Assembly (NCBI GenBank): GCA_022376925.1
Contig: JAIOJX010000028.1
Location: 70,707,001-70,771,000, forward strand
Length of the DNA stretch: 64,000 nt
Source of the DNA: Tragulus kanchil
Lineage: Eukaryota > Chordata > Mammalia > Artiodactyla > Tragulidae
Reading direction: 5' to 3'
The notes under the pieces were generated by a model. The model had not been told where the DNA came from, made no database searches, and was given only the letters and a program-made list of their open reading frames with translations. Below are positions 1-64,000 of the stretch, piece by piece. A program made the position numbers and the translations under genes. The stretch's first letter is position 1; each line of letters begins with the position of its first letter.

Positions 1-223
1 GGATCCAGGACTACACAGCTCCTCTCCTTCACCGTTGTTTCACCATGACTACTGCTTCAGGATGCTTTAATTAATGACTGTTCTTTTCCTAGAAAGCAAA
101 TAAATAAGAAAGAGAAAAGGCTTTATTAAATTCTTATTATTTATGGTTGTTATACATAAAGTCCATTTGAGTTTGAAAAAATTACTGTCAATCAAAAATA
201 AATATCTGGTGTGAAAATTAGCA

Positions 224-432
224 GGGCTTCACTGATGGCTCAGTGGTAAAGAATCTGTCTGTCAAAACAGAAAACGTGGGTTCCCTAGGTTGAGAAGAGA
301 CCCTGAGAGTGGAATGGCTACCCACTCCAGTATTCTTGCCTGTGGAATCCCATGGACAGAGAAAACTAGTAGGCTATAGACCAGGAAGTGGCAAAGGAGT
401 TGGACACAATTTAGCAACTAAGCAATAACAAT
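224..432 (+). mobile_element. Bov-tA SINE, copy A
   Basis: It begins with a diverged tRNA-like head (GGGCTTCACTGATGGCTCAG). This continues into the Bov-A body, with CCACTCCAGTATTCTTGCC and a diverged form of the usual AGTCGGACACGACTGAGC end. The family is ruminant-specific and non-autonomous, mobilised by BovB. It is about full length but clearly diverged, so an old insertion. Confidence 0.88.
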
Positions 433-1096
433 GAAAATGAATACCTTGAGCTGAGACTGTCAAAAGTCTTTGAACTAATGAGCCTTTGCAGGGAGCACAG
501 TATTCAGAATAGTTTAAAATACGCAAACATTGCATGAGGAGATTCATAAAGCTGTAGAATTATTCTAAGCCTGAACAAAATGTGTCTGAACTTTAAAGGG
601 ATTTAGCTATTAATTTGTAAGTGTTGAACATAGTTGACATTTCAAATTGAATTGTTACTGAAATAATCACATCAAATCTCTTGGTTAAATGTTTAAAATA
701 GGATCCATAAAATATGCATGTTACCAAATCAAGGCAAAGGGAATTTCTTCAAAATATATGATTCTTATTTAGATAAAATGTTAGATGACTTTTGATTAGA
801 AGTAAAATCATCTCTTGAGTGTGAGCTGCATTTATTCATCAAAGAAAATTTGAGTGTACGTAATGGAAGGGTTTATGCAGTGTTTATTGTATGTCGATTC
901 CCTGTGAAGAAACAAGTTTAAAAGTTTTAAAACTCATTTCTGATGTCTCATGACTACTATGGTGAAAAACCACTGTTTCAAAGCAGTTTTGCATGTCAGT
1001 AATATTTCCCAAGGTCAAATGTCTTGAAATCATTCCTACCAAGTATTTTTTCCCCTCTCTCATTCTTGGAGTTGCTGTTATCTCTCCTCTCAGGGA
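433..1096. other. AT-rich spacer without recognised features
   Basis: No reading frame, RNA gene or repeat family that I can name. 433-1030 is repeated at 1529-2126. 1031-1096 is the join spacer of duplication 1. Confidence 0.6.
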
Positions 1097-1319
1097 GGAT
1101 CCAGGACTACACAGCTCCTCTCCTTCACCGTTGTTTCACCATGACTACTGCTTCAGGATGCTTTAATTAATGACTGTTCTTTTCCTAGAAAGCAAATAAA
1201 TAAGAAAGAGAAAAGGCTTTATTAAATTCTTATTATTTATGGTTGTTATACATAAAGTCCATTTGAGTTTGAAAAAATTACTGTCAATCAAAAATAAATA
1301 TCTGGTGTGAAAATTAGCA

Positions 1320-1528
1320 GGGCTTCACTGATGGCTCAGTGGTAAAGAATCTGTCTGTCAAAACAGAAAACGTGGGTTCCCTAGGTTGAGAAGAGACCCT
1401 GAGAGTGGAATGGCTACCCACTCCAGTATTCTTGCCTGTGGAATCCCATGGACAGAGAAAACTAGTAGGCTATAGACCAGGAAGTGGCAAAGGAGTTGGA
1501 CACAATTTAGCAACTAAGCAATAACAAT
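1320..1528 (+). mobile_element. Bov-tA SINE, copy B
   Basis: Same SINE as at 224-432, repeated by duplication 1. It is identical by eye, so it should not be counted as a second insertion. Confidence 0.88.
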
Positions 1529-2126
1529 GAAAATGAATACCTTGAGCTGAGACTGTCAAAAGTCTTTGAACTAATGAGCCTTTGCAGGGAGCACAGTATT
1601 CAGAATAGTTTAAAATACGCAAACATTGCATGAGGAGATTCATAAAGCTGTAGAATTATTCTAAGCCTGAACAAAATGTGTCTGAACTTTAAAGGGATTT
1701 AGCTATTAATTTGTAAGTGTTGAACATAGTTGACATTTCAAATTGAATTGTTACTGAAATAATCACATCAAATCTCTTGGTTAAATGTTTAAAATAGGAT
1801 CCATAAAATATGCATGTTACCAAATCAAGGCAAAGGGAATTTCTTCAAAATATATGATTCTTATTTAGATAAAATGTTAGATGACTTTTGATTAGAAGTA
1901 AAATCATCTCTTGAGTGTGAGCTGCATTTATTCATCAAAGAAAATTTGAGTGTACGTAATGGAAGGGTTTATGCAGTGTTTATTGTATGTCGATTCCCTG
2001 TGAAGAAACAAGTTTAAAAGTTTTAAAACTCATTTCTGATGTCTCATGACTACTATGGTGAAAAACCACTGTTTCAAAGCAGTTTTGCATGTCAGTAATA
2101 TTTCCCAAGGTCAAATGTCTTGAAAT

Positions 2127-2569
2127 ATGTTGTGTCTATATTTATTGTCACATTGAGTTGATAATGGCACATGGGTGAACACTGTATCACTTTGTTGCAT
2201 TTTTAATCTTGTATGCCTGCTTTCAACTCAGTTCTGAGCATGTGATACTAGTTGTTTGGTTATTGGTAAATACGTAAAGTTTATTTTTTAAATAAATCTA
2301 AATTTGTTAAATCAACTTGCTTTTTAAAAAAGTACATATAGATAAGTAATACGTACGGAACATAGATGTTCATAACCATAAACTGATTCTCTAGGACTGA
2401 TGTTTGAGAAGTAACTCTAAAATCTCTTATAGTAGATGTTCAATAAATATGTGTTGAATGAATGTATTAAAGTATCTTTTTAGAACTTTATTTTTCTAAT
2501 AATAGAATCCAGGAGAGAGTACTGCTAGTGTATGTATTTTTCGAGTTAATTCTTTGCATATATATTTTT
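2127..2569. other. AT-rich spacer with a possible L2/MIR tail
   Basis: Mostly unrecognised. At about 2430-2465 the string TTCAATAAATATGTGTTGAA followed by TGAATG resembles the common 3' end of L2/MIR-type elements, but too little remains to assign it firmly. Confidence 0.4.
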
Positions 2570-2827
2570 TTTGCCTCTTTTATTGATTTTTCTTTTATTT
2601 GTTTTTCATCTGTCTTTATTCTTTGGCCTGTGTGGGCCTTCCATTGCAGTGGATTCTCACTGCAGAGCACCGACTCTGGGCACATGCGCTCCAAAGCACT
2701 AGCTCATAATTGGACATACTGGTCCAGCTGCTCCACGGCGCTTGGGATCTTCCTGGGCCAGGGATTGAACTGGTGCTCCTTGCACTGCAAGGTGGACTCT
2801 TTATCCACTGAACTACCAGGGAAACCC
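2570..2827 (-). mobile_element. CHR-type tRNA-Glu-derived SINE
   Basis: Read on the minus strand it starts GGGTTTCCCTGGTAGTTCAG near 2827, a diverged CHR head. The body follows (CCAGTTCAATCCCTGGCCCA, then CTCATTGCAG-like blocks) and it ends in an A-rich tail near 2570. The same subfamily occurs at 20578-20697 and 41640-41856. It accounts for all frames open between 2488 and 2873. Confidence 0.85.
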
Positions 2828-5071
2828 CCGCAAATTTGTTTTTAATCAGTATTTTTCTATCTGCCATGATCAAAATGCCTCATTTTCCAGGAATTTCTGT
2901 GCCCTTTGTTCTGCTAATGGAATCTTCCTTATAAAACCTACCAAAACAAAGACTTGAGAAAACATGACATTTACAAAGTAACAGTAAAAATGCAAAGTTC
3001 TGTATTAACACTTGATGTGTAGGAATTTCTCAGCATATGAATTAAATGTACTTTTTAATGTATGTTAACATCAAAAAGTATTTTATACTATTGACTACAG
3101 TTTTAAAATAGACTACCTGTCTTGGGATTTCTAGGTTTTAGAAATCTCAGGGAAACAGGATTTAACTAAAATATTTTCAGAATGCTACAAAAGACATACG
3201 AGTGCTCCCGATGGGATGAGTTTCTGTTGATAAAACATAAGAGGAGATGGGTTTCTTTTGTCAAAACAGAAATGTGTGGCTGTTACCTTCCCCTGCATTT
3301 TGCAGTAAATATCCAGTCAGCTATTTAGAGACTATAGAGATTGCATTATATTGACTAATTACAATATGTGTTTTCACTTTTTGTTTTAATGAAACTAATT
3401 CAAAAATCAAGCTTTATGTGTCTGCGCTCCAAAAGTTTACCAAAGTATCTCCAGATCAAAGGAGAAGTCAGGACTCATCCAGGTTTTTTTTTTTTTTTTT
3501 TTATATAAAAAAAAGAATCATCACCAGATAATGCAAATGGACCCAAAGGAGGTGACAGAGTAAGGAGGAGAGGTCAAATTCAGCAGTTTCATAGGCCAGG
3601 AGGGAAAGTTTGCTTTTACTTTTTTGTATCAAGATCTCTTAGAAGTATTTAATACTGCGCAATTTTCTAAGCTGAAATCTTTTTCCTCTTGTAAGCTGTC
3701 TTTGATTTTCAAATTATTTTCCTTTCTCCTCACTTTGTATATACAGATGAAATCCAGAAGTGTTTATTGCTTAGTTTATGCTGACTACCGGTATCCCTGT
3801 TACATAAACATCTAAATAGATTGTTTTACATCGTAAATCTAGATCACATAATCCCTTGAATATTAGATTTGTCAAACATTTATTTGGTGTTTGTCAAGCA
3901 CTAGGTAATATTTTGTTCTTTCAGAAATACGAATATGGATAAGACACAGTTCATGGTCTAAGGAGCTTCAGATTCAGGAGGAAACTAATGTTTTCTGTCT
4001 CATACATTTTCATTTCAAAATGAGAGATACAAAGCTTATAATTAAAAAATGAGAGGTGAACAGTTGGATCTGATGCTTAAAAAGAGAAGACTATCAACAA
4101 AGTATAAAGTTTGAAGTCAGTAAGATCTAGTTAATTGTTGAAGAAATGATTGAGACTGAACTTGCCCGGGAAATATATATGGTAGTGAACAATAGTAGGA
4201 GAGAAAAGCAAGCAAGAGAAAGAATGTAAGCCAACACAACCAAGTAGCTTAAGCAAATAAAGAAAGGATAGTATGTAGTAGGACACTGTAAGGGCAGAGA
4301 TTTTCAAGAAGTGGGAAGGATTGACGTTCTCAATTGTTGATCAAAAATAAAGGACAGAGAATAAGCCATTGGCAGTTTAGGTCAATTAAATTTCTTTAAG
4401 AAGGGGAATTGGTCTGGTTGTGGGAGTCAAGAAAGCTGATTTCTGAAATGTGTCAAGAAGGTTAAGTGACACCAGCTTATTAAGGAGTCATGGATAAAAG
4501 AAGTTTTGTTTAATGGTAGAAAAACTGTATTCAAGTTTTTTTGTGATGGATGAAAGCAAATGGAAAAAGATTATTTAAAATCCTAAAAGTATAGAATAAG
4601 ATATAGGAGAGCATTGCTACAGGATCCAGAGTATAAACAGAGATGTTCAATGTGAAAGGAAGTTTAAGCACTCTTCTTCTGAAACAGGGGGAAGCTTCAA
4701 AAGTACAATGCTTTTGATAGTTGGAGGCAGAGGGAGGGAAACTGGAGAAGGTCTGTGGCATCCCTGAGAGTAGGATGATGCTCATGGAGGCCAACAGCAA
4801 GGAACCGATGGTTTGGAATGCAGCTGTAAGAACAGAGGAATCAGCTAGCTCAAGTTGAATAGAAATGCCCTCATGAGAAGCACCTTTATCAGTAGGATTT
4901 GACTATATGCATTCTTACTATTAATAGTTTGCATGTAAAGAGAATTACAACTTTTTGACTGAAGATAAATCAGTATTCAAGACTGTATGTATGTGTATAT
5001 ATCTATATGCATGCCTTATTTACACATGCAGAGAAGTGTATATATGCACATAAATACATAACTGTACATGT
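2828..5071. other. Non-coding AT-rich stretch
   Basis: No gene seen. There is a (T)19 run at 3484-3502. From about 3860 to 4760 there are weak resemblances to an old mammal-wide repeat with an 'AAGACACAGTTCATGG...AAGGAGCTTCAG' pattern; I cannot name the family. TG/TA-rich simple sequence lies at about 4985-5065. This is one of the longer parts of the window that is not duplicated. Confidence 0.5.
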
Positions 5072-5577
5072 TGTTAGGGTGGTAGGCTATTAAAGGGTTA
5101 ACACAGCGGCCGGAGATTCCCCAGCACTAAATAGTCATAAGAAAAGGCCAGTTGTTAGGGTCAACACCGCGACCAGACTCCCGGCACCAAATCAGGGGGT
5201 CAGTTGCTTGCCTGCTGGCACCTGAGAGTCTCCTTAGACCTGCAATAAGGAGATAGCCTTGGCCATAAAAATTCCTCACAAACTGTCAAGAACTTCATAC
5301 CCCCAGCCTGCGGCCACCTCAAGGATAGTGGGCTCATCACTGGACTTCCCGCCAAGCTTAAACAAAGAACTCGTTTCTGTGCCTGCCCTGAGGGATCCTC
5401 CTCCCCTTTTCTCCTGCTCCCCTTTCCTCCCTAATAAAACCTCCTCGTCCCATCTCCGGGGCGCGATTTTCCTGGCCCATCTCTCGGACCGGACCTGTGG
5501 ATCTCGCCCGGGAACTCTTCCCAAATAAACTTCTTCCCTAACAGCTTGCAGCCCGCCGTGTCTTTGCGATTCTTACA
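5072..5577 (+). mobile_element. Solo LTR of a ruminant endogenous retrovirus, GC-rich
   Basis: It begins TGTTAGGGTGG and ends CGATTCTTACA, the TG...CA form of an LTR, about 506 bp. AATAAA signals lie in CCCTAATAAAACC (about 5430) and CCCAAATAAACTT (about 5522), followed by a GC-rich R/U5-like end. The flanks read CATGT before and TATGT after, a possible but imperfect target-site duplication. Local GC is far above the surroundings. The two opposite-strand frames over it (5259-5528) are LTR shadows, not genes. ERV class I is likely; subfamily not assigned. Confidence 0.75.
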
Positions 5578-7455
5578 TATGTATATTATGTATATAGAGA
5601 AAGAGAGATAAGGGGGTGGTCTTTACTGAAACTCTAAGGCAGGTATTTCCATGTAATTATTTCAATGTCATTAAAAGTCAGAGAAAGTGAGAGCTTTTCT
5701 AAAGTTAGGAGGAATTCTAGAAATTTTGCCACCTTGCTTAGGAAAGGAGCTCTAACTGTTCATTAGGGATTTCCCCAAATAGTATCAATTTTGTAGTCCT
5801 GTAAACACAGTGAAGTGTTTCTGGCAAAGTGAACATCTATTTTGTATTAAATATAATATAAAAATGAGTTTTTAAAATATGCTTTTTAATTGCTTACTCA
5901 GAGTTTGAATGTTTTAAAGTAGTTACTAATAAGGTGTGCTTTATAATTATTAACTATTATTATAATTCAACATGTAATTGAATAATGAGAAAAATAAGGT
6001 ACATACTACTAACATATTTTTATATGTAATAACAGTGTTTCTAAGGAGTGTGACCTCCTGTTCCTCCAGCATCCCTGGCTCTTTCACACCCTGTGCTCTT
6101 GGTCTTACTCATCCTCTTACTGTCATGTCCTACAATGGATGTAGCTTGATTGACTCTCCTTGTTTCCAACCACATGTCAGGAAAACCTTCCTTGATTGTA
6201 TGATCTAAAAGTGCTCCTGCCTCACTACTCATTACTTCATTGTATCTTTTGATTTCCTTTCACAACTCAGATTATCATAACACAGCGGCCGGAGATTCCC
6301 CAGCACTAAATAGTCATAAGAAAAGGCCAGTTGTTAGGGTCAACACCGCGACCAGACTCCCGGCACCAAATCAGGGGGTCAGTTGCTTGCCTGCTGGCAC
6401 CTGAGAGTCTCCTTAGACCTGCAATAAGGAGATAGCCTTGGCCATAAAAATTCCTCACAAACTGTCAAGAACTTCATACCCCAGCCTGCGGCCACCTCAA
6501 GGATAGTGGGCTCATCACTGGACTTCCCGCCAAGCTTAAACAAAGAACTCGTTTCTGTGCCTGCCCTGAGGGATCCTCCTCCCCTTTTCTCCTGCTCCCC
6601 TTTCCTCCCTAATAAAACCTCCTCGTCCCATCTCCGGGGCGCGATTTTCCTGGCCCATCTCTCGGACCGGACCTGTGGATCTCGCCCGGGAACTCTTCCC
6701 AAATAAACTTCTTCCCTAACAGCTTGCAGCCCGCCGTGTCTTTGCGATTCTTACATATGTATATTATGTATATAGAGAAAGAGAGATAAGGGGGTGGTCT
6801 TTACTGAAACTCTAAGGCAGGTATTTCCATGTAATTATTTCAATGTCATTAAAAGTCAGAGAAAGTGAGAGCTTTTCTAAAGTTAGGAGGAATTCTAGAA
6901 ATTTTGCCACCTTGCTTAGGAAAGGAGCTCTAACTGTTCATTAGGGATTTCCCCAAATAGTATCAATTTTGTAGTCCTGTAAACACAGTGAAGTGTTTCT
7001 GGCAAAGTGAACATCTATTTTGTATTAAATATAATATAAAAATGAGTTTTTAAAATATGCTTTTTAATTGCTTACTCAGAGTTTGAATGTTTTAAAGTAG
7101 TTACTAATAAGGTGTGCTTTATAATTATTAACTATTATTATAATTCAACATGTAATTGAATAATGAGAAAAATAAGGTACATACTACTAACATATTTTTA
7201 TATGTAATAACAGTGTTTCTAAGGAGTGTGACCTCCTGTTCCTCCAGCATCCCTGGCTCTTTCACACCCTGTGCTCTTGGTCTTACTCATCCTCTTACTG
7301 TCATGTCCTACAATGGATGTAGCTTGATTGACTCTCCTTGTTTCCAACCACATGTCAGGAAAACCTTCCTTGATTGTATGATCTAAAAGTGCTCCTGCCT
7401 CACTACTCATTACTTCATTGTATCTTTTGATTTCCTTCACAACTCAGATTATCAT
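5099..7455. repeat. Tandem near-identical duplication 2 of 23
   Basis: Copy A is 5099-6277 and copy B is 6278-7455, offset 1179 falling to 1178. The copies abut with no spacer. Differences are one C lost in the run near 5300 and one T lost near the end. Each copy holds the LTR from its 28th base plus about 700 bp of 3' flank. Confidence 0.96.
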
Positions 7456-7739
7456 TCATATACTTATTTGTTTATTTGGAGCACAGATTTCTCTAAAACA
7501 AGGTTTGTATTTCAGAGAAGAGGACTTGAACTTAGGAAAATTGAAGATGGAAGGCCATGCAGGGCTACCAGTAACATTCCTGTTCTCTGAACCAGAGGAA
7601 ATCAACCTTGACCTCTTGATACATTAGTCTGTCTACATCAGTTGCGAGGCACGTTGAAAGCAATGTATTACTACTAATAAATTATGAGCTCAATCAATGA
7701 CTTTCTTATAAAATATTATGGATCTAACAGTATCATCTC
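5578..7739. other. Flank of the LTR, non-coding
   Basis: Outside the second LTR copy this is AT-rich sequence seen twice (5578-6277 and 6756-7455), then unique sequence 7456-7739. The short frames at 5978-6232 and 7156-7440 occur in both copies and show no known domain. Confidence 0.5.
6278..6755 (+). mobile_element. Same ERV LTR, 5'-truncated second copy
   Basis: Repeats 5099-5577 with one missing C. It lacks the first 27 bp because the duplication begins inside the LTR. The shared 3' flank shows this is not the partner LTR of a provirus. Confidence 0.75.
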
Positions 7740-7782
7740 TGTAATGTCACTCAGTCATAAAGAGTTAGACATGACTGAGCAA
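7740..7782 (+). mobile_element. Bov-tA/Bov-A SINE 3' end fragment
   Basis: GTCACTCAGTCATAAAGAGT followed by TAGACATGACTGAGCAAC matches the characteristic 3' end of Bov-A-type SINEs. Only about 45 bp remain, running straight into a CT/CA microsatellite as is common for this family. Confidence 0.75.

Positions 7783-7815
<33 letters not shown>
7783..7815. repeat. (TC)n-(CA)n microsatellite
   Basis: A short TC run followed by about 12 CA units directly after the SINE end. Probably grown from the SINE tail and likely polymorphic. Confidence 0.95.
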
Positions 7816-8591
7816 GATGTCACTCAAATGTCACTCTGTGGGAGAATAAAAGGTATTTTACATAATTGGTATAGTAACATTAACTGTTTCTCAGGAAATG
7901 TTAGTATGGTGATGAGTTTAAATTACCGTAGTGTTTTTACCCTAAAATAATTGTTTGGGCATTTTGAAAAATAATTTATAAATATCCATGGGAATGTTGT
8001 GTGCATGTTATGACCATTGTGCATGTGTTTTGAAATAGAAAATAGTTTGGGGGCTACTACTCAAAGTTAATTTTGCGGGATAACTACGCTGCAATTTTAT
8101 TGAGGGGAGAGAAGGTGACCAGTGTTTCTTTGTGTTCACAGTGCCTTGTGACTATGATTTCAAAGTTGTCTGTCAAATGATGGAATCAATTAATGAAATA
8201 GATAAATGGTATAATTTAACTTGTATACCAAGTTCCTGTGACATATTAATTATTAATTGATAGAACTCACTTTGATAGTCTAGAACTTTAAAGGGTAATT
8301 ATGTTGATTACTTTCTACCAAATAGCCAACATTAATTTGGACATCTCCCATTAGGAAAATAGGAACAGATCCAGTCTTCATTGATGATTCCAACAAGTTG
8401 GGATTTTCCTGCATGGATGCTGTGGTTTATAACAACTTCATCATTTTTTCCACACTCCATGTGTACACCACTGTTCTTTCTTCAGCTTGCTATTCTTTTC
8501 ACTTTCTACTACTGCTTACTCCTTTAGTAGAAATAATTGATTAAAGCAGTTTTATTTAAGAGTTTGTCTTTTCCCACCAGCATTTAGGAAC
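7816..8591. other. Non-coding spacer
   Basis: No gene or named repeat recognised. 8421-8591 is the start of duplication 3. Confidence 0.5.
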
Positions 8592-9003
8592 TGTTATGGG
8601 TTGAATTGTGTCCTCTATAAAGATGATGAAATACTAATCCCCAGTACCAGTGAATGTGATTTTTTTCAGAAATAGGGGTTTTGCAGATAATCAAATCAAG
8701 ATGAGGTCGTTACGATGGGCTAAAATGCAATATGACTGGTATCTTTATAAGAAAGGGATTAGGACACAGAGACAGAGACACACTGAGGGAAGAAAATGTG
8801 AAGACACAAGGATAACACCATGTGTAAGGAACTAGGAGGGAGGCATGGAACAGATTTTCCCTTACAACTCTTAGGAGAAATCAACCCTAAAGACACTTTT
8901 ATTTCAGACCTCTAGTCTCTAGAACTATGAGACAATACATTTTTTGAAGTATCAGTTACCCAGTTTGTGATATATCGTATTGGAAGCCCTAGGAAATAAA
9001 TAA
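8592..9003 (+). mobile_element. MLT1-type LTR (ERVL-MaLR), copy A
   Basis: It starts TGTTATGGGTTGAATTGTGT and proceeds through the family's GCAATATGACTGGTATCTTT, AGGCATGGAACAGATTTTCC and ACCCAGTTTGTGATA blocks. It ends at GGAAGCCCTAGGAAATAA. Nearly full length and old. It explains the 61-residue frame at 8650-8835. Confidence 0.88.
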
Positions 9004-11175
9004 AGGGACAGAAGCTAACAGAGAATCTTGGATTAGATGATAGTAACTGATCGGTATAGCTTAAAAATAGTCAGTTAATTATTAAAGCTGTATATAGAAA
9101 ATTATGTGTCAATTAAAGTAATTTATAAATAGTTCATTTTTATATAATTTATTGTAGACAGTGTTGAAAAGAATTTCAGGAAATAGAATTTGTTCGCTAT
9201 CGGTTGCAACTTTTGCCTGAATGTCAGCTATTATCAAAGACTACTTAATCTAACCTTAGATTTTTCCCATTCGGCCTGATACCAATCGGTACTTAAATTA
9301 ATCACGACTTTTTTCTCAGGTTCAGGAGCCTACTGTGATATGTGTTTTGCTCACAGCGTGTGAGTCATCTACTCCAGGCTTCAGATTAACCTTGACATCA
9401 AAAGCGCTGTAACTTCTTGCATCATAGTGAAGTTTCCTTTTTCTGACTTTTTTGTGTCTTTGCTCCACAGCTGTTGTGAGTCCCGGGAATCTGTGAGCCC
9501 ACGCTTGTATTCTTTTCACTTTCTAAAAACTCCATTTTTGCCTTGGACTGCCTGTGGTTTATAACAACTTCATCATTTTCCACACTCCATGTGTACACCA
9601 CTGTTCTTTCTTCAGCTTGCTATTCTTTTCACTTTCTACTACTGCTTACTCCTTTAGTAGAAATAATTGATTAAAGCAGTTTTATTTAAGAGTTTGTCTT
9701 TTCCCACCAGCATTTAGGAACTGTTATGGGTTGAATTGTGTCCTCTATAAAGATGATGAAATACTAATCCCCAGTACCAGTGAATGTGATTTTTTTCAGA
9801 AATAGGGGTTTTGCAGATAATCAAATCAAGATGAGGTCGTTACGATGGGCTAAAATGCAATATGACTGGTATCTTTATAAGAAAGGGATTAGGACACAGA
9901 GACAGAGACACACTGAGGGAAGAAAATGTGAAGACACAAGGATAACACCATGTGTAAGGAACTAGGAGGGAGGCATGGAACAGATTTTCCTTACAACTCT
10001 TAGGAGAAATCAACCCTAAAGACACTTTTATTTCAGACCTCTAGTCTCTAGAACTATGAGACAATACATTTTTTGAAGTATCAGTTACCCAGTTTGTGAT
10101 ATATTGTATTGGAAGCCCTAGGAAATAAATAAAGGGACAGAAGCTAACAGAGAATCTTGGATTAGATGATAGTAACTGATCGGTATAGCTTAAAAATAGT
10201 CAGTTAATTATTAAAGCTGTATATAGAAAATTATGTGTCAATTAAAGTAATTTATAAATAGTTCATTTTTATATAATTTATTGTAGACAGTGTTGAAAAG
10301 AATTTCAGGAAATAGAATTTGTTCGCTATCGGTTGCAACTTTTGCCTGAATGTCAGCTATTATCAAAGACTACTTAATCTAACCTTAGATTTTTCCCATT
10401 CGGCCTGATACCAATCGGTACTTAAATTAATCACGACTTTTTTCTCAGGTTCAGGAGCCTACTGTGATATGTGTTTTGCTCACAGCGTGTGAGTCATCTA
10501 CTCCAGGCTTCAGATTAACCTTGACATCAAAAGCGCTGTAACTTCTTGCATCATAGTGAAGTTCCCTCTTCTATTTATGCTCTCTTCTGTTATTGTTCTT
10601 TCTTTTTTATAGAAGAAGCTGCTCTCATTTTAACATATGGCACTCCACACCACATATGACTCAAACCAAGAAACTATAGCTGTTTATTTTTATATCTGCT
10701 ATATGAGATCACCTCCCTCCATCAGAACAGGGAATCTGTGGCAGCCCAACTGTACACTCTTCATCAGACTCATTTATTCACTCTTTTCTGTATTTCTTTT
10801 TGATCGGTGTCATATGAAATGAAGAGAATTTCTATATTAAACTAGTGCTGTGCAACCACTCTAATCTTCTTCCTTTGAATATTATCTGTTGTGTTTTTTT
10901 TTCAGTCTGATCATTTAAAATAATTGTTAAGCAAAAGAGCTTTAAAGAAAATAATACATAATTATGTCCTCAAATCAAGGCTAACCCAAATATCTCTGGG
11001 ATTTTTAACCATTAGAATGATTTCTTTACTTGAAGGTAGATTCTACTTGAGTGAGATCCAAGAAAAGGTGACAAGAGATATGAGCAAAGTTTGCTTTTCA
11101 ATTCTGTTACTCACTTTTCTGGTCTCACTATATTATTAGATTGGTCACCAGAATTCACTGTAATCTAAGACTAGT
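9004..11175. other. Non-coding sequence around the MaLR LTRs
   Basis: Outside the second MLT1 copy no gene is seen. 9193-9434, 10322-10563 and 11435-11676 are three copies of the same 242 bp, because duplications 3 and 4 overlap. Small frames at 10637-11139 recur 1113 bp downstream. Confidence 0.55.
9722..10132 (+). mobile_element. MLT1-type LTR, copy B
   Basis: Same LTR repeated by duplication 3, differing by about one substitution and a one-base indel. Confidence 0.88.
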
Positions 11176-12515
11176 GCTATGGCCTAAATATTTGTGTCTC
11201 CTCAGAATTCATATGTTGAAGTCCTGTTCCCAGTATGATAGCATTTGGAGGTGAGCCCTTTGGAAAATAAGTGGGAGTTGAGGGTGGAGTACTCATGAAT
11301 GGGACTAGTGCCCTTGTACGAAGTGGGAGAGCTGATGCTCTCCACTCGAGAGAGCCTTCACCAAGAACCCCAGTATGCTGGCACCTTGATCTCCTGTTCA
11401 GTGAGCCCTTTGGAAACATTAGATTTTTCCAAATTTCGCTATCGGTTGCAACTTTTGCCTGAATGTCAGCTATTATCAAAGACTACTTAATCTAACCTTA
11501 GATTTTTCCCATTCGGCCTGATACCAATCGGTACTTAAATTAATCACGACTTTTTTCTCAGGTTCAGGAGCCTACTGTGATATGTGTTTTGCTCACAGCG
11601 TGTGAGTCATCTACTCCAGGCTTCAGATTAACCTTGACATCAAAAGCGCTGTAACTTCTTGCATCATAGTGAAGTTCCCTCTTCTATTTATGCTCTCTTC
11701 TGTTATTGTTCTTTCTTTTTTATAGAAGAAGCTGCTCTCATTTTAACATATGGCACTCCACACCACATATGACTCAAACCAAGAAACTATAGCTGTTTAT
11801 TTTTATATCTGCTATATGAGATCACCTCCCTCCATCAGAACAGGGAATCTGTGGCAGCCCAACTGTACACTCTTCATCAGACTCATTTATTCACTCTTTT
11901 CTGTATTTCTTTTTGATCGGTGTCATATGAAATGAAGAGAATTTCTATATTAAACTAGTGCTGTGCAACCACTCTAATCTTCTTCCTTTGAATATTATCT
12001 GTTGTGTTTTTTTTTCAGTCTGATCATTTAAAATAATTGTTAAGCAAAAGAGCTTTAAAGAAAATAATACATAATTATGTCCTCAAATCAAGGCTAACCC
12101 AAATATCTCTGGGATTTTTAACCATTAGAATGATTTCTTTACTTGAAGGTAGATTCTACTTGAGTGAGATCCAAGAAAAGGTGACAAGAGATATGAGCAA
12201 AGTTTGCTTTTCAATTCTGTTACTCACTTTTCTGGTCTCACTATATTATTAGATTGGTCACCAGAATTCACTGTAATCTAAGACTAGTGCTATGGCCTAA
12301 ATATTTGTGTCTCCTCAGAATTCATATGTTGAAGTCCTGTTCCCAGTATGATAGCATTTGGAGGTGAGCCCTTTGGAAAATAAGTGGGAGTTGAGGGTGG
12401 AGTACTCATGAATGGGACTAGTGCCCTTGTACGAAGTGGGAGAGAGCTGATGCCTCTCTCCACTCGGAGAGAGAGCCTTCACCAAGAACCCCAGTATGCT
12501 GGCACCTTGATCTCC
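10322..12515. repeat. Tandem near-identical duplication 4 of 23
   Basis: Copy A is 10322-11394 and copy B is 11435-12515, offset 1113, with a 40-bp spacer 11395-11434. The spacer contains a stray GTGAGCCCTTTGGAAA that echoes 11252-11268. The end of copy A has several small deletions relative to B, as expected of a poor-quality segment end. Confidence 0.95.
11176..11394 (+). mobile_element. MaLR-type LTR (MST/MLT-like), truncated copy A
   Basis: GCTATGGCCTAAATATTTGT, the TTCATATGTTGAAGTCCT block and the ACTCATGAATGGGACTAGTG block are typical of this class of old LTR. Cut off by the end of copy A. Confidence 0.7.
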
Positions 12516-12600
12516 CTTTCAGTCTCCCAAACTGTGAGACATATATCAGTGTTGTGTAAGCTACCCAGTCTCTATTATTCTAACAGCCCAATCTGAGATA
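12289..12600 (+). mobile_element. MaLR-type LTR (MST/MLT-like), complete copy B
   Basis: Same element as at 11176. Here it runs on through CCCAAACTGTGAGAC and CTACCCAGTCTCTATTATTC to the expected end. Exact subfamily not assigned. Confidence 0.72.
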
Positions 12601-12651
12601 GCAAGGGGAACAAGACAGTATTCTCTTTTTATTCCTGAAAAGAAGCTTCAA

Positions 12652-12775
12652 GTTTTGCTTTAAGATCATTTACACAACCGTATTATCATGCTAGAAAAAT
12701 GATACTTTACTCTTACTGGACAAGGAAAGTTGTGTCTAATAATTTCTACAAATACCTTGGCAATCAGTTAACCAT
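12652..12775 (+). repeat. Diverged local repeat, unit 1
   Basis: About 124 bp that recurs at 13306-13428 with roughly 10% difference by eye. Shared blocks include ATTATCATGCTAGAAAAATG and GGAAAGTTGTGTC. Its divergence sets it apart from the near-identical duplications, so this is a genuine older repeat. Confidence 0.85.
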
Positions 12776-13175
12776 TTTTTTACAGTTTTTAAAATTCATT
12801 TTTATTTATATTTTATGTTATAAATTAATTCTAAGGTTCACCATGAGAGTATGAAACATGAAGAGTCATTCAATAATGTTACAAAATGCTTATTATGCCA
12901 TTATAGAAAACAACCCCCAGGGAAGTCTTCACCAAGACTAGGCTAGAGCTTGTCAGGCTAAGCTTGCAATCAAATAGAGCACTTTAAAGCAACCCTACCT
13001 CTGAAAGAAGATTTTCCTTTTTCCACAGTTTTCACGGTGTGCTTAAACAATACTCCTTCAGCATCTGAGTGGGGATTTAGAATTCTTTGAGTAATCTCAT
13101 GTCAACATTATAATTCTCTCTGGAGCTTTGGGAGGGGCTAGTTCTATCAACAGTCCCACTCTGTTTTGTCACAAT

Positions 13176-13300
13176 GTATTAGTTTCCAATGACCACTGTG
13201 ACAATTTACCTAATCTCAGTGGCTTAAATAGCTCACATTTATAATTACAATTGTGGACGTCATAGGTTCAAACTAGGTCTCATGAGCTAATGTTAAGGTG
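13176..13300 (+). mobile_element. Old mammalian interspersed repeat, family unassigned
   Basis: GTATTAGTTTCCAATGACCA followed by a GTGGCTTAAATA block is a familiar signature of an old mammal-wide repeat. I recognise the pattern but cannot name the subfamily from memory. Confidence 0.45.
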
Positions 13301-13305
13301 TCTTT

Positions 13306-13428
13306 GCTTTAAGGTCATTTACACAACTGAATTATCATGCTAGAAAAATGTTACTTTACTTTTACTGGACAGGGAAAGTTGTGTCCAGTAATTTCTACAA
13401 ATATCTTGGCAATCAGATACTATTTTTA
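13306..13428 (+). repeat. Diverged local repeat, unit 2
   Basis: Second member of the pair with 12652-12775, offset about 653. It follows an old interspersed repeat at 13176-13300. Confidence 0.85.
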
Positions 13429-13564
13429 AGATTTAATGATATGTCCTCTTTATAAAACAAAATTGAAATAATTCAGTAGGGTTTATCGTAAAACAAAGTT
13501 TTACTCCCATCTTCACATGACCCTTAATTTCCGTTACAGAGATGAAACTTGCTAAGATTTTCTT

Positions 13565-15880
13565 GACCTTCCTTTGGAAGATAGTCTATGCACATGCATA
13601 TTTGTATATGAAAGATTATTGCTATTTATAATCCACTTGTAAGTAAGCATACACCTCCCCTTTGCCTTTGTTAAAGGTGTAAGTTAGTATTTTACAACAA
13701 AATATATACCGTATTCAAAAATAATACTCAGTATCTAGCTATCAGATTAATTTGCATTTATTTGCATTCTAGCAAAATTGTGTATTTTTCAAAATATTTA
13801 TTGGCCATTTATATTTTTTCTTCTATGAATTACCTAGTCAGGCCCTTTATTCATTTGTCTGTTACTGATTACAGTTTTTTTATTAATATATGCAAAAAAT
13901 GTTATTTTATGTAAGTTGTAGCATATTATAAATGCATATATTTAAACTTGAATCCCTTTCCATATATGTACATTATATACCATGTTGCATTTTATGAATT
14001 TAATATCACTTTTTTGTCAGCTTCCCCCTTGATGGGCATTCAGATGGTTTCCTTTATTTTTTTCTTCCTATTTCAAATAGCAAAATCAACCCAGTTGCGT
14101 TTGTGTACTGACTTGACTACATGTATAGAATATTAGTAACAGTATAATTGGCATGTCGACTGGCACATATACTTAAGATTTTGATGGATATTTCCAGTTT
14201 GCTCTTTAAAAGAGTCATAGCAATTTACACACTCAAGAGCAGCATAGGAGAGTGTTTGTTTTCACAACCCTTAAATACTATGAAATACTTTAATTTTAGG
14301 TAATTTGTTAACTTAAAAGTATGGTTTAATGGGCAGCATTTGCACTTTTAAAGTAGAAGTAAAGGTGATATTGTTATTTTCTGTTATTTCTTTATTGTTA
14401 ATTTAAATGAGACAGAGTCTCAAACTGTTTGCATAACAACTCCAATGGAGTCACAGAATTTAGTTTAATTTTATGCACAAAAGAAGAAGAAAATCCCAAA
14501 ACTTTCATTTCTTTTCACATATATTTAAGATATAGTTAAGGTATAAAGTACCTTACTATAGACTGAAAGTATAAAGTACCTCTGTGCCTGTGCTTAGTTG
14601 CTAGGTCATGTCTGAGGCTTTGCCACCCCATGGACTGTAGCTTGCTAGGCCCTTTTCATATTTAAGATATAGTGTGACTGTGATCTTCCTGGCTTAAAAA
14701 ATGTTACACTTACTAAAGACTTTAAAGTTTTTTTAAAGGTGACCTTTCCTTTGGAAGTTTTAGTCTATCATGCATTTTGAATAAGATTATTGCTATTTAT
14801 AATCCACTTGTAAGTAAGCATACACCTCCCCTTTGCCTTTGTTAAAGGTGTAAGTTAGTATTTTACAACAAAATATATACCGTATTCAAAAATAATACTC
14901 AGTATCTAGCTATCAGATTAATTTGCATTTATTTGCATTCTAGCAAAATTGTGTATTTTTCAAAATATTTATTGGCCATTTATATTTTTTCTTCTATGAA
15001 TTACCTAGTCAGGCCCTTTATTCATTTGTCTGTTACTGATTACAGTTTTTTTATTAATATATGCAAAAAATGTTATTTTATGTAAGTTGTAGCATATTAT
15101 AAATGCATATATTTAAACTTGAATCCCTTTCCATATATGTACATTATATACCATGTTGCATTTTATGAATTTAATATCACTTTTTTGTCAGCTTCCCCCT
15201 TGATGGGCATTCAGATGGTTTCCTTTATTTTTTTCTTCCTATTTCAAATAGCAAAATCAACCCAGTTGCGTTTGTGTACTGACTTGACTACATGTATAGA
15301 ATATTAGTAACAGTATAATTGGCATGTCGACTGGCACATATACTTAAGATTTTGATGGATATTTCCAGTTTGCTCTTTAAAAGAGTCATAGCAATTTACA
15401 CACTCAAGAGCAGCATAGGAGAGTGTTTGTTTTCACAACCCTTAAATACTATGAAATACTTTAATTTTAGGTAATTTGTTAACTTAAAAGTATGGTTTAA
15501 TGGGCAGCATTTGCACTTTTAAAGTAGAAGTAAAGGTGATATTGTTATTTTCTGTTATTTCTTTATTGTTAATTTAAATGAGACAGAGTCTCAAACTGTT
15601 TGCATAACAACTCCAGTGGAGTCACAGAATTTAGTTTAATTTTATGCACAAAAGAAGAAGAAAATCCCAAAACTTTCATTTCTTTTCACATATATTTAAG
15701 ATATAGTTAAGGTATAAAGTACCTTACTATAGACTGAAAGTATAAAGTACCTCTGTGCCTGTGCTTAGTTGCTAGGTCATGTCTGAGGCTTTGCCACCCC
15801 ATGGACTGTAGCTTGCTAGGCTCCTCTTTCCATCAGATTCTCCAGGCAAGAATACTGGAGTGGGTGACTGTGATCTTCCT
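13565..15880. repeat. Tandem near-identical duplication 5 of 23
   Basis: Copy A is about 13565-14693 and copy B about 14740-15880, offset 1171. The match is exact from 13614/14785; before that copy B is a noisy version of A. The end of A (14650-14693) lacks part of the SINE present in B. An A/G difference lies at about 14446/15617. Confidence 0.94.
14584..14690 (-). mobile_element. Bov-tA/Bov-A SINE fragment, damaged copy A
   Basis: Plus-strand GCCACCCCATGGACTGTAGC is the reverse of the Bov-A CTACAGTCCATGGGGT block. The inner part is replaced by unrelated sequence at the end of duplication copy A. Confidence 0.75.
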
Positions 15881-15884
15881 GATA
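15755..15884 (-). mobile_element. Bov-tA/Bov-A SINE fragment, copy B
   Basis: Same insertion as at 14584 but with the CTCCAGGCAAGAATACTGGA block intact. The tRNA-like head is missing. Confidence 0.82.
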
Positions 15885-17039
15885 TAAAGTACTTAATAGA
15901 GATAAGTATGATTACTGGGATTCACAAAAATTTAACAATAAAGCACATTTGCAAGCTTTCAGAAATTATTCTTTGCTTTTATACACTCAGGGTGTCATTC
16001 TCTGAATTCTGGTTATTTGAATTGTTTCCTTATAGAATAGGGTTATACATTTTCATGTAGGTTCCAATAGTGGATTAGAGAGTATAGTTGATACATTTTG
16101 AGAAATTTCTCAATATATCATGTTATCAGTATGTATTTTATGGTATAGCTTTCTTAATTTTTTGGTGTTTTATTCTCCACCAATTAGGACCTGCGTACAG
16201 CCTCAGAGCAAAAGATGGAAATTACATTAGCTAGTATAGAGAGGGGGAAATGAAAGTAATTCTCAGAGGCTTAAATTACACAGAAACCAAATTGCAAAAT
16301 AGAATTTTAATAGATGGAGTATGGCGTGTATGATGTTTCACATCTTTGCTGGGAAGGTCGGGAGTGGGGGAGGGCTTGTTGAATTTTTTGTTCATTTAAA
16401 AATAAAGATAATATTCATGTAACTACTTGTGTTAGGAAAACTGAGTAATGATATGTTACATATTTCCAATATTTTTTCGAATTTTCCATTTAAAATTTGT
16501 TTTTTTGTGTCCTATATATTTTTTTTTTACTACAATACTTTAAACTTTGTGGGGCTTTGAAGTACTGTGCCACGCTTTTAAAGGCAATAGTGATATGTTT
16601 AGCTTTCTGATTATCTATGGCATTTTAATACAATCTTTGGTGTGTATCCATATTAACATTGCAATTAATGAATTCGTGTAATTTTCTAAACTGTCTGATA
16701 TTTGAAGTGATAACTTTGCCCCCCAGGCTGCTACATTTCAGTATGTGTAAGGAGTGGGGCAAATCAGTAGCAAGAGATGGGGTTCATTTCGTTTACTGCT
16801 GTATTCTTGGTAATGAATCTGTTTTCCAAACGAAACTGACCTCAGAAAGAAGTAATTTTCCTCATCTAAAGGCAGAGAACTCTCCAAAATTGCCTCTGTC
16901 ACTGTTTATACAAAAGGTACCAGGAAGAGCACATTTAAAGAGGGTATATAATGAACTCAAACTCAGGATTGTATAAAATGTGGAATAGTAATAAGAATAG
17001 AAATTACTAGGTCTGTAGAATATAGCAGATGACTTATTT
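15885..17039. other. Non-coding spacer
   Basis: No gene seen. The 105-residue frame at 16659-16976 has no recognised domain, no paired splice signals I could support and ordinary AT-rich composition, so it is not called. Confidence 0.5.
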
Positions 17040-17214
17040 GTCATTGTTTAGTTGCTAAGTCATGTCCCACTCTTTTGGAAACCCCATGGACTGAATGCAG
17101 CCTGCGGGTCTCCTCTGTTCACGGTATTTCCTAAGCAGGAATACTGGAGTGAGTTGCTGTTTCCTTCTCTGCATTGGCAGGTAGATTCTTAATCATGGAA
17201 CACCAGGGACGCCC
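17040..17214 (-). mobile_element. Bov-tA SINE, internally shortened
   Basis: TTTAGTTGCTAAGTCATGTC, AACCCCATGGACTG, AGGAATACTGGAGTGAGTTG and TGCATTGGCAGGTAGATTCT are Bov-tA blocks in reverse order. It ends at a diverged head (ACACCAGGGACGCCCC). A segment between body and head is missing. Confidence 0.86.
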
Positions 17215-18843
17215 CATGTGGAGAGAATTCTAGTAAAATTTAACAGCCTTCATTATTTCTTACAGCTTTACATATCTTCTTACATTACAAATATTTAAAC
17301 TAGAAAATGATTTGAATTTGTTACAAAATAAAATATCTTCTAATCCCCAAGTTTGTCCATTCTAATTTAATATTCCATTTGATAACTCAGGTTTACCACA
17401 TAAGAATAAACCATTTTAAGTTCAGCTAATTCATTGGCAATAAAAATTAACAATTATTTTGTGCTTAACCTCCTTCATTTATTTCAACAAATGTCTTTTA
17501 TGATGATAGATGCTGTCTCAGATCCACTTTCCTTACCATTACCATGCATTTTTGAAAACATGCTTTTAAACTTCCATTTCTTTATCTCTAATTGTTAATT
17601 TAATTTATATTTAAATCTTGAGTCTTTTATAGAATCATTCTTTAGTGACAGTGACTTCTTGGCTATTTCAGTATCACCTCTTCTGTTTTTTGAACGAAAA
17701 GTATTAACTTTTAATAATTATAAACCAATTGTTAATTTTGACTCTGTTTCCTGGGCAGTTACCTCTTTTCCATAGCACGTTCTTATTAAGCTCATTGTTT
17801 ACACTGTTTCTACAAGACTTCTGGTCATACAGCGCGTTACAAGATTTGTCCTGAGCTCTTTTCCTTTCTATTTTTACCTATCACTTTTCTCTATAGTGCT
17901 TCTATCAAGCTGCTAATTATATGCCTAAGTATCAGGTCTTTCTTCTTCTACACATATTCATTCAATGAAAATCTATACATTTTATATTCAGTACTACCCA
18001 CAAATGAATGTTTGCCACCACTTTAGATCATACTCTTTCAAATATAAATTTCTAGTGTTTTGACTTTTAGACGTATACTCTGCAGTCATATTCATGCAAC
18101 TTTGCAAGCTTAAATACACAAAGGTAATCACTGAAATTATTATTTATAATAATTAATGAAAAAAGTCTTAACTATTCCCTGATAGAAAAATAGATTATGC
18201 TATATACATACCTTGAATTCTGTTTGGCCAGTATAAGGAACAAAGTAAGTCTAATGCTGAAAGCTGTCCGTGATATGGGAAAAAGGAGGAACAAAAACTA
18301 ATGTAACACTATATAAGTATATTAATTCACTTTTATTTAAAATAGAAATTGTTTATATGTGCTGTGTATTTGTGAATAATTACTAATTCATATAAAAATG
18401 TATGATAGATGAAGGTTAGAGTGTTAAAATGCTCATTCAAGATTTTAGATACAAATAAAGCTTTTTATTTCTTAAAGTTGTGTTTGTGTGTGTACAGAGA
18501 AAGGTAGTATTGAGATTGGTATTTATCAGTTTGTAGTATTGAGAAAAAATTTAAAAATTTGTTATAGTAAACTTAATCATAGTAAACTCACTTCCTCAAT
18601 TTTATGTGTAATGTTCCTGTGAAAGCAGTTTTATTCTGTTTTTCATCTATTCCAAAACACCAAATTTTAAATATATTTGTATCATTTACAACAAAAATGC
18701 AAACAGAGGCAAATATTCTTGACTTTTCCGACTCTGTCATTTCCTATATAGTGCTTACACAACATACTTGCGCACATTTGTGAGTGCACACACAAACACT
18801 CATACACTCAGACACTTCTACTGGAAGGGTTTTACCTCAATTT
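17215..18843. other. AT-rich non-coding stretch
   Basis: No gene or named repeat seen; a short TG-rich run lies at about 18482-18495. From 18268 onward it is repeated at +1167. Confidence 0.5.
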
Positions 18844-19139
18844 GAGACTTAAACCCAGGACCCAGACCTGATTGAACCCTGCTTGGGACTTGAACCCACG
18901 CAGCTGGGACTTGAACCCAGTCAAAACCCTGTTTGGGACTTGAACCCACGTGACTGGGGCTTGAACCTAGCCAAAACCTGGTTTGGGACTCGAACTCACG
19001 CAGCTAAGGCTTAACCCCAGCCAAAACCCTGCTTGGGACTTGAATCCATGTACTCAGACTCAGTCCCGGCCAAAACCCTGTCTGAGACTCGAACCCACAT
19101 GGCAGGGACTTAATCCAGCACTCACCCAACGTCTGGACC
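18844..19139 (-). repeat. ERV 5' leader with about five 50-bp tandem repeats, copy A
   Basis: CCAAAACC(C)TG recurs at 18921, 18971, 19021 and 19070, giving a 50-bp period. Each unit has one or two copies of a motif that on the minus strand reads GGGTTCAAGTCCC, a match to the pol III B-box consensus GGTTCRANNCC. It sits just inside the LTR where a retroviral leader belongs. The same array, with its own substitutions, occurs at 41160-41395. Confidence 0.8.
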
Positions 19140-19410
19140 CATTGAGGCTCAGGTTCTTCGTGCCTCAACGCAGAAGGAACTCAGCGAGAGGCAGAGTGAT
19201 AGACAAGAAGAGGATTTATTAAGAATAGGGTACTTGTAAGAGGTGCAAGCCAGCAGGTAGGAAAGTTCTGCTCTGCTCTCCCTTTGACTGAGTGGGCAGC
19301 CGTATATATAGGATGGTAGAAGACCGCCCCCGTCAAGTAGATGCAGATGCAAGGCATACATCATTAGTTCCTTCTTTGCCATGTGTTGCAGAGCGGCTGG
19401 ACCGGTGTGT
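19140..19410 (-). mobile_element. ERV LTR, 3' portion (partial U3, R, U5), copy A
   Basis: On the minus strand, TATATATA (19310-19303) is followed about 85 nt later by AATAAA (19220-19215) and then a U5-like end (CGAAGAACCTGAGCCTCA). It is related to the ERV LTRs at 37.8-41.5 kb by the shared U5 and leader. The upstream U3 is cut off by the end of the duplication copy (19410) or, in copy B, by a SINE. Confidence 0.75.
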
Positions 19411-20010
19411 GCCATTTTGAAAAAAAACTGAATGCCGTGATATGGGAAAAAGGAGGAACAAAAACTAATGTAACACTATATAAGTATATTAATTCACTTT
19501 TATTTAAAATAGAAATTGTTTATATGTGCTGTGTATTTGTGAATAATTACTAATTCATATAAAAATGTATGATAGATGAAGGTTAGAGTGTTAAAATGCT
19601 CATTCAAGATTTTAGATACAAATAAAGCTTTTTATTTCTTAAAGTTGTGTTTGTGTGTGTACAGAGAAAGGTAGTATTGAGATTGGTATTTATCAGTTTG
19701 TAGTATTGAGAAAAAATTTAAAAATTTGTTATAGTAAACTTAATCATAGTAAACTCACTTCCTCAATTTTATGTGTAATGTTCCTGTGAAAGCAGTTTTA
19801 TTCTGTTTTTCATCTATTCCAAAACACCAAATTTTAAATATATTTGTATCATTTACAACAAAAATGCAAACAGAGGCAAATATTCTTGACTTTTCCGACT
19901 CTGTCATTTCCTATATAGTGCTTACACAACATACTTGCGCACATTTGTGAGTGCACACACAAACACTCATACACTCAGACACTTCTACTGGAAGGGTTTT
20001 ACCTCAATTT

Positions 20011-20306
20011 GAGACTTAAACCCAGGACCCAGACCTGATTGAACCCTGCTTGGGACTTGAACCCACGCAGCTGGGACTTGAACCCAGTCAAAACCCTGTT
20101 TGGGACTTGAACCCACGTGACTGGGGCTTGAACCTAGCCAAAACCTGGTTTGGGACTCGAACTCACGCAGCTAAGGCTTAACCCCAGCCAAAACCCTGCT
20201 TGGGACTTGAATCCATGTACTCAGACTCAGTCCCGGCCAAAACCCTGTCTGAGACTCGAACCCACATGGCAGGGACTTAATCCAGCACTCACCCAACGTC
20301 TGGACC
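20011..20306 (-). repeat. ERV leader tandem repeats, copy B
   Basis: Identical array to 18844-19139, displaced by 1167 in duplication 6. Confidence 0.8.
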
Positions 20307-20577
20307 CATTGAGGCTCAGGTTCTTCGTGCCTCAACGCAGAAGGAACTCAGCGAGAGGCAGAGTGATAGACAAGAAGAGGATTTATTAAGAATAGGGTAC
20401 TTGTAAGAGGTGCAAGCCAGCAGGTAGGAAAGTTCTGCTCTGCTCTCCCTTTGACTGAGTGGGCAGCCGTATATATAGGATGGTAGAAGACCGCCCCCGT
20501 CAAGTAGATGCAGATGCAAGGCATACATCATTAGTTCCTTCTTTGCCATGTGTTGCAGAGCGGCTGGACCGGTGTGT
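20307..20577 (-). mobile_element. ERV LTR 3' portion, copy B
   Basis: Same as 19140-19410. Here U3 runs directly into a plus-strand CHR SINE fragment at 20578. Confidence 0.75.
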
Positions 20578-20697
20578 CCAGTTACTCATGGGAATGCATG
20601 TGGCCAGAGCCAGTGCTCTACAATGGGAGAGGCCACTGGGATGGGAGGCTCACGCAGGCCAAAGAACAAAGATGGATGAAAATAAATAAATAAATAA
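20578..20697 (+). mobile_element. CHR-type SINE, 5'-truncated
   Basis: CAGTTACTCATGGGAATGCA through CACGCAGGCCAAAGAACAAA and an AAATAAATAAATAAATAA tail match the 3' half of the SINEs at 2570 and 41640. Its 5' half is missing at the junction with the ERV U3. Confidence 0.8.
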
Positions 20698-21021
20698 CCA
20701 ATAACAGAGACCAACATTAAAAAAAACAACAACTTTCATTTCTTTTTAGTTGACTGAGTATATTTCTCATACTAATAGATAAATCATGAAGTCTTGTCTT
20801 TGAAATTGATAACATTTAAAATTCCTATTTCAGAGCTATGAGTTTATATAATGACAACATATATTAAAATTATTTTAACATTCTCTGGAAATTATTGGAT
20901 TAATACAAAATCAATATGTGATTACTATCTTCAAGTCTACTGCTATATATGTCTTCATGCTTTGTGTGTATCAAAGGTCTTATCTCCATCAGTATTTATT
21001 TTTTATTGTAATTTACATACC
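20698..21021. other. AT-rich non-coding spacer
   Basis: No gene or named repeat recognised; the small frame at 20851 has no known domain. Confidence 0.5.
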
Positions 21022-22009
21022 ACCATACCTCATTTTGCTATACTTTGCTTTGCTATGCTTCTTGGATACAGCATTTTTTTAAAAAAACAAACTGAAGGTT
21101 TGTAGCAATCTTGCATCAAAAACATCTGTCTACACCATTTTTCCAACAGCATTTGCTCACTTTGTATCTCTGTTACCTTTCAGTAATTCTCACGCTATTT
21201 CAAATATTTTCGTTATTATTATGTTATTATAGTGACTTCTAATCAGTGATCTTTGGTATTACTATTGCAAAAGTATTATATTAATTGAAGATGCAGATTA
21301 TGGGTAGCATTTTTTACCAATAAAATAAGTTTTAATAAAGGTGTGTACATTGTTTTTTAAAACATAATGCTATTTGCACACTTAATAGAATATAATATAG
21401 TATAAACACAAATTTTATCAGCACTGGGAAACCACGATGTATGTGTGTGTCAGCTACAAATTGGCATTTATCAATTACATTGCCAACGTCTGGACAACAA
21501 GGACGTTTGCCGTCTGCCTCTGCAGAGACCAGACCCTGTGCTGTTGAGAGCTGCTGACCTTCAATACCTGCTGATGGAGATCAGGGTGGGGTAGAGGCAC
21601 TCTGTGCTCCAGGAAATCTGGTGGGGCAGGTCTTTAGATAGGTGGATGTTTTTAGGAAAAGATTTTATTGTCTCAATCCTTGCATCTCCTCATATTTAGA
21701 AAAGCACTAAATCTCTTCATGGTGACATCAGATCCTCATGACTAACTGGGGACCCTTTGTAAAATGATTGTTTAATGCTATGAAACACCCCCCTCACCAA
21801 AACCCTTAAACGTTGATCCTCCTTCTGCAGCCTCTTTGGAGCAGTCTCTCAGAGCTATCTGGGGTGCTGCCTCCAGGGCTGCAGTCCTAATTATGTCCCA
21901 AATAAAACTTAACCCACAACTCTCAAGTTGTTCATCTTTTTTAGTCAATATGTGACTTCATTTATTGCTGTAGTCTATAACCTGGAATATCTCTGAGGTG
22001 CACCTGTAT
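21022..22009 (+). mobile_element. Tigger1-type DNA transposon remnant, split by an LTR, copy A
   Basis: The left end (CCATACCTCATTTTGCTATA, then GAAGGTTTGTAGCAATCTTG and TTTTTCCAACAGCATTTGCT) matches the Tigger1 terminal region. The right part (AAGGTGTGTACATTGTTTTT, then CTATTTGCACACTTAATAGA) and the end GAATATCTCTGAGGTGCACC match the opposite terminus. The transposase-coding middle is gone, so it is a non-autonomous internal-deletion form. The LTR 21446-21948 interrupts the right arm. Confidence 0.85.
21446..21948 (+). mobile_element. Solo ERV LTR (class II/ERVK-like) nested in Tigger1, copy A
   Basis: It begins TGTGTCAGCTAC and ends TTTTTTAGTCAA. TATGTG is found immediately on both sides (21440-21445 and 21949-21954), a 6-bp target-site duplication as used by class II ERVs. 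AATAAA lies at 21901, about 47 nt from the end. The CAGTCTCTCAGAGCTATCTG block near the end is one I associate with ruminant LTRs. Confidence 0.8.
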
Positions 22010-22106
22010 TTGACAAGCATGAAGTTACTGCTATTTGCTTCATGCTTTGTGTGTATCAAAGGTCTTATCTCCATCAGTATTTATTTTTTATTGTAATTTA
22101 CATACC

Positions 22107-23094
22107 ACCATACCTCATTTTGCTATACTTTGCTTTGCTATGCTTCTTGGATACAGCATTTTTTTAAAAAAACAAACTGAAGGTTTGTAGCAATCTTGCA
22201 TCAAAAACATCTGTCTACACCATTTTTCCAACAGCATTTGCTCACTTTGTATCTCTGTTACCTTTCAGTAATTCTCACGCTATTTCAAATATTTTCGTTA
22301 TTATTATGTTATTATAGTGACTTCTAATCAGTGATCTTTGGTATTACTATTGCAAAAGCATTATATTAATTGAAGATGCAGATTATGGGTAGCATTTTTT
22401 ACCAATAAAATAAGTTTTAATAAAGGTGTGTACATTGTTTTTTAAAACATAATGCTATTTGCACACTTAATAGAATATAATATAGTATAAACACAAATTT
22501 TATCAGCACTGGGAAACCACGATGTATGTGTGTGTCAGCTACAAATTGGCATTTATCAATTACATTGCCAACGTCTGGACAACAAGGACGTTTGCCGTCT
22601 GCCTCTGCAGAGACCAGACCCTGTGCTGTTGAGAGCTGCTGACCTTCAATACCTGCTGATGGAGATCAGGGTGGGGTAGAGGCACTCTGTGCTCCAGGAA
22701 ATCTGGTGGGGCAGGTCTTTAGATAGGTGGATGTTTTTAGGAAAAGATTTTATTGTCTCAATCCTTGCATCTCCTCATATTTAGAAAAGCACTAAATCTC
22801 TTCATGGTGACATCAGATCCTCATGACTAACTGGGGACCCTTTGTAAAATGATTGTTTAATGCTATGAAACACCCCCCTCACCAAAACCCTTAAACGTTG
22901 ATCCTCCTTCTGCAGCCTCTTTGGAGCAGTCTCTCAGAGCTATCTGGGGTGCTGCCTCCAGGGCTGCAGTCCTAATTATGTCCCAAATAAAACTTAACCC
23001 ACAACTCTCAAGTTGTTCATCTTTTTTAGTCAATATGTGACTTCATTTATTGCTGTAGTCTATAACCTGGAATATCTCTGAGGTGCACCTGTAT
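22107..23094 (+). mobile_element. Tigger1 remnant, copy B
   Basis: Same element as 21022-22009, displaced 1085 bp, with the LTR again inside. Confidence 0.85.
22531..23033 (+). mobile_element. Nested ERV LTR, copy B
   Basis: Same LTR as 21446-21948, flanked by the same TATGTG repeats. Confidence 0.8.
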
Positions 23095-23110
23095 TTGCCA
23101 AGCATGAAGT

Positions 23111-23891
23111 ACTTACTAAAAAAATGACTTTTGAAAGTTATTGATTTTTAAAAAATATTGAGTTTTAAAGCAACACAAATATTAAATATTTTTAACTAAT
23201 AATTTTAATGCAGTTTTACAGTATTAAAATTAACATTGTCCTACTTTCTACAATAATGCACTTAAAAAGTGGGAAGTATATTGAGTTACAAGGCTTACCA
23301 GGAAATAAAAATACATACACTTACATGTGGACAGACAGAGAGACATATATTAATACACAGTGGCAGTTACTGTTTAAAATTCACTAGTTATATTTTGCTA
23401 TTTAATATTTTAAGCATCATAAAGATTTAAATATCTAGTTAAATGATAATTATTCAATAAATTTATGCTATAGAGAAAAATCAAAAGATTTTGTACATGG
23501 AGTATTTCTTATTATGATGATGAATTTTAATAAATTATAAATTTTAATATCTAAAATATACTAATCTATAATTTATAGCATTTTAGGAAGTCTCAATTTT
23601 GGCCTGTCATCCAATTGCATATTATTAAAATTATTTTAAAAGCAATTAAATATTTTGGGATTATCATCATTGGAGATATAGGACTTGAGGCTTTTGGGAG
23701 TCTTGCAAAACATGTTGAATATAGTTTAATAGAAAAAGAGACTTATGTGTCTTGACGTGAACATATCACAAAGGTACCTTGCCTTCCATCCAGGCATCAC
23801 CCTTTGCCAGAGATACATTTAATGGCTCTTTCTGTGAATGCCTAACGATAAGAATAAAAAGGACTGACTGCTTAAATAATTTTGCTTTTTT
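23111..23891. other. Very AT-rich non-coding spacer
   Basis: No gene seen. The last part (23522-23876) recurs at 24675-25030 and 25768-26123. Confidence 0.55.
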
Positions 23892-24245
23892 AGGAAGAGA
23901 TTTTATGGTATCAATCCTTGCATCTCCTCATATTTAGAAAAGCACTAAATCTCTTCATGGTGACATCAGATCCTCATGACTAACTGGGGACCCTTTGTAA
24001 AATGATTGTTTATTGCTATGATACACCCCTCACCACAACCCTTAAACGTTGATCCTCCTTCTGCAGCCTCTTTGGAGCAGTCTCTCAGAGCTATCTGGGG
24101 TGCTGCCTCCAGGGCTGCAGTCCTAATTATGTCCCAAATAAAACTTAACCCACAACTCTCAAGTTGTTCATCTTTTTTAGTCAATATGTGACTTCATTTA
24201 TTGCTGTAGTCTATAACCTGGAATATCTCTGAGGTGCACCTGTAT
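23892..24245 (+). mobile_element. Third partial copy of the LTR and Tigger1 3' end
   Basis: 23892-24184 repeats the last part of the LTR and 24185-24245 the Tigger1 terminus. The abrupt start inside the LTR is the edge of duplication 8 and not a transposon end. Confidence 0.8.
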
Positions 24246-25199
24246 TTGCCAAGCATGAAGTACTTACTAAAAAAATGACTTTTGAAAGTTATTGATTTTT
24301 AAAAAATATTGAGTTTTAAAGCAACACAAATATTAAATATTTTTTAACTAATAATTTTAATGCAGTTTTACAGTATTAAAATTAACATTGTCCTACTTTC
24401 TACAATAATGCACTTAAAAAGTGGGAAGTATATTGAGTTACAAGGCTTACCAGGAAATAAAAATACATACACTTACATGTGGACAGACAGAGAGACATAT
24501 ATTAATACACAGTGGCAGTTACTGTTTAAAATTCACTAGTTATATTTTGCTATTTAATATTTTAAGCATCATAAAGATTTAAATATCTAGTTAAATGATA
24601 ATTATTCAATAAATTTATGCTATAGAGAAAAATCAAAAGATTTTGTACATGGAGTATTTCTTATTATGATGATGAATTTTAATAAATTATAAATTTTAAT
24701 ATCTAAAATATACTAATCTATAATTTATAGCATTTTAGGAAGTCTCAATTTTGGCCTGTCATCCAATTGCATATTATTAAAATTATTTTAAAAGCAATTA
24801 AATATTTTGGGATTATCATCATTGGAGATATAGGACTTGAGGCTTTTGGGAGTCTTGCAAAACATGTTGAATATAGTTTAATAGAAAAAGAGACTTATGT
24901 GTCTTGACGTGAACATATCACAAAGGTACCTTGCCTTCCATCCAGGCATCACCCTTTGCCAGAGATACATTTAATGGCTCTTTCTGTGAATGCCTAACGT
25001 ATAAGAATAAAAAGGACTGACTGCTTAAAAGATCAGGAATTTTGCTGGCTTTGGGTGAGGTGGGTTCTTGAAAATTGAGAAATGTGATATCTCAGATACT
25101 GAGGAGGAGTGAGTAGCCCCTCCCCACTCAGGGGAAGGGAAGAAGGCATTTAGAACTCTGCTGATAAAGTCTCTTTACTATTCAATGCAGTCATTATCA

Positions 25200-25390
25200 G
25201 TATAGCTTTTATTTATTGAATGCTGACAGTCCAGAGCAATTTAAAAATATTTGTATTGTCATTTCTCATTAAAACATTTTTCAGTGGAGGAAATGTTCAG
25301 AGGTTAAAAGTGACTTGCTAAGGTCACAGAATTGATAAATGGAAAGTACAGAATTTCAGTTGAAGTTTATGTTAATCTAAAGTCCCATCC
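25200..25390 (-). mobile_element. MIR SINE, copy A
   Basis: GTTAAAAGTGACTTGCTAAG followed by GTCACAGAATTGATAAATGG is the reverse of the MIR core (CACACAGCTAGTAAGTGGC pattern). Old and diverged. Confidence 0.75.
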
Positions 25391-26292
25391 TGGAGTTTCC
25401 GTCATTATAACTTGCAAGCAGTAACAATTGATTTCAGCAAATACTTGCCAAAATTGTGCATGTGAGAAGGTTAATCTCCTCCTGGGTCTCACTCAGCCTC
25501 TCTTCTGAGGTGCCCTGAGCTGTGCTGTCCTCCTGGTCTCTGGTGAAGCTGCTTGAACCCCACCTGTATGCAAACATGTGCTCTCCAGGACTTCATTTCT
25601 GTCAGCGTTGTTTCCTGCATTTCCCCATCTCATGAGACAGATTTTTTGAAACATGCTTTGTTTCTGATCTTTTTATTCCTCTGCCTCTATTTCACTTCTG
25701 GTTTCTTCTGCTCTTCCTGGTCTTCTGAATTTTCCCCACTTTTTGGGCTACCTTGGAACGGTCTGCTAATTTTAATAAATTATAAATTTTAATATCTAAA
25801 ATATACTAATCTATAATTTATAGCATTTTAGGAAGTCTCAATTTTGGCCTGTCATCCAATTGCATATTATTAAAATTATTTTAAAAGCAATTAAATATTT
25901 TGGGATTATCATCATTGGAGATATAGGACTTGAGGCTTTTGGGAGTCTTGCAAAACATGTTGAATATAGTTTAATAGAAAAAGAGACTTATGTGTCTTGA
26001 CGTGAACATATCACAAAGGTACCTTGCCTTCCATCCAGGCATCACCCTTTGCCAGAGATACATTTAATGGCTCTTTCTGTGAATGCCTAACGTATAAGAA
26101 TAAAAAGGACTGACTGCTTAAAAGATCAGGAATTTTGCTGGCTTTGGGTGAGGTGGGTTCTTGAAAATTGAGAAATGTGATATCTCAGATACTGAGGAGG
26201 AGTGAGTAGCCCCTCCCCACTCAGGGGAAGGGAAGAAGGCATTTAGAACTCTGCTGATAAAGTCTCTTTACTATTCAATGCAGTCATTATCA

Positions 26293-26483
26293 GTATAGCT
26301 TTTATTTATTGAATGCTGACAGTCCAGAGCAATTTAAAAATATTTGTATTGTCATTTCTCATTAAAACATTTTTCAGTGGAGGAAATGTTCAGAGGTTAA
26401 AAGTGACTTGCTAAGGTCACAGAATTGATAAATGGAAAGTACAGAATTTCAGTTGAAGTTTATGTTAATCTAAAGTCCCATCC
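26293..26483 (-). mobile_element. MIR SINE, copy B
   Basis: Same MIR as 25200-25390, displaced 1093 bp by duplication 9. Confidence 0.75.
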
Positions 26484-26646
26484 TGGAGTTTCCGTCATTA
26501 TAACTTGCAAGCAGTAACAATTGATTTCAGCAAATACTTGCCAAAATTGTGCATGTGAGAAGGTTAATCTCCTCCTGGGTCTCACTCAGCCTCTCTTCTG
26601 AGGTGCCCTGAGCTGTGCTGTCCTCCTGGTCTCTGGTGAAGCTGCT

Positions 26647-28868
26647 TGAACCCCACCTGTATGCAAACATGTGCTCTCCAGGACTTCATTTCTGTCAGCG
26701 TTGTTTCCTGCATTTCCCCATCTCATGAGACAGATTTTTTGAAACATGCTTTGTTTCTGATCTTTTTATTCCTCTGCCTCTATTTCACTTCTGGTTTCTT
26801 CTGCTCTTCCTGGTCTTCTGAATTTTCCCCACTTAGACTCAGTGCCTACCTTGGAAAGGACTGCTTTTACACCACCCTTTTTGTTTTGGTGCGGGCCACT
26901 AATATCTGCCAGTGTCTGTGTCCCTGGATTCCCTAAATGCTACACATCCACTCAGTCCACCAGAGTGTGGTTGGCTTAACATTTCATGTGAAAAGAATCC
27001 TGGCTTATAAATAACCTATAGATATGACACTACGTTTGGGAAAAGGAATGCTCATAGTTTACCAGTCTGTGTCTAAAGGCACATTCAATATATCTTATAA
27101 CCAGCAAGACACTTTTTGTACATTGTTTCAAAGGGAGCTCCCTAAACAAACTGAAATCACATTCTCTAGACATGTTCTGTGAATCTGAGTATCAGTAACT
27201 TTGAGTCCTCTAATATGTAAACAGTATAAAAATCTTTGTCACTATTCACAGACTGCACAGCAGGGGCTGCTTACACCTTCCTTACTAATCTCTAGAAGTA
27301 GAAAAATGACTTTTCCAGAGCGTTTGGAAACCCATCAAACTATAACCACTTAGTTGAGCAATTTGTAAGTTTTATGGCCTATCTAACTTCAAAACCTGAT
27401 GTAAAACTGATGCGATGCAGGTGTAATTGAACACACATTGGAAGATTATTTTCATTACTTCTTGGGTAAGGAACAGATCGTTATAAATTATATTGAAACT
27501 TTATCTGTGTGTTTAATCGTAAAGTAAAGCACTGCAATTGATAGTTTAAGTGCTAATTATTTTAATGTAATTATATTTAATTACTGTAATTGCTATTCAT
27601 ATCTTCTGTCCTAATAGAGAGCCATCAAGGGCCTTTTTCACAAAATTATTATATTCTCCTCATGCTAGAAAACAGAATAGGGAATTTATCTTAGTTTAGT
27701 TGAAACAAGCTATTTGCTACTTCATTTATTTCAAAATGAAATGTTACTAAACAGAATTTCAAATTTGAAACCCCACCTGTATGCAAACATGTGCTCTCCA
27801 GGACTTCATTTCTGTCAGCGTTGTTTCCTGCATTTCCCATCTCATGAGACAGATTTTTTGAAACATGCTTTGTTTCTGATCTTTTTATTCCTCTGCCTCT
27901 ATTTCACTTCTGGTTTCTTCTGCTCTTCCTGGTCTTCTGAATTTTCCCCACTTAGACTCAGTGCCTACCTTGGAAAGGACTGCTTTTACACCCCCCTTTT
28001 TTGTTTTGGTGCGGGCCACTAATATCTGCCAGTGTCTGTGTCCCTGGATTCCCTAAATGCTACACATCCACTCAGTCCACCAGAGTGTGGTTGGCTTAAC
28101 ATTTCATGTGAAAAGAATCCTGGCTTATAAATAACCTATAGATATGACACTACGTTTGGGAAAAGGAATGCTCATAGTTTACCAGTCTGTGTCTAAAGGC
28201 ACATTCAATATATCTTATAACCAGAAAGACACTTTTTGTACATTGTTTCAAAGGAGCTCCTAAACAAACTGAAATCACATTCTCTAGACATGTTCTGTGA
28301 ATCTGAGTATCAGTAACTTTGAGTCCTCTAATATGTAAACAGTATAAAAATCTTTGTCACTATTCACAGACTGCACAGCAGGGGCTGCTTACACCTTCCT
28401 TACTAATCTCTAGAAGTAGAAAAATGACTTTTCCAGAGCGTTTGGAAACCCATCAAACTATAACCACTTAGTTGAGCAATTTGTAAGTTTTATGGCCTAT
28501 CTAACTTCAAAACCTGATGTAAAACTGATGCGATGCAGGTGTAATTGAACACACATTGGAAGATTATTTTCATTACTTCTTGGGTAAGGAACAGATCGTT
28601 ATAAATTATATTGAAACTTTATCTGTGTGTTTAATCGTAAAGTAAAGCACTGCAATTGATAGTTTAAGTGCTAATTATTTTAATGTAATTATATTTAATT
28701 ACTGTAATTGCTATTCATATCTTCTGTCCTAATAGAGAGCCATCAAGGGCCTTTTTCACAAAATTATTATATTCTCCTCATGCTAGAAAACAGAATAGGG
28801 AATTTATCTTAGTTTAGTTGAAACAAGCTATTTGCTACTTCATTTATTTCAAAATGAAATGTTACTAA
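26647..28868. repeat. Tandem near-identical duplication 10 of 23
   Basis: Copy A is 26647-27749 and copy B is 27767-28868, offset 1120, spacer 27750-27766. Small homopolymer indels separate the copies (for example GGGAGCTCCC and GGAGCTCC). The start is shared a third time with 25558-25742. Frames of 79-102 residues at 25553, 26646 and 27714 are this one sequence three times. Confidence 0.95.
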
Positions 28869-30127
28869 TTCTCTTTTCTTGACCAGAATATTTTATAACA
28901 AATGTTGTGAAACACTTTGAAATAAAAAAAAATGGAATAGGGTGATCGGGTGGATTCTCTTATGTCAATTATGGCTTTGAATATTCTGTACCTTTACTTG
29001 TAGATAACACTATAAATTCACATGTTTTCTCTGCTGGCAGACATTACAGTGTAGAGAAAGAGGTGGTTAGACGTTGTGATTTTTTTAACTCTCAATTTAT
29101 AATGTATAGCAATATATTGAGCTCTGTAAGTGTATAAACTGAAACACAAAGATTTGAAGATTCAAGAAATAGAAGGGAAAAAGCAATCTAAAGTAACTAA
29201 AAAACATATTCTAATTTGTTGCCTCAAATGACCCAAGTTGAATTTGTTTACATTTTGCAAGGGAGACACCTATTTACCATGTTCTTTTTGACAGAGTACA
29301 TATAAAGCTGAAGTATTGTGTTTCAGCTTGGATAATGGAAACGTTACCTCAATTTTAAGCATTCTGTACCTGAAATCAGGACTCATGATAGACTCATTAG
29401 CTAAACAAGATTACCACAAGTAAAAAAAATTCTAGAAACTTAAAGGCTTGAGATGTATTTTTCAAGTGCCTATCTTAAGTCTGGGGTATAGAATTCAGGG
29501 AAGCTATAAAGATTATACTTTTAGAATCAAAGAAATGTAAAATTGTGTGCTGTAAAGACTGTAAGAGCTAGATGTTTATAACACCTGGCTACAGCCATTA
29601 ACAGTTAAAACAGTCTCGCATTCATAGTGTATTTCACAGGTACAACCATTTGCCACAAGCTTATGGATATTATTATAGTTCATTTTTACAGCGGCCCTAT
29701 AATTAAAATCCTACTAATGGTATAGATGGGACTGTCTCAAGAAGATTGACCTATATGGTTTTCTGTCCTGACCAACTTTCAGAAAATAGAGTGATTTGCA
29801 ATGTTTTCCTTTAGGTGTTCTCAACAAAATGTGGGAAATGTGGGCCGCAGTCTCAGAAATCTTTGTCATTCTCCACTCGGTACATTGTTTCTGCAAGGCT
29901 ACCCAAACTAATTGAAACCGACAATGTTAAGATCTGTTCTACTGTGGAACAGAGTATCAGTAACTTTAAAAACAGATCAAAAAATTCATCTATGAAAGTC
30001 TCTGTGCATTGGGTCGTGCTTTTAGGAAAGCCCCAGTTAGAGCTAATGTTGCTCTAAGAATCTAAGCAGGTTGGCTAAACAGAGCAAGAGTACACTGCTT
30101 GTGTTCTGTTGCATAAGAAGCCAATGC
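26836..30127. other. Non-coding stretch
   Basis: No gene or named repeat recognised. 26836-27749 is repeated at 27955-28868. 28869-30127 is single-copy AT-rich sequence; the small frames at 29714-30057 overlap on opposite strands and show no domain. Confidence 0.5.
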
Positions 30128-30360
30128 AGAGGTTTAAAAACATAGGCTGTGTACCCAAGAGAAAACCATTGAATCTGGAGGCTAACCTTTATTGACTTTA
30201 TGACCTTGGGAAATATACTACATCTCTCTAAATCTTCAGCTTTTCATTCTCTAAGATTAGGCTAATACCTTTGTTAAAGAATTGTGAAGATTAGAGAAAA
30301 AATTTGGCCATATTCTGCTTAGTGTGGACAGAATGGAGCTCTTTATTATTACGTAAATAT
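30128..30360 (+). mobile_element. MIR SINE
   Basis: TTTATGACCTTGGGAAATAT, then CATCTCTCTAAATCTTCAGC and GAATTGTGAAGATTAGAGAA, follow the MIR consensus in order (GACCTTGGGCAAG, CTCTCTGAGCCTCAG, TTGTGAGGATTAAATGA). Outside any duplication. Confidence 0.8.
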
Positions 30361-31049
30361 TTCAGTTGTATGGGGTTACCTATTGTTGTTTCTGTCAAGA
30401 TGACTTTCAGTCTGGTTGTAAATAAGTAAACAATATATAAATGTTTTCTCCTGCAAAGGCATAATATTATTTTTACAAATCCTTACCACATTCATTCCTT
30501 CTTTAATTTAACAATGTATGTGTAAATCCTCATCACATTCTGTGGTGACCATGCACTAAGCAATATGAATATCATTCCAGTAATGGGAATGATGACAGAA
30601 GATAAAGTTATGGACAAATATTAATATTCAAGTGGAGATCACAGTTTAAGCTTCATCAGTGTTTGGCTAACACTTCCTGACTTCCAAATGCACAACCTCT
30701 ATAAATTGTCTTTGAGGACAAGACGTAGACCTAGGCAAAAATAATGTGCTTGAGTCTTCCCTTGAATACAGATGCTGTGACCTGTTTTCCCCCCACTGAA
30801 TTTGGTAGACAAAAGTATATTGACACAGTTGTCTGTCAGTTATTTAGCTTGATGATGGTGGTGATTGTTGTCTCCACTATCACTATTATTACTTTGATGA
30901 GTTACAGAAATTCTGCTCTCAGAGGTTGCAAAACGCTGATTACCAATGTTATTGGTGCTCTGTATAATAGGTTAAAGCATGACTCCTTGATGGGAGAAAA
31001 TTTAATATTGAGCAATTCTACCTAAACCTGTCTAGGAACATCAGAAGAA

Positions 31050-31125
31050 CATATGAAGGCAAACATGGATTTTGGAATTGGACACATCTAGGTTTGTTCC
31101 TTGTTTCACTGTTCACTGGCTATGT
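31050..31125 (+). mobile_element. MIR SINE 5' half, copy A
   Basis: TGGATTTTGGAATTGGACAC followed by ATCTAGGTTTGTTCCTTG and CACTGGCTATG fits the MIR 5' half. Its likely 3' half lies at about 31560-31660. Confidence 0.65.
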
Positions 31126-31559
31126 TAGGGTTATACCATAGCAAAAAAAATCCCCAACTGTCTATGGCTTAATGCTATAGAAATGTTCTGCAGCTGCCCT
31201 CCATGAAATCATTCAAGGACCTAGGCCCCTGCCATCTCATGGCTGTACCTCCTTGTAAGACCTCACAGTCTTTGTCATGTAATTGGTGGGCAGAATAAGA
31301 GATATTAAATATCTTGACCTAGAAGTGATACAATCATGTTTATTCACTGACAAGAATTAGGCAACAGGTCTACTTGCCTTGAAAAGGGACACTGACAAAT
31401 TAAATCCCTGGTTGTATAAGTATTAATATTTCCCAGCTGCAGCTCTAGTTTAGATAAAGGTGGTACAAATTTTGGTGGCTATCTAGCCATCTGATCAAAC
31501 TATGTATATGACTTTAAAAATAAATTTATATAATTCTCATTCCTGACCAAAAAAGAGGA
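31126..31559. mobile_element. Old interspersed repeat inserted in MIR, family unassigned
   Basis: Blocks such as AAATCATTCAAGGACCTAGG and CCTGCCATCTCATGGCTGTA resemble a common old mammalian repeat. Its position between two MIR halves suggests a nested insertion. Repeated at 32130-32563 and, for its second part, at 33447-33749. Confidence 0.4.
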
Positions 31560-31660
31560 GATAGTGCTCCTGAAATATAATGATGGTGAAATGAGATAAT
31601 GCACATAACATACTTGATATATGACCAGGCAAAATATTACAGGTGCACTGTGGTTATCAT
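31560..31660 (+). mobile_element. MIR SINE 3' half, copy A
   Basis: GGTGAAATGAGATAATGCAC followed by ATAACATACTTGATATATGA and CCAGGCAAAATATTACA matches the MIR 3' half. Repeated in later duplication copies. Confidence 0.6.
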
Positions 31661-32260
31661 CAACATGTGTTCTATACTTCCTGACTTCCAAATGCACAAC
31701 CTCTATAAATTGTCTTTGAGGACAAGACGTAGACCTAGGCAAAAATAATGTGCTTGAGTCTTCCCTTGAATACAGATGCTGTGACCTGTTTTCCCCCCAC
31801 TGAATTTGGTAGACAAAAGTATATTGACACAGTTGTCTGTCAGTTATTTAGCTTGATGATGGTGGTGATTGTTGTCTCCACTATCACTATTATTACTTTG
31901 ATGAGTTACAGAAATTCTGCTCTCAGAGGTTGCAAAACGCTGATTACCAATGTTATTGGTGCTCTGTATAATAGGTTAAAGCATGACTCCTTGATGGGAG
32001 AAAATTTAATATTGAGCAATTCTACCTAAACCTGTCTAGGAACATCAGAAGAACATATGAAGGCAAACATGGATTTTGGAATTGGACACATCTAGGTTTG
32101 TTCCTTGTTTCACTGTTCACTGGCTATGTTAGGGTTATACCATAGCAAAAAAAATCCCCAACTGTCTATGGCTTAATGCTATAGAAATGTTCTGCAGCTG
32201 CCCTCCATGAAATCATTCAAGGACCTAGGCCCCTGCCATCTCATGGCTGTACCTCCTTGT

Positions 32261-34619
32261 AAGACCTCACAGTCTTTGTCATGTAATTGGTGGGCAGAAT
32301 AAGAGATATTAAATATCTTGACCTAGAAGTGATACAATCATGTTTATTCACTGACAAGAATTAGGCAACAGGTCTACTTGCCTTGAAAAGGGACACTGAC
32401 AAATTAAATCCCTGGTTGTATAAGTATTAATATTTCCCAGCTGCAGCTCTAGTTTAGATAAAGGTGGTACAAATTTTTGGTGGCTATCTAGCCATCTGAT
32501 CAAACTATGTATATGACTTTAAAAATAAATTTATATAATTCTCATTCCTGACCAAAAAAGAGGAGATAGTGCTCCTGAAATATAATGATGGTGAAATGAG
32601 ATAATGCACATAACATACTTGATATATGACCAGGCAAAATATTACAGGTGCACTGTGGTTATCATCAACATGTGTTCTATACTTCCTGAGTACATGAGAT
32701 GATCAATTATTCCTACTTGTCTATACTAGAATGATGTAATATTTCTATCCTATTTATTATGAGTGGTGATTAAATCTCAGAATTTTATAAAACTATAAAT
32801 TATTTGTTTATGCCTTTATTTTATGAACATTCATTTCTATAGAAGTATAGATATCAAATGCTTCATTTTCATAGCTGCAAGCTCTGTCGAGGAAATTTCT
32901 GAGATTGAAAATGGCTCTTTTTTGGTCAGTAACTATGTAACTTTAGACAGAGCATGTTAGAAGCAAAGAATTTTCATCTTCTCTTGCCTAGGTCATGGCT
33001 GGATCACTGCCTAGGTCATGGCTGGATCACCTTCCCTACTGTTGATTCTATATTAGAAAACCTATGCCAGTCAGAATATAGAGACTTCTGTGTATAAAGT
33101 GATTTAGCCCTTCAATGCAGTTCCGTTTATTCTGATTCTAAAGGAGATGCTTACTGTTAACTCTGTGCACTACGGATCATGTTGTATTTATCTTCATATT
33201 TGTACACTGCATAACTTTTTCTGTTCTTTGATGGACATTCTAAATCATCAGATAGTTTCTGTTGAGAACTCTAGCAATAAACCTTTCCAAAATAATACAG
33301 AAGAGAATCAGTGACTTGAATAGAGTTGAATATTCTGATTAGGATATCAAAAGTAAGCAGGAACTTTTAATCACTTTCCATTCTCATTATAGTTTCTAAC
33401 AACTATTTTCTGTTTTTTAAACGGAAGAAAAAGAAAACACCCGCTAAAGACCTCACAGTCTGTGTCATGTAATTGGTGGGCAGAATAAGAGATATTAAAT
33501 ATCTTGACCTAGAAGTGATACAATCATGTTTATTCACTGACAAGAATTAGGCAACAGGTCTACTTGCCTTGAAAAGGGACACTGACAAATTAAATCCCTG
33601 GTTGTATAAGTATTAATATTTCCCAGCTGCAGCTCTAGTTTAGATAAAGGTGGTACAAATTTTGGTGGCTATCTAGCCATCTGATCAAACTATGTATATG
33701 ATTTTAAAAAATAAATTTATATAATTCTCATTCCTGACCAAAAAAGAGGAGATAGTGCTCCTGAAATATAATGATGGTGAAATGAGATAATGCACATAAC
33801 ATACTTGATATATGACCAGGCAAAATATTACAGGTGCACTGTGGTTATCATCAACATGTGTTCTATACTTCCTGAGTACATGAGATGATCAATTATTCCT
33901 ACTTGTCTATACTAGAATGATGTAATATTTCTATCCTATTTATTATGAGTGGTGATTAAATCTCAGAATTTTATAAAACTATAAATTATTTGTTTATGCC
34001 TTTATTTTATGAACATTCATTTCTATAGAAGTATAGATATCAAATGCTTCATTTTCATAGCTGCAAGCTCTGTCGAGGAAATTTCTGAGATTGAAAATGG
34101 CTCTTTTTTGGTCAGTAACTATGTAACTTTAGACAGAGCATGTTAGAAGCAAAGAATTTTCATCTTCTCTTGCCTAGGTCATGGCTGGATCACTGCCTAG
34201 GTCATGGCTGGATCACCTTCCCTACTGTTGATTCTATATTAGAAAACCTATGCCAGTCAGAATATAGAGACTTCTGTGTATAAAGTGATTTAGCCCTTCA
34301 ATGCAGTTCCGTTTATTCTGATTCTAAAGGAGATGCTTACTGTTAACTCTGTGCACTACGGATCATGTTGTATTTATCTTCATATTTGTACACTGCATAA
34401 CTTTTTCTGTTCTTTGATGGACATTCTAAATCATCAGATAGTTTCTGTTGAGAACTCTAGCAATAAACCTTTCCAAAATAATACAGAAGAGAATCAGTGA
34501 CTTGAATAGAGTTGAATATTCTGATTAGGATATCAAAAGTAAGCAGGAACTTTTAATCACTTTCCATTCTCATTATAGTTTCTAACAACTATTTTCTGTT
34601 TTTTAAACGGAAGAAAAAG
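32261..34619. repeat. Tandem near-identical duplication 12 of 23
   Basis: Copy A is 32261-33433 and copy B is 33447-34619, offset 1186, spacer of 13 bp. It overlaps duplication 11, so the 31257-31680 sequence occurs three times. Differences include CTTTGTC versus CTGTGTC at the start. Confidence 0.95.
32985..33030 (+). repeat. Two exact 23-bp tandem units
   Basis: TGCCTAGGTCATGGCTGGAT plus CAC, twice in a row (32985-33007 and 33008-33030). The pair recurs at 34171-34216 in copy B. Because both large copies hold it, the small repeat predates the large one. Confidence 0.9.
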
Positions 34620-35124
34620 CAAGCGACAATTTAACATCAGTTGTCCCGGTCTCTTAAAGATTGCATTGTCACATAAATTTAACTTCAAATCATAGTTTAG
34701 AAATATTAGTGCTAAGCAGCTATTTATCTTAAGTTATTAACATTTCTCAGTCATTAAAATCTGGTTACTTTTATGTTTCAGTGATTGAGATATAAACAAC
34801 AGATCGAGGAAAATGTCAAGTGTATCTCATTCTGATTAATAGTATAATTGTTAAGTTTTTTGAGTCTTGCTACATAAACTGTTATTTTAACCTCTACATT
34901 TAAAAAGTCTTCAACATTTTCTTACAGAAGATTTGCAGGAAAAAAGAATATTTGGGGTGAATAAAAACTGGAAAGCAAATGTATTAATAGATTAAGGATA
35001 AAGAGTGTAGCCCTCATTTAATAAACATGATATAATGTAAGGATAAAGGACTTTTAAATAAATGATTTCTAAGTCTGACTCCTACCAGCCAGTTATTAGA
35101 TTATGAATAAAAAATCTGTAATTT
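34620..35124. other. AT-rich non-coding spacer
   Basis: Single-copy; no gene or named repeat recognised. Confidence 0.5.
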
Positions 35125-35587
35125 GGGAATCTCAGTTTTCTTATCTTTGAAATGGGGACATAAATGGTCATCATTCCCTATGATCAGTGTAGGATTTAAA
35201 GGTGAAATATATAAAAGAAATGACTGCTCTGAATAAATACCCAGAGAATAGCATTCTACTTTTAATAAAAATATTTTTTTTTTAATAAAAAGTAGAACTT
35301 TTATAACTGGGGAAAACAATTCCCATTTTTTATAGGTGTGGTCCCCTCACCTTTTTTATTTAGTTATGTAGCACAGTCTGATAGTGTTTGCCATTTGTTC
35401 TGTGTCCTTTTAGATGAATGAAAATTCCCTGTGTTTCAGCTACTGTGGTGACTACTTAAAAAATAACAACTGCTTCCCCTCCTCTCCTTTTTGGCTCTAC
35501 ATGGCCATGTGACTAAGAATGTCCAACAGAATGTGAGGAAAGGTGATAGGTATAACTTTGGAGATTATATCCTTAAAGCTATAATCT

Positions 35588-35765
35588 TTAAACTTTGACC
35601 TGTATCAACATCACTTAAAGGACTTTAAAAAAAAAAAAAAATCCAACTGAGCCTTCTCCCCAAGTTACAGATTCAGTAAGTCTGGAGAGGGGCTTGAAAA
35701 TTTGCATTTCTTATAAGTTTCTGGTGACACTGGTCGGCTCATCCTAGAGCAACACTTTGAGAACC
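35588..35765 (+). mobile_element. MER5A (hAT-Charlie) DNA transposon remnant, copy A
   Basis: TACAGATTCAGTAAGTCTGG, AGGGGCTTGAAAATTTGCAT and the terminus AGCAACACTTTGAGAACC follow the MER5A consensus order. A poly(A) run interrupts the left part. Confidence 0.8.
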
Positions 35766-36707
35766 TTTGCCTTCTTTTCCTTTTATCTTAATATTCAGAG
35801 TATGAATGTGATGGCTAGTACTGATTCTGGAGCCATAAACTTGAGGGTCCTAGGAACACAAATGAAGAAACTTCAGAGCTACTCTATCAGCCATGAACTG
35901 GCTACATCCACATTTTTCTGTGAGAGTGAAATAAGATTCTAAATTGTGCATCTTCTGTTAATTGTATTTTCTATCAAATTCAGCCAAACCTAATTTTTAG
36001 TAATAAAATGTATTGGATATAATCAGAGCATTACTGTCCAGCTTCCCTACCCCTAGTTTCTGACAGAGCTCTGGATGAGTCTTTCATTGTCTGCATCACA
36101 GAGTTTTAAATCTGGTACCTGCTCAAAAACTGAGGAATGAGCACCTGATATGAAATTAATTATTTAGAATTGAGACATTTACATGAGTTTTACCTTAATT
36201 CCTGTTATTTCTAACTTTAGCATGATTTTATATGTATCTAAAATGGGGAATCTCAGTTTCTTATCTTTGAAATGGGGACATAAATGGTCATCATTCCCTA
36301 TGATCAGTGTAGGATTTAAAGGTGAAATATATAAAAGAAATGACTGCTCTGAATAAATACCCAGAGAATAGCATTCTACTTTTAATAAAAATATTTTTTT
36401 TTAATAAAAAGTAGAACTTTTATAACTGGGGAAAACAATTCCCATTTTTTATAGGTGTGGTCCCCTCACCTTTTTTATTTAGTTATGTAGCACAGTCTGA
36501 TAGTGTTTGCCATTTGTTCTGTGTCCTTTTAGATGAATGAAAATTCCCTGTGTTTCAGCTACTGTGGTGACTACTTAAAAAATAACAACTGCTTCCCCTC
36601 CTCTCCTTTTTGGCTCTACATGGCCATGTGACTAAGAATGTCCAACAGAATGTGAGGAAAGGTGATAGGTATAACTTTGGAGATTATATCCTTAAAGCTA
36701 TAATCTT

Positions 36708-36884
36708 TAAACTTTGACCTGTATCAACATCACTTAAAGGACTTTAAAAAAAAAAAAAAATCCAACTGAGCCTTCTCCCCAAGTTACAGATTCAGTAAGT
36801 CTGGAGAGGGGCTTGAAAATTTGCATTTCTTATAAGTTTCTGGTGACACTGGTCGGCTCATCCTAGAGCAACACTTTGAGAACC
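36708..36884 (+). mobile_element. MER5A remnant, copy B
   Basis: Same element displaced by about 1119 bp in duplication 13. Confidence 0.8.
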
Positions 36885-37793
36885 TTTGCCTTCTTTTCCT
36901 TTTATCTTAATATTCAGAGTATGAATGTGATGGCTAGTACTGATTCTGGAGCCATAAACTTGAGGGTCCTAGGAACACAAATGAAGAAACTTCAGAGCTA
37001 CTCTATCAGCCATGAACTGGCTACATCCACATTTTTCTGTGAGAGTGAAATAAGATTCTAAATTGTGCATCTTCTGTTAATTGTATTTTCTATCAAATTC
37101 AGCCAAACCTAATTTTTAGTAATAAAATGTATTGGATATAATCAGAGCATTACTGTCCAGCTTCCCTACCCCTAGTTTCTGACAGAGCTCTGGATGAGTC
37201 TTTCATTGTCTGCATCACAGAGTTTTAAATCTGGTACCTGCTCAAAAACTGAGGAATGAGCACCTGATATGAAATTAATTATTTAGAATTGAGACATTTT
37301 TGAGCTGGAGGAATGAGTTTTACCTTAATTCCTGTTATTTCTAACTTTAGCATGATTTTATATGTATCTGTCTATAAGGAGGAAATATATTTCTAAAATG
37401 TGTGTTTGTATGTATATATTGAACCTAAGAAGATATAAATACATCCTATACTTGAGTATTGAGTTTTTACAGCAAAGCTATATTCAGAGTAGTTTAAAAA
37501 CATGTTATTGTAGGCATCCATTTTAAATCTATGAGCATTTCATTGCAGTACATAAACATGTTCAAGGATAGGGATTGATAATGAGATTTACTGACTTCAT
37601 AAGTGTTGCAAGTGCTTGGCCTTCATCCTCATGCCTTATGATTTTTATAAGCCACTGAATATATCTCAAAAGGAGAATATAACCTGCCATGGGTTATGCT
37701 GACCAAAACATTTAAATTTTCAGTGAGACATGTAATAAGTCAGTATATTCAGGTACTTTTATTAAAAGCTAGAGTCGTTGATAAACTCTGGTC

Positions 37794-37812
37794 TTTTTTT
37801 TTTTTTTTTTTT
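37794..37812 (-). other. Poly(A) tail of the ERV retrocopy, copy A
   Basis: (T)19 on the plus strand directly abuts LTR R sequence. On the minus strand AATAAA (37832-37827) is followed 14 nt later by the A run, the spacing of a genuine polyadenylated 3' end. A provirus would continue into U5 here. Copy B has (T)18 at 38997-39014. Confidence 0.8.
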
Positions 37813-38123
37813 AGATAAGAAATGGATTTATTCAGATTCAGAGAAAGCACACTCCATAGACAAGAGTGTCGGCCATGGTAGAGCGAATCCAGCGGCCCTA
37901 AAAAGATGGCATTCTTAGCTTTTATGGGCTGGGTAATTCCATATGCTAATGAGTGGGAGGATTATTCCAGCTCTTTTAGAGTAGGGGTGGAACTGTTATG
38001 GCGCCTCTGGGTGTGTCATTTAGCTTTCAGACTGAGGATCAGGTCTTCCATCTTGGACCCATTTGATTCTCATGGGCTTATGCTGTTTCCTATGCCCTGC
38101 CCGTTTCCCTCCTAACCCTTGCA
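37813..38123 (-). mobile_element. ERV 3' LTR U3-R lacking U5, copy A
   Basis: A purine run GAAGGGGAAA (38133-38124, minus strand) that can serve as the polypurine tract is followed by TGCAAGGG, then U3 (ATTTGATTCTCATGGGCTTA on plus), TATAAAAGC near 37920, R and AATAAA. It ends at poly(A) with no U5. Repeated at 39015-39325. Confidence 0.75.
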
Positions 38124-38133
38124 TTTCCCCTTC

Positions 38134-38580
38134 AAGAGATTTTACTCCCATATTCTTATGGGAGGCAGAAGGGCAAAGGTCCGTTTTCTGTAATTGCTTC
38201 AAGGCTGGGCATGGGCATTGACCCTGCCTATCAGGGAGTAAAAAATCTCTTGAGTACCTGATCTAGGGGCCCCATGGGCAGGGCAGCTCCTAGTTTTAGT
38301 CCTTATGGGTTGAAATCCCTACATAGCCGTCATCTTGACGTAGAGTGGTAGTAACTGGGTTCCTTAGCCTTCCTATGGATCCTCTTGATGATGAAGCACA
38401 TTTTGTACCAGCACCAGGGTACAAATATATCTATAAGTGGCAAAAGACTTAAAAGACATGGTCAAACATCTGATTACAGTGTGTGATAAAGTTGGGTTAC
38501 AATAACCAGAATTACAAACAATTACATTTAATTTAACATGTTAAATAATCTTAGTTAACTTTGTCTTTGCTATGTCACAG
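38134..38580 (-). other. Internal ERV part upstream of the 3' LTR, unassigned
   Basis: By position this should be the end of env, but I see no convincing env motif; the frame is broken. Repeated at 39336-39782 and continuing at 39783-40019 without recognised coding sequence. Confidence 0.4.
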
Positions 38581-39014
38581 GGAGGAAATATATTTCTAAA
38601 ATGTGTGTTTGTATGTATATATTGAACCTAAGAAGATATAAATACATCCTATACTTGAGTATTGAGTTTTTACAGCAAAGCTATATTCAGAGTAGTTTAA
38701 AAACATGTTATTGTAGGCATCCATTTTAAATCTATGAGCATTTCATTGCAGTACATAAACATGTTCAAGGATAGGGATTGATAATGAGATTTACTGACTT
38801 CATAAGTGTTGCAAGTGCTTGGCCTTCATCCTCATGCCTTATGATTTTTATAAGCCACTGAATATATCTCAAAAGGAGAATATAACCTGCCATGGGTTAT
38901 GCTGACCAAAACATTTAAATTTTCAGTGAGACATGTAATAAGTCAGTATATTCAGGTACTTTTATTAAAAGCTAGAGTCGTTGATAAACTCTGGTCTTTT
39001 TTTTTTTTTTTTTT

Positions 39015-39325
39015 AGATAAGAAATGGATTTATTCAGATTCAGAGAAAGCACACTCCATAGACAAGAGTGTCGGCCATGGTAGAGCGAATCCAGCGGCCC
39101 TAAAAAGATGGCATTCTTAGCTTTTATGGGCTGGGTAATTCCATATGCTAATGAGTGGGAGGATTATTCCAGCTCTTTTAGAGTAGGGGTGGAACTGTTA
39201 TGGCGCCTCTGGGTGTGTCATTTAGCTTTCAGACTGAGGATCAGGTCTTCCATCTTGGACCCATTTGATTCTCATGGGCTTATGCTGTTTCCTATGCCCT
39301 GCCCGTTTCCCTCCTAACCCTTGCA
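39015..39325 (-). mobile_element. ERV 3' LTR U3-R, copy B
   Basis: Same as 37813-38123, displaced 1202 bp in duplication 14. Confidence 0.75.
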
Positions 39326-40019
39326 TTTCCCCTTCAAGAGATTTTACTCCCATATTCTTATGGGAGGCAGAAGGGCAAAGGTCCGTTTTCTGTAATTGCT
39401 TCAAGGCTGGGCATGGGCATTGACCCTGCCTATCAGGGAGTAAAAAATCTCTTGAGTACCTGATCTAGGGGCCCCATGGGCAGGGCAGCTCCTAGTTTTA
39501 GTCCTTATGGGTTGAAATCCCTACATAGCCGTCATCTTGACGTAGAGTGGTAGTAACTGGGTTCCTTAGCCTTCCTATGGATCCTCTTGATGATGAAGCA
39601 CATTTTGTACCAGCACCAGGGTACAAATATATCTATAAGTGGCAAAAGACTTAAAAGACATGGTCAAACATCTGATTACAGTGTGTGATAAAGTTGGGTT
39701 ACAATAACCAGAATTACAAACAATTACATTTAATTTAACATGTTAAATAATCTTAGTTAACTTTGTCTTTGCTATGTCACAGGGACCTTGTAAAACATCC
39801 CAAAGTTACTTTTTAGTCAGATAAGATCATACGTCACTGTGAGACAATATTTATTTTCTAATTGAAACTATATGAAGATCTCCAAAGTACAAATCACTTA
39901 AAGGCAGAGAATTTTACCACAATTTGTCGAACCATAATCTGTTTGTCAAAAGTGGCATTATAAGAATACTTTGGAGGAAGAGACCAAATCTAGTTTGGTC
40001 TTAACCCATCTCTATTAAA

Positions 40020-40343
40020 ATCCATTACCCAACCCAACTAAATCATGATCATGAATAACTCTTTGTCTATATTAAATACACAGTGAGGGTGGTTCCCTTT
40101 CTCCTCCAGAGACTGAATGGCCACTAACTTATTTAATAAATCTCTCCCCAATAAATGTATAGGACAATTAGGCACAAATAGAAACAAATGCAAAAACAGT
40201 TGTCTGTTAGCATTGCACAAAACAGGCTCCAGTAAAGTGTGCCCCTGTTTCTTTCCTGACAACCCCATTACATACTCTTTATAACTGTTAAGGTTTTAAT
40301 CTTTTGGGTTAAGACTGAGAAGGTTGCACCAGTGTCTATAAGA
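40020..40343 (-). pseudogene. Broken retroviral protease (pro/pol) fragment
   Basis: On the minus strand the retroviral aspartic protease motif LIDTGA lies at about 40345-40325 (codons for DTGA at 40336-40325). A frame 40268-40038 contains LLGRDLL, the conserved block at the protease C terminus. The two motifs are in different frames, so at least one frameshift lies between them. gag and the start of pro are absent; U5 of an LTR is fused directly upstream. Motif types fit a gammaretrovirus-like (class I) ERV. No function is expected. Confidence 0.75.
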
Positions 40344-40344
40344 A

Positions 40345-40684
40345 ATTCTTCATGTCTCTTTACAGAGAAGAATTCAGCAAGAGACAAAGTGATAGGTAAG
40401 AAATGGATTTATTCAGATTCAGAGAAAGCACACTCCACAGAGTGTGGGCCATGGCAGAGCAAATCCAATGGCCCCGAAAACATGGCGTTCTTAGCTTTTA
40501 TAGGCTGTGTAATTCCATATGCTAATGAGTAGGAGTATTATACCAGCTCTTTTAGGAAAAAAGGCAGAACTGTCGTGGTGCCTCTGGGTGTGTCATTTAG
40601 CTTGCTGACTGAGGATCAAGGTCTGTTCTGCCATCTTGGACCCATTTGATTCTAATGGGTTTATGCTGTGTCTTTGGCCTGTCA
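40345..40684 (-). mobile_element. Internal ERV LTR (U3-R-U5) fused to protease
   Basis: U3 begins near 40684 (TGACAGGCCAAAGACACAGC on minus). TATAAAAGCTAAGAACGCCA follows near 40503, AATAAA at about 40412-40407, and U5 ends at ATGAAGAA where protease sequence starts. It is related to but clearly diverged from the 3' LTR at 37813-38123, so not a product of the recent duplications. Confidence 0.72.
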
Positions 40685-41154
40685 TTCTTTTCAAAAATTG
40701 TGCCCTGCCCACTTATGATTTAGATGCTATCCCTTCCAAAGTAGCTTCCCAAACAGTTATTAGTGCCCAAAAGTTGTCCTAAAGAAACTGCACGGAAGAC
40801 ATTTCCAATTGTGTTGACGATGAGCTGGAGCTGGTCTAGTGATAAGTTGGCAATAAAACGCCAGCACTTTTAATGGTTAGAGGGAGGGAATAAAAGCAAA
40901 ATACACCTTGGTGACCTCACAGGTCTTTTCAGGTTAACAAAAGAGAGAAAGAAACAAAGCAGGAATGAACAAGACTGCAAGAATGTAGGAGGAAACTCTC
41001 AGAGTCAAAGAGAACAGTATAATTCTGTCTTTCCGAGTCTACCTGGCTCACAGCTTCCTGTGGGCCTCTTTGGGACAAAGACCTAACTCTACACCTTTCT
41101 TACCTTATCACCGTCCCATCGTTCATGGTTGCCATCTGAAAGTGTTCTACCTTG
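40685..41154 (-). other. ERV internal stretch between leader and internal LTR
   Basis: On minus, a splice-donor-like AAGGTAAGAAAGG (about 41106-41094) follows the leader, and acceptor-like pyrimidine-AG sites are present downstream. A frame ends in a stop shortly before the internal LTR, which would suit an env C terminus by position, but no env motif is secure. Confidence 0.4.
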
Positions 41155-41395
41155 TTTTGAGACTTAAACCTAGGGCCCAGACCTAATCAAACCCTGTTTG
41201 GGACTTGAACCCATCCAAAACGCTGCTTGGAACTTGAATGCACATGGCCGGAACTTGAACCCAGCCAAAACCCTGCTTGGGTCATGAACCCAGGTGGCCG
41301 GGACTGGAACCAAGCCAAAACCCTGTTTGGTTCTTGAATGCACATGACTGGGACTTGAACCCACCAAAAATCCTGGTAATTAAAATCACTCACTC
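41155..41395 (-). repeat. ERV leader with about four 50-bp repeats carrying B-box-like motifs
   Basis: CCAAAA recurs at 41215, 41265, 41315 and 41363 (spacing 50, 50, 48). Minus-strand matches to GGGTTCAAGTCCC recur within the units. It is homologous to 18844-19139 but independently diverged. Confidence 0.8.
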
Positions 41396-41551
41396 AATGT
41401 CTGGACCCACTGAGGTTCAGATTCTTCATGTCTCTTTACAGAGAAGAATTCAACGAGAGACAAAGTGATGGGTGAGAAACGGATTTATTCAGATTCAGAG
41501 AAAGCACACTCCACAGACAGAGTGTGGGTCATGTAGAGCGAATCCAGCGGC
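41396..41551 (-). mobile_element. ERV R-U5, beginning at the apparent RNA start
   Basis: On minus it starts GGCCGCTGGATTCGCTCTAC, which in the other LTRs lies roughly 30 bp after TATAAAAGC, so the 5' edge coincides with the expected transcription start. AATAAATCC and a U5 end with GAAGAATCTGAACCTCAGTG follow. No U3 is present upstream, as expected of an RNA-derived copy. Confidence 0.7.
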
Positions 41552-41579
41552 CTCTTTTTTTTTTGTCCCCATCATGCCT

Positions 41580-41582
<3 letters not shown>

Positions 41583-41631
<49 letters not shown>
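41583..41631. repeat. (TA)n microsatellite
   Basis: About 24 TA units between the SINE tail and the ERV 5' edge. The length is probably unreliable in assembly. Confidence 0.95.
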
Positions 41632-41633
<2 letters not shown>

Positions 41634-41639
41634 TCCATT

Positions 41640-41856
41640 GTTTTATTCTTTGGCATGTGTGGTCTTCCCATTGCAGTGGCCCCTCTCATTGCAGAGCAAC
41701 TGCTCTGGGCGCATGCGCTCCAGAGCACTGGCTCATAATTGGACATACTGGTTCAGCAGCTCCATGGCACATGGGATCTTCCTGGGCCAGGGATTGAACT
41801 GGTGCCTCTTGCACTACAAGGCAGACTCCTTACCCACTGGATCACCAGGGAAGCCC
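41640..41856 (-). mobile_element. CHR-type SINE, full 5' end
   Basis: On minus it begins GGGCTTCCCTGGTGATCCAG at 41856 and contains CCAGTTCAATCCCTGGCCCA. It ends at CCAAAGAATAAAACAATGGA before the (TA)n tail. The 5' end abuts the CTGGTCTTTTTT direct repeat. Confidence 0.87.
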
Positions 41857-41867
41857 TGGTCTTTTTT

Positions 41868-42604
41868 AACTAGATTTTTTTTTTTTTTCATTTTTTTCAG
41901 GTTTGAATAATCAAGAATGGTGTTAAGGATAAAAGAATTCAAAATTGAAAACTAAAAGTACTGAATTCTGTGTAAAGGATATAGGGAAAACTTTGGATTT
42001 TGTACTCAAGTTGAAGTCTATATTGAAAAAAAAAAAAAAAAACCACAAATCAAACAAAGCAGTTATCATCTGTTAAGTAACTTTTAAAATCATAAGTAGA
42101 CTATGGTTAATTTCCTTCATCTTATAGTATTTCCCTTCATTATAGTTCCCTGAGAATTATTTATGTAAAGTCATAAATAATTATGCAAGTGAAAATTCAA
42201 ATTCTAGTAGAAAAAATCCAAATTTCAGACATTTCACTTTTTTTTTTATTAAAGCAGTTATAATTTGATATTATGAGACTGCAGAGAAAATATAGTTTAA
42301 GAAACTACAAGAATTTTTTTAGTATAAGTATCAATTACTTAAAGTTACAAATGTGTTCCGTAAAAAAATATTAGGTGATTTACAAAACTAACATATAAAT
42401 AAATAATAAAAGAAAATAAAAACATATAAAGGAAAAATGTAAAAAAAAGTACAAATTTTTAAAGAAATGATGTATAGTAGTTTAAATGAGTGAACCATAA
42501 AGATTGACATCATTGCTATATTTTGTTTCCTAGAAGTCAAAGAGAACAAAGTAATAACCAATCACATAACTATTATTACATTTTTTCTGAATGAAGGAGA
42601 TGTA
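41868..42604. other. AT-rich non-coding spacer
   Basis: Contains an (A)17 run near 42026-42042 and A/T-rich simple sequence; no gene recognised. Confidence 0.5.
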
Positions 42605-43249
42605 CCAGCTATTAAAAAATTTGGGATTGAAAGCGTTTGAATTTGAAAAACAGAAAAAACATACTGTGGATGTTAAAATGTTACCTGTAGCTGAATGAAC
42701 ATCTCAATGAAGATAAAATCACATTGGTCCCTTTTTTATAGTGAAATTATCTTGTGATATTTTAACATATTACTTTATATAGCAGTTATTCCATTAATAT
42801 TTGTATCTTCAATGCCAGACTAGAAGATCCTGAGGACCGAAATATGTCCCGTATTTGGGTCACAAATGTCATGTGTCAAACTTGTATCTATAACAGCTAA
42901 TAGAAATGTTTTTTAATAGTCAATGAATTATCAAAATTTATGCTAAGAAATACTGCCCAGTATTTTAATCACATAGCAGATAAATCAGAAGAATGCACAC
43001 AGCTAATGTATCTAAAAAGAAAATTCATAGTAGGCAGTGGTTATTAAATAACACTTCTGGATGTGAATAATAATGTAGATGTGAATAATATCATTGAAAA
43101 GGCCACATTTCCCCTTCTGTCAATATAAATTTTGCAATAACAGTGTAGAATGTGTCTTAAATTTAGGAATTAGAATTTAGATAACTCAGGCTATGAAATT
43201 AGGGGAGAATAATAATGACACTCATATATATTTATTACAGTATATTCAG

Positions 43250-43420
43250 CAGTTTTCTAACTTCTTCATGTTTAGAAACTAACATACTTCTCAGAGACAA
43301 CTTTTAAGATGACAGCATTACTATACTCATTTTCTAGTTATGGTCACTGAAGATCAGAGATGAAGGGCACACAGCTATCAAATGATTGAAACAAAGATTG
43401 AATCAAAGCTGATTCCTGGG
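43250..43420 (-). mobile_element. MIR SINE, copy A
   Basis: CTCATTTTCTAGTTATGGTC, then AGATGAAGGGCACACAGCTA and AAATGATTGAAACAAAGATT, are the reverse of the MIR core. Repeated at 44402-44572 and partly at 45617-45716. Confidence 0.7.
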
Positions 43421-44401
43421 TATATTGTTCTAATCAGGCCTTATTCCATACCTCTCAAGCATCTGAATGATTCACTTTATTTCTTGTATTTAATATTTCA
43501 GGTTACTTGAATTTTATTCAATTACTAAGATTGCTGGGAGTAACAAACTAATTGTTGACTTAATTTTTGATTTGTAGTGTTACTTAATTTTCTTGAATTT
43601 TTCATATTATATTTGTTGAGTGTTAGATCTGAGGAGGAATCACAATTTATGGGAGAACAAAATTCCAAGCAGGGTATGGCAAGAGGGGTCAAGTAGATTT
43701 TTAAAAATAATTTTATTTATTTATTTTTATAAAATAACAAAAACATACTGTGGATGTCCAGCTATTAAAAATTTGGGATTGAAAGCGTTTGAATTTGAAA
43801 AACAGAAAAAACATACTGTGGATGTTAAAATGTTACCTGTAGCTGAATGAACATCTCAATGAAGATAAAATCACATTGGTCCCTTTTTTATAGTGAAATT
43901 ATCTTGTGATATTTTAACATATTACTTTATATAGCAGTTATTCCATTAATATTTGTATCTTCAATGCCAGACTAGAAGATCCTGAGGACCGAAATATGTC
44001 CCGTATTTGGGTCACAAATGTCATGTGTCAAACTTGTATCTATAACAGCTAATAGAAATGTTTTTTAATAGTCAATGAATTATCAAAATTTATGCTAAGA
44101 AATACTGCCCAGTATTTTAATCACATAGCAGATAAATCAGAAGAATGCACACAGCTAATGTATCTAAAAAGAAAATTCATAGTAGGCAGTGGTTATTAAA
44201 TAACACTTCTGGATGTGAATAATAATGTAGATGTGAATAATATCATTGAAAAGGCCACATTTCCCCTTCTGTCAATATAAATTTTGCAATAACAGTGTAG
44301 AATGTGTCTTAAATTTAGGAATTAGAATTTAGATAACTCAGGCTATGAAATTAGGGGAGAGTAATAATGACACTCATATATATTTATTACAGTATATTCA
44401 G

Positions 44402-44572
44402 CAGTTTTCTAACTTCTTCATGTTTAGAAACTAACATACTTCTCAGAGACAACTTTTAAGATGACAGCATTACTATACTCATTTTCTAGTTATGGTCACT
44501 GAAGATCAGAGATGAAGGGCACACAGCTATCAAATGATTGAAACAAAGATTGAATCAAAGCTGATTCCTGGG
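44402..44572 (-). mobile_element. MIR SINE, copy B
   Basis: Same MIR displaced 1152 bp; its 3' part occurs a third time from 45617. Confidence 0.7.
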
Positions 44573-44851
44573 TATATTGTTCTAATCAGGCCTTATTCCA
44601 TACCTCTCAAGCATCTGAATGATTCACTTTATTTCTTGTATTTAATATTTCAGGTTACTTGAATTTTATTCAATTACTAAGATTGCTGGGAGTAACAAAC
44701 TAATTGTTGACTTAATTTTTGATTTGTAGTGTTACTTAATTTTCTTGAATTTTTCATATTATATTTGTTGAGTGTTAGATCTGAGGAGGAATCACAATTT
44801 ATGGGAGAACAAAATTCCAAGCAGGGTATGGCAAGAGGGGTCAAGTAGATT

Positions 44852-45195
44852 TTTTAAAAATAATTTTATTTATTTATTTTTATCTTTAGTTGCACTGGGT
44901 CTTCTTTTCTCTAGTTGTGGCAAGCATGGGCTACTCTGTAGTTGCCTTGCATGGACTTTTTATTGCAGTGGCTTCTCTTGTTGCAGAGTACAGGATCTAG
45001 GGCATGGGGGCTTCAGTTGTTATGGCACATGGGCTCAGTAGTTGCGCCTCCCAGGTTTTAGAGCACAGTCTCAACAGTTGTAACACACTGGCTTAGCTGC
45101 CCTGCAGCATGGGGGATCTTCCTCGACCAGGGATCAAACCCATGCCTCCTGTATTGGCAGGTGGATTCTTTATCACTAAGCCACCAGGGAAGCCC
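44852..45195 (-). mobile_element. CHR-type SINE, full length with target-site duplication, copy A
   Basis: On minus it runs from GGGCTTCCCTGGTGGCTTAG (45195) to an A/T-rich tail (ATAAATAAATAAAATTATTT). AAGTAGATT flanks both ends (44843-44851 and 45199-45207), the expected duplication of an L1-mobilised SINE. It explains the 89-residue frame at 44772. Confidence 0.9.
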
Positions 45196-45994
45196 CCTAA
45201 GTAGATTGTAAATGTAAATCAGTTGATTTCACATAATTATGGTCTGTAATGTGAAATAGCTGCTTAAATTGTGACCAAAAAATTAGTTGGCCCTCTAACA
45301 CTGTTTTTAGGTTACATATAAAGAAATCACTAAAGTGGGAAAATATAATATTTTATGAATCTACAAAAGAAAGAGGGTATCTGGAACACCTTTGAGGTTA
45401 CATCAAAGTTTGTAATTTTAAAATCTACCATATGTATCAGAAAATATAGATATAATTGTGCTATCCCATTCGCCATTGATGAATGTGTTTGCTGCTATTT
45501 GAATGATTGCTAACAAATTGGTGACTTGCTGTCAGCATTACAATCAGAGTGCACAAATTATTACAAGAGAAATTTGCCATTCTAATTATATTCTGCTTGC
45601 ATAAGATATCAAAGCTCTATACTCATTTCTAGTTATGGTCACTGAAGATCAGAGATGAAGGGCACACAGCTATCAAATGATTGAAACAAAGATTGAATCA
45701 AAGCTGATTCCTGGGTATATTGTTCTAATCAGGCCTTATTCCATACCTCTCAAGCATCTGAATGATTCACTTTATTTCTTGTATTTAATATTTCAGGTTA
45801 CTTGAATTTTATTCAATTACTAAGATTGCTGGGAGTAACAAACTAATTGTTGACTTAATTTTTGATTTGTAGTGTTACTTAATTTTCTTGAATTTTTCAT
45901 ATTATATTTGTTGAGTGTTAGATCTGAGGAGGAATCACAATTTATGGGAGAACAAAATTCCAAGCAGGGTATGGCAAGAGGGGTCAAGTAGATT

Positions 45995-46338
45995 TTTTAA
46001 AAATAATTTTATTTATTTATTTTTATCTTTAGTTGCACTGGGTCTTCTTTTCTCTAGTTGTGGCAAGCATGGGCTACTCTGTAGTTGCCTTGCATGGACT
46101 TTTTATTGCAGTGGCTTCTCTTGTTGCAGAGTACAGGATCTAGGGCATGGGGGCTTCAGTTGTTATGGCACATGGGCTCAGTAGTTGCGCCTCCCAGGTT
46201 TTAGAGCACAGTCTCAACAGTTGTAACACACTGGCTTAGCTGCCCTGCAGCATGGGGGATCTTCCTCGACCAGGGATCAAACCCATGCCTCCTGTATTGG
46301 CAGGTGGATTCTTTATCACTAAGCCACCAGGGAAGCCC
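45995..46338 (-). mobile_element. CHR-type SINE, copy B
   Basis: Same SINE with the same flanks, displaced 1143 bp. A truncated head occurs again at 47497-47535 and the tail at 43706-43730, both at duplication edges. Confidence 0.9.
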
Positions 46339-48670
46339 CCTAAGTAGATTGTAAATGTAAATCAGTTGATTTCACATAATTATGGTCTGTAATGTGAAAT
46401 AGCTGCTTAAATTGTGACCAAAAAATTAGTTGGCCCTCTAACACTGTTTTTAGGTTACATATAAAGAAATCACTAAAGTGGGAAAATATAATATTTTATG
46501 AATCTACAAAAGAAAGAGGGTATCTGGAACACCTTTGAGGTTACATCAAAGTTTGTAATTTTAAAATCTACCATATGTATCAGAAAATATAGATATAATT
46601 GTGCTATCCCATTCGCCATTGATGAATGTGTTTGCTGCTATTTGAATGATTGCTAACAAATTGGTGACTTGCTGTCAGCATTACAATCAGAGTGCCATTC
46701 TATTATATTCTCATTAAACAAATGGTAGAATTAACATTAAGAAGACCATTTCAGTGAGAATTTATGAAGTTCTGTGCAGTTAAGCATGGAACAATATGGA
46801 TAGAAACTTTGCAGAGGCTGAATAAGAATAAAAATTAAAAGTAAAGTATTTGTAGAAGTAATCTGTGACCTGAGACTTTAGACTGTTGATTGCTGGCTTG
46901 TTGATATGTTAATGGAAAGTAATTATTCCCATGAAATTGAAGCTGAAAGTCAACATGTATATTCATTAATTTAGCATAAGCTTCCTTATTGTTAATCACA
47001 GTTGGGGTATCTATTTTCAGCAAACTGATCCAAACTTTCCCACCATGCTTTGCTAACCATAAAATTTAAACATTCTTTCTTGTCAGCTTTCTAACTAGGA
47101 AATGCTTTCTTGCTCATTTAAAATTAGAAGCACTTGTTTGTCTTTAAAATTAAGAATAGATTGCTGTCAGAAATCTGTTGAATACTGTATGTAATTTATG
47201 TTTTGATATCATGAATATATTCACAATTTTTTCTGTTGGCAGGTTCATTTGTTAAGGTATTCCATGTTTCTTATTAATTCAATAGTGTATTATGTCAGAA
47301 GCAATAGAATATATTCATCGGTTCTCGCTCTTAATAACTTCTTGTCATCTGCATAAAATTTATGAGCATTCCTGTGTCTGGATAGGGTCATGTGACTTAG
47401 TTCTGGCCACTGAGAATGTAGATTAAAGTGATATATGTTCCTTCCACCAATTTAATGACCTTCCATGTCTGCCAGTGCCTTTTTCAAATTTCACATGGAT
47501 TCTTTATCACTAAGCCACCAGGGACTGTAGCCCCCTAAGTAGATTGTAAATGTAAATCAGTTGATTTCACATAATTATGGTCTGTAATGTGAAATAGCTG
47601 CTTAAATTGTGACCAAAAAATTAGTTGGCCCTCTAACACTGTTTTTAGGTTACATATAAAGAAATCACTAAAGTGGGAAAATATAATATTTTATGAATCT
47701 ACAAAAGAAAGAGGGTATCTGGAACACCTTTGAGGTTACATCAAAGTTTGTAATTTTAAAATCTACCATATGTATCAGAAAATATAGATATAATTGTGCT
47801 ATCCCATTCGCCATTGATGAATGTGTTTGCTGCTATTTGAATGATTGCTAACAAATTGGTGACTTGCTGTCAGCATTACAATCAGAGTGCCATTCTATTA
47901 TATTCTCATTAAACAAATGGTAGAATTAACATTAAGAAGACCGTTTCAGTGAGAATTTATGAAGTTCTGTGCAGTTAAGCATGGAACAATATGGATAGAA
48001 ACTTTGCAGAGGCTGAATAAGAATAAAAATTAAAAGTAAAGTATTTGTAGAAGTAATCTGTGACCTGAGACTTTAGACTGTTGATTGCTGGCTTGTTGAT
48101 ATGTTAATGGAAAGTAATTATTCCCATGAAATTGAAGCTGAAAGTCAACATGTATATTCATTAATTTAGCATAAGCTTCCTTATTGTTAATCACAGTTGG
48201 GGTATCTATTTTCAGCAAACTGATCCAAACTTTCCCACCATGCTTTGCTAACCATAAAATTTAAACATTCTTTCTTGTCAGCTTTCTAACTAGGAAATGC
48301 TTTCTTGCTCATTTAAAATTAGAAGCACTTGTTTGTCTTTAAAATTAAGAATAGATTGCTGTCAGAAATCTGTTGAATACTGTATGTAATTTATGTTTTG
48401 ATATCATGAATATATTCACAATTTTTTCTGTTGGCAGGTTCATTTGTTAAGGTATTCCATGTTTCTTATTAATTCAATAGTGTATTATGTCAGAAGCAAT
48501 AGAATATATTCATCGGTTCTCGCTCTTAATAACTTCTTGTCATCTGCATAAAATTTATGAGCATTCCTGTGTCTGGATAGGGTCATGTGACTTAGTTCTG
48601 GCCACTGAGAATGTAGATTAAAGTGATATATGTTCCTTCCACCAATTTAATGACCTTCCATGTCTGCCAG
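46306..48670. repeat. Tandem near-identical duplication 17 of 23
   Basis: Copy A is 46306-47475 and copy B is 47497-48670, offset 1191 then 1195. Copy B has a 4-base insertion near its start (GGGACTGTAGCCCC versus GGGAAGCCCC). An A/G difference lies near 46747/47942. Confidence 0.95.
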
Positions 48671-49210
48671 GCCCTCTCCCATCTGTCTTCTCATACCATC
48701 AGGATGAAACTCCAGTGGAAAACGGCAATACCTGTAAGGTATGGAGGAGCATAAGATGAAAGTATCCTAGATCCTAGAATGACCAAATATGGAGCTAAGC
48801 CCCTCTGTTCCTTACATTCAACTGTAAAATCAGTGATCATAAAATGAGTAGGTTAACAAACCTGTATTAAGCAAATGAAAATTGTTGTTGTTTTTGCAAC
48901 TGTTAGCCTAATATTTCTGAGATTAGCACCATACTGAAAGTTGGAGAAAATGAAGAATGACTCTCCCCACAGTGTATATGCATATATTTTTAGGTGACAG
49001 GTTAAAGTTCACTGTAGGAAGGCATAGTTTATGGTGACACTCTCCTGTTGTTCAAAAGCAGCTTTACTATGAATACAGTGAGAACTGGCAAAATCAAAGG
49101 CTACTGAGAAGAAATTGGTTTATACTTCAAAATTCGATATTGTTTCTCTAGTTATAAGACAATTAAAAATGTAGACAGTCATCTAGTGATCAAATCATAC
49201 AATAGATAGG

Positions 49211-49261
<51 letters not shown>

Positions 49262-49361
49262 CAGTAGCACAGAAGAGCTTAACATTTGCTAAACAATTGT
49301 GACGAACACAAGTAACAGAAAAGATACTAGCTTTTCATAGGATATAATGAATTTCTCTTTG
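46696..49361. other. Non-coding stretch
   Basis: 46696-47475 is repeated at 47891-48670. At 47385-47480 a block containing GGTCATGTGACTTAGTTCTG resembles an old mammalian repeat also hinted at around 35500. (TA)n lies at 49212-49259. No gene seen. Confidence 0.45.
49212..49259. repeat. (AT)n microsatellite
   Basis: About 24 AT units, uninterrupted. Confidence 0.95.
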
Positions 49362-49419
49362 ATTATCTCCCCCAAATAACAAAGGTAATAATGATTAGTT
49401 ATTCTTTAAATGTTTCCCA

Positions 49420-49590
49420 GGTACCAGGGTACTCGGGGACCTTATTAAATGTCTTATTTAATGTACACAACTGATTTTAGTGATGGTAAGCATAGAGAAA
49501 CTAGTTAACTTGTTCAGATCACATAGCTATTGTGTGATAAGGCTGAGACTTACTCCCAGGCCCACCTGTTCTAGATATAGCACATTTTTC
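49420..49590 (-). mobile_element. MIR SINE, copy A
   Basis: GTTAACTTGTTCAGATCACA followed by TAGCTATTGTGTGATAAGGC and TGAGACTTACTCCCAGGCCC follow the reverse MIR consensus. Repeated at 50526-50696. Confidence 0.75.
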
Positions 49591-50525
49591 ATTGTACTAT
49601 GAGAGACAATGGAGTTAGTAAGAAGGAACTAAGGCAGATGAGTTAGATATCCTAGAGCACATATTCTAAATATTTTCAGGAAACTGTGTTTTTGTTCTTA
49701 ACATTAACAAAGTGATATGCCAAGAATCATTTATTATTTTCTACCTCTCTATTTGGATTAAAATACTTATATATTTTAGACATTATAATTTGTTATTTTC
49801 TCTCCTTATTCTATAATTTTGTCACAAAGTGTAATTGCAACTTGTGAAAAATGCTTCCTTTGGGTAAATGCCCAGGTAGCTACATATGTTTGCCCATCTT
49901 GTCTCTCCTTTGCAGTCTGTCAGTGGATTAATTTTGCTAAAAAATATATAACTTTTCTATTCAAAACTTTACAAATGCACATGAATTTATTATGTGAAAA
50001 GGACAGCATTTTATAAGGTAAAGAAAAGGTGAATTTCTCAGTGACTGGTTATACACTTCTAGGTGACCACCTAAAAATATAATGTATATCATACCTTACA
50101 TTAGAGAAAATTCCAGATGGAGTACATAATAAAATAAAAATAAATGAATATAAAAATTAAAATTAAAAGAAGTTATATATGGAAAACTTCATTTTTTAGA
50201 AATCTAAGATTGTGAAAAGCTTTCTGACATTGGTATAATAACCAGAAGCTATAAAACAGAAGATAAATTGGATGACATGCAATTCTTCTTAATCTATAAG
50301 TCTAAAAGGACTATAAGCAAAAGCAAACAAAAAACTGAGAAAATTTCTGAATCTAATTTTAAAAACAGAAGAGCATTTTCCCAAAAACACACTTTCTGTA
50401 AATGAATAAGGAAAGCATTGGAAATCCAATAGAAAAATAGTCAGAAAATATGAACAGTCAAAAGCTTGAAATTATCTCCCCAAATAACAAAGGTAATAAT
50501 GATTAGTTATTCTTTAAATGTTTCC

Positions 50526-50696
50526 CAGGTACCAGGGTACTGGGACCTTATTAAATGTCTTATTTAATGTACACAACTGATTTTAGTGATGGTAAGCATA
50601 GAGAAACTAGTTAACTTGTTCAGATCACATAGCTATTGTGTGATAAGGCTGAGACTTACTCCCAGGCCCACCTGTTCTAGATATAGCACATTTTTC
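50526..50696 (-). mobile_element. MIR SINE, copy B
   Basis: Same MIR as 49420-49590, displaced 1106 bp. Confidence 0.75.
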
Positions 50697-52017
50697 ATTG
50701 TACTATGAGAGACAATGGAGTTAGTAAGAAGGAACTAAGGCAGATGAGTTAGATATCCTAGAGCACATATTCTAAATATTTTCAGGAAACTGTGTTTTTG
50801 TTCTTAACATTAACAAAGTGATATGCAAAGAATCATTTATTATTTTCTACCTCTCTATTTGGATTAAAATACTTATATATTTTAGACATTATAATTTGTT
50901 ATTTTCTCTCCTTATTCTATAATTTTGTCACAAAGTGTAATTGCAACTTGTGAAAAATGCTTCCTTTGGGTAAATGCCCAGGTAGCTACATATGTTTGCC
51001 CATCTTGTCTCTCCTTTGCAGTCTGTCAGTGGATTAATTTTGCTAAAAAATATATAACTTTTCTATTCAAAACTTTACAAATGCACATGAATTTATTATG
51101 TGAAAAGGACAGCATTTTATAAGGTAAAGAAAAGGTGAATTTCTCAGTGACTGGTTATACACTTCTAGGTGACCACCTAAAAATATAATGTATATCATAC
51201 CTTACATTAGAGAAAATTCCAGATGGAGTACATAATAAAATAAAAATAAATGAATATAAAAATTAAAATTAAAAGAAGTTATATATGGAAAACTTCATTT
51301 TTTAGAAATCTAAGATTGTGAAAAGCTTTCTGACATTGGTATAATAACCAGAAGCTATAAAACAGAAGATAAATTGGATGACATGCAATTCTTCTTAATC
51401 TATAAGTCTAAAAGGACTATAAGCAAAAGCAAACAAAAAACTGAGAAAATTTCTGAATCTAATTTTAAAAACAGAAGAGCATTTTCCCAAAAACACACAC
51501 TTTCTGTAAATGAATAAGGAAAGCATTGGAAATCCAATAGAAAAATAGTCAGAAAATATGAACAGTAACTCAGGAAATGAAATATAATCAACTGTTAAAG
51601 ACAGAAAGCAAAATGGTAAATGCATGCATAAAATACACATTAATATATAATTTTAACTATTAGTTTGTTAGAAAACACAGTGTGTGGTAGCACACTGTGC
51701 TTACAAGGATGCAAAGAAACATGCTATCCCACAGTGAAGGAGGAAAAAGGAGTATAGCTTTAATGAAGGCCATTTGGCAGTATATTTTGAAATATAAAGT
51801 AAATTTTTAATGTAAAATAATTCCACTACTGGGAAATCATTCCTTACATTGACTCATGCACAAAGTTATTAATTACAACATTGTTTATGTTACCAAATAC
51901 TGTAAAAATGAGACTGTCTTTTCATCATTTGGAGTTAATGTATCTGTACAGTAAATAAAACATGACTATAAAAATGAGAACGATTATCTGCTTTAGTATG
52001 TAACAATCCCTAATAGT

Positions 52018-52044
52018 ATATAATATATATATATATATATAATA
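52018..52044. repeat. (AT)n run
   Basis: Short AT run, repeated at 53079-53105 in copy B of duplication 19. Confidence 0.85.
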
Positions 52045-52364
52045 TACAGAAATGTAAGAAGCCCAATAGTATATAGACTTCTAAAATTAGTTGAAAATGA
52101 GTTAAAACAGTTTCCATGTAATATATATTTATAATCATGCTGAATATCTATAAGGATTGGTTGACCCATGGAAAAAAAAATTGTAACAAAGAAGCATGGA
52201 TGAGAGTGAATGTTTTCAGTATAGATTCTTTAGTTCCTTCTGAGTTTTAAATCCTATGAATTTATTTCTTATTCAGAAACTAAATGAAGAAACAAGCTGA
52301 TAGCTTGTCAAAATAGGGTTACCAAGTAATCTAGTAGTTACCCTCCTGAGTATCTGCTCCAAGA

Positions 52365-52495
52365 GAAAGTAACACATATATCCACACACAATTTGTATAC
52401 AAATGTTTACAGCAACATTATCCAGAATAGTCAAGAGTGGAAACCACTGAAATGCGCATCAGCTGATGAATGGATAAGCATGAAGTGGCTGGACA
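52365..52495 (+). mobile_element. L1M 3' fragment, copy A
   Basis: CAAGAGAAAGTAACACATAT followed by TACAGCAACATTATCCAGAA and CAGCTGATGAATGGATAAGC are L1 ORF2-end blocks. Cut by the duplication edge. Confidence 0.78.
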
Positions 52496-53425
52496 AAAAA
52501 GTTTAATGAATTTCTGAATCTAATTTTAAAAACAGAAGAGCATTTTCCCAAAAACACACACTTTCTGTAAATGAATAAGGAAAGCATTGGAAATCCAATA
52601 GAAAAATAGTCAGAAAATATGAACAGTAACTCAGGAAATGAAATATAATCAACTGTTAAAGACAGAAAGCAAAATGGTAAATGCATGCATAAAATACACA
52701 TTAATATATAATTTTAACTATTAGTTTGTTAGAAAACACAGTGTGTGGTAGCACACTGTGCTTACAAGGATGCAAAGAAACATGCTATCCCACAGTGAAG
52801 GAGGAAAAAGGAGTATAGCTTTAATGAAGGCCATTTGGCAGTATATTTTGAAATATAAAGTAAATTTTTAATGTAAAATAATTCCACTACTGGGAAATCA
52901 TTCCTTACATTGACTCATGCACAAAGTTATTAATTACAACATTGTTTATGTTACCAAATACTGTAAAAATGAGACTGTCTTTTCATCATTTGGAGTTAAT
53001 GTATCTGTACAGTAAATAAAACATGACTATAAAAATGAGAACGATTATCTGCTTTAGTATGTAACAATCCCTAATAGTATATAATATATATATATATATA
53101 TAATATACAGAAATGTAAGAAGCCCAATAGTATATAGACTTCTAAAATTAGTTGAAAATGAGTTAAAACAGTTTCCATGTAATATATATTTATAATCATG
53201 CTGAATATCTATAAGGATTGGTTGACCCATGGAAAAAAAAATTGTAACAAAGAAGCATGGATGAGAGTGAATGTTTTCAGTATAGATTCTTTAGTTCCTT
53301 CTGAGTTTTAAATCCTATGAATTTATTTCTTATTCAGAAACTAAATGAAGAAACAAGCTGATAGCTTGTCAAAATAGGGTTACCAAGTAATCTAGTAGTT
53401 ACCCTCCTGAGTATCTGCTCCAAGA

Positions 53426-53740
53426 GAAAGTAACACATATATCCACACACAATTTGTATACAAATGTTTACAGCAACATTATCCAGAATAGTCAAGAGTG
53501 GAAACCACTGAAATGCGCATCAGCTGATGAATGGATAAGCATGAAGTGGCTGGACAGAGAGGGGAATAAGGAGTGATTGTTAATGAATATGAAATTTCTT
53601 TTTGGATGATGATGATGTTCTAGCATTTAGTTGTGGTGATTGTTCCACAATGTCGTTAATATACTAAAAACTATTAAATATTGAACTACACAGTTAATTG
53701 AATATGTAAATTATATCTCAATAAAACTGTTACAATAAAT
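53426..53740 (+). mobile_element. L1M 3' end, copy B with 3' UTR
   Basis: Same start as 52365, continuing into GAGTGATTGTTAATGAATAT, CTAAAAACTATTAAATATTG and ATTATATCTCAATAAAACTG, the L1M 3' end with its AATAAA. About 250 bp of the usual sequence between GGATAAGC and the 3' UTR is deleted. The 3' UTR part is repeated from 54646. Confidence 0.82.
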
Positions 53741-55714
53741 TTATAATTTACCAACTGTTTACAGGATAAAGCCATTTATTCTTCAGAGAGTATATTAGGA
53801 CCTCTAAGCACTGTGTAGTCTCTTAGAATACAGAATAACGGAGACATGGTGTCTGTCCTGAATGGGGTAGCTGCTGAAATAGGGAGAAAAACATAGTAAA
53901 GCTACAGAAAAGTTTTATAATAAAGGAACATACACAATATTTGAAAGCAGACAGTTAGCAAAGCTTCTTGGGGCAGCTGGAGAAGGCTTCAATAGAGGAG
54001 GTAACATTTTATCTTTCCTTAACGTGTAAGGAGAATCTTTCCAGGTGTTGAGCAAAAGTGTGTGAATTGAAGATAAGCTCATGAAAAAACGAGTAGCTTG
54101 TTGGATTGCTGCTCCCACACAGGAGACTGGGAAGTGGGGATGGTGGATAAGGCCACATTGGTCAACAGAAGTCAGATTGCAAAGGGCCTTGTGTACTTTG
54201 CCAGAAATTAAAGCTTCATTTGTATGACATAGGGAAGTATGGGTAGTTTAAAAAAGAAGTAAACCTTTGTTTTAGAAATCTTTTTGTGGCAGTATGGATA
54301 ACAGTTTGGAAAGAGGTGAGATTAAAAGAATGGAGACCCTCAAGGAAGATACTGCCTTTTGCCCTGAGGAGAAAGGAGGAGGAACTGATTCTGAGATTGC
54401 AGAAATGGTTGCACAGTTGGATTTGGACATTTTAGTGGAAGAAGACTGGACAACTCACCAAAGGTGTGGCTAGGGAAAGGGAAGAGTATTTCAGTTTGAC
54501 TCGATAAATAAGGGTGGGGTTACCAAAGAAAGTAGGCACAGGCAATTTACCATCCTTGTGTCTTCAAATCCACCAAATGCCTTGCTAGTCCCAGGTACTT
54601 AAAGGGTGAGTGAATGCATGGATAAGTAAACTAGTCTATACATATAGGAGTGATTGTTAATGAATATGAAATTTCTTTTTGGATGATGATGATGTTCTAG
54701 CATTTAGTTGTGGTGATTGTTCCACAATGTCGTTAATATACTAAAAACTATTAAATATTGAACTACACAGTTAATTGAATATGTAAATTATATCTCAATA
54801 AAACTGTTACAATAAATTTATAATTTACCAACTGTTTACAGGATAAAGCCATTTATTCTTCAGAGAGTATATTAGGACCTCTAAGCACTGTGTAGTCTCT
54901 TAGAATACAGAATAACGGAGACATGGTGTCTGTCCTGAATGGGGTAGCTGCTGAAATAGGGAGAAAAACATAGTAAAGCTACAGAAAAGTTTTATAATAA
55001 AGGAACATACACAATATTTGAAAGCAGACAGTTAGCAAAGCTTCTTGGGGCAGCTGGAGAAGGCTTCAATAGAGGAGGTAACATTTTATCTTTCCTTAAC
55101 GTGTAAGGAGAATCTTTCCAGGTGTTGAGCAAAAGTGGGTGAATTGAAGATAAGCTCATAGAAAAACGAGTAGCTTGTTGGATTGCTGCTCCCACACAGG
55201 AGACTGGGAAGTGGGGATGGTGGATAAGGCCACATTGGTCAACAGAAGTCAGATTGCAAAGGGCCTTGTGTACTTTGCCAGAAATTAAAGCTTCATTTGT
55301 ATGACATAGGGAAGTATGGGTAGTTTAAAAAAGAAGTAAACCTTTGTTTTAGAAATCTTTTTGTGGCAGTATGGATAACAGTTTGGAAAGAGGTGAGATT
55401 AAAAGAATGGAGACCCTCAAGGAAGATACTGCCTTTTGCCCTGAGGAGAAAGGAGGAGGAACTGATTCTGAGATTGCAGAAATGGTTGCACAGTTGGATT
55501 TGGACATTTTAGTGGAAGAAGACTGGACAACTCACCAAAGGTGTGGCTAGGGAAAGGGAAGAGTATTTCAGTTTGACTCGATAAATAAGGGTGGGGTTAC
55601 CAAAGAAAGTAGGCACAGGCAATTTACCATCCTTGTGTCTTCAAATCCACCAAATGCCTTGCTAGTCCCAGGTACTTAAAGGGTGAGTGAATGCATGGAT
55701 AAGTAAACTAGTCT
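53569..55714. repeat. Tandem near-identical duplication 20 of 23
   Basis: Copy A is 53569-54637 and copy B is 54646-55714, offset 1077, spacer 8 bp. One T/G difference (AAGTGTGTGA versus AAGTGGGTGA) lies near 54060/55137. Confidence 0.96.
53790..54460 (+). mobile_element. Old mammalian interspersed repeat, family unassigned, copy A
   Basis: GGAGAAGGCTTCAATAGAGG, the GCAAAGGGCCTTGTGTACTT block and the GAAATCTTTTTGTGGCAGTA block follow in the order of a familiar old repeat, but I cannot name it with confidence. Repeated at 54867-55537. It accounts for the 67-residue minus-strand frames. Confidence 0.5.
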
Positions 55715-57873
55715 CATACCATACTATTTTCAAGATTCTGTATATATTAATACCATATGTTTATATAAGTGAATATTGACAATTAAATGACATTTTTATT
55801 GACGTACCTTTTCTATTGGGGGAAAAATCTGCCTGAAGATCTAAGAAGCAAGTAGTAATGAGAATAACTGCTTGCACGGTTTCATCGGGACTTCTCACAC
55901 TGTTTTTTAAGCCAGAGTTTCTGCTTCCATTCCTATTTCCTTCTATAATCAATTCTGCTTGAATGCCAGTCTGTTTTTATGTTTGCTATGTACCACTTTC
56001 CTCGTTGGACTCCTTTATTCAAGGAAGACTGTATGTTGTTGTCCTGTTGCCTACTCTAGCAAATCTATCCTTCTCTACTTTTACTAAAAGACCTTTCATA
56101 GGCTGAGCCTATTTTCCTTCTCCACCTCCTGTGAGGATGATTCTTTACAACTGACTGAACCTCATGTCTGTTCCCTGTATAAATTGTCATAACCCCTATT
56201 TGTATGTTTTTAATCATGCTGTTTCTGTTCTGGAATGAACATTTCCATTCTTATTCAGAGTCCTTTCATGCCATTGCCTTCCGTGAAGATTTCTTTGATT
56301 CTGACAGAGTAGAAAGGCTGAATCTGTAGAGAGTAAATAAAGTATATGCTACATATTATTTTACTATGTATTATCTTTTGGTATTCCTCATTGCTTTTCT
56401 CTATTTTATTTCCTCAAATAGATTCTAAGTCTTTCAGTCTAGGGGATCTCCTTTAGTTGCTTAGCAAGACATTCCCTTTAAAGTAAATTATGTGTTGTAT
56501 ATTTTAAACTTTCTTATTTTAAAACCTGTATTCTCAGGTTTTCCAATAAAACCACATGATACTTTTCTAAATGCCAGGACTATTATTGTACATAAGAGAC
56601 CTAAGTTTCCATCACTAAGTTTGGCCTCATTCAGAACATAGCAGGATGCCTTTGCTTGTCTCTGAAGCCTTTATAATTCTAATGTACTTCCCAACTGATT
56701 TGACTCGATAAATAAGGGTGGGGCTAGGGAAAGGGAAGAGTATTTCAGTTTGACTCGATAAATAAGGGTGGGGTTACCAAAGAAAGTAGGCACAGGCAAT
56801 TTACCATCCTTGTGTCTTCAAATCCACCAAATGCCTTGCTAGTCCCAGGTACTTAAAGGGTGAGTGAATGCATGGATAAGTAAACTAGTCTCATACCATA
56901 CTATTTTCAAGATTCTGTATATATTAATACCATATGTTTATATAAGTGAATATTGACAATTAAATGACATTTTTATTGACGTACCTTTTCTATTGGGGGA
57001 AAAATCTGCCTGAAGATCTAAGAAGCAAGTAGTAATGAGAATAACTGCTTGCACGGTTTCATCGGGACTTCTCACACTGTTTTTTAAGCCAGAGTTTCTG
57101 CTTCCATTCCTATTTCCTTCTATAATCAATTCTGCTTGAATGCCAGTCTGTTTTTATGTTTGCTATGTACCACTTTCCTCGTTGGACTCCTTTATTCAAG
57201 GAAGACTGTATGTTGTTGTCCTGTTGCCTACTCTAGCAAATCTATCCTTCTCTACTTTTACTAAAAGACCTTTCATAGGCTGAGCCTATTTTCCTTCTCC
57301 ACCTCCTGTGAGGATGATTCTTTACAACTGACTGAACCTCATGTCTGTTCCCTGTATAAATTGTCATAACCCCTATTTGTATGTTTTTAATCATGCTGTT
57401 TCTGTTCTGGAATGAACATTTCCATTCTTATTCAGAGTCCTTTCATGCCATTGCCTTCCGTGAAGATTTCTTTGATTCTGACAGAGTAGAAAGGCTGAAT
57501 CTGTAGAGAGTAAATAAAGTATATGCTACATATTATTTTACTATGTATTATCTTTTGGTATTCCTCATTGCTTTTCTCTATTTTATTTCCTCAAATAGAT
57601 TCTAAGTCTTTCAGTCTAGGGGATCTCCTTTTAGTTGCTTAGCAAGACATTCCCTTTAAAGTAAATTATGTGTTGTATATTTTAAACTTTCTTATTTTAA
57701 AACCTGTATTCTCAGGTTTTCCAATAAAACCACATGATACTTTTCTAAATGCCAGGACTATTATTGTACATAAGAGACCTAAGTTTCCATCACTAAGTTT
57801 GGCCTCATTCAGAACATAGCAGGATGCCTTTGCTTGTCTCTGAAGCCTTTATAATTCTAACTGGTACTTCCCA
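55545..57873. repeat. Tandem near-identical duplication 21 of 23
   Basis: Copy A is 55545-56693 and copy B is 56722-57873, offset 1177. The join 56694-56721 contains an extra TGACTCGATAAATAAGGGTG, which belongs about 50 bp into copy B. It overlaps duplications 20 and 22. Confidence 0.94.
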
Positions 57874-59875
57874 TATCATGCAGGGCAAACCTGGGTAAAT
57901 TGCATGCTAGGTCAAAGCCACCATGGTGTTACCCACCACAGGAGGCAGTAGGAAAGAAGTGTTAGTGAAAAGTCAGTAGAGAGCACAGTAGGAAAAGGAA
58001 CACAGGAAGACAATATGCTGGTTATTTTCAATAGTTAAAACCAACTGGATAGCAAGTGTTCCCATTAAAAATCAATCAATGGATCTCCAAAGAGCTTAGT
58101 CAGCTTGAACCATTGATATTTGCAGATTTTATTCATTCTAACTCTAGTACAGGATTGGACAGGAAGTGACTCTGAAGGAGTTTCAGGAAATGGTACAAAC
58201 TTTATCACATTTGTAGACCCTGTATGCCTATTTCTTCAGAACATGACTCCATTGGCAAGAAAGGAGGATACCACATAGGAAGAGAATACCGTGAGCAGCT
58301 CAAAATGCACGTGTAATGCTGCATCATATAAGCTAAAGGGAGTATTTTTTCTATAAACCTAACCACCCATTCCGTGTATTTCTGACAAAAGCCACAGTTT
58401 GAAAGGCTATAGGCAGAAACTTTACCACCTTACAAGGTATCTGTTTCATTTTTGACTATTTTGTTCTGCAATCAGTACTCCCCAGACTATCCTAGGAATG
58501 CGTGGATAAGGTAAACATTCACAGCAGTGGATGCCCCTATTTTTGTATGTTTTTAATCATGCTGTTTCTGTTCTGGAATGAACATTTCCATTCTTATTCA
58601 GAGTCCTTTCATGCCATTGCCTTCCGTGAAGATTTCTTTGATTCTGACAGAGTAGAAAGGCTGAATCTGTAGAGAGTAAATAAAGTATATGCTACATATT
58701 ATTTTACTATGTATTATCTTTTGGTATTCCTCATTGCTTTTCTCTATTTTATTTCCTCAAATAGATTCTAAGTCTTTCAGTCTAGGGGATCTCCTTTTAG
58801 TTGCTTAGCAAGACATTCCCTTTAAAGTAAATTATGTGTTGTATATTTTAAACTTTCTTATTTTAAAACCTGTATTCTCAGGTTTTCCAATAAAACCACA
58901 TGATACTTTTCTAAATGCCAGGACTATTATTGTACATAAGAGACCTAAGTTTCCATCACTAAGTTTGGCCTCATTCAGAACATAGCAGGATGCCTTTGCT
59001 TGTCTCTGAAGCCTTTATAATTCTAACTGGTACTTCCCATATCATGCAGGGCAAACCTGGGTAAATTGCATGCTAGGTCAAAGCCACCATGGTGTTACCC
59101 ACCACAGGAGGCAGTAGGAAAGAAGTGTTAGTGAAAAGTCAGTAGAGAGCACAGTAGGAAAAGGAACACAGGAAGACAATATGCTGGTTATTTTCAATAG
59201 TTAAAACCAACTGGATAGCAAGTGTTCCCATTAAAAATCAATCAATGGATCTCCAAAGAGCTTAGTCAGCTTGAACCATTGATATTTGCAGATTTTATTC
59301 ATTCTAACTCTAGTACAGGATTGGACAGGAAGTGACTCTGAAGGAGTTTCAGGAAATGGTACAAACTTTATCACATTTGTAGACCCTGTATGCCTATTTC
59401 TTCAGAACATGACTCCATTGGCAAGAAAGGAGGATACCACATAGGAAGAGAATACCGTGAGCAGCTCAAAATGCACGTGTAATGCTGCATCATATAAGCT
59501 AAAGGGAGTATTTTTTCTATAAACCTAACCACCCATTCCGTGTATTTCTGACAAAAGCCACAGTTTGAAAGGCTATAGGCAGAAACTTTACCACCTTACA
59601 AGGTATCTGTTTCATTTTTGACTATTTTGTTCTGCAATCAGTACTCCCCAGACTATCCTAGGAATGCGTGGATAAGGTAAACATTCACAGCAGTGGATGT
59701 CGGGTGTGGTTCTGACTCTTTTTGGGACCTGAACTTCTTAATATACTCCTAGTTGTTTCTAGAAATTTCCTAGGTTAACATGAATATGTTCTGAGGACTG
59801 TTTTTTGTGTCTTTAGTATTACAACCAACACTTCTTTTCCTTGGTCTGGCTTCCTGTGTTGATATTCCAGGCTCT
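55715..59875. other. Non-coding stretch made mostly of duplications 21 and 22
   Basis: No named repeat or gene recognised. 56193-56686, 57370-57863 and 58534-59030 are the same sequence three times. The 63-residue minus-strand frame occurs at 55761 and 56938. Single-copy sequence resumes at 59700. Confidence 0.5.
57370..59699. repeat. Tandem near-identical duplication 22 of 23
   Basis: Copy A is 57370-58533 and copy B is 58534-59699, offset 1164 then 1166 (two extra T). The copies abut exactly after GCAGTGGATG. Confidence 0.96.
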
Positions 59876-60145
59876 AAATGTTTAATCACTTAGTCATGTC
59901 TGACTCTTCGGGACTCCATGGATTGCAGCACTCCAGGCTTCCCCATCCTTCATTATCTCCCAGCATTTGCTCAAACTCAGGTACACCGAGTCGCTGATGT
60001 TATCCAACCATCTTATCCTCTGTTGCCTCCTTTCCCAGTCTTTCCCAGAATCAGGCTCTTTTCCAATAAGTCAGCTCTTCATATCAGGTCACCAAAGTAC
60101 TGAAGCTTCAGCTTCAGCATCAGTCCTTCCACTGAATGTTCAGGT
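59876..60145 (-). mobile_element. BovB (RTE) LINE 3'-region fragment
   Basis: Plus-strand TTAGTCATGTCTGACTCTTC, CTCCATGGATTGCAGCA, CTTATCCTCTGTTGCCTCC, CTTTTCCAATAAGTCAGCTC and AAGCTTCAGCTTCAGCATCA are, in order, the reverse of the BovB 3' part. BovB is a ruminant hallmark acquired horizontally in deep history. Only about 270 bp remain. The frames at 59918 and 59967 are antisense to it. Confidence 0.87.
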
Positions 60146-60894
60146 TTGGGCAAGTACCAAATGTGGGAGCAATAATTCCAGTGGCAACTGTAACATTCCT
60201 GGGAATGATCATAGGGCAACCAGAGTGACAGATGACAGGTCATACTCAAAACTATCTCTTTATCCTGTTGTACTTGGTAAAGTAGTTACGAAGAAGCAAC
60301 TAGTGATTTGTCATCAACTTTTCCTATTAACTTATGAGATGATTGAAAACAAGAACTAATCAATGAGCAACTGTAAGCTTCTGTCCTCAATCAAAATTAT
60401 GCTGTATTCACTTTTCTTTGGATGAGTGTTTTTATTCTCTTTGAGGGAAACCTGTTGGGTCGAACACACAAATGGACCTTTTGCAGTCTAGTTCTCTATA
60501 GATGTGAATGGCTAAAATTTAGGGTGAAGTCTGTTTTGGCTTAAGGTAGAATCTGTATATATAAAATAAAGTTTTGGTATAAGATAAGTTTTGGTATAAA
60601 ACAGAACTGTCTCCCGTGGTCCTACTTTACCCCAGTGGAATTTAGCAGAATAAAGCTTCTAATCCTGCAGGGAAGGCAAAGAAGTGTTGGAACATTTTCA
60701 AGTAAAATTTTAAAGAGGCATGGAAATGTTACTATGAAGCTCTTGTAGTGAAAAAGTGAAGATGCTAACATCTGCTACTTTTTCAACTTTTATAATGTAC
60801 AGAGGATTTGTGTGTGTGTGTTCAGAAACTAGGAACAAAGTTGCAAGAAGTGGAGACCTTGGAGACCAGAATGTGAAGATGTTTAATAGCATTT
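60146..60894. other. Non-coding spacer
   Basis: No gene seen. AGTTTTGGTATAA occurs twice about 20 bp apart near 60570-60598. Confidence 0.5.
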
Positions 60895-61549
60895 ACTCAT
60901 TAACTGCAGAATATTTATTGGGCAAGGACAAGACACAGTGACAGATGGTGACAACAGTAAACTGGATGGATAAATGCTCTTGACCTTATGAAATTTATGT
61001 GAGCTAGTGGAGGACAGAAAAAAAGTTTTAATTATTCAAATTGTCAGTGATAGTCATGGTAAGTACAGTTTCAACCAAAGTCATTGTTAGCACTGTAAGG
61101 GTTGGAGGATAGGTGGGATCATGTTAAGAACCATAGTCTAGATTAACAAGAAATGAAATTCTTGGGGATAATATTGAAATATTCTTTATTGTATTTTTTC
61201 CTTTCGGAGAAATAAAAGTTTAACTCACTTTTTATTTTAGTTTTTAAGTATATAGGATACTTTACATATTCGCTGCATTTAAATTAACACAACCCAGTGA
61301 AAAAGTTGGAATTATCTTCATGCATAGGGATTAAAATGGTTAAAATATTTGCAGGTGAGTTGGGTAATGGTCACAGGTTCCTCAGACATGGTCATGGGTT
61401 GTGCCTCTGTGATGGTTAATAGACCACTTACACAGATCTTCTCAGAGAAGATTCATGCAACTTCCCACAGTTACAGAGCTAAATAGCAGTTGGAAATTGA
61501 ACTCAATTCCATGTGATTGTTGCGAAAAGAATTTTACATGTTCAGTGAC

Positions 61550-61730
61550 ATTGTTCCATATTTCATTTATTTTTATAATTCTTGTTGATTAGATTTAGGA
61601 ACCCAGAAATGTTAGGTCACCAGTGTAAATTCTTCATTTTATAGAAGAGGAAACTGAAATTCAAAGAAGTACTGTGACTTTCTGCGACTCTTACTGAAAC
61701 CAGAGTTGTCATTAAGTTACGTATGAAGTA
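61550..61730 (-). mobile_element. MIR SINE, copy A
   Basis: TTCATTTTATAGAAGAGGAA followed by ACTGAAATTCAAAGAAGTAC and CTGTGACTTTCTGCGACTC follows the reverse MIR consensus. A second MIR-like 3' piece lies at about 61455-61530 (CACAGTTACAGAGCTAAATA). Repeated at 62637-62817. Confidence 0.72.
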
Positions 61731-62636
61731 ATACCACCCGGTGAACTTCTATAGCTCTTAGTGAAAACGTCCCCAAACTCAGGAATTCAAGACTATAAGT
61801 TATACACCTAGAGGTTTTCATTATGAACAGATTTAGAGGTTATGTTCAGTAGCAATAACCCATTTACAAATGTAGACTTTTATATGAAGAAATTTAATTC
61901 TTATTCATGAATTTCTTCTTTGCATGTTATAAGATGTATCATTTGAATTGAGTTTTAAGATGTATTATTTTTGTGTTCATCTGTTGTGAGAAAATAGCAT
62001 TTACTCATTAACTGCAGAATATTTATTGGGCAAGGACAAGACACAGTGACAGATGGTGACACTTGTAAAGCACCTTATGAAATTTATGTGAGCTAGTGGA
62101 GGACAGAAAAAGTTTTAATTATTCAAATTGTCAGTGATAGTCATGGTAAGTACAGTTTCAACCAAAGTCATTGTTAGCACTGTAAGGGTTGGAGGATAGG
62201 TGGGATCATGTTAAGAGCCATAGTCTAGATTAACAAGAAATGAAATTCTTGGGGATAATATTGAAATATTCTTTATTGTATTTTTTCCTTTCGGAGAAAT
62301 AAAAGTTTAACTCACTTTTTATTTTAGTTTTTAAGTATATAGGATACTTTACATATTCGCTGCATTTAAATTAACACAACCCAGTGAAAAAGTTGGAATT
62401 ATCTTCATGCATAGGGATTAAAATGGTTAAAATATTTGCAGGTGAGTTGGGTAATGGTCACAGGTTCCTCAGACATGGTCATGGGTTGTGCCTCTGTGAT
62501 GGTTAATAGACCACTTACACAGATCTTCTCAGAGAAGATTCATGCAACTTCCCACAGTTACAGAGCTAAATAGCAGTTGGAAATTGAACTCAATTCCATG
62601 TGATTGTTGCGAAAAGAATTTTACATGTTCAGTGAC

Positions 62637-62817
62637 ATTGTTCCATATTTCATTTATTTTTATAATTCTTGTTGATTAGATTTAGGAACCCAGAAATGTT
62701 AGGTCACCAGTGTAAATTCTTCATTTTATAGAAGAGGAAACTGAAATTCAAAGAAGTACTGTGACTTTCTGCGACTCTTACTGAAACCAGAGTTGTCATT
62801 AAGTTACGTATGAAGTA
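62637..62817 (-). mobile_element. MIR SINE, copy B
   Basis: Same MIR as 61550-61730, displaced about 1087 bp. Confidence 0.72.
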
Positions 62818-63077
62818 ATACCACCCGGTGAACTTCTATAGCTCTTAGTGAAAACGTCCCCAAACTCAGGAATTCAAGACTATAAGTTATACACCTAGAG
62901 GTTTTCATTATGAACAGATTTAGAGGTTATGTTCAGTAGCAATAACCCATTTACAAATGTAGACTTTTATATGAAGAAATTTAATTCTTATTCATGAATT
63001 TCTTCTTTGCATGTTATAAGATGTATCATTTGAATTGAGTTTTAAGATGTATTATTTTTGTGTTCATCTGTTGTGAG

Positions 63078-64000
63078 TGAATTTTTTTATATTGTTTTTG
63101 ACATATACCTAGTTAAGTACTTGTTTTCAGCTTTTAACATAATAAGCAATATGTGTTATCATAGCTCCAATTTTCCTGCCAAGTAGAGAGTGACAGCTGT
63201 GTGGCAATATGTAATGCATATTTTCATCTACAGATAAATTGGAAGGAAGGGAGAAACAGCTTCTGGGTGGGCAGGTCATGATCATTTAAATGAATCATTA
63301 AAATTATATTTTCCCTGGAAACAAAAATGTAATTGCTTTTCTGGTTAGATGCACACTGAAAAGCTTTATTTATATTATTGTATCATATTTGCTCTGAATT
63401 TACAACTTTCCCAAGATTCTTTGGATTTTTTGCCCCCATTTTTGTTTCTCTGCTTCATTCAAGCAATATGCACTTATTTCTTAGCAAAACTCCATGATAT
63501 TTGTGTAAACATATCTTTGAAGGACAGAACTCCTCAATACATAGCATTGTAAGTGAGATCTTGCCCTTCTATATCCATCTGATTAGCAAGCAAGGGAATT
63601 GAAGCTGTAAGGCACGTAAGGCAGGTCCTTATGGTCACCTTGACTGAGGAAAGGTTACCCTATCAGACTGGGAATTTTAAATGTGTGCTATTTTGATGCA
63701 GTTTGAAGTGAAATATGAAATACCATTTGTTTATTACTTATTGACATTTTATAATTTTATATTTTATCACAAAATGTAATGAATACATTTACTCATCTCC
63801 AAGAATGCATAAAAATGCCTTAGTTATATTTTGAAATCATGTTTCAGTGTTTCTGCCTGAAACTTAAAGTCTGTCACTTAAAGTATTTCATTTTATGTGT
63901 TTTTAAAAGATATGTTATTAATTTTGGTGATTTGCATGAATAGCAAAAAAAAGAAGACATTTTAATTTTTACCTTTTTTCTACTCTTAGTTTGCTTGTGT
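63078..64000. other. AT-rich non-coding end of the window
   Basis: Single-copy. The 67-residue frame at 63349 has no recognised domain. No repeat family named. Confidence 0.5.

Follow-up and report, generated by a model that had tools for sequence, protein, structure and literature searches.

Serial 1.1-kb tandem duplications in a 64-kb assembly window very probably represent overlaps that were never merged

The window analyzed here, 64,000 nt of apparently ruminant DNA, raises the question of whether a run of adjacent direct duplications is carried by the animal or was produced when its sequence was assembled. The initial annotation had described 23 such duplications with offsets of 1004 to 1203 bp (mean about 1130) and about 26 kb of excess, and had ascribed them to ~1.1 kb overlaps concatenated without merging. 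Self-comparison of the window (BLASTN; plus-strand hits of 100 bp or more with at least 90% identity) recovered all 23 of the 23 pairs, with aligned lengths of 1,014-1,206 bp, identities of 98.0-100% and offsets of 1,004-1,203 bp (mean 1,131.0, sd 48.6, n = 23 pairs). These offsets add up to 26,013 bp out of 64,000, and the starts of the second copies were identical to the joins first listed in 15 of 23 cases and differed by no more than 16 bp in the other eight. The 34 rows passing the filter comprised the 23 pairs, 10 matches belonging to three-copy stretches and a single unrelated 126-bp pair (90.5%). When the letters of the window were shuffled, none of the 20 versions contained a repeat that reached both 100 bp and 90% identity, and not one N letter is present anywhere in the 64,000 nt.

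The pairs found by self-BLASTN, to which no strand is assigned, each run from the start of the first copy to the end of the second. At 15 of the 23 joins a spacer of 10-105 bp lies between the copies: pair 1 (1-1030 and 1097-2126), pair 3 (8414-9438 and 9544-10567; 105 bp), pair 4 (10322-11402 and 11435-12523; 32 bp), pair 5 (13564-14657 and 14740-15830; 82 bp), pair 6 (18268-19414 and 19435-20580; 20 bp), pair 8 (22734-23876 and 23887-25029; 10 bp), pair 9 (24675-25741 and 25768-26834; 26 bp), pair 10 (26646-27750 and 27765-28868; 14 bp), pair 12 (32261-33433 and 33447-34619; 13 bp), pair 15 (42599-43730 and 43753-44883; 22 bp), pair 16 (44473-45552 and 45617-46695; 64 bp), pair 17 (46305-47479 and 47496-48673; 16 bp), pair 18 (49362-50458 and 50471-51566; 12 bp), pair 19 (51448-52495 and 52509-53556; 13 bp) and pair 21 (55537-56693 and 56714-57873; 20 bp). 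The first copy of pair 1 is clipped by the window start, and the 66 bp between its copies may just continue upstream of the window. At the remaining eight joins, the copy alignments either lie within 6 bp of each other or share as much as 9 bp: pair 2 (5099-6278 and 6278-7455), pair 7 (20933-22029 and 22022-23113), pair 11 (30672-31684 and 31676-32689), pair 13 (35125-36239 and 36246-37369), pair 14 (37378-38583 and 38581-39785), pair 20 (53566-54644 and 54642-55723), pair 22 (57370-58533 and 58534-59699) and pair 23 (60885-61990 and 61993-63077), the last with six indels near the overlap start.

Seen in this way, the window behaves as a chain of consensus-like pieces of ~1.8-5.2 kb whose neighbors overlap by ~1.1 kb. 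The 22 complete pieces measure 1,771 to 5,181 bp, and the seven shortest fall at 1,771-1,891 bp with advances of 585-788 bp. Self-BLASTN also revealed 10 stretches present in three copies, absent from the initial annotation, because adjacent overlaps themselves overlap. From these features of the sequence, we consider it very probable that the 23 duplications are false and represent unmerged overlaps, a judgment that does not depend on which program step failed. The window would have been built from separately made pieces, presumably the consensus units of a noisy-long-read assembly, each having ~1.1 kb in common with the next. Failure of the step that aligns and trims this shared part would leave two copies of it in the sequence, and three wherever the pieces are short, and the animal would carry a single copy of each segment. 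Counting against this explanation, the copies at the 23 consecutive joins are at least 98% alike, yet all of them would have escaped stitching.

The differences between the copies point the same way. Across the 23 pairs, 88 differences were counted in 25,562 aligned columns, of which 60 are indels (30 of them within homopolymer runs) and 28 are substitutions, with 13 transitions and 15 transversions. Mammalian mutation is not dominated by indels, and its transitions exceed transversions, so that true copies would not be expected to differ in this manner. Forty-five of the 88 differences lie within 50 bp of the overlap ends, where the rate is 1.96%, compared with 0.18% in the remaining columns (none of 20,000 permutations reached so extreme a value), a crowding that is in part accounted for by local-alignment trimming. 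The copies of pairs 1, 9 and 19 are identical over 1,030, 1,067 and 1,048 bp, respectively.

The three-copy stretches allow each private difference to be assigned to one copy. In the 10 stretches (3,220 columns), 27 odd-one-out differences were found; nine were carried by copies at piece 3' ends, 17 by copies at piece 5' ends and only one by an interior copy (P = 0.00026 under equal odds for the three), whereas true copies would be expected to share them roughly equally. Most events also lay in the half nearest their own piece end (8/9 for the 3'-end copies and 15/17 for the 5'-end copies). When 20 columns were trimmed from each side, 15 events remained, one interior and 14 on end copies (4 + 10; P = 0.019); the direction was the same and the effect weaker. 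The end-bound pattern of errors argues strongly against a burst of real duplications, and the earlier proposal of uncollapsed overlaps is supported by it, by the indel-rich character of the differences and by part of the sequence found between the copies.

This intervening sequence was compared with the surroundings of the adjacent piece ends for the 14 tested inserts of at least 10 bp. In six, the resemblance was better than at all of the 246-260 control places; two were borderline and six did no better than controls. Judged by sequence, the first six resemble garbled copies of the flanking piece ends, and under a stricter test, against the sequence just beyond the copies only, the likeness was clear in 2 of 14. 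Alignments of inserts made early in the analysis were mostly negative, and when 10 of the 15 inserts were searched for in the window by BLAST, all hits other than the inserts themselves were short or weak.

Short-read graph contigs, with overlaps under ~130 bp, seem an unlikely source of the pieces, as do Sanger reads, for which the pieces are too long. Within the explanation by unmerged overlaps, the pieces could instead be overlapping contigs joined during scaffolding or gap filling, not the consensus units of one contig. Joining of contigs would give the same local picture, and duplications next to assembly gaps, or linked via incorrect gap filling, are among the cases described in the available text of PMC9516828. 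However, contigs that meet by chance are expected to show variable overlap, and the window has a near-constant overlap at 23 joins in a row. This near-constancy, the lack of N gaps and a minimum of about 1.8 kb among the complete pieces make scaffolding or gap filling, which the initial annotation had offered as examples, less likely than unstitched long-read consensus units, and we regard contig joining as unlikely. The more general claim of that annotation, joining without merging, is supported.

Another way to obtain near-identical neighbors is a heterotype false duplication, in which the second parental allele is placed after the first at each join. The 16 substitutions located at least 100 bp from the overlap ends occur at a rate compatible with allelic differences, and heterotype duplications were the larger class in two of three older assemblies (zebra finch and platypus, not hummingbird) in the portion of PMC9516828 available. 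Neither the near-constant length of the overlaps nor the placement of differences at piece ends, however, is accounted for by allelic divergence. Because of these two features and the three difference-free pairs, haplotype duplication was set aside as the main cause and appears very improbable. The two phenomena can coexist, and the consensus of each piece may pick either allele.

The weakest reading, that the animal truly carries these tandem duplications in series, is what the sequence as given displays, but it would need 23 unrelated neighboring segments of the same size (~1.1 kb) and similarly young age, for instance from replication that re-copies a fixed length each time, and it was rejected as next to inconceivable in either form because private differences are nearly absent from interior copies (1/27, or 1/15 after trimming). 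Other searches returned no match: Rfam with its gathering threshold over the full window, Pfam with 8 of at least 30 reading frames at E up to 0.01, and megablast of the first 25 kb of the 64 kb against plasmids and phages.

If the reading as unmerged overlaps is true, ~41% of the window (26,013/64,000 bp) is spurious, and the finding is a warning about data quality and not a real biological feature. False tandem duplications of this kind would be carried into whatever is built on such an assembly, from gene models and copy-number calls to the dating of repeats and the training of sequence models. Reads are not needed to search for their signature, which combines a near-constant offset with noisy piece ends and clean interiors. 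For scale, curation of 111 assemblies removed a mean of 49 false duplications per Gb, against 23 in 64 kb here, and curation in such projects is usually limited to a resolution of ~100 kb, going by the available text of PMC7794651.

Among known systems, the window can be compared with the output of the wtdbg type of assembler. A wtdbg node consists of four 256-bp bins (~1,024 bp), adjacent nodes overlap by at most one bin, and the layout edges are joined by a consensus program that normally trims the shared node. The window may resemble such layout edges in its variable pieces, in an overlap near one 4-bin node and in a minimum piece length close to that of two nodes with one bin in common: the shortest pieces and advances fall near the 7 bins (1,792 bp) and 3 bins (768 bp) expected for that arrangement, a match drawn post hoc, after the data had been seen. 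It departs from the norm in that the shared node would have been left untrimmed and in that the mean overlap of 1,131 bp (1,004-1,203) is ~107 bp, or ~10%, above the 1,024-bp node. Piece lengths gave a best period of 234-245 bp, a weak signal that shifts with the cut-off chosen: in the 230-282 bp band P was 0.137, 0.031 and 0.009, and in the scan of 200-330 bp it was 0.224, 0.068 and 0.022. We lean, with reservation, toward wtdbg/wtdbg2 or a relative as the assembler, the pieces being unstitched layout edges that share one 4-bin node. The use of 256-bp bins and homopolymer compression is described for wtdbg2 in the accessible part of PMC9902641, and a literature search gave, among the matches listed, no published report of such an artifact in wtdbg assemblies.

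The duplications can also be set beside the published classes of false duplication. They are like heterotype duplications in being near-identical copies within one haploid assembly, and unlike them in apparently having no consistent allelic divergence and in having differences mostly at piece ends. Homotype false duplications, which are likewise under-collapsed, near-identical copies of one sequence in an assembly, are put down to accumulated read errors in the text available from PMC9516828. All 23 of the 23 pairs here are near-identical copies in one assembly (98.0-100%), at least three of them are without allelic signal, and their differences would, on indirect evidence from the sequence, be consensus or read errors and not mutations. 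Unlike the homotype cases in that text, those of the window are serial, of a near-constant 1.1 kb, crowded to 23 in 64 kb, and have no N between the copies.

Comparison of the window with itself recovered all 23 of the adjacent direct duplications claimed in the initial annotation; 15 of the 23 joins (the starts of the second copies) matched exactly and the others lay at most 16 bp away. The copies aligned over 1,014–1,206 bp at 98.0–100% identity, with offsets of 1,004–1,203 bp (mean 1,131.0, sd 48.6) that sum to 26,013 bp. Among 20 letter-shuffled versions of the window, none held a repeat 100 bp or longer at 90%, and no N bases occur anywhere in the window itself. Cutting the window at every join gave 22 complete pieces of 1,771–5,181 bp, and about 1.1 kb at the end of each piece recurs in the next. 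Some pieces do not reach the length of two overlaps, so that ten stretches of 119–506 bp are present in three copies. The 23 duplications are almost certainly overlaps that were left unmerged, whichever program step failed, and joining during gap filling would be one version of this same explanation.

Across the 23 pairs, numbered along the window, 88 differences were counted over 25,562 aligned columns. Of these, 60 are indels, half of which (30) lie in homopolymer runs, and 28 are substitutions, including 13 transitions. More than half of the differences (45 of 88) are no farther than 50 bp from an overlap end, where they are about ten times as frequent as in the rest of the alignments. None of 20,000 permutations was as extreme; alignment trimming may exaggerate this concentration. 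At least 100 bp from the overlap ends, 16 substitutions and 14 indels are left; all 14 indels fall in homopolymers, and part of the 16 substitutions may be allelic. Pairs 1, 9, and 19, whose copies are identical throughout, speak against haplotype duplication as the general cause. Pair 23 (60953–61019 against 62061 onward) carries six indels of 1–8 bp, all within 135 bp of where the overlap begins and with copy 1 always the longer.

Each three-copy stretch comprises a copy at a piece's 3′ end (A), an interior copy (B), and a copy at a piece's 5′ start (C). The odd copy was A in 16, B in 1, and C in 22 of the 39 differing columns. Merged into 27 events, these gave 9 for A, 1 for B, and 17 for C (P = 0.00026 under an equal-thirds expectation), whereas in real triplicated DNA B is expected to be odd in about a third, and 23 of the 26 end-copy events fell in the half closest to the end of their own piece. 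Alignment trimming has perhaps exaggerated this skew; after removal of 20 columns on either side, 15 events remained (A 4, B 1, C 10; P = 0.019). That the differences are bound to piece ends argues directly against real tandem copies in the animal, and we know of no process that yields many unrelated adjacent duplications of a single size and a single age.

At 15 of the 23 joins, 10–105 bp separate the copies. The 66 bp of pair 1 may match sequence upstream of the window. Because the upstream context of that pair falls outside the window, the insert test took the other 14 of these 15 inserts. Six (pairs 3, 4, 5, 9, 15, and 21) resembled sequence near the adjacent piece ends better than all 246–260 control places. 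Pairs 8 and 16 were borderline, with 10 of 254 and 8 of 245 controls doing as well, and the remaining six (pairs 6, 10, 12, 17, 18, and 19) did no better than controls, with 31 of 249 to 224 of 256 as good. Under a stricter test, a clear result was limited to pairs 5 and 9, which 1 and 4 of 200 controls equalled. When 10 of the 15 inserts were compared with the window by BLAST, the matches returned besides the inserts themselves were all short or weak. We read the inserts as poorly resolved consensus at piece ends.

A motif of ruminant SINEs matches at 15,842 and two shorter motifs match the minus strand at 14,627–14,628, 15,798–15,799, and 17,083, in agreement with ruminant DNA; two further motifs had no match on either strand of the window. 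Rfam identified no gene in the window, and the 8 reading frames searched in Pfam, out of 30 listed, had no match. The longest stop-free frame (59904–60356, plus strand, 151 aa; no Pfam match) presumably resembles a translated common ruminant interspersed repeat. Tandem 50-bp units occur at two loci, the first doubled through pair 6 (18875–19113 and 20042–20280) and the second at 41200–41369, with words in common such as GGGACTTGAACCCA and AACCCTG; our guess is that they perhaps form an array inside a ruminant LTR or interspersed element. A 126-bp direct repeat (12654–12779 and 13303–13427, 90.5% identity), which has no connection with the serial duplications, may be a single interspersed repeat present twice.

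False duplications as a kind are well documented. PMC9516828 distinguishes heterotype from homotype forms and describes reduced depth between false copies, along with gaps and connections that lack support; PMC7794651 reports that curation removes about 49 per Gb. The wtdbg2 assembler is named as a tool in PMC7026727, and its 256-bp bin and homopolymer compression are confirmed by PMC9902641. A pipeline built on wtdbg2, which also closes gaps through overlapping contig ends, is described in PMC7247394; neither the portion available of this paper nor that of PMC7026727 mentions a serial unmerged-overlap artefact, and no paper among the literature matches listed describes the serial form.

For the unmerged overlaps in the window, consensus pieces of a long-read assembly were most probably called separately and then concatenated with the shared part left untrimmed. 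Three features suggest that the pieces are layout edges of a wtdbg-type assembler: an overlap that stays close to 1.1 kb, piece lengths that vary, and a floor near 1.8 kb (7 of the 22 pieces cluster at 1,771–1,891 bp). This attribution was made after the numbers had been seen. Periodicity in piece length is suggestive only (P 0.009–0.137 in the 230–282 bp band and 0.022–0.224 over 200–330 bp). In such an assembler, neighboring edges share one node, which consists of four 256-bp bins, and a one-bin overlap of adjacent nodes is possible; the mean overlap here is about 107 bp longer than the 1,024 bp of that node.
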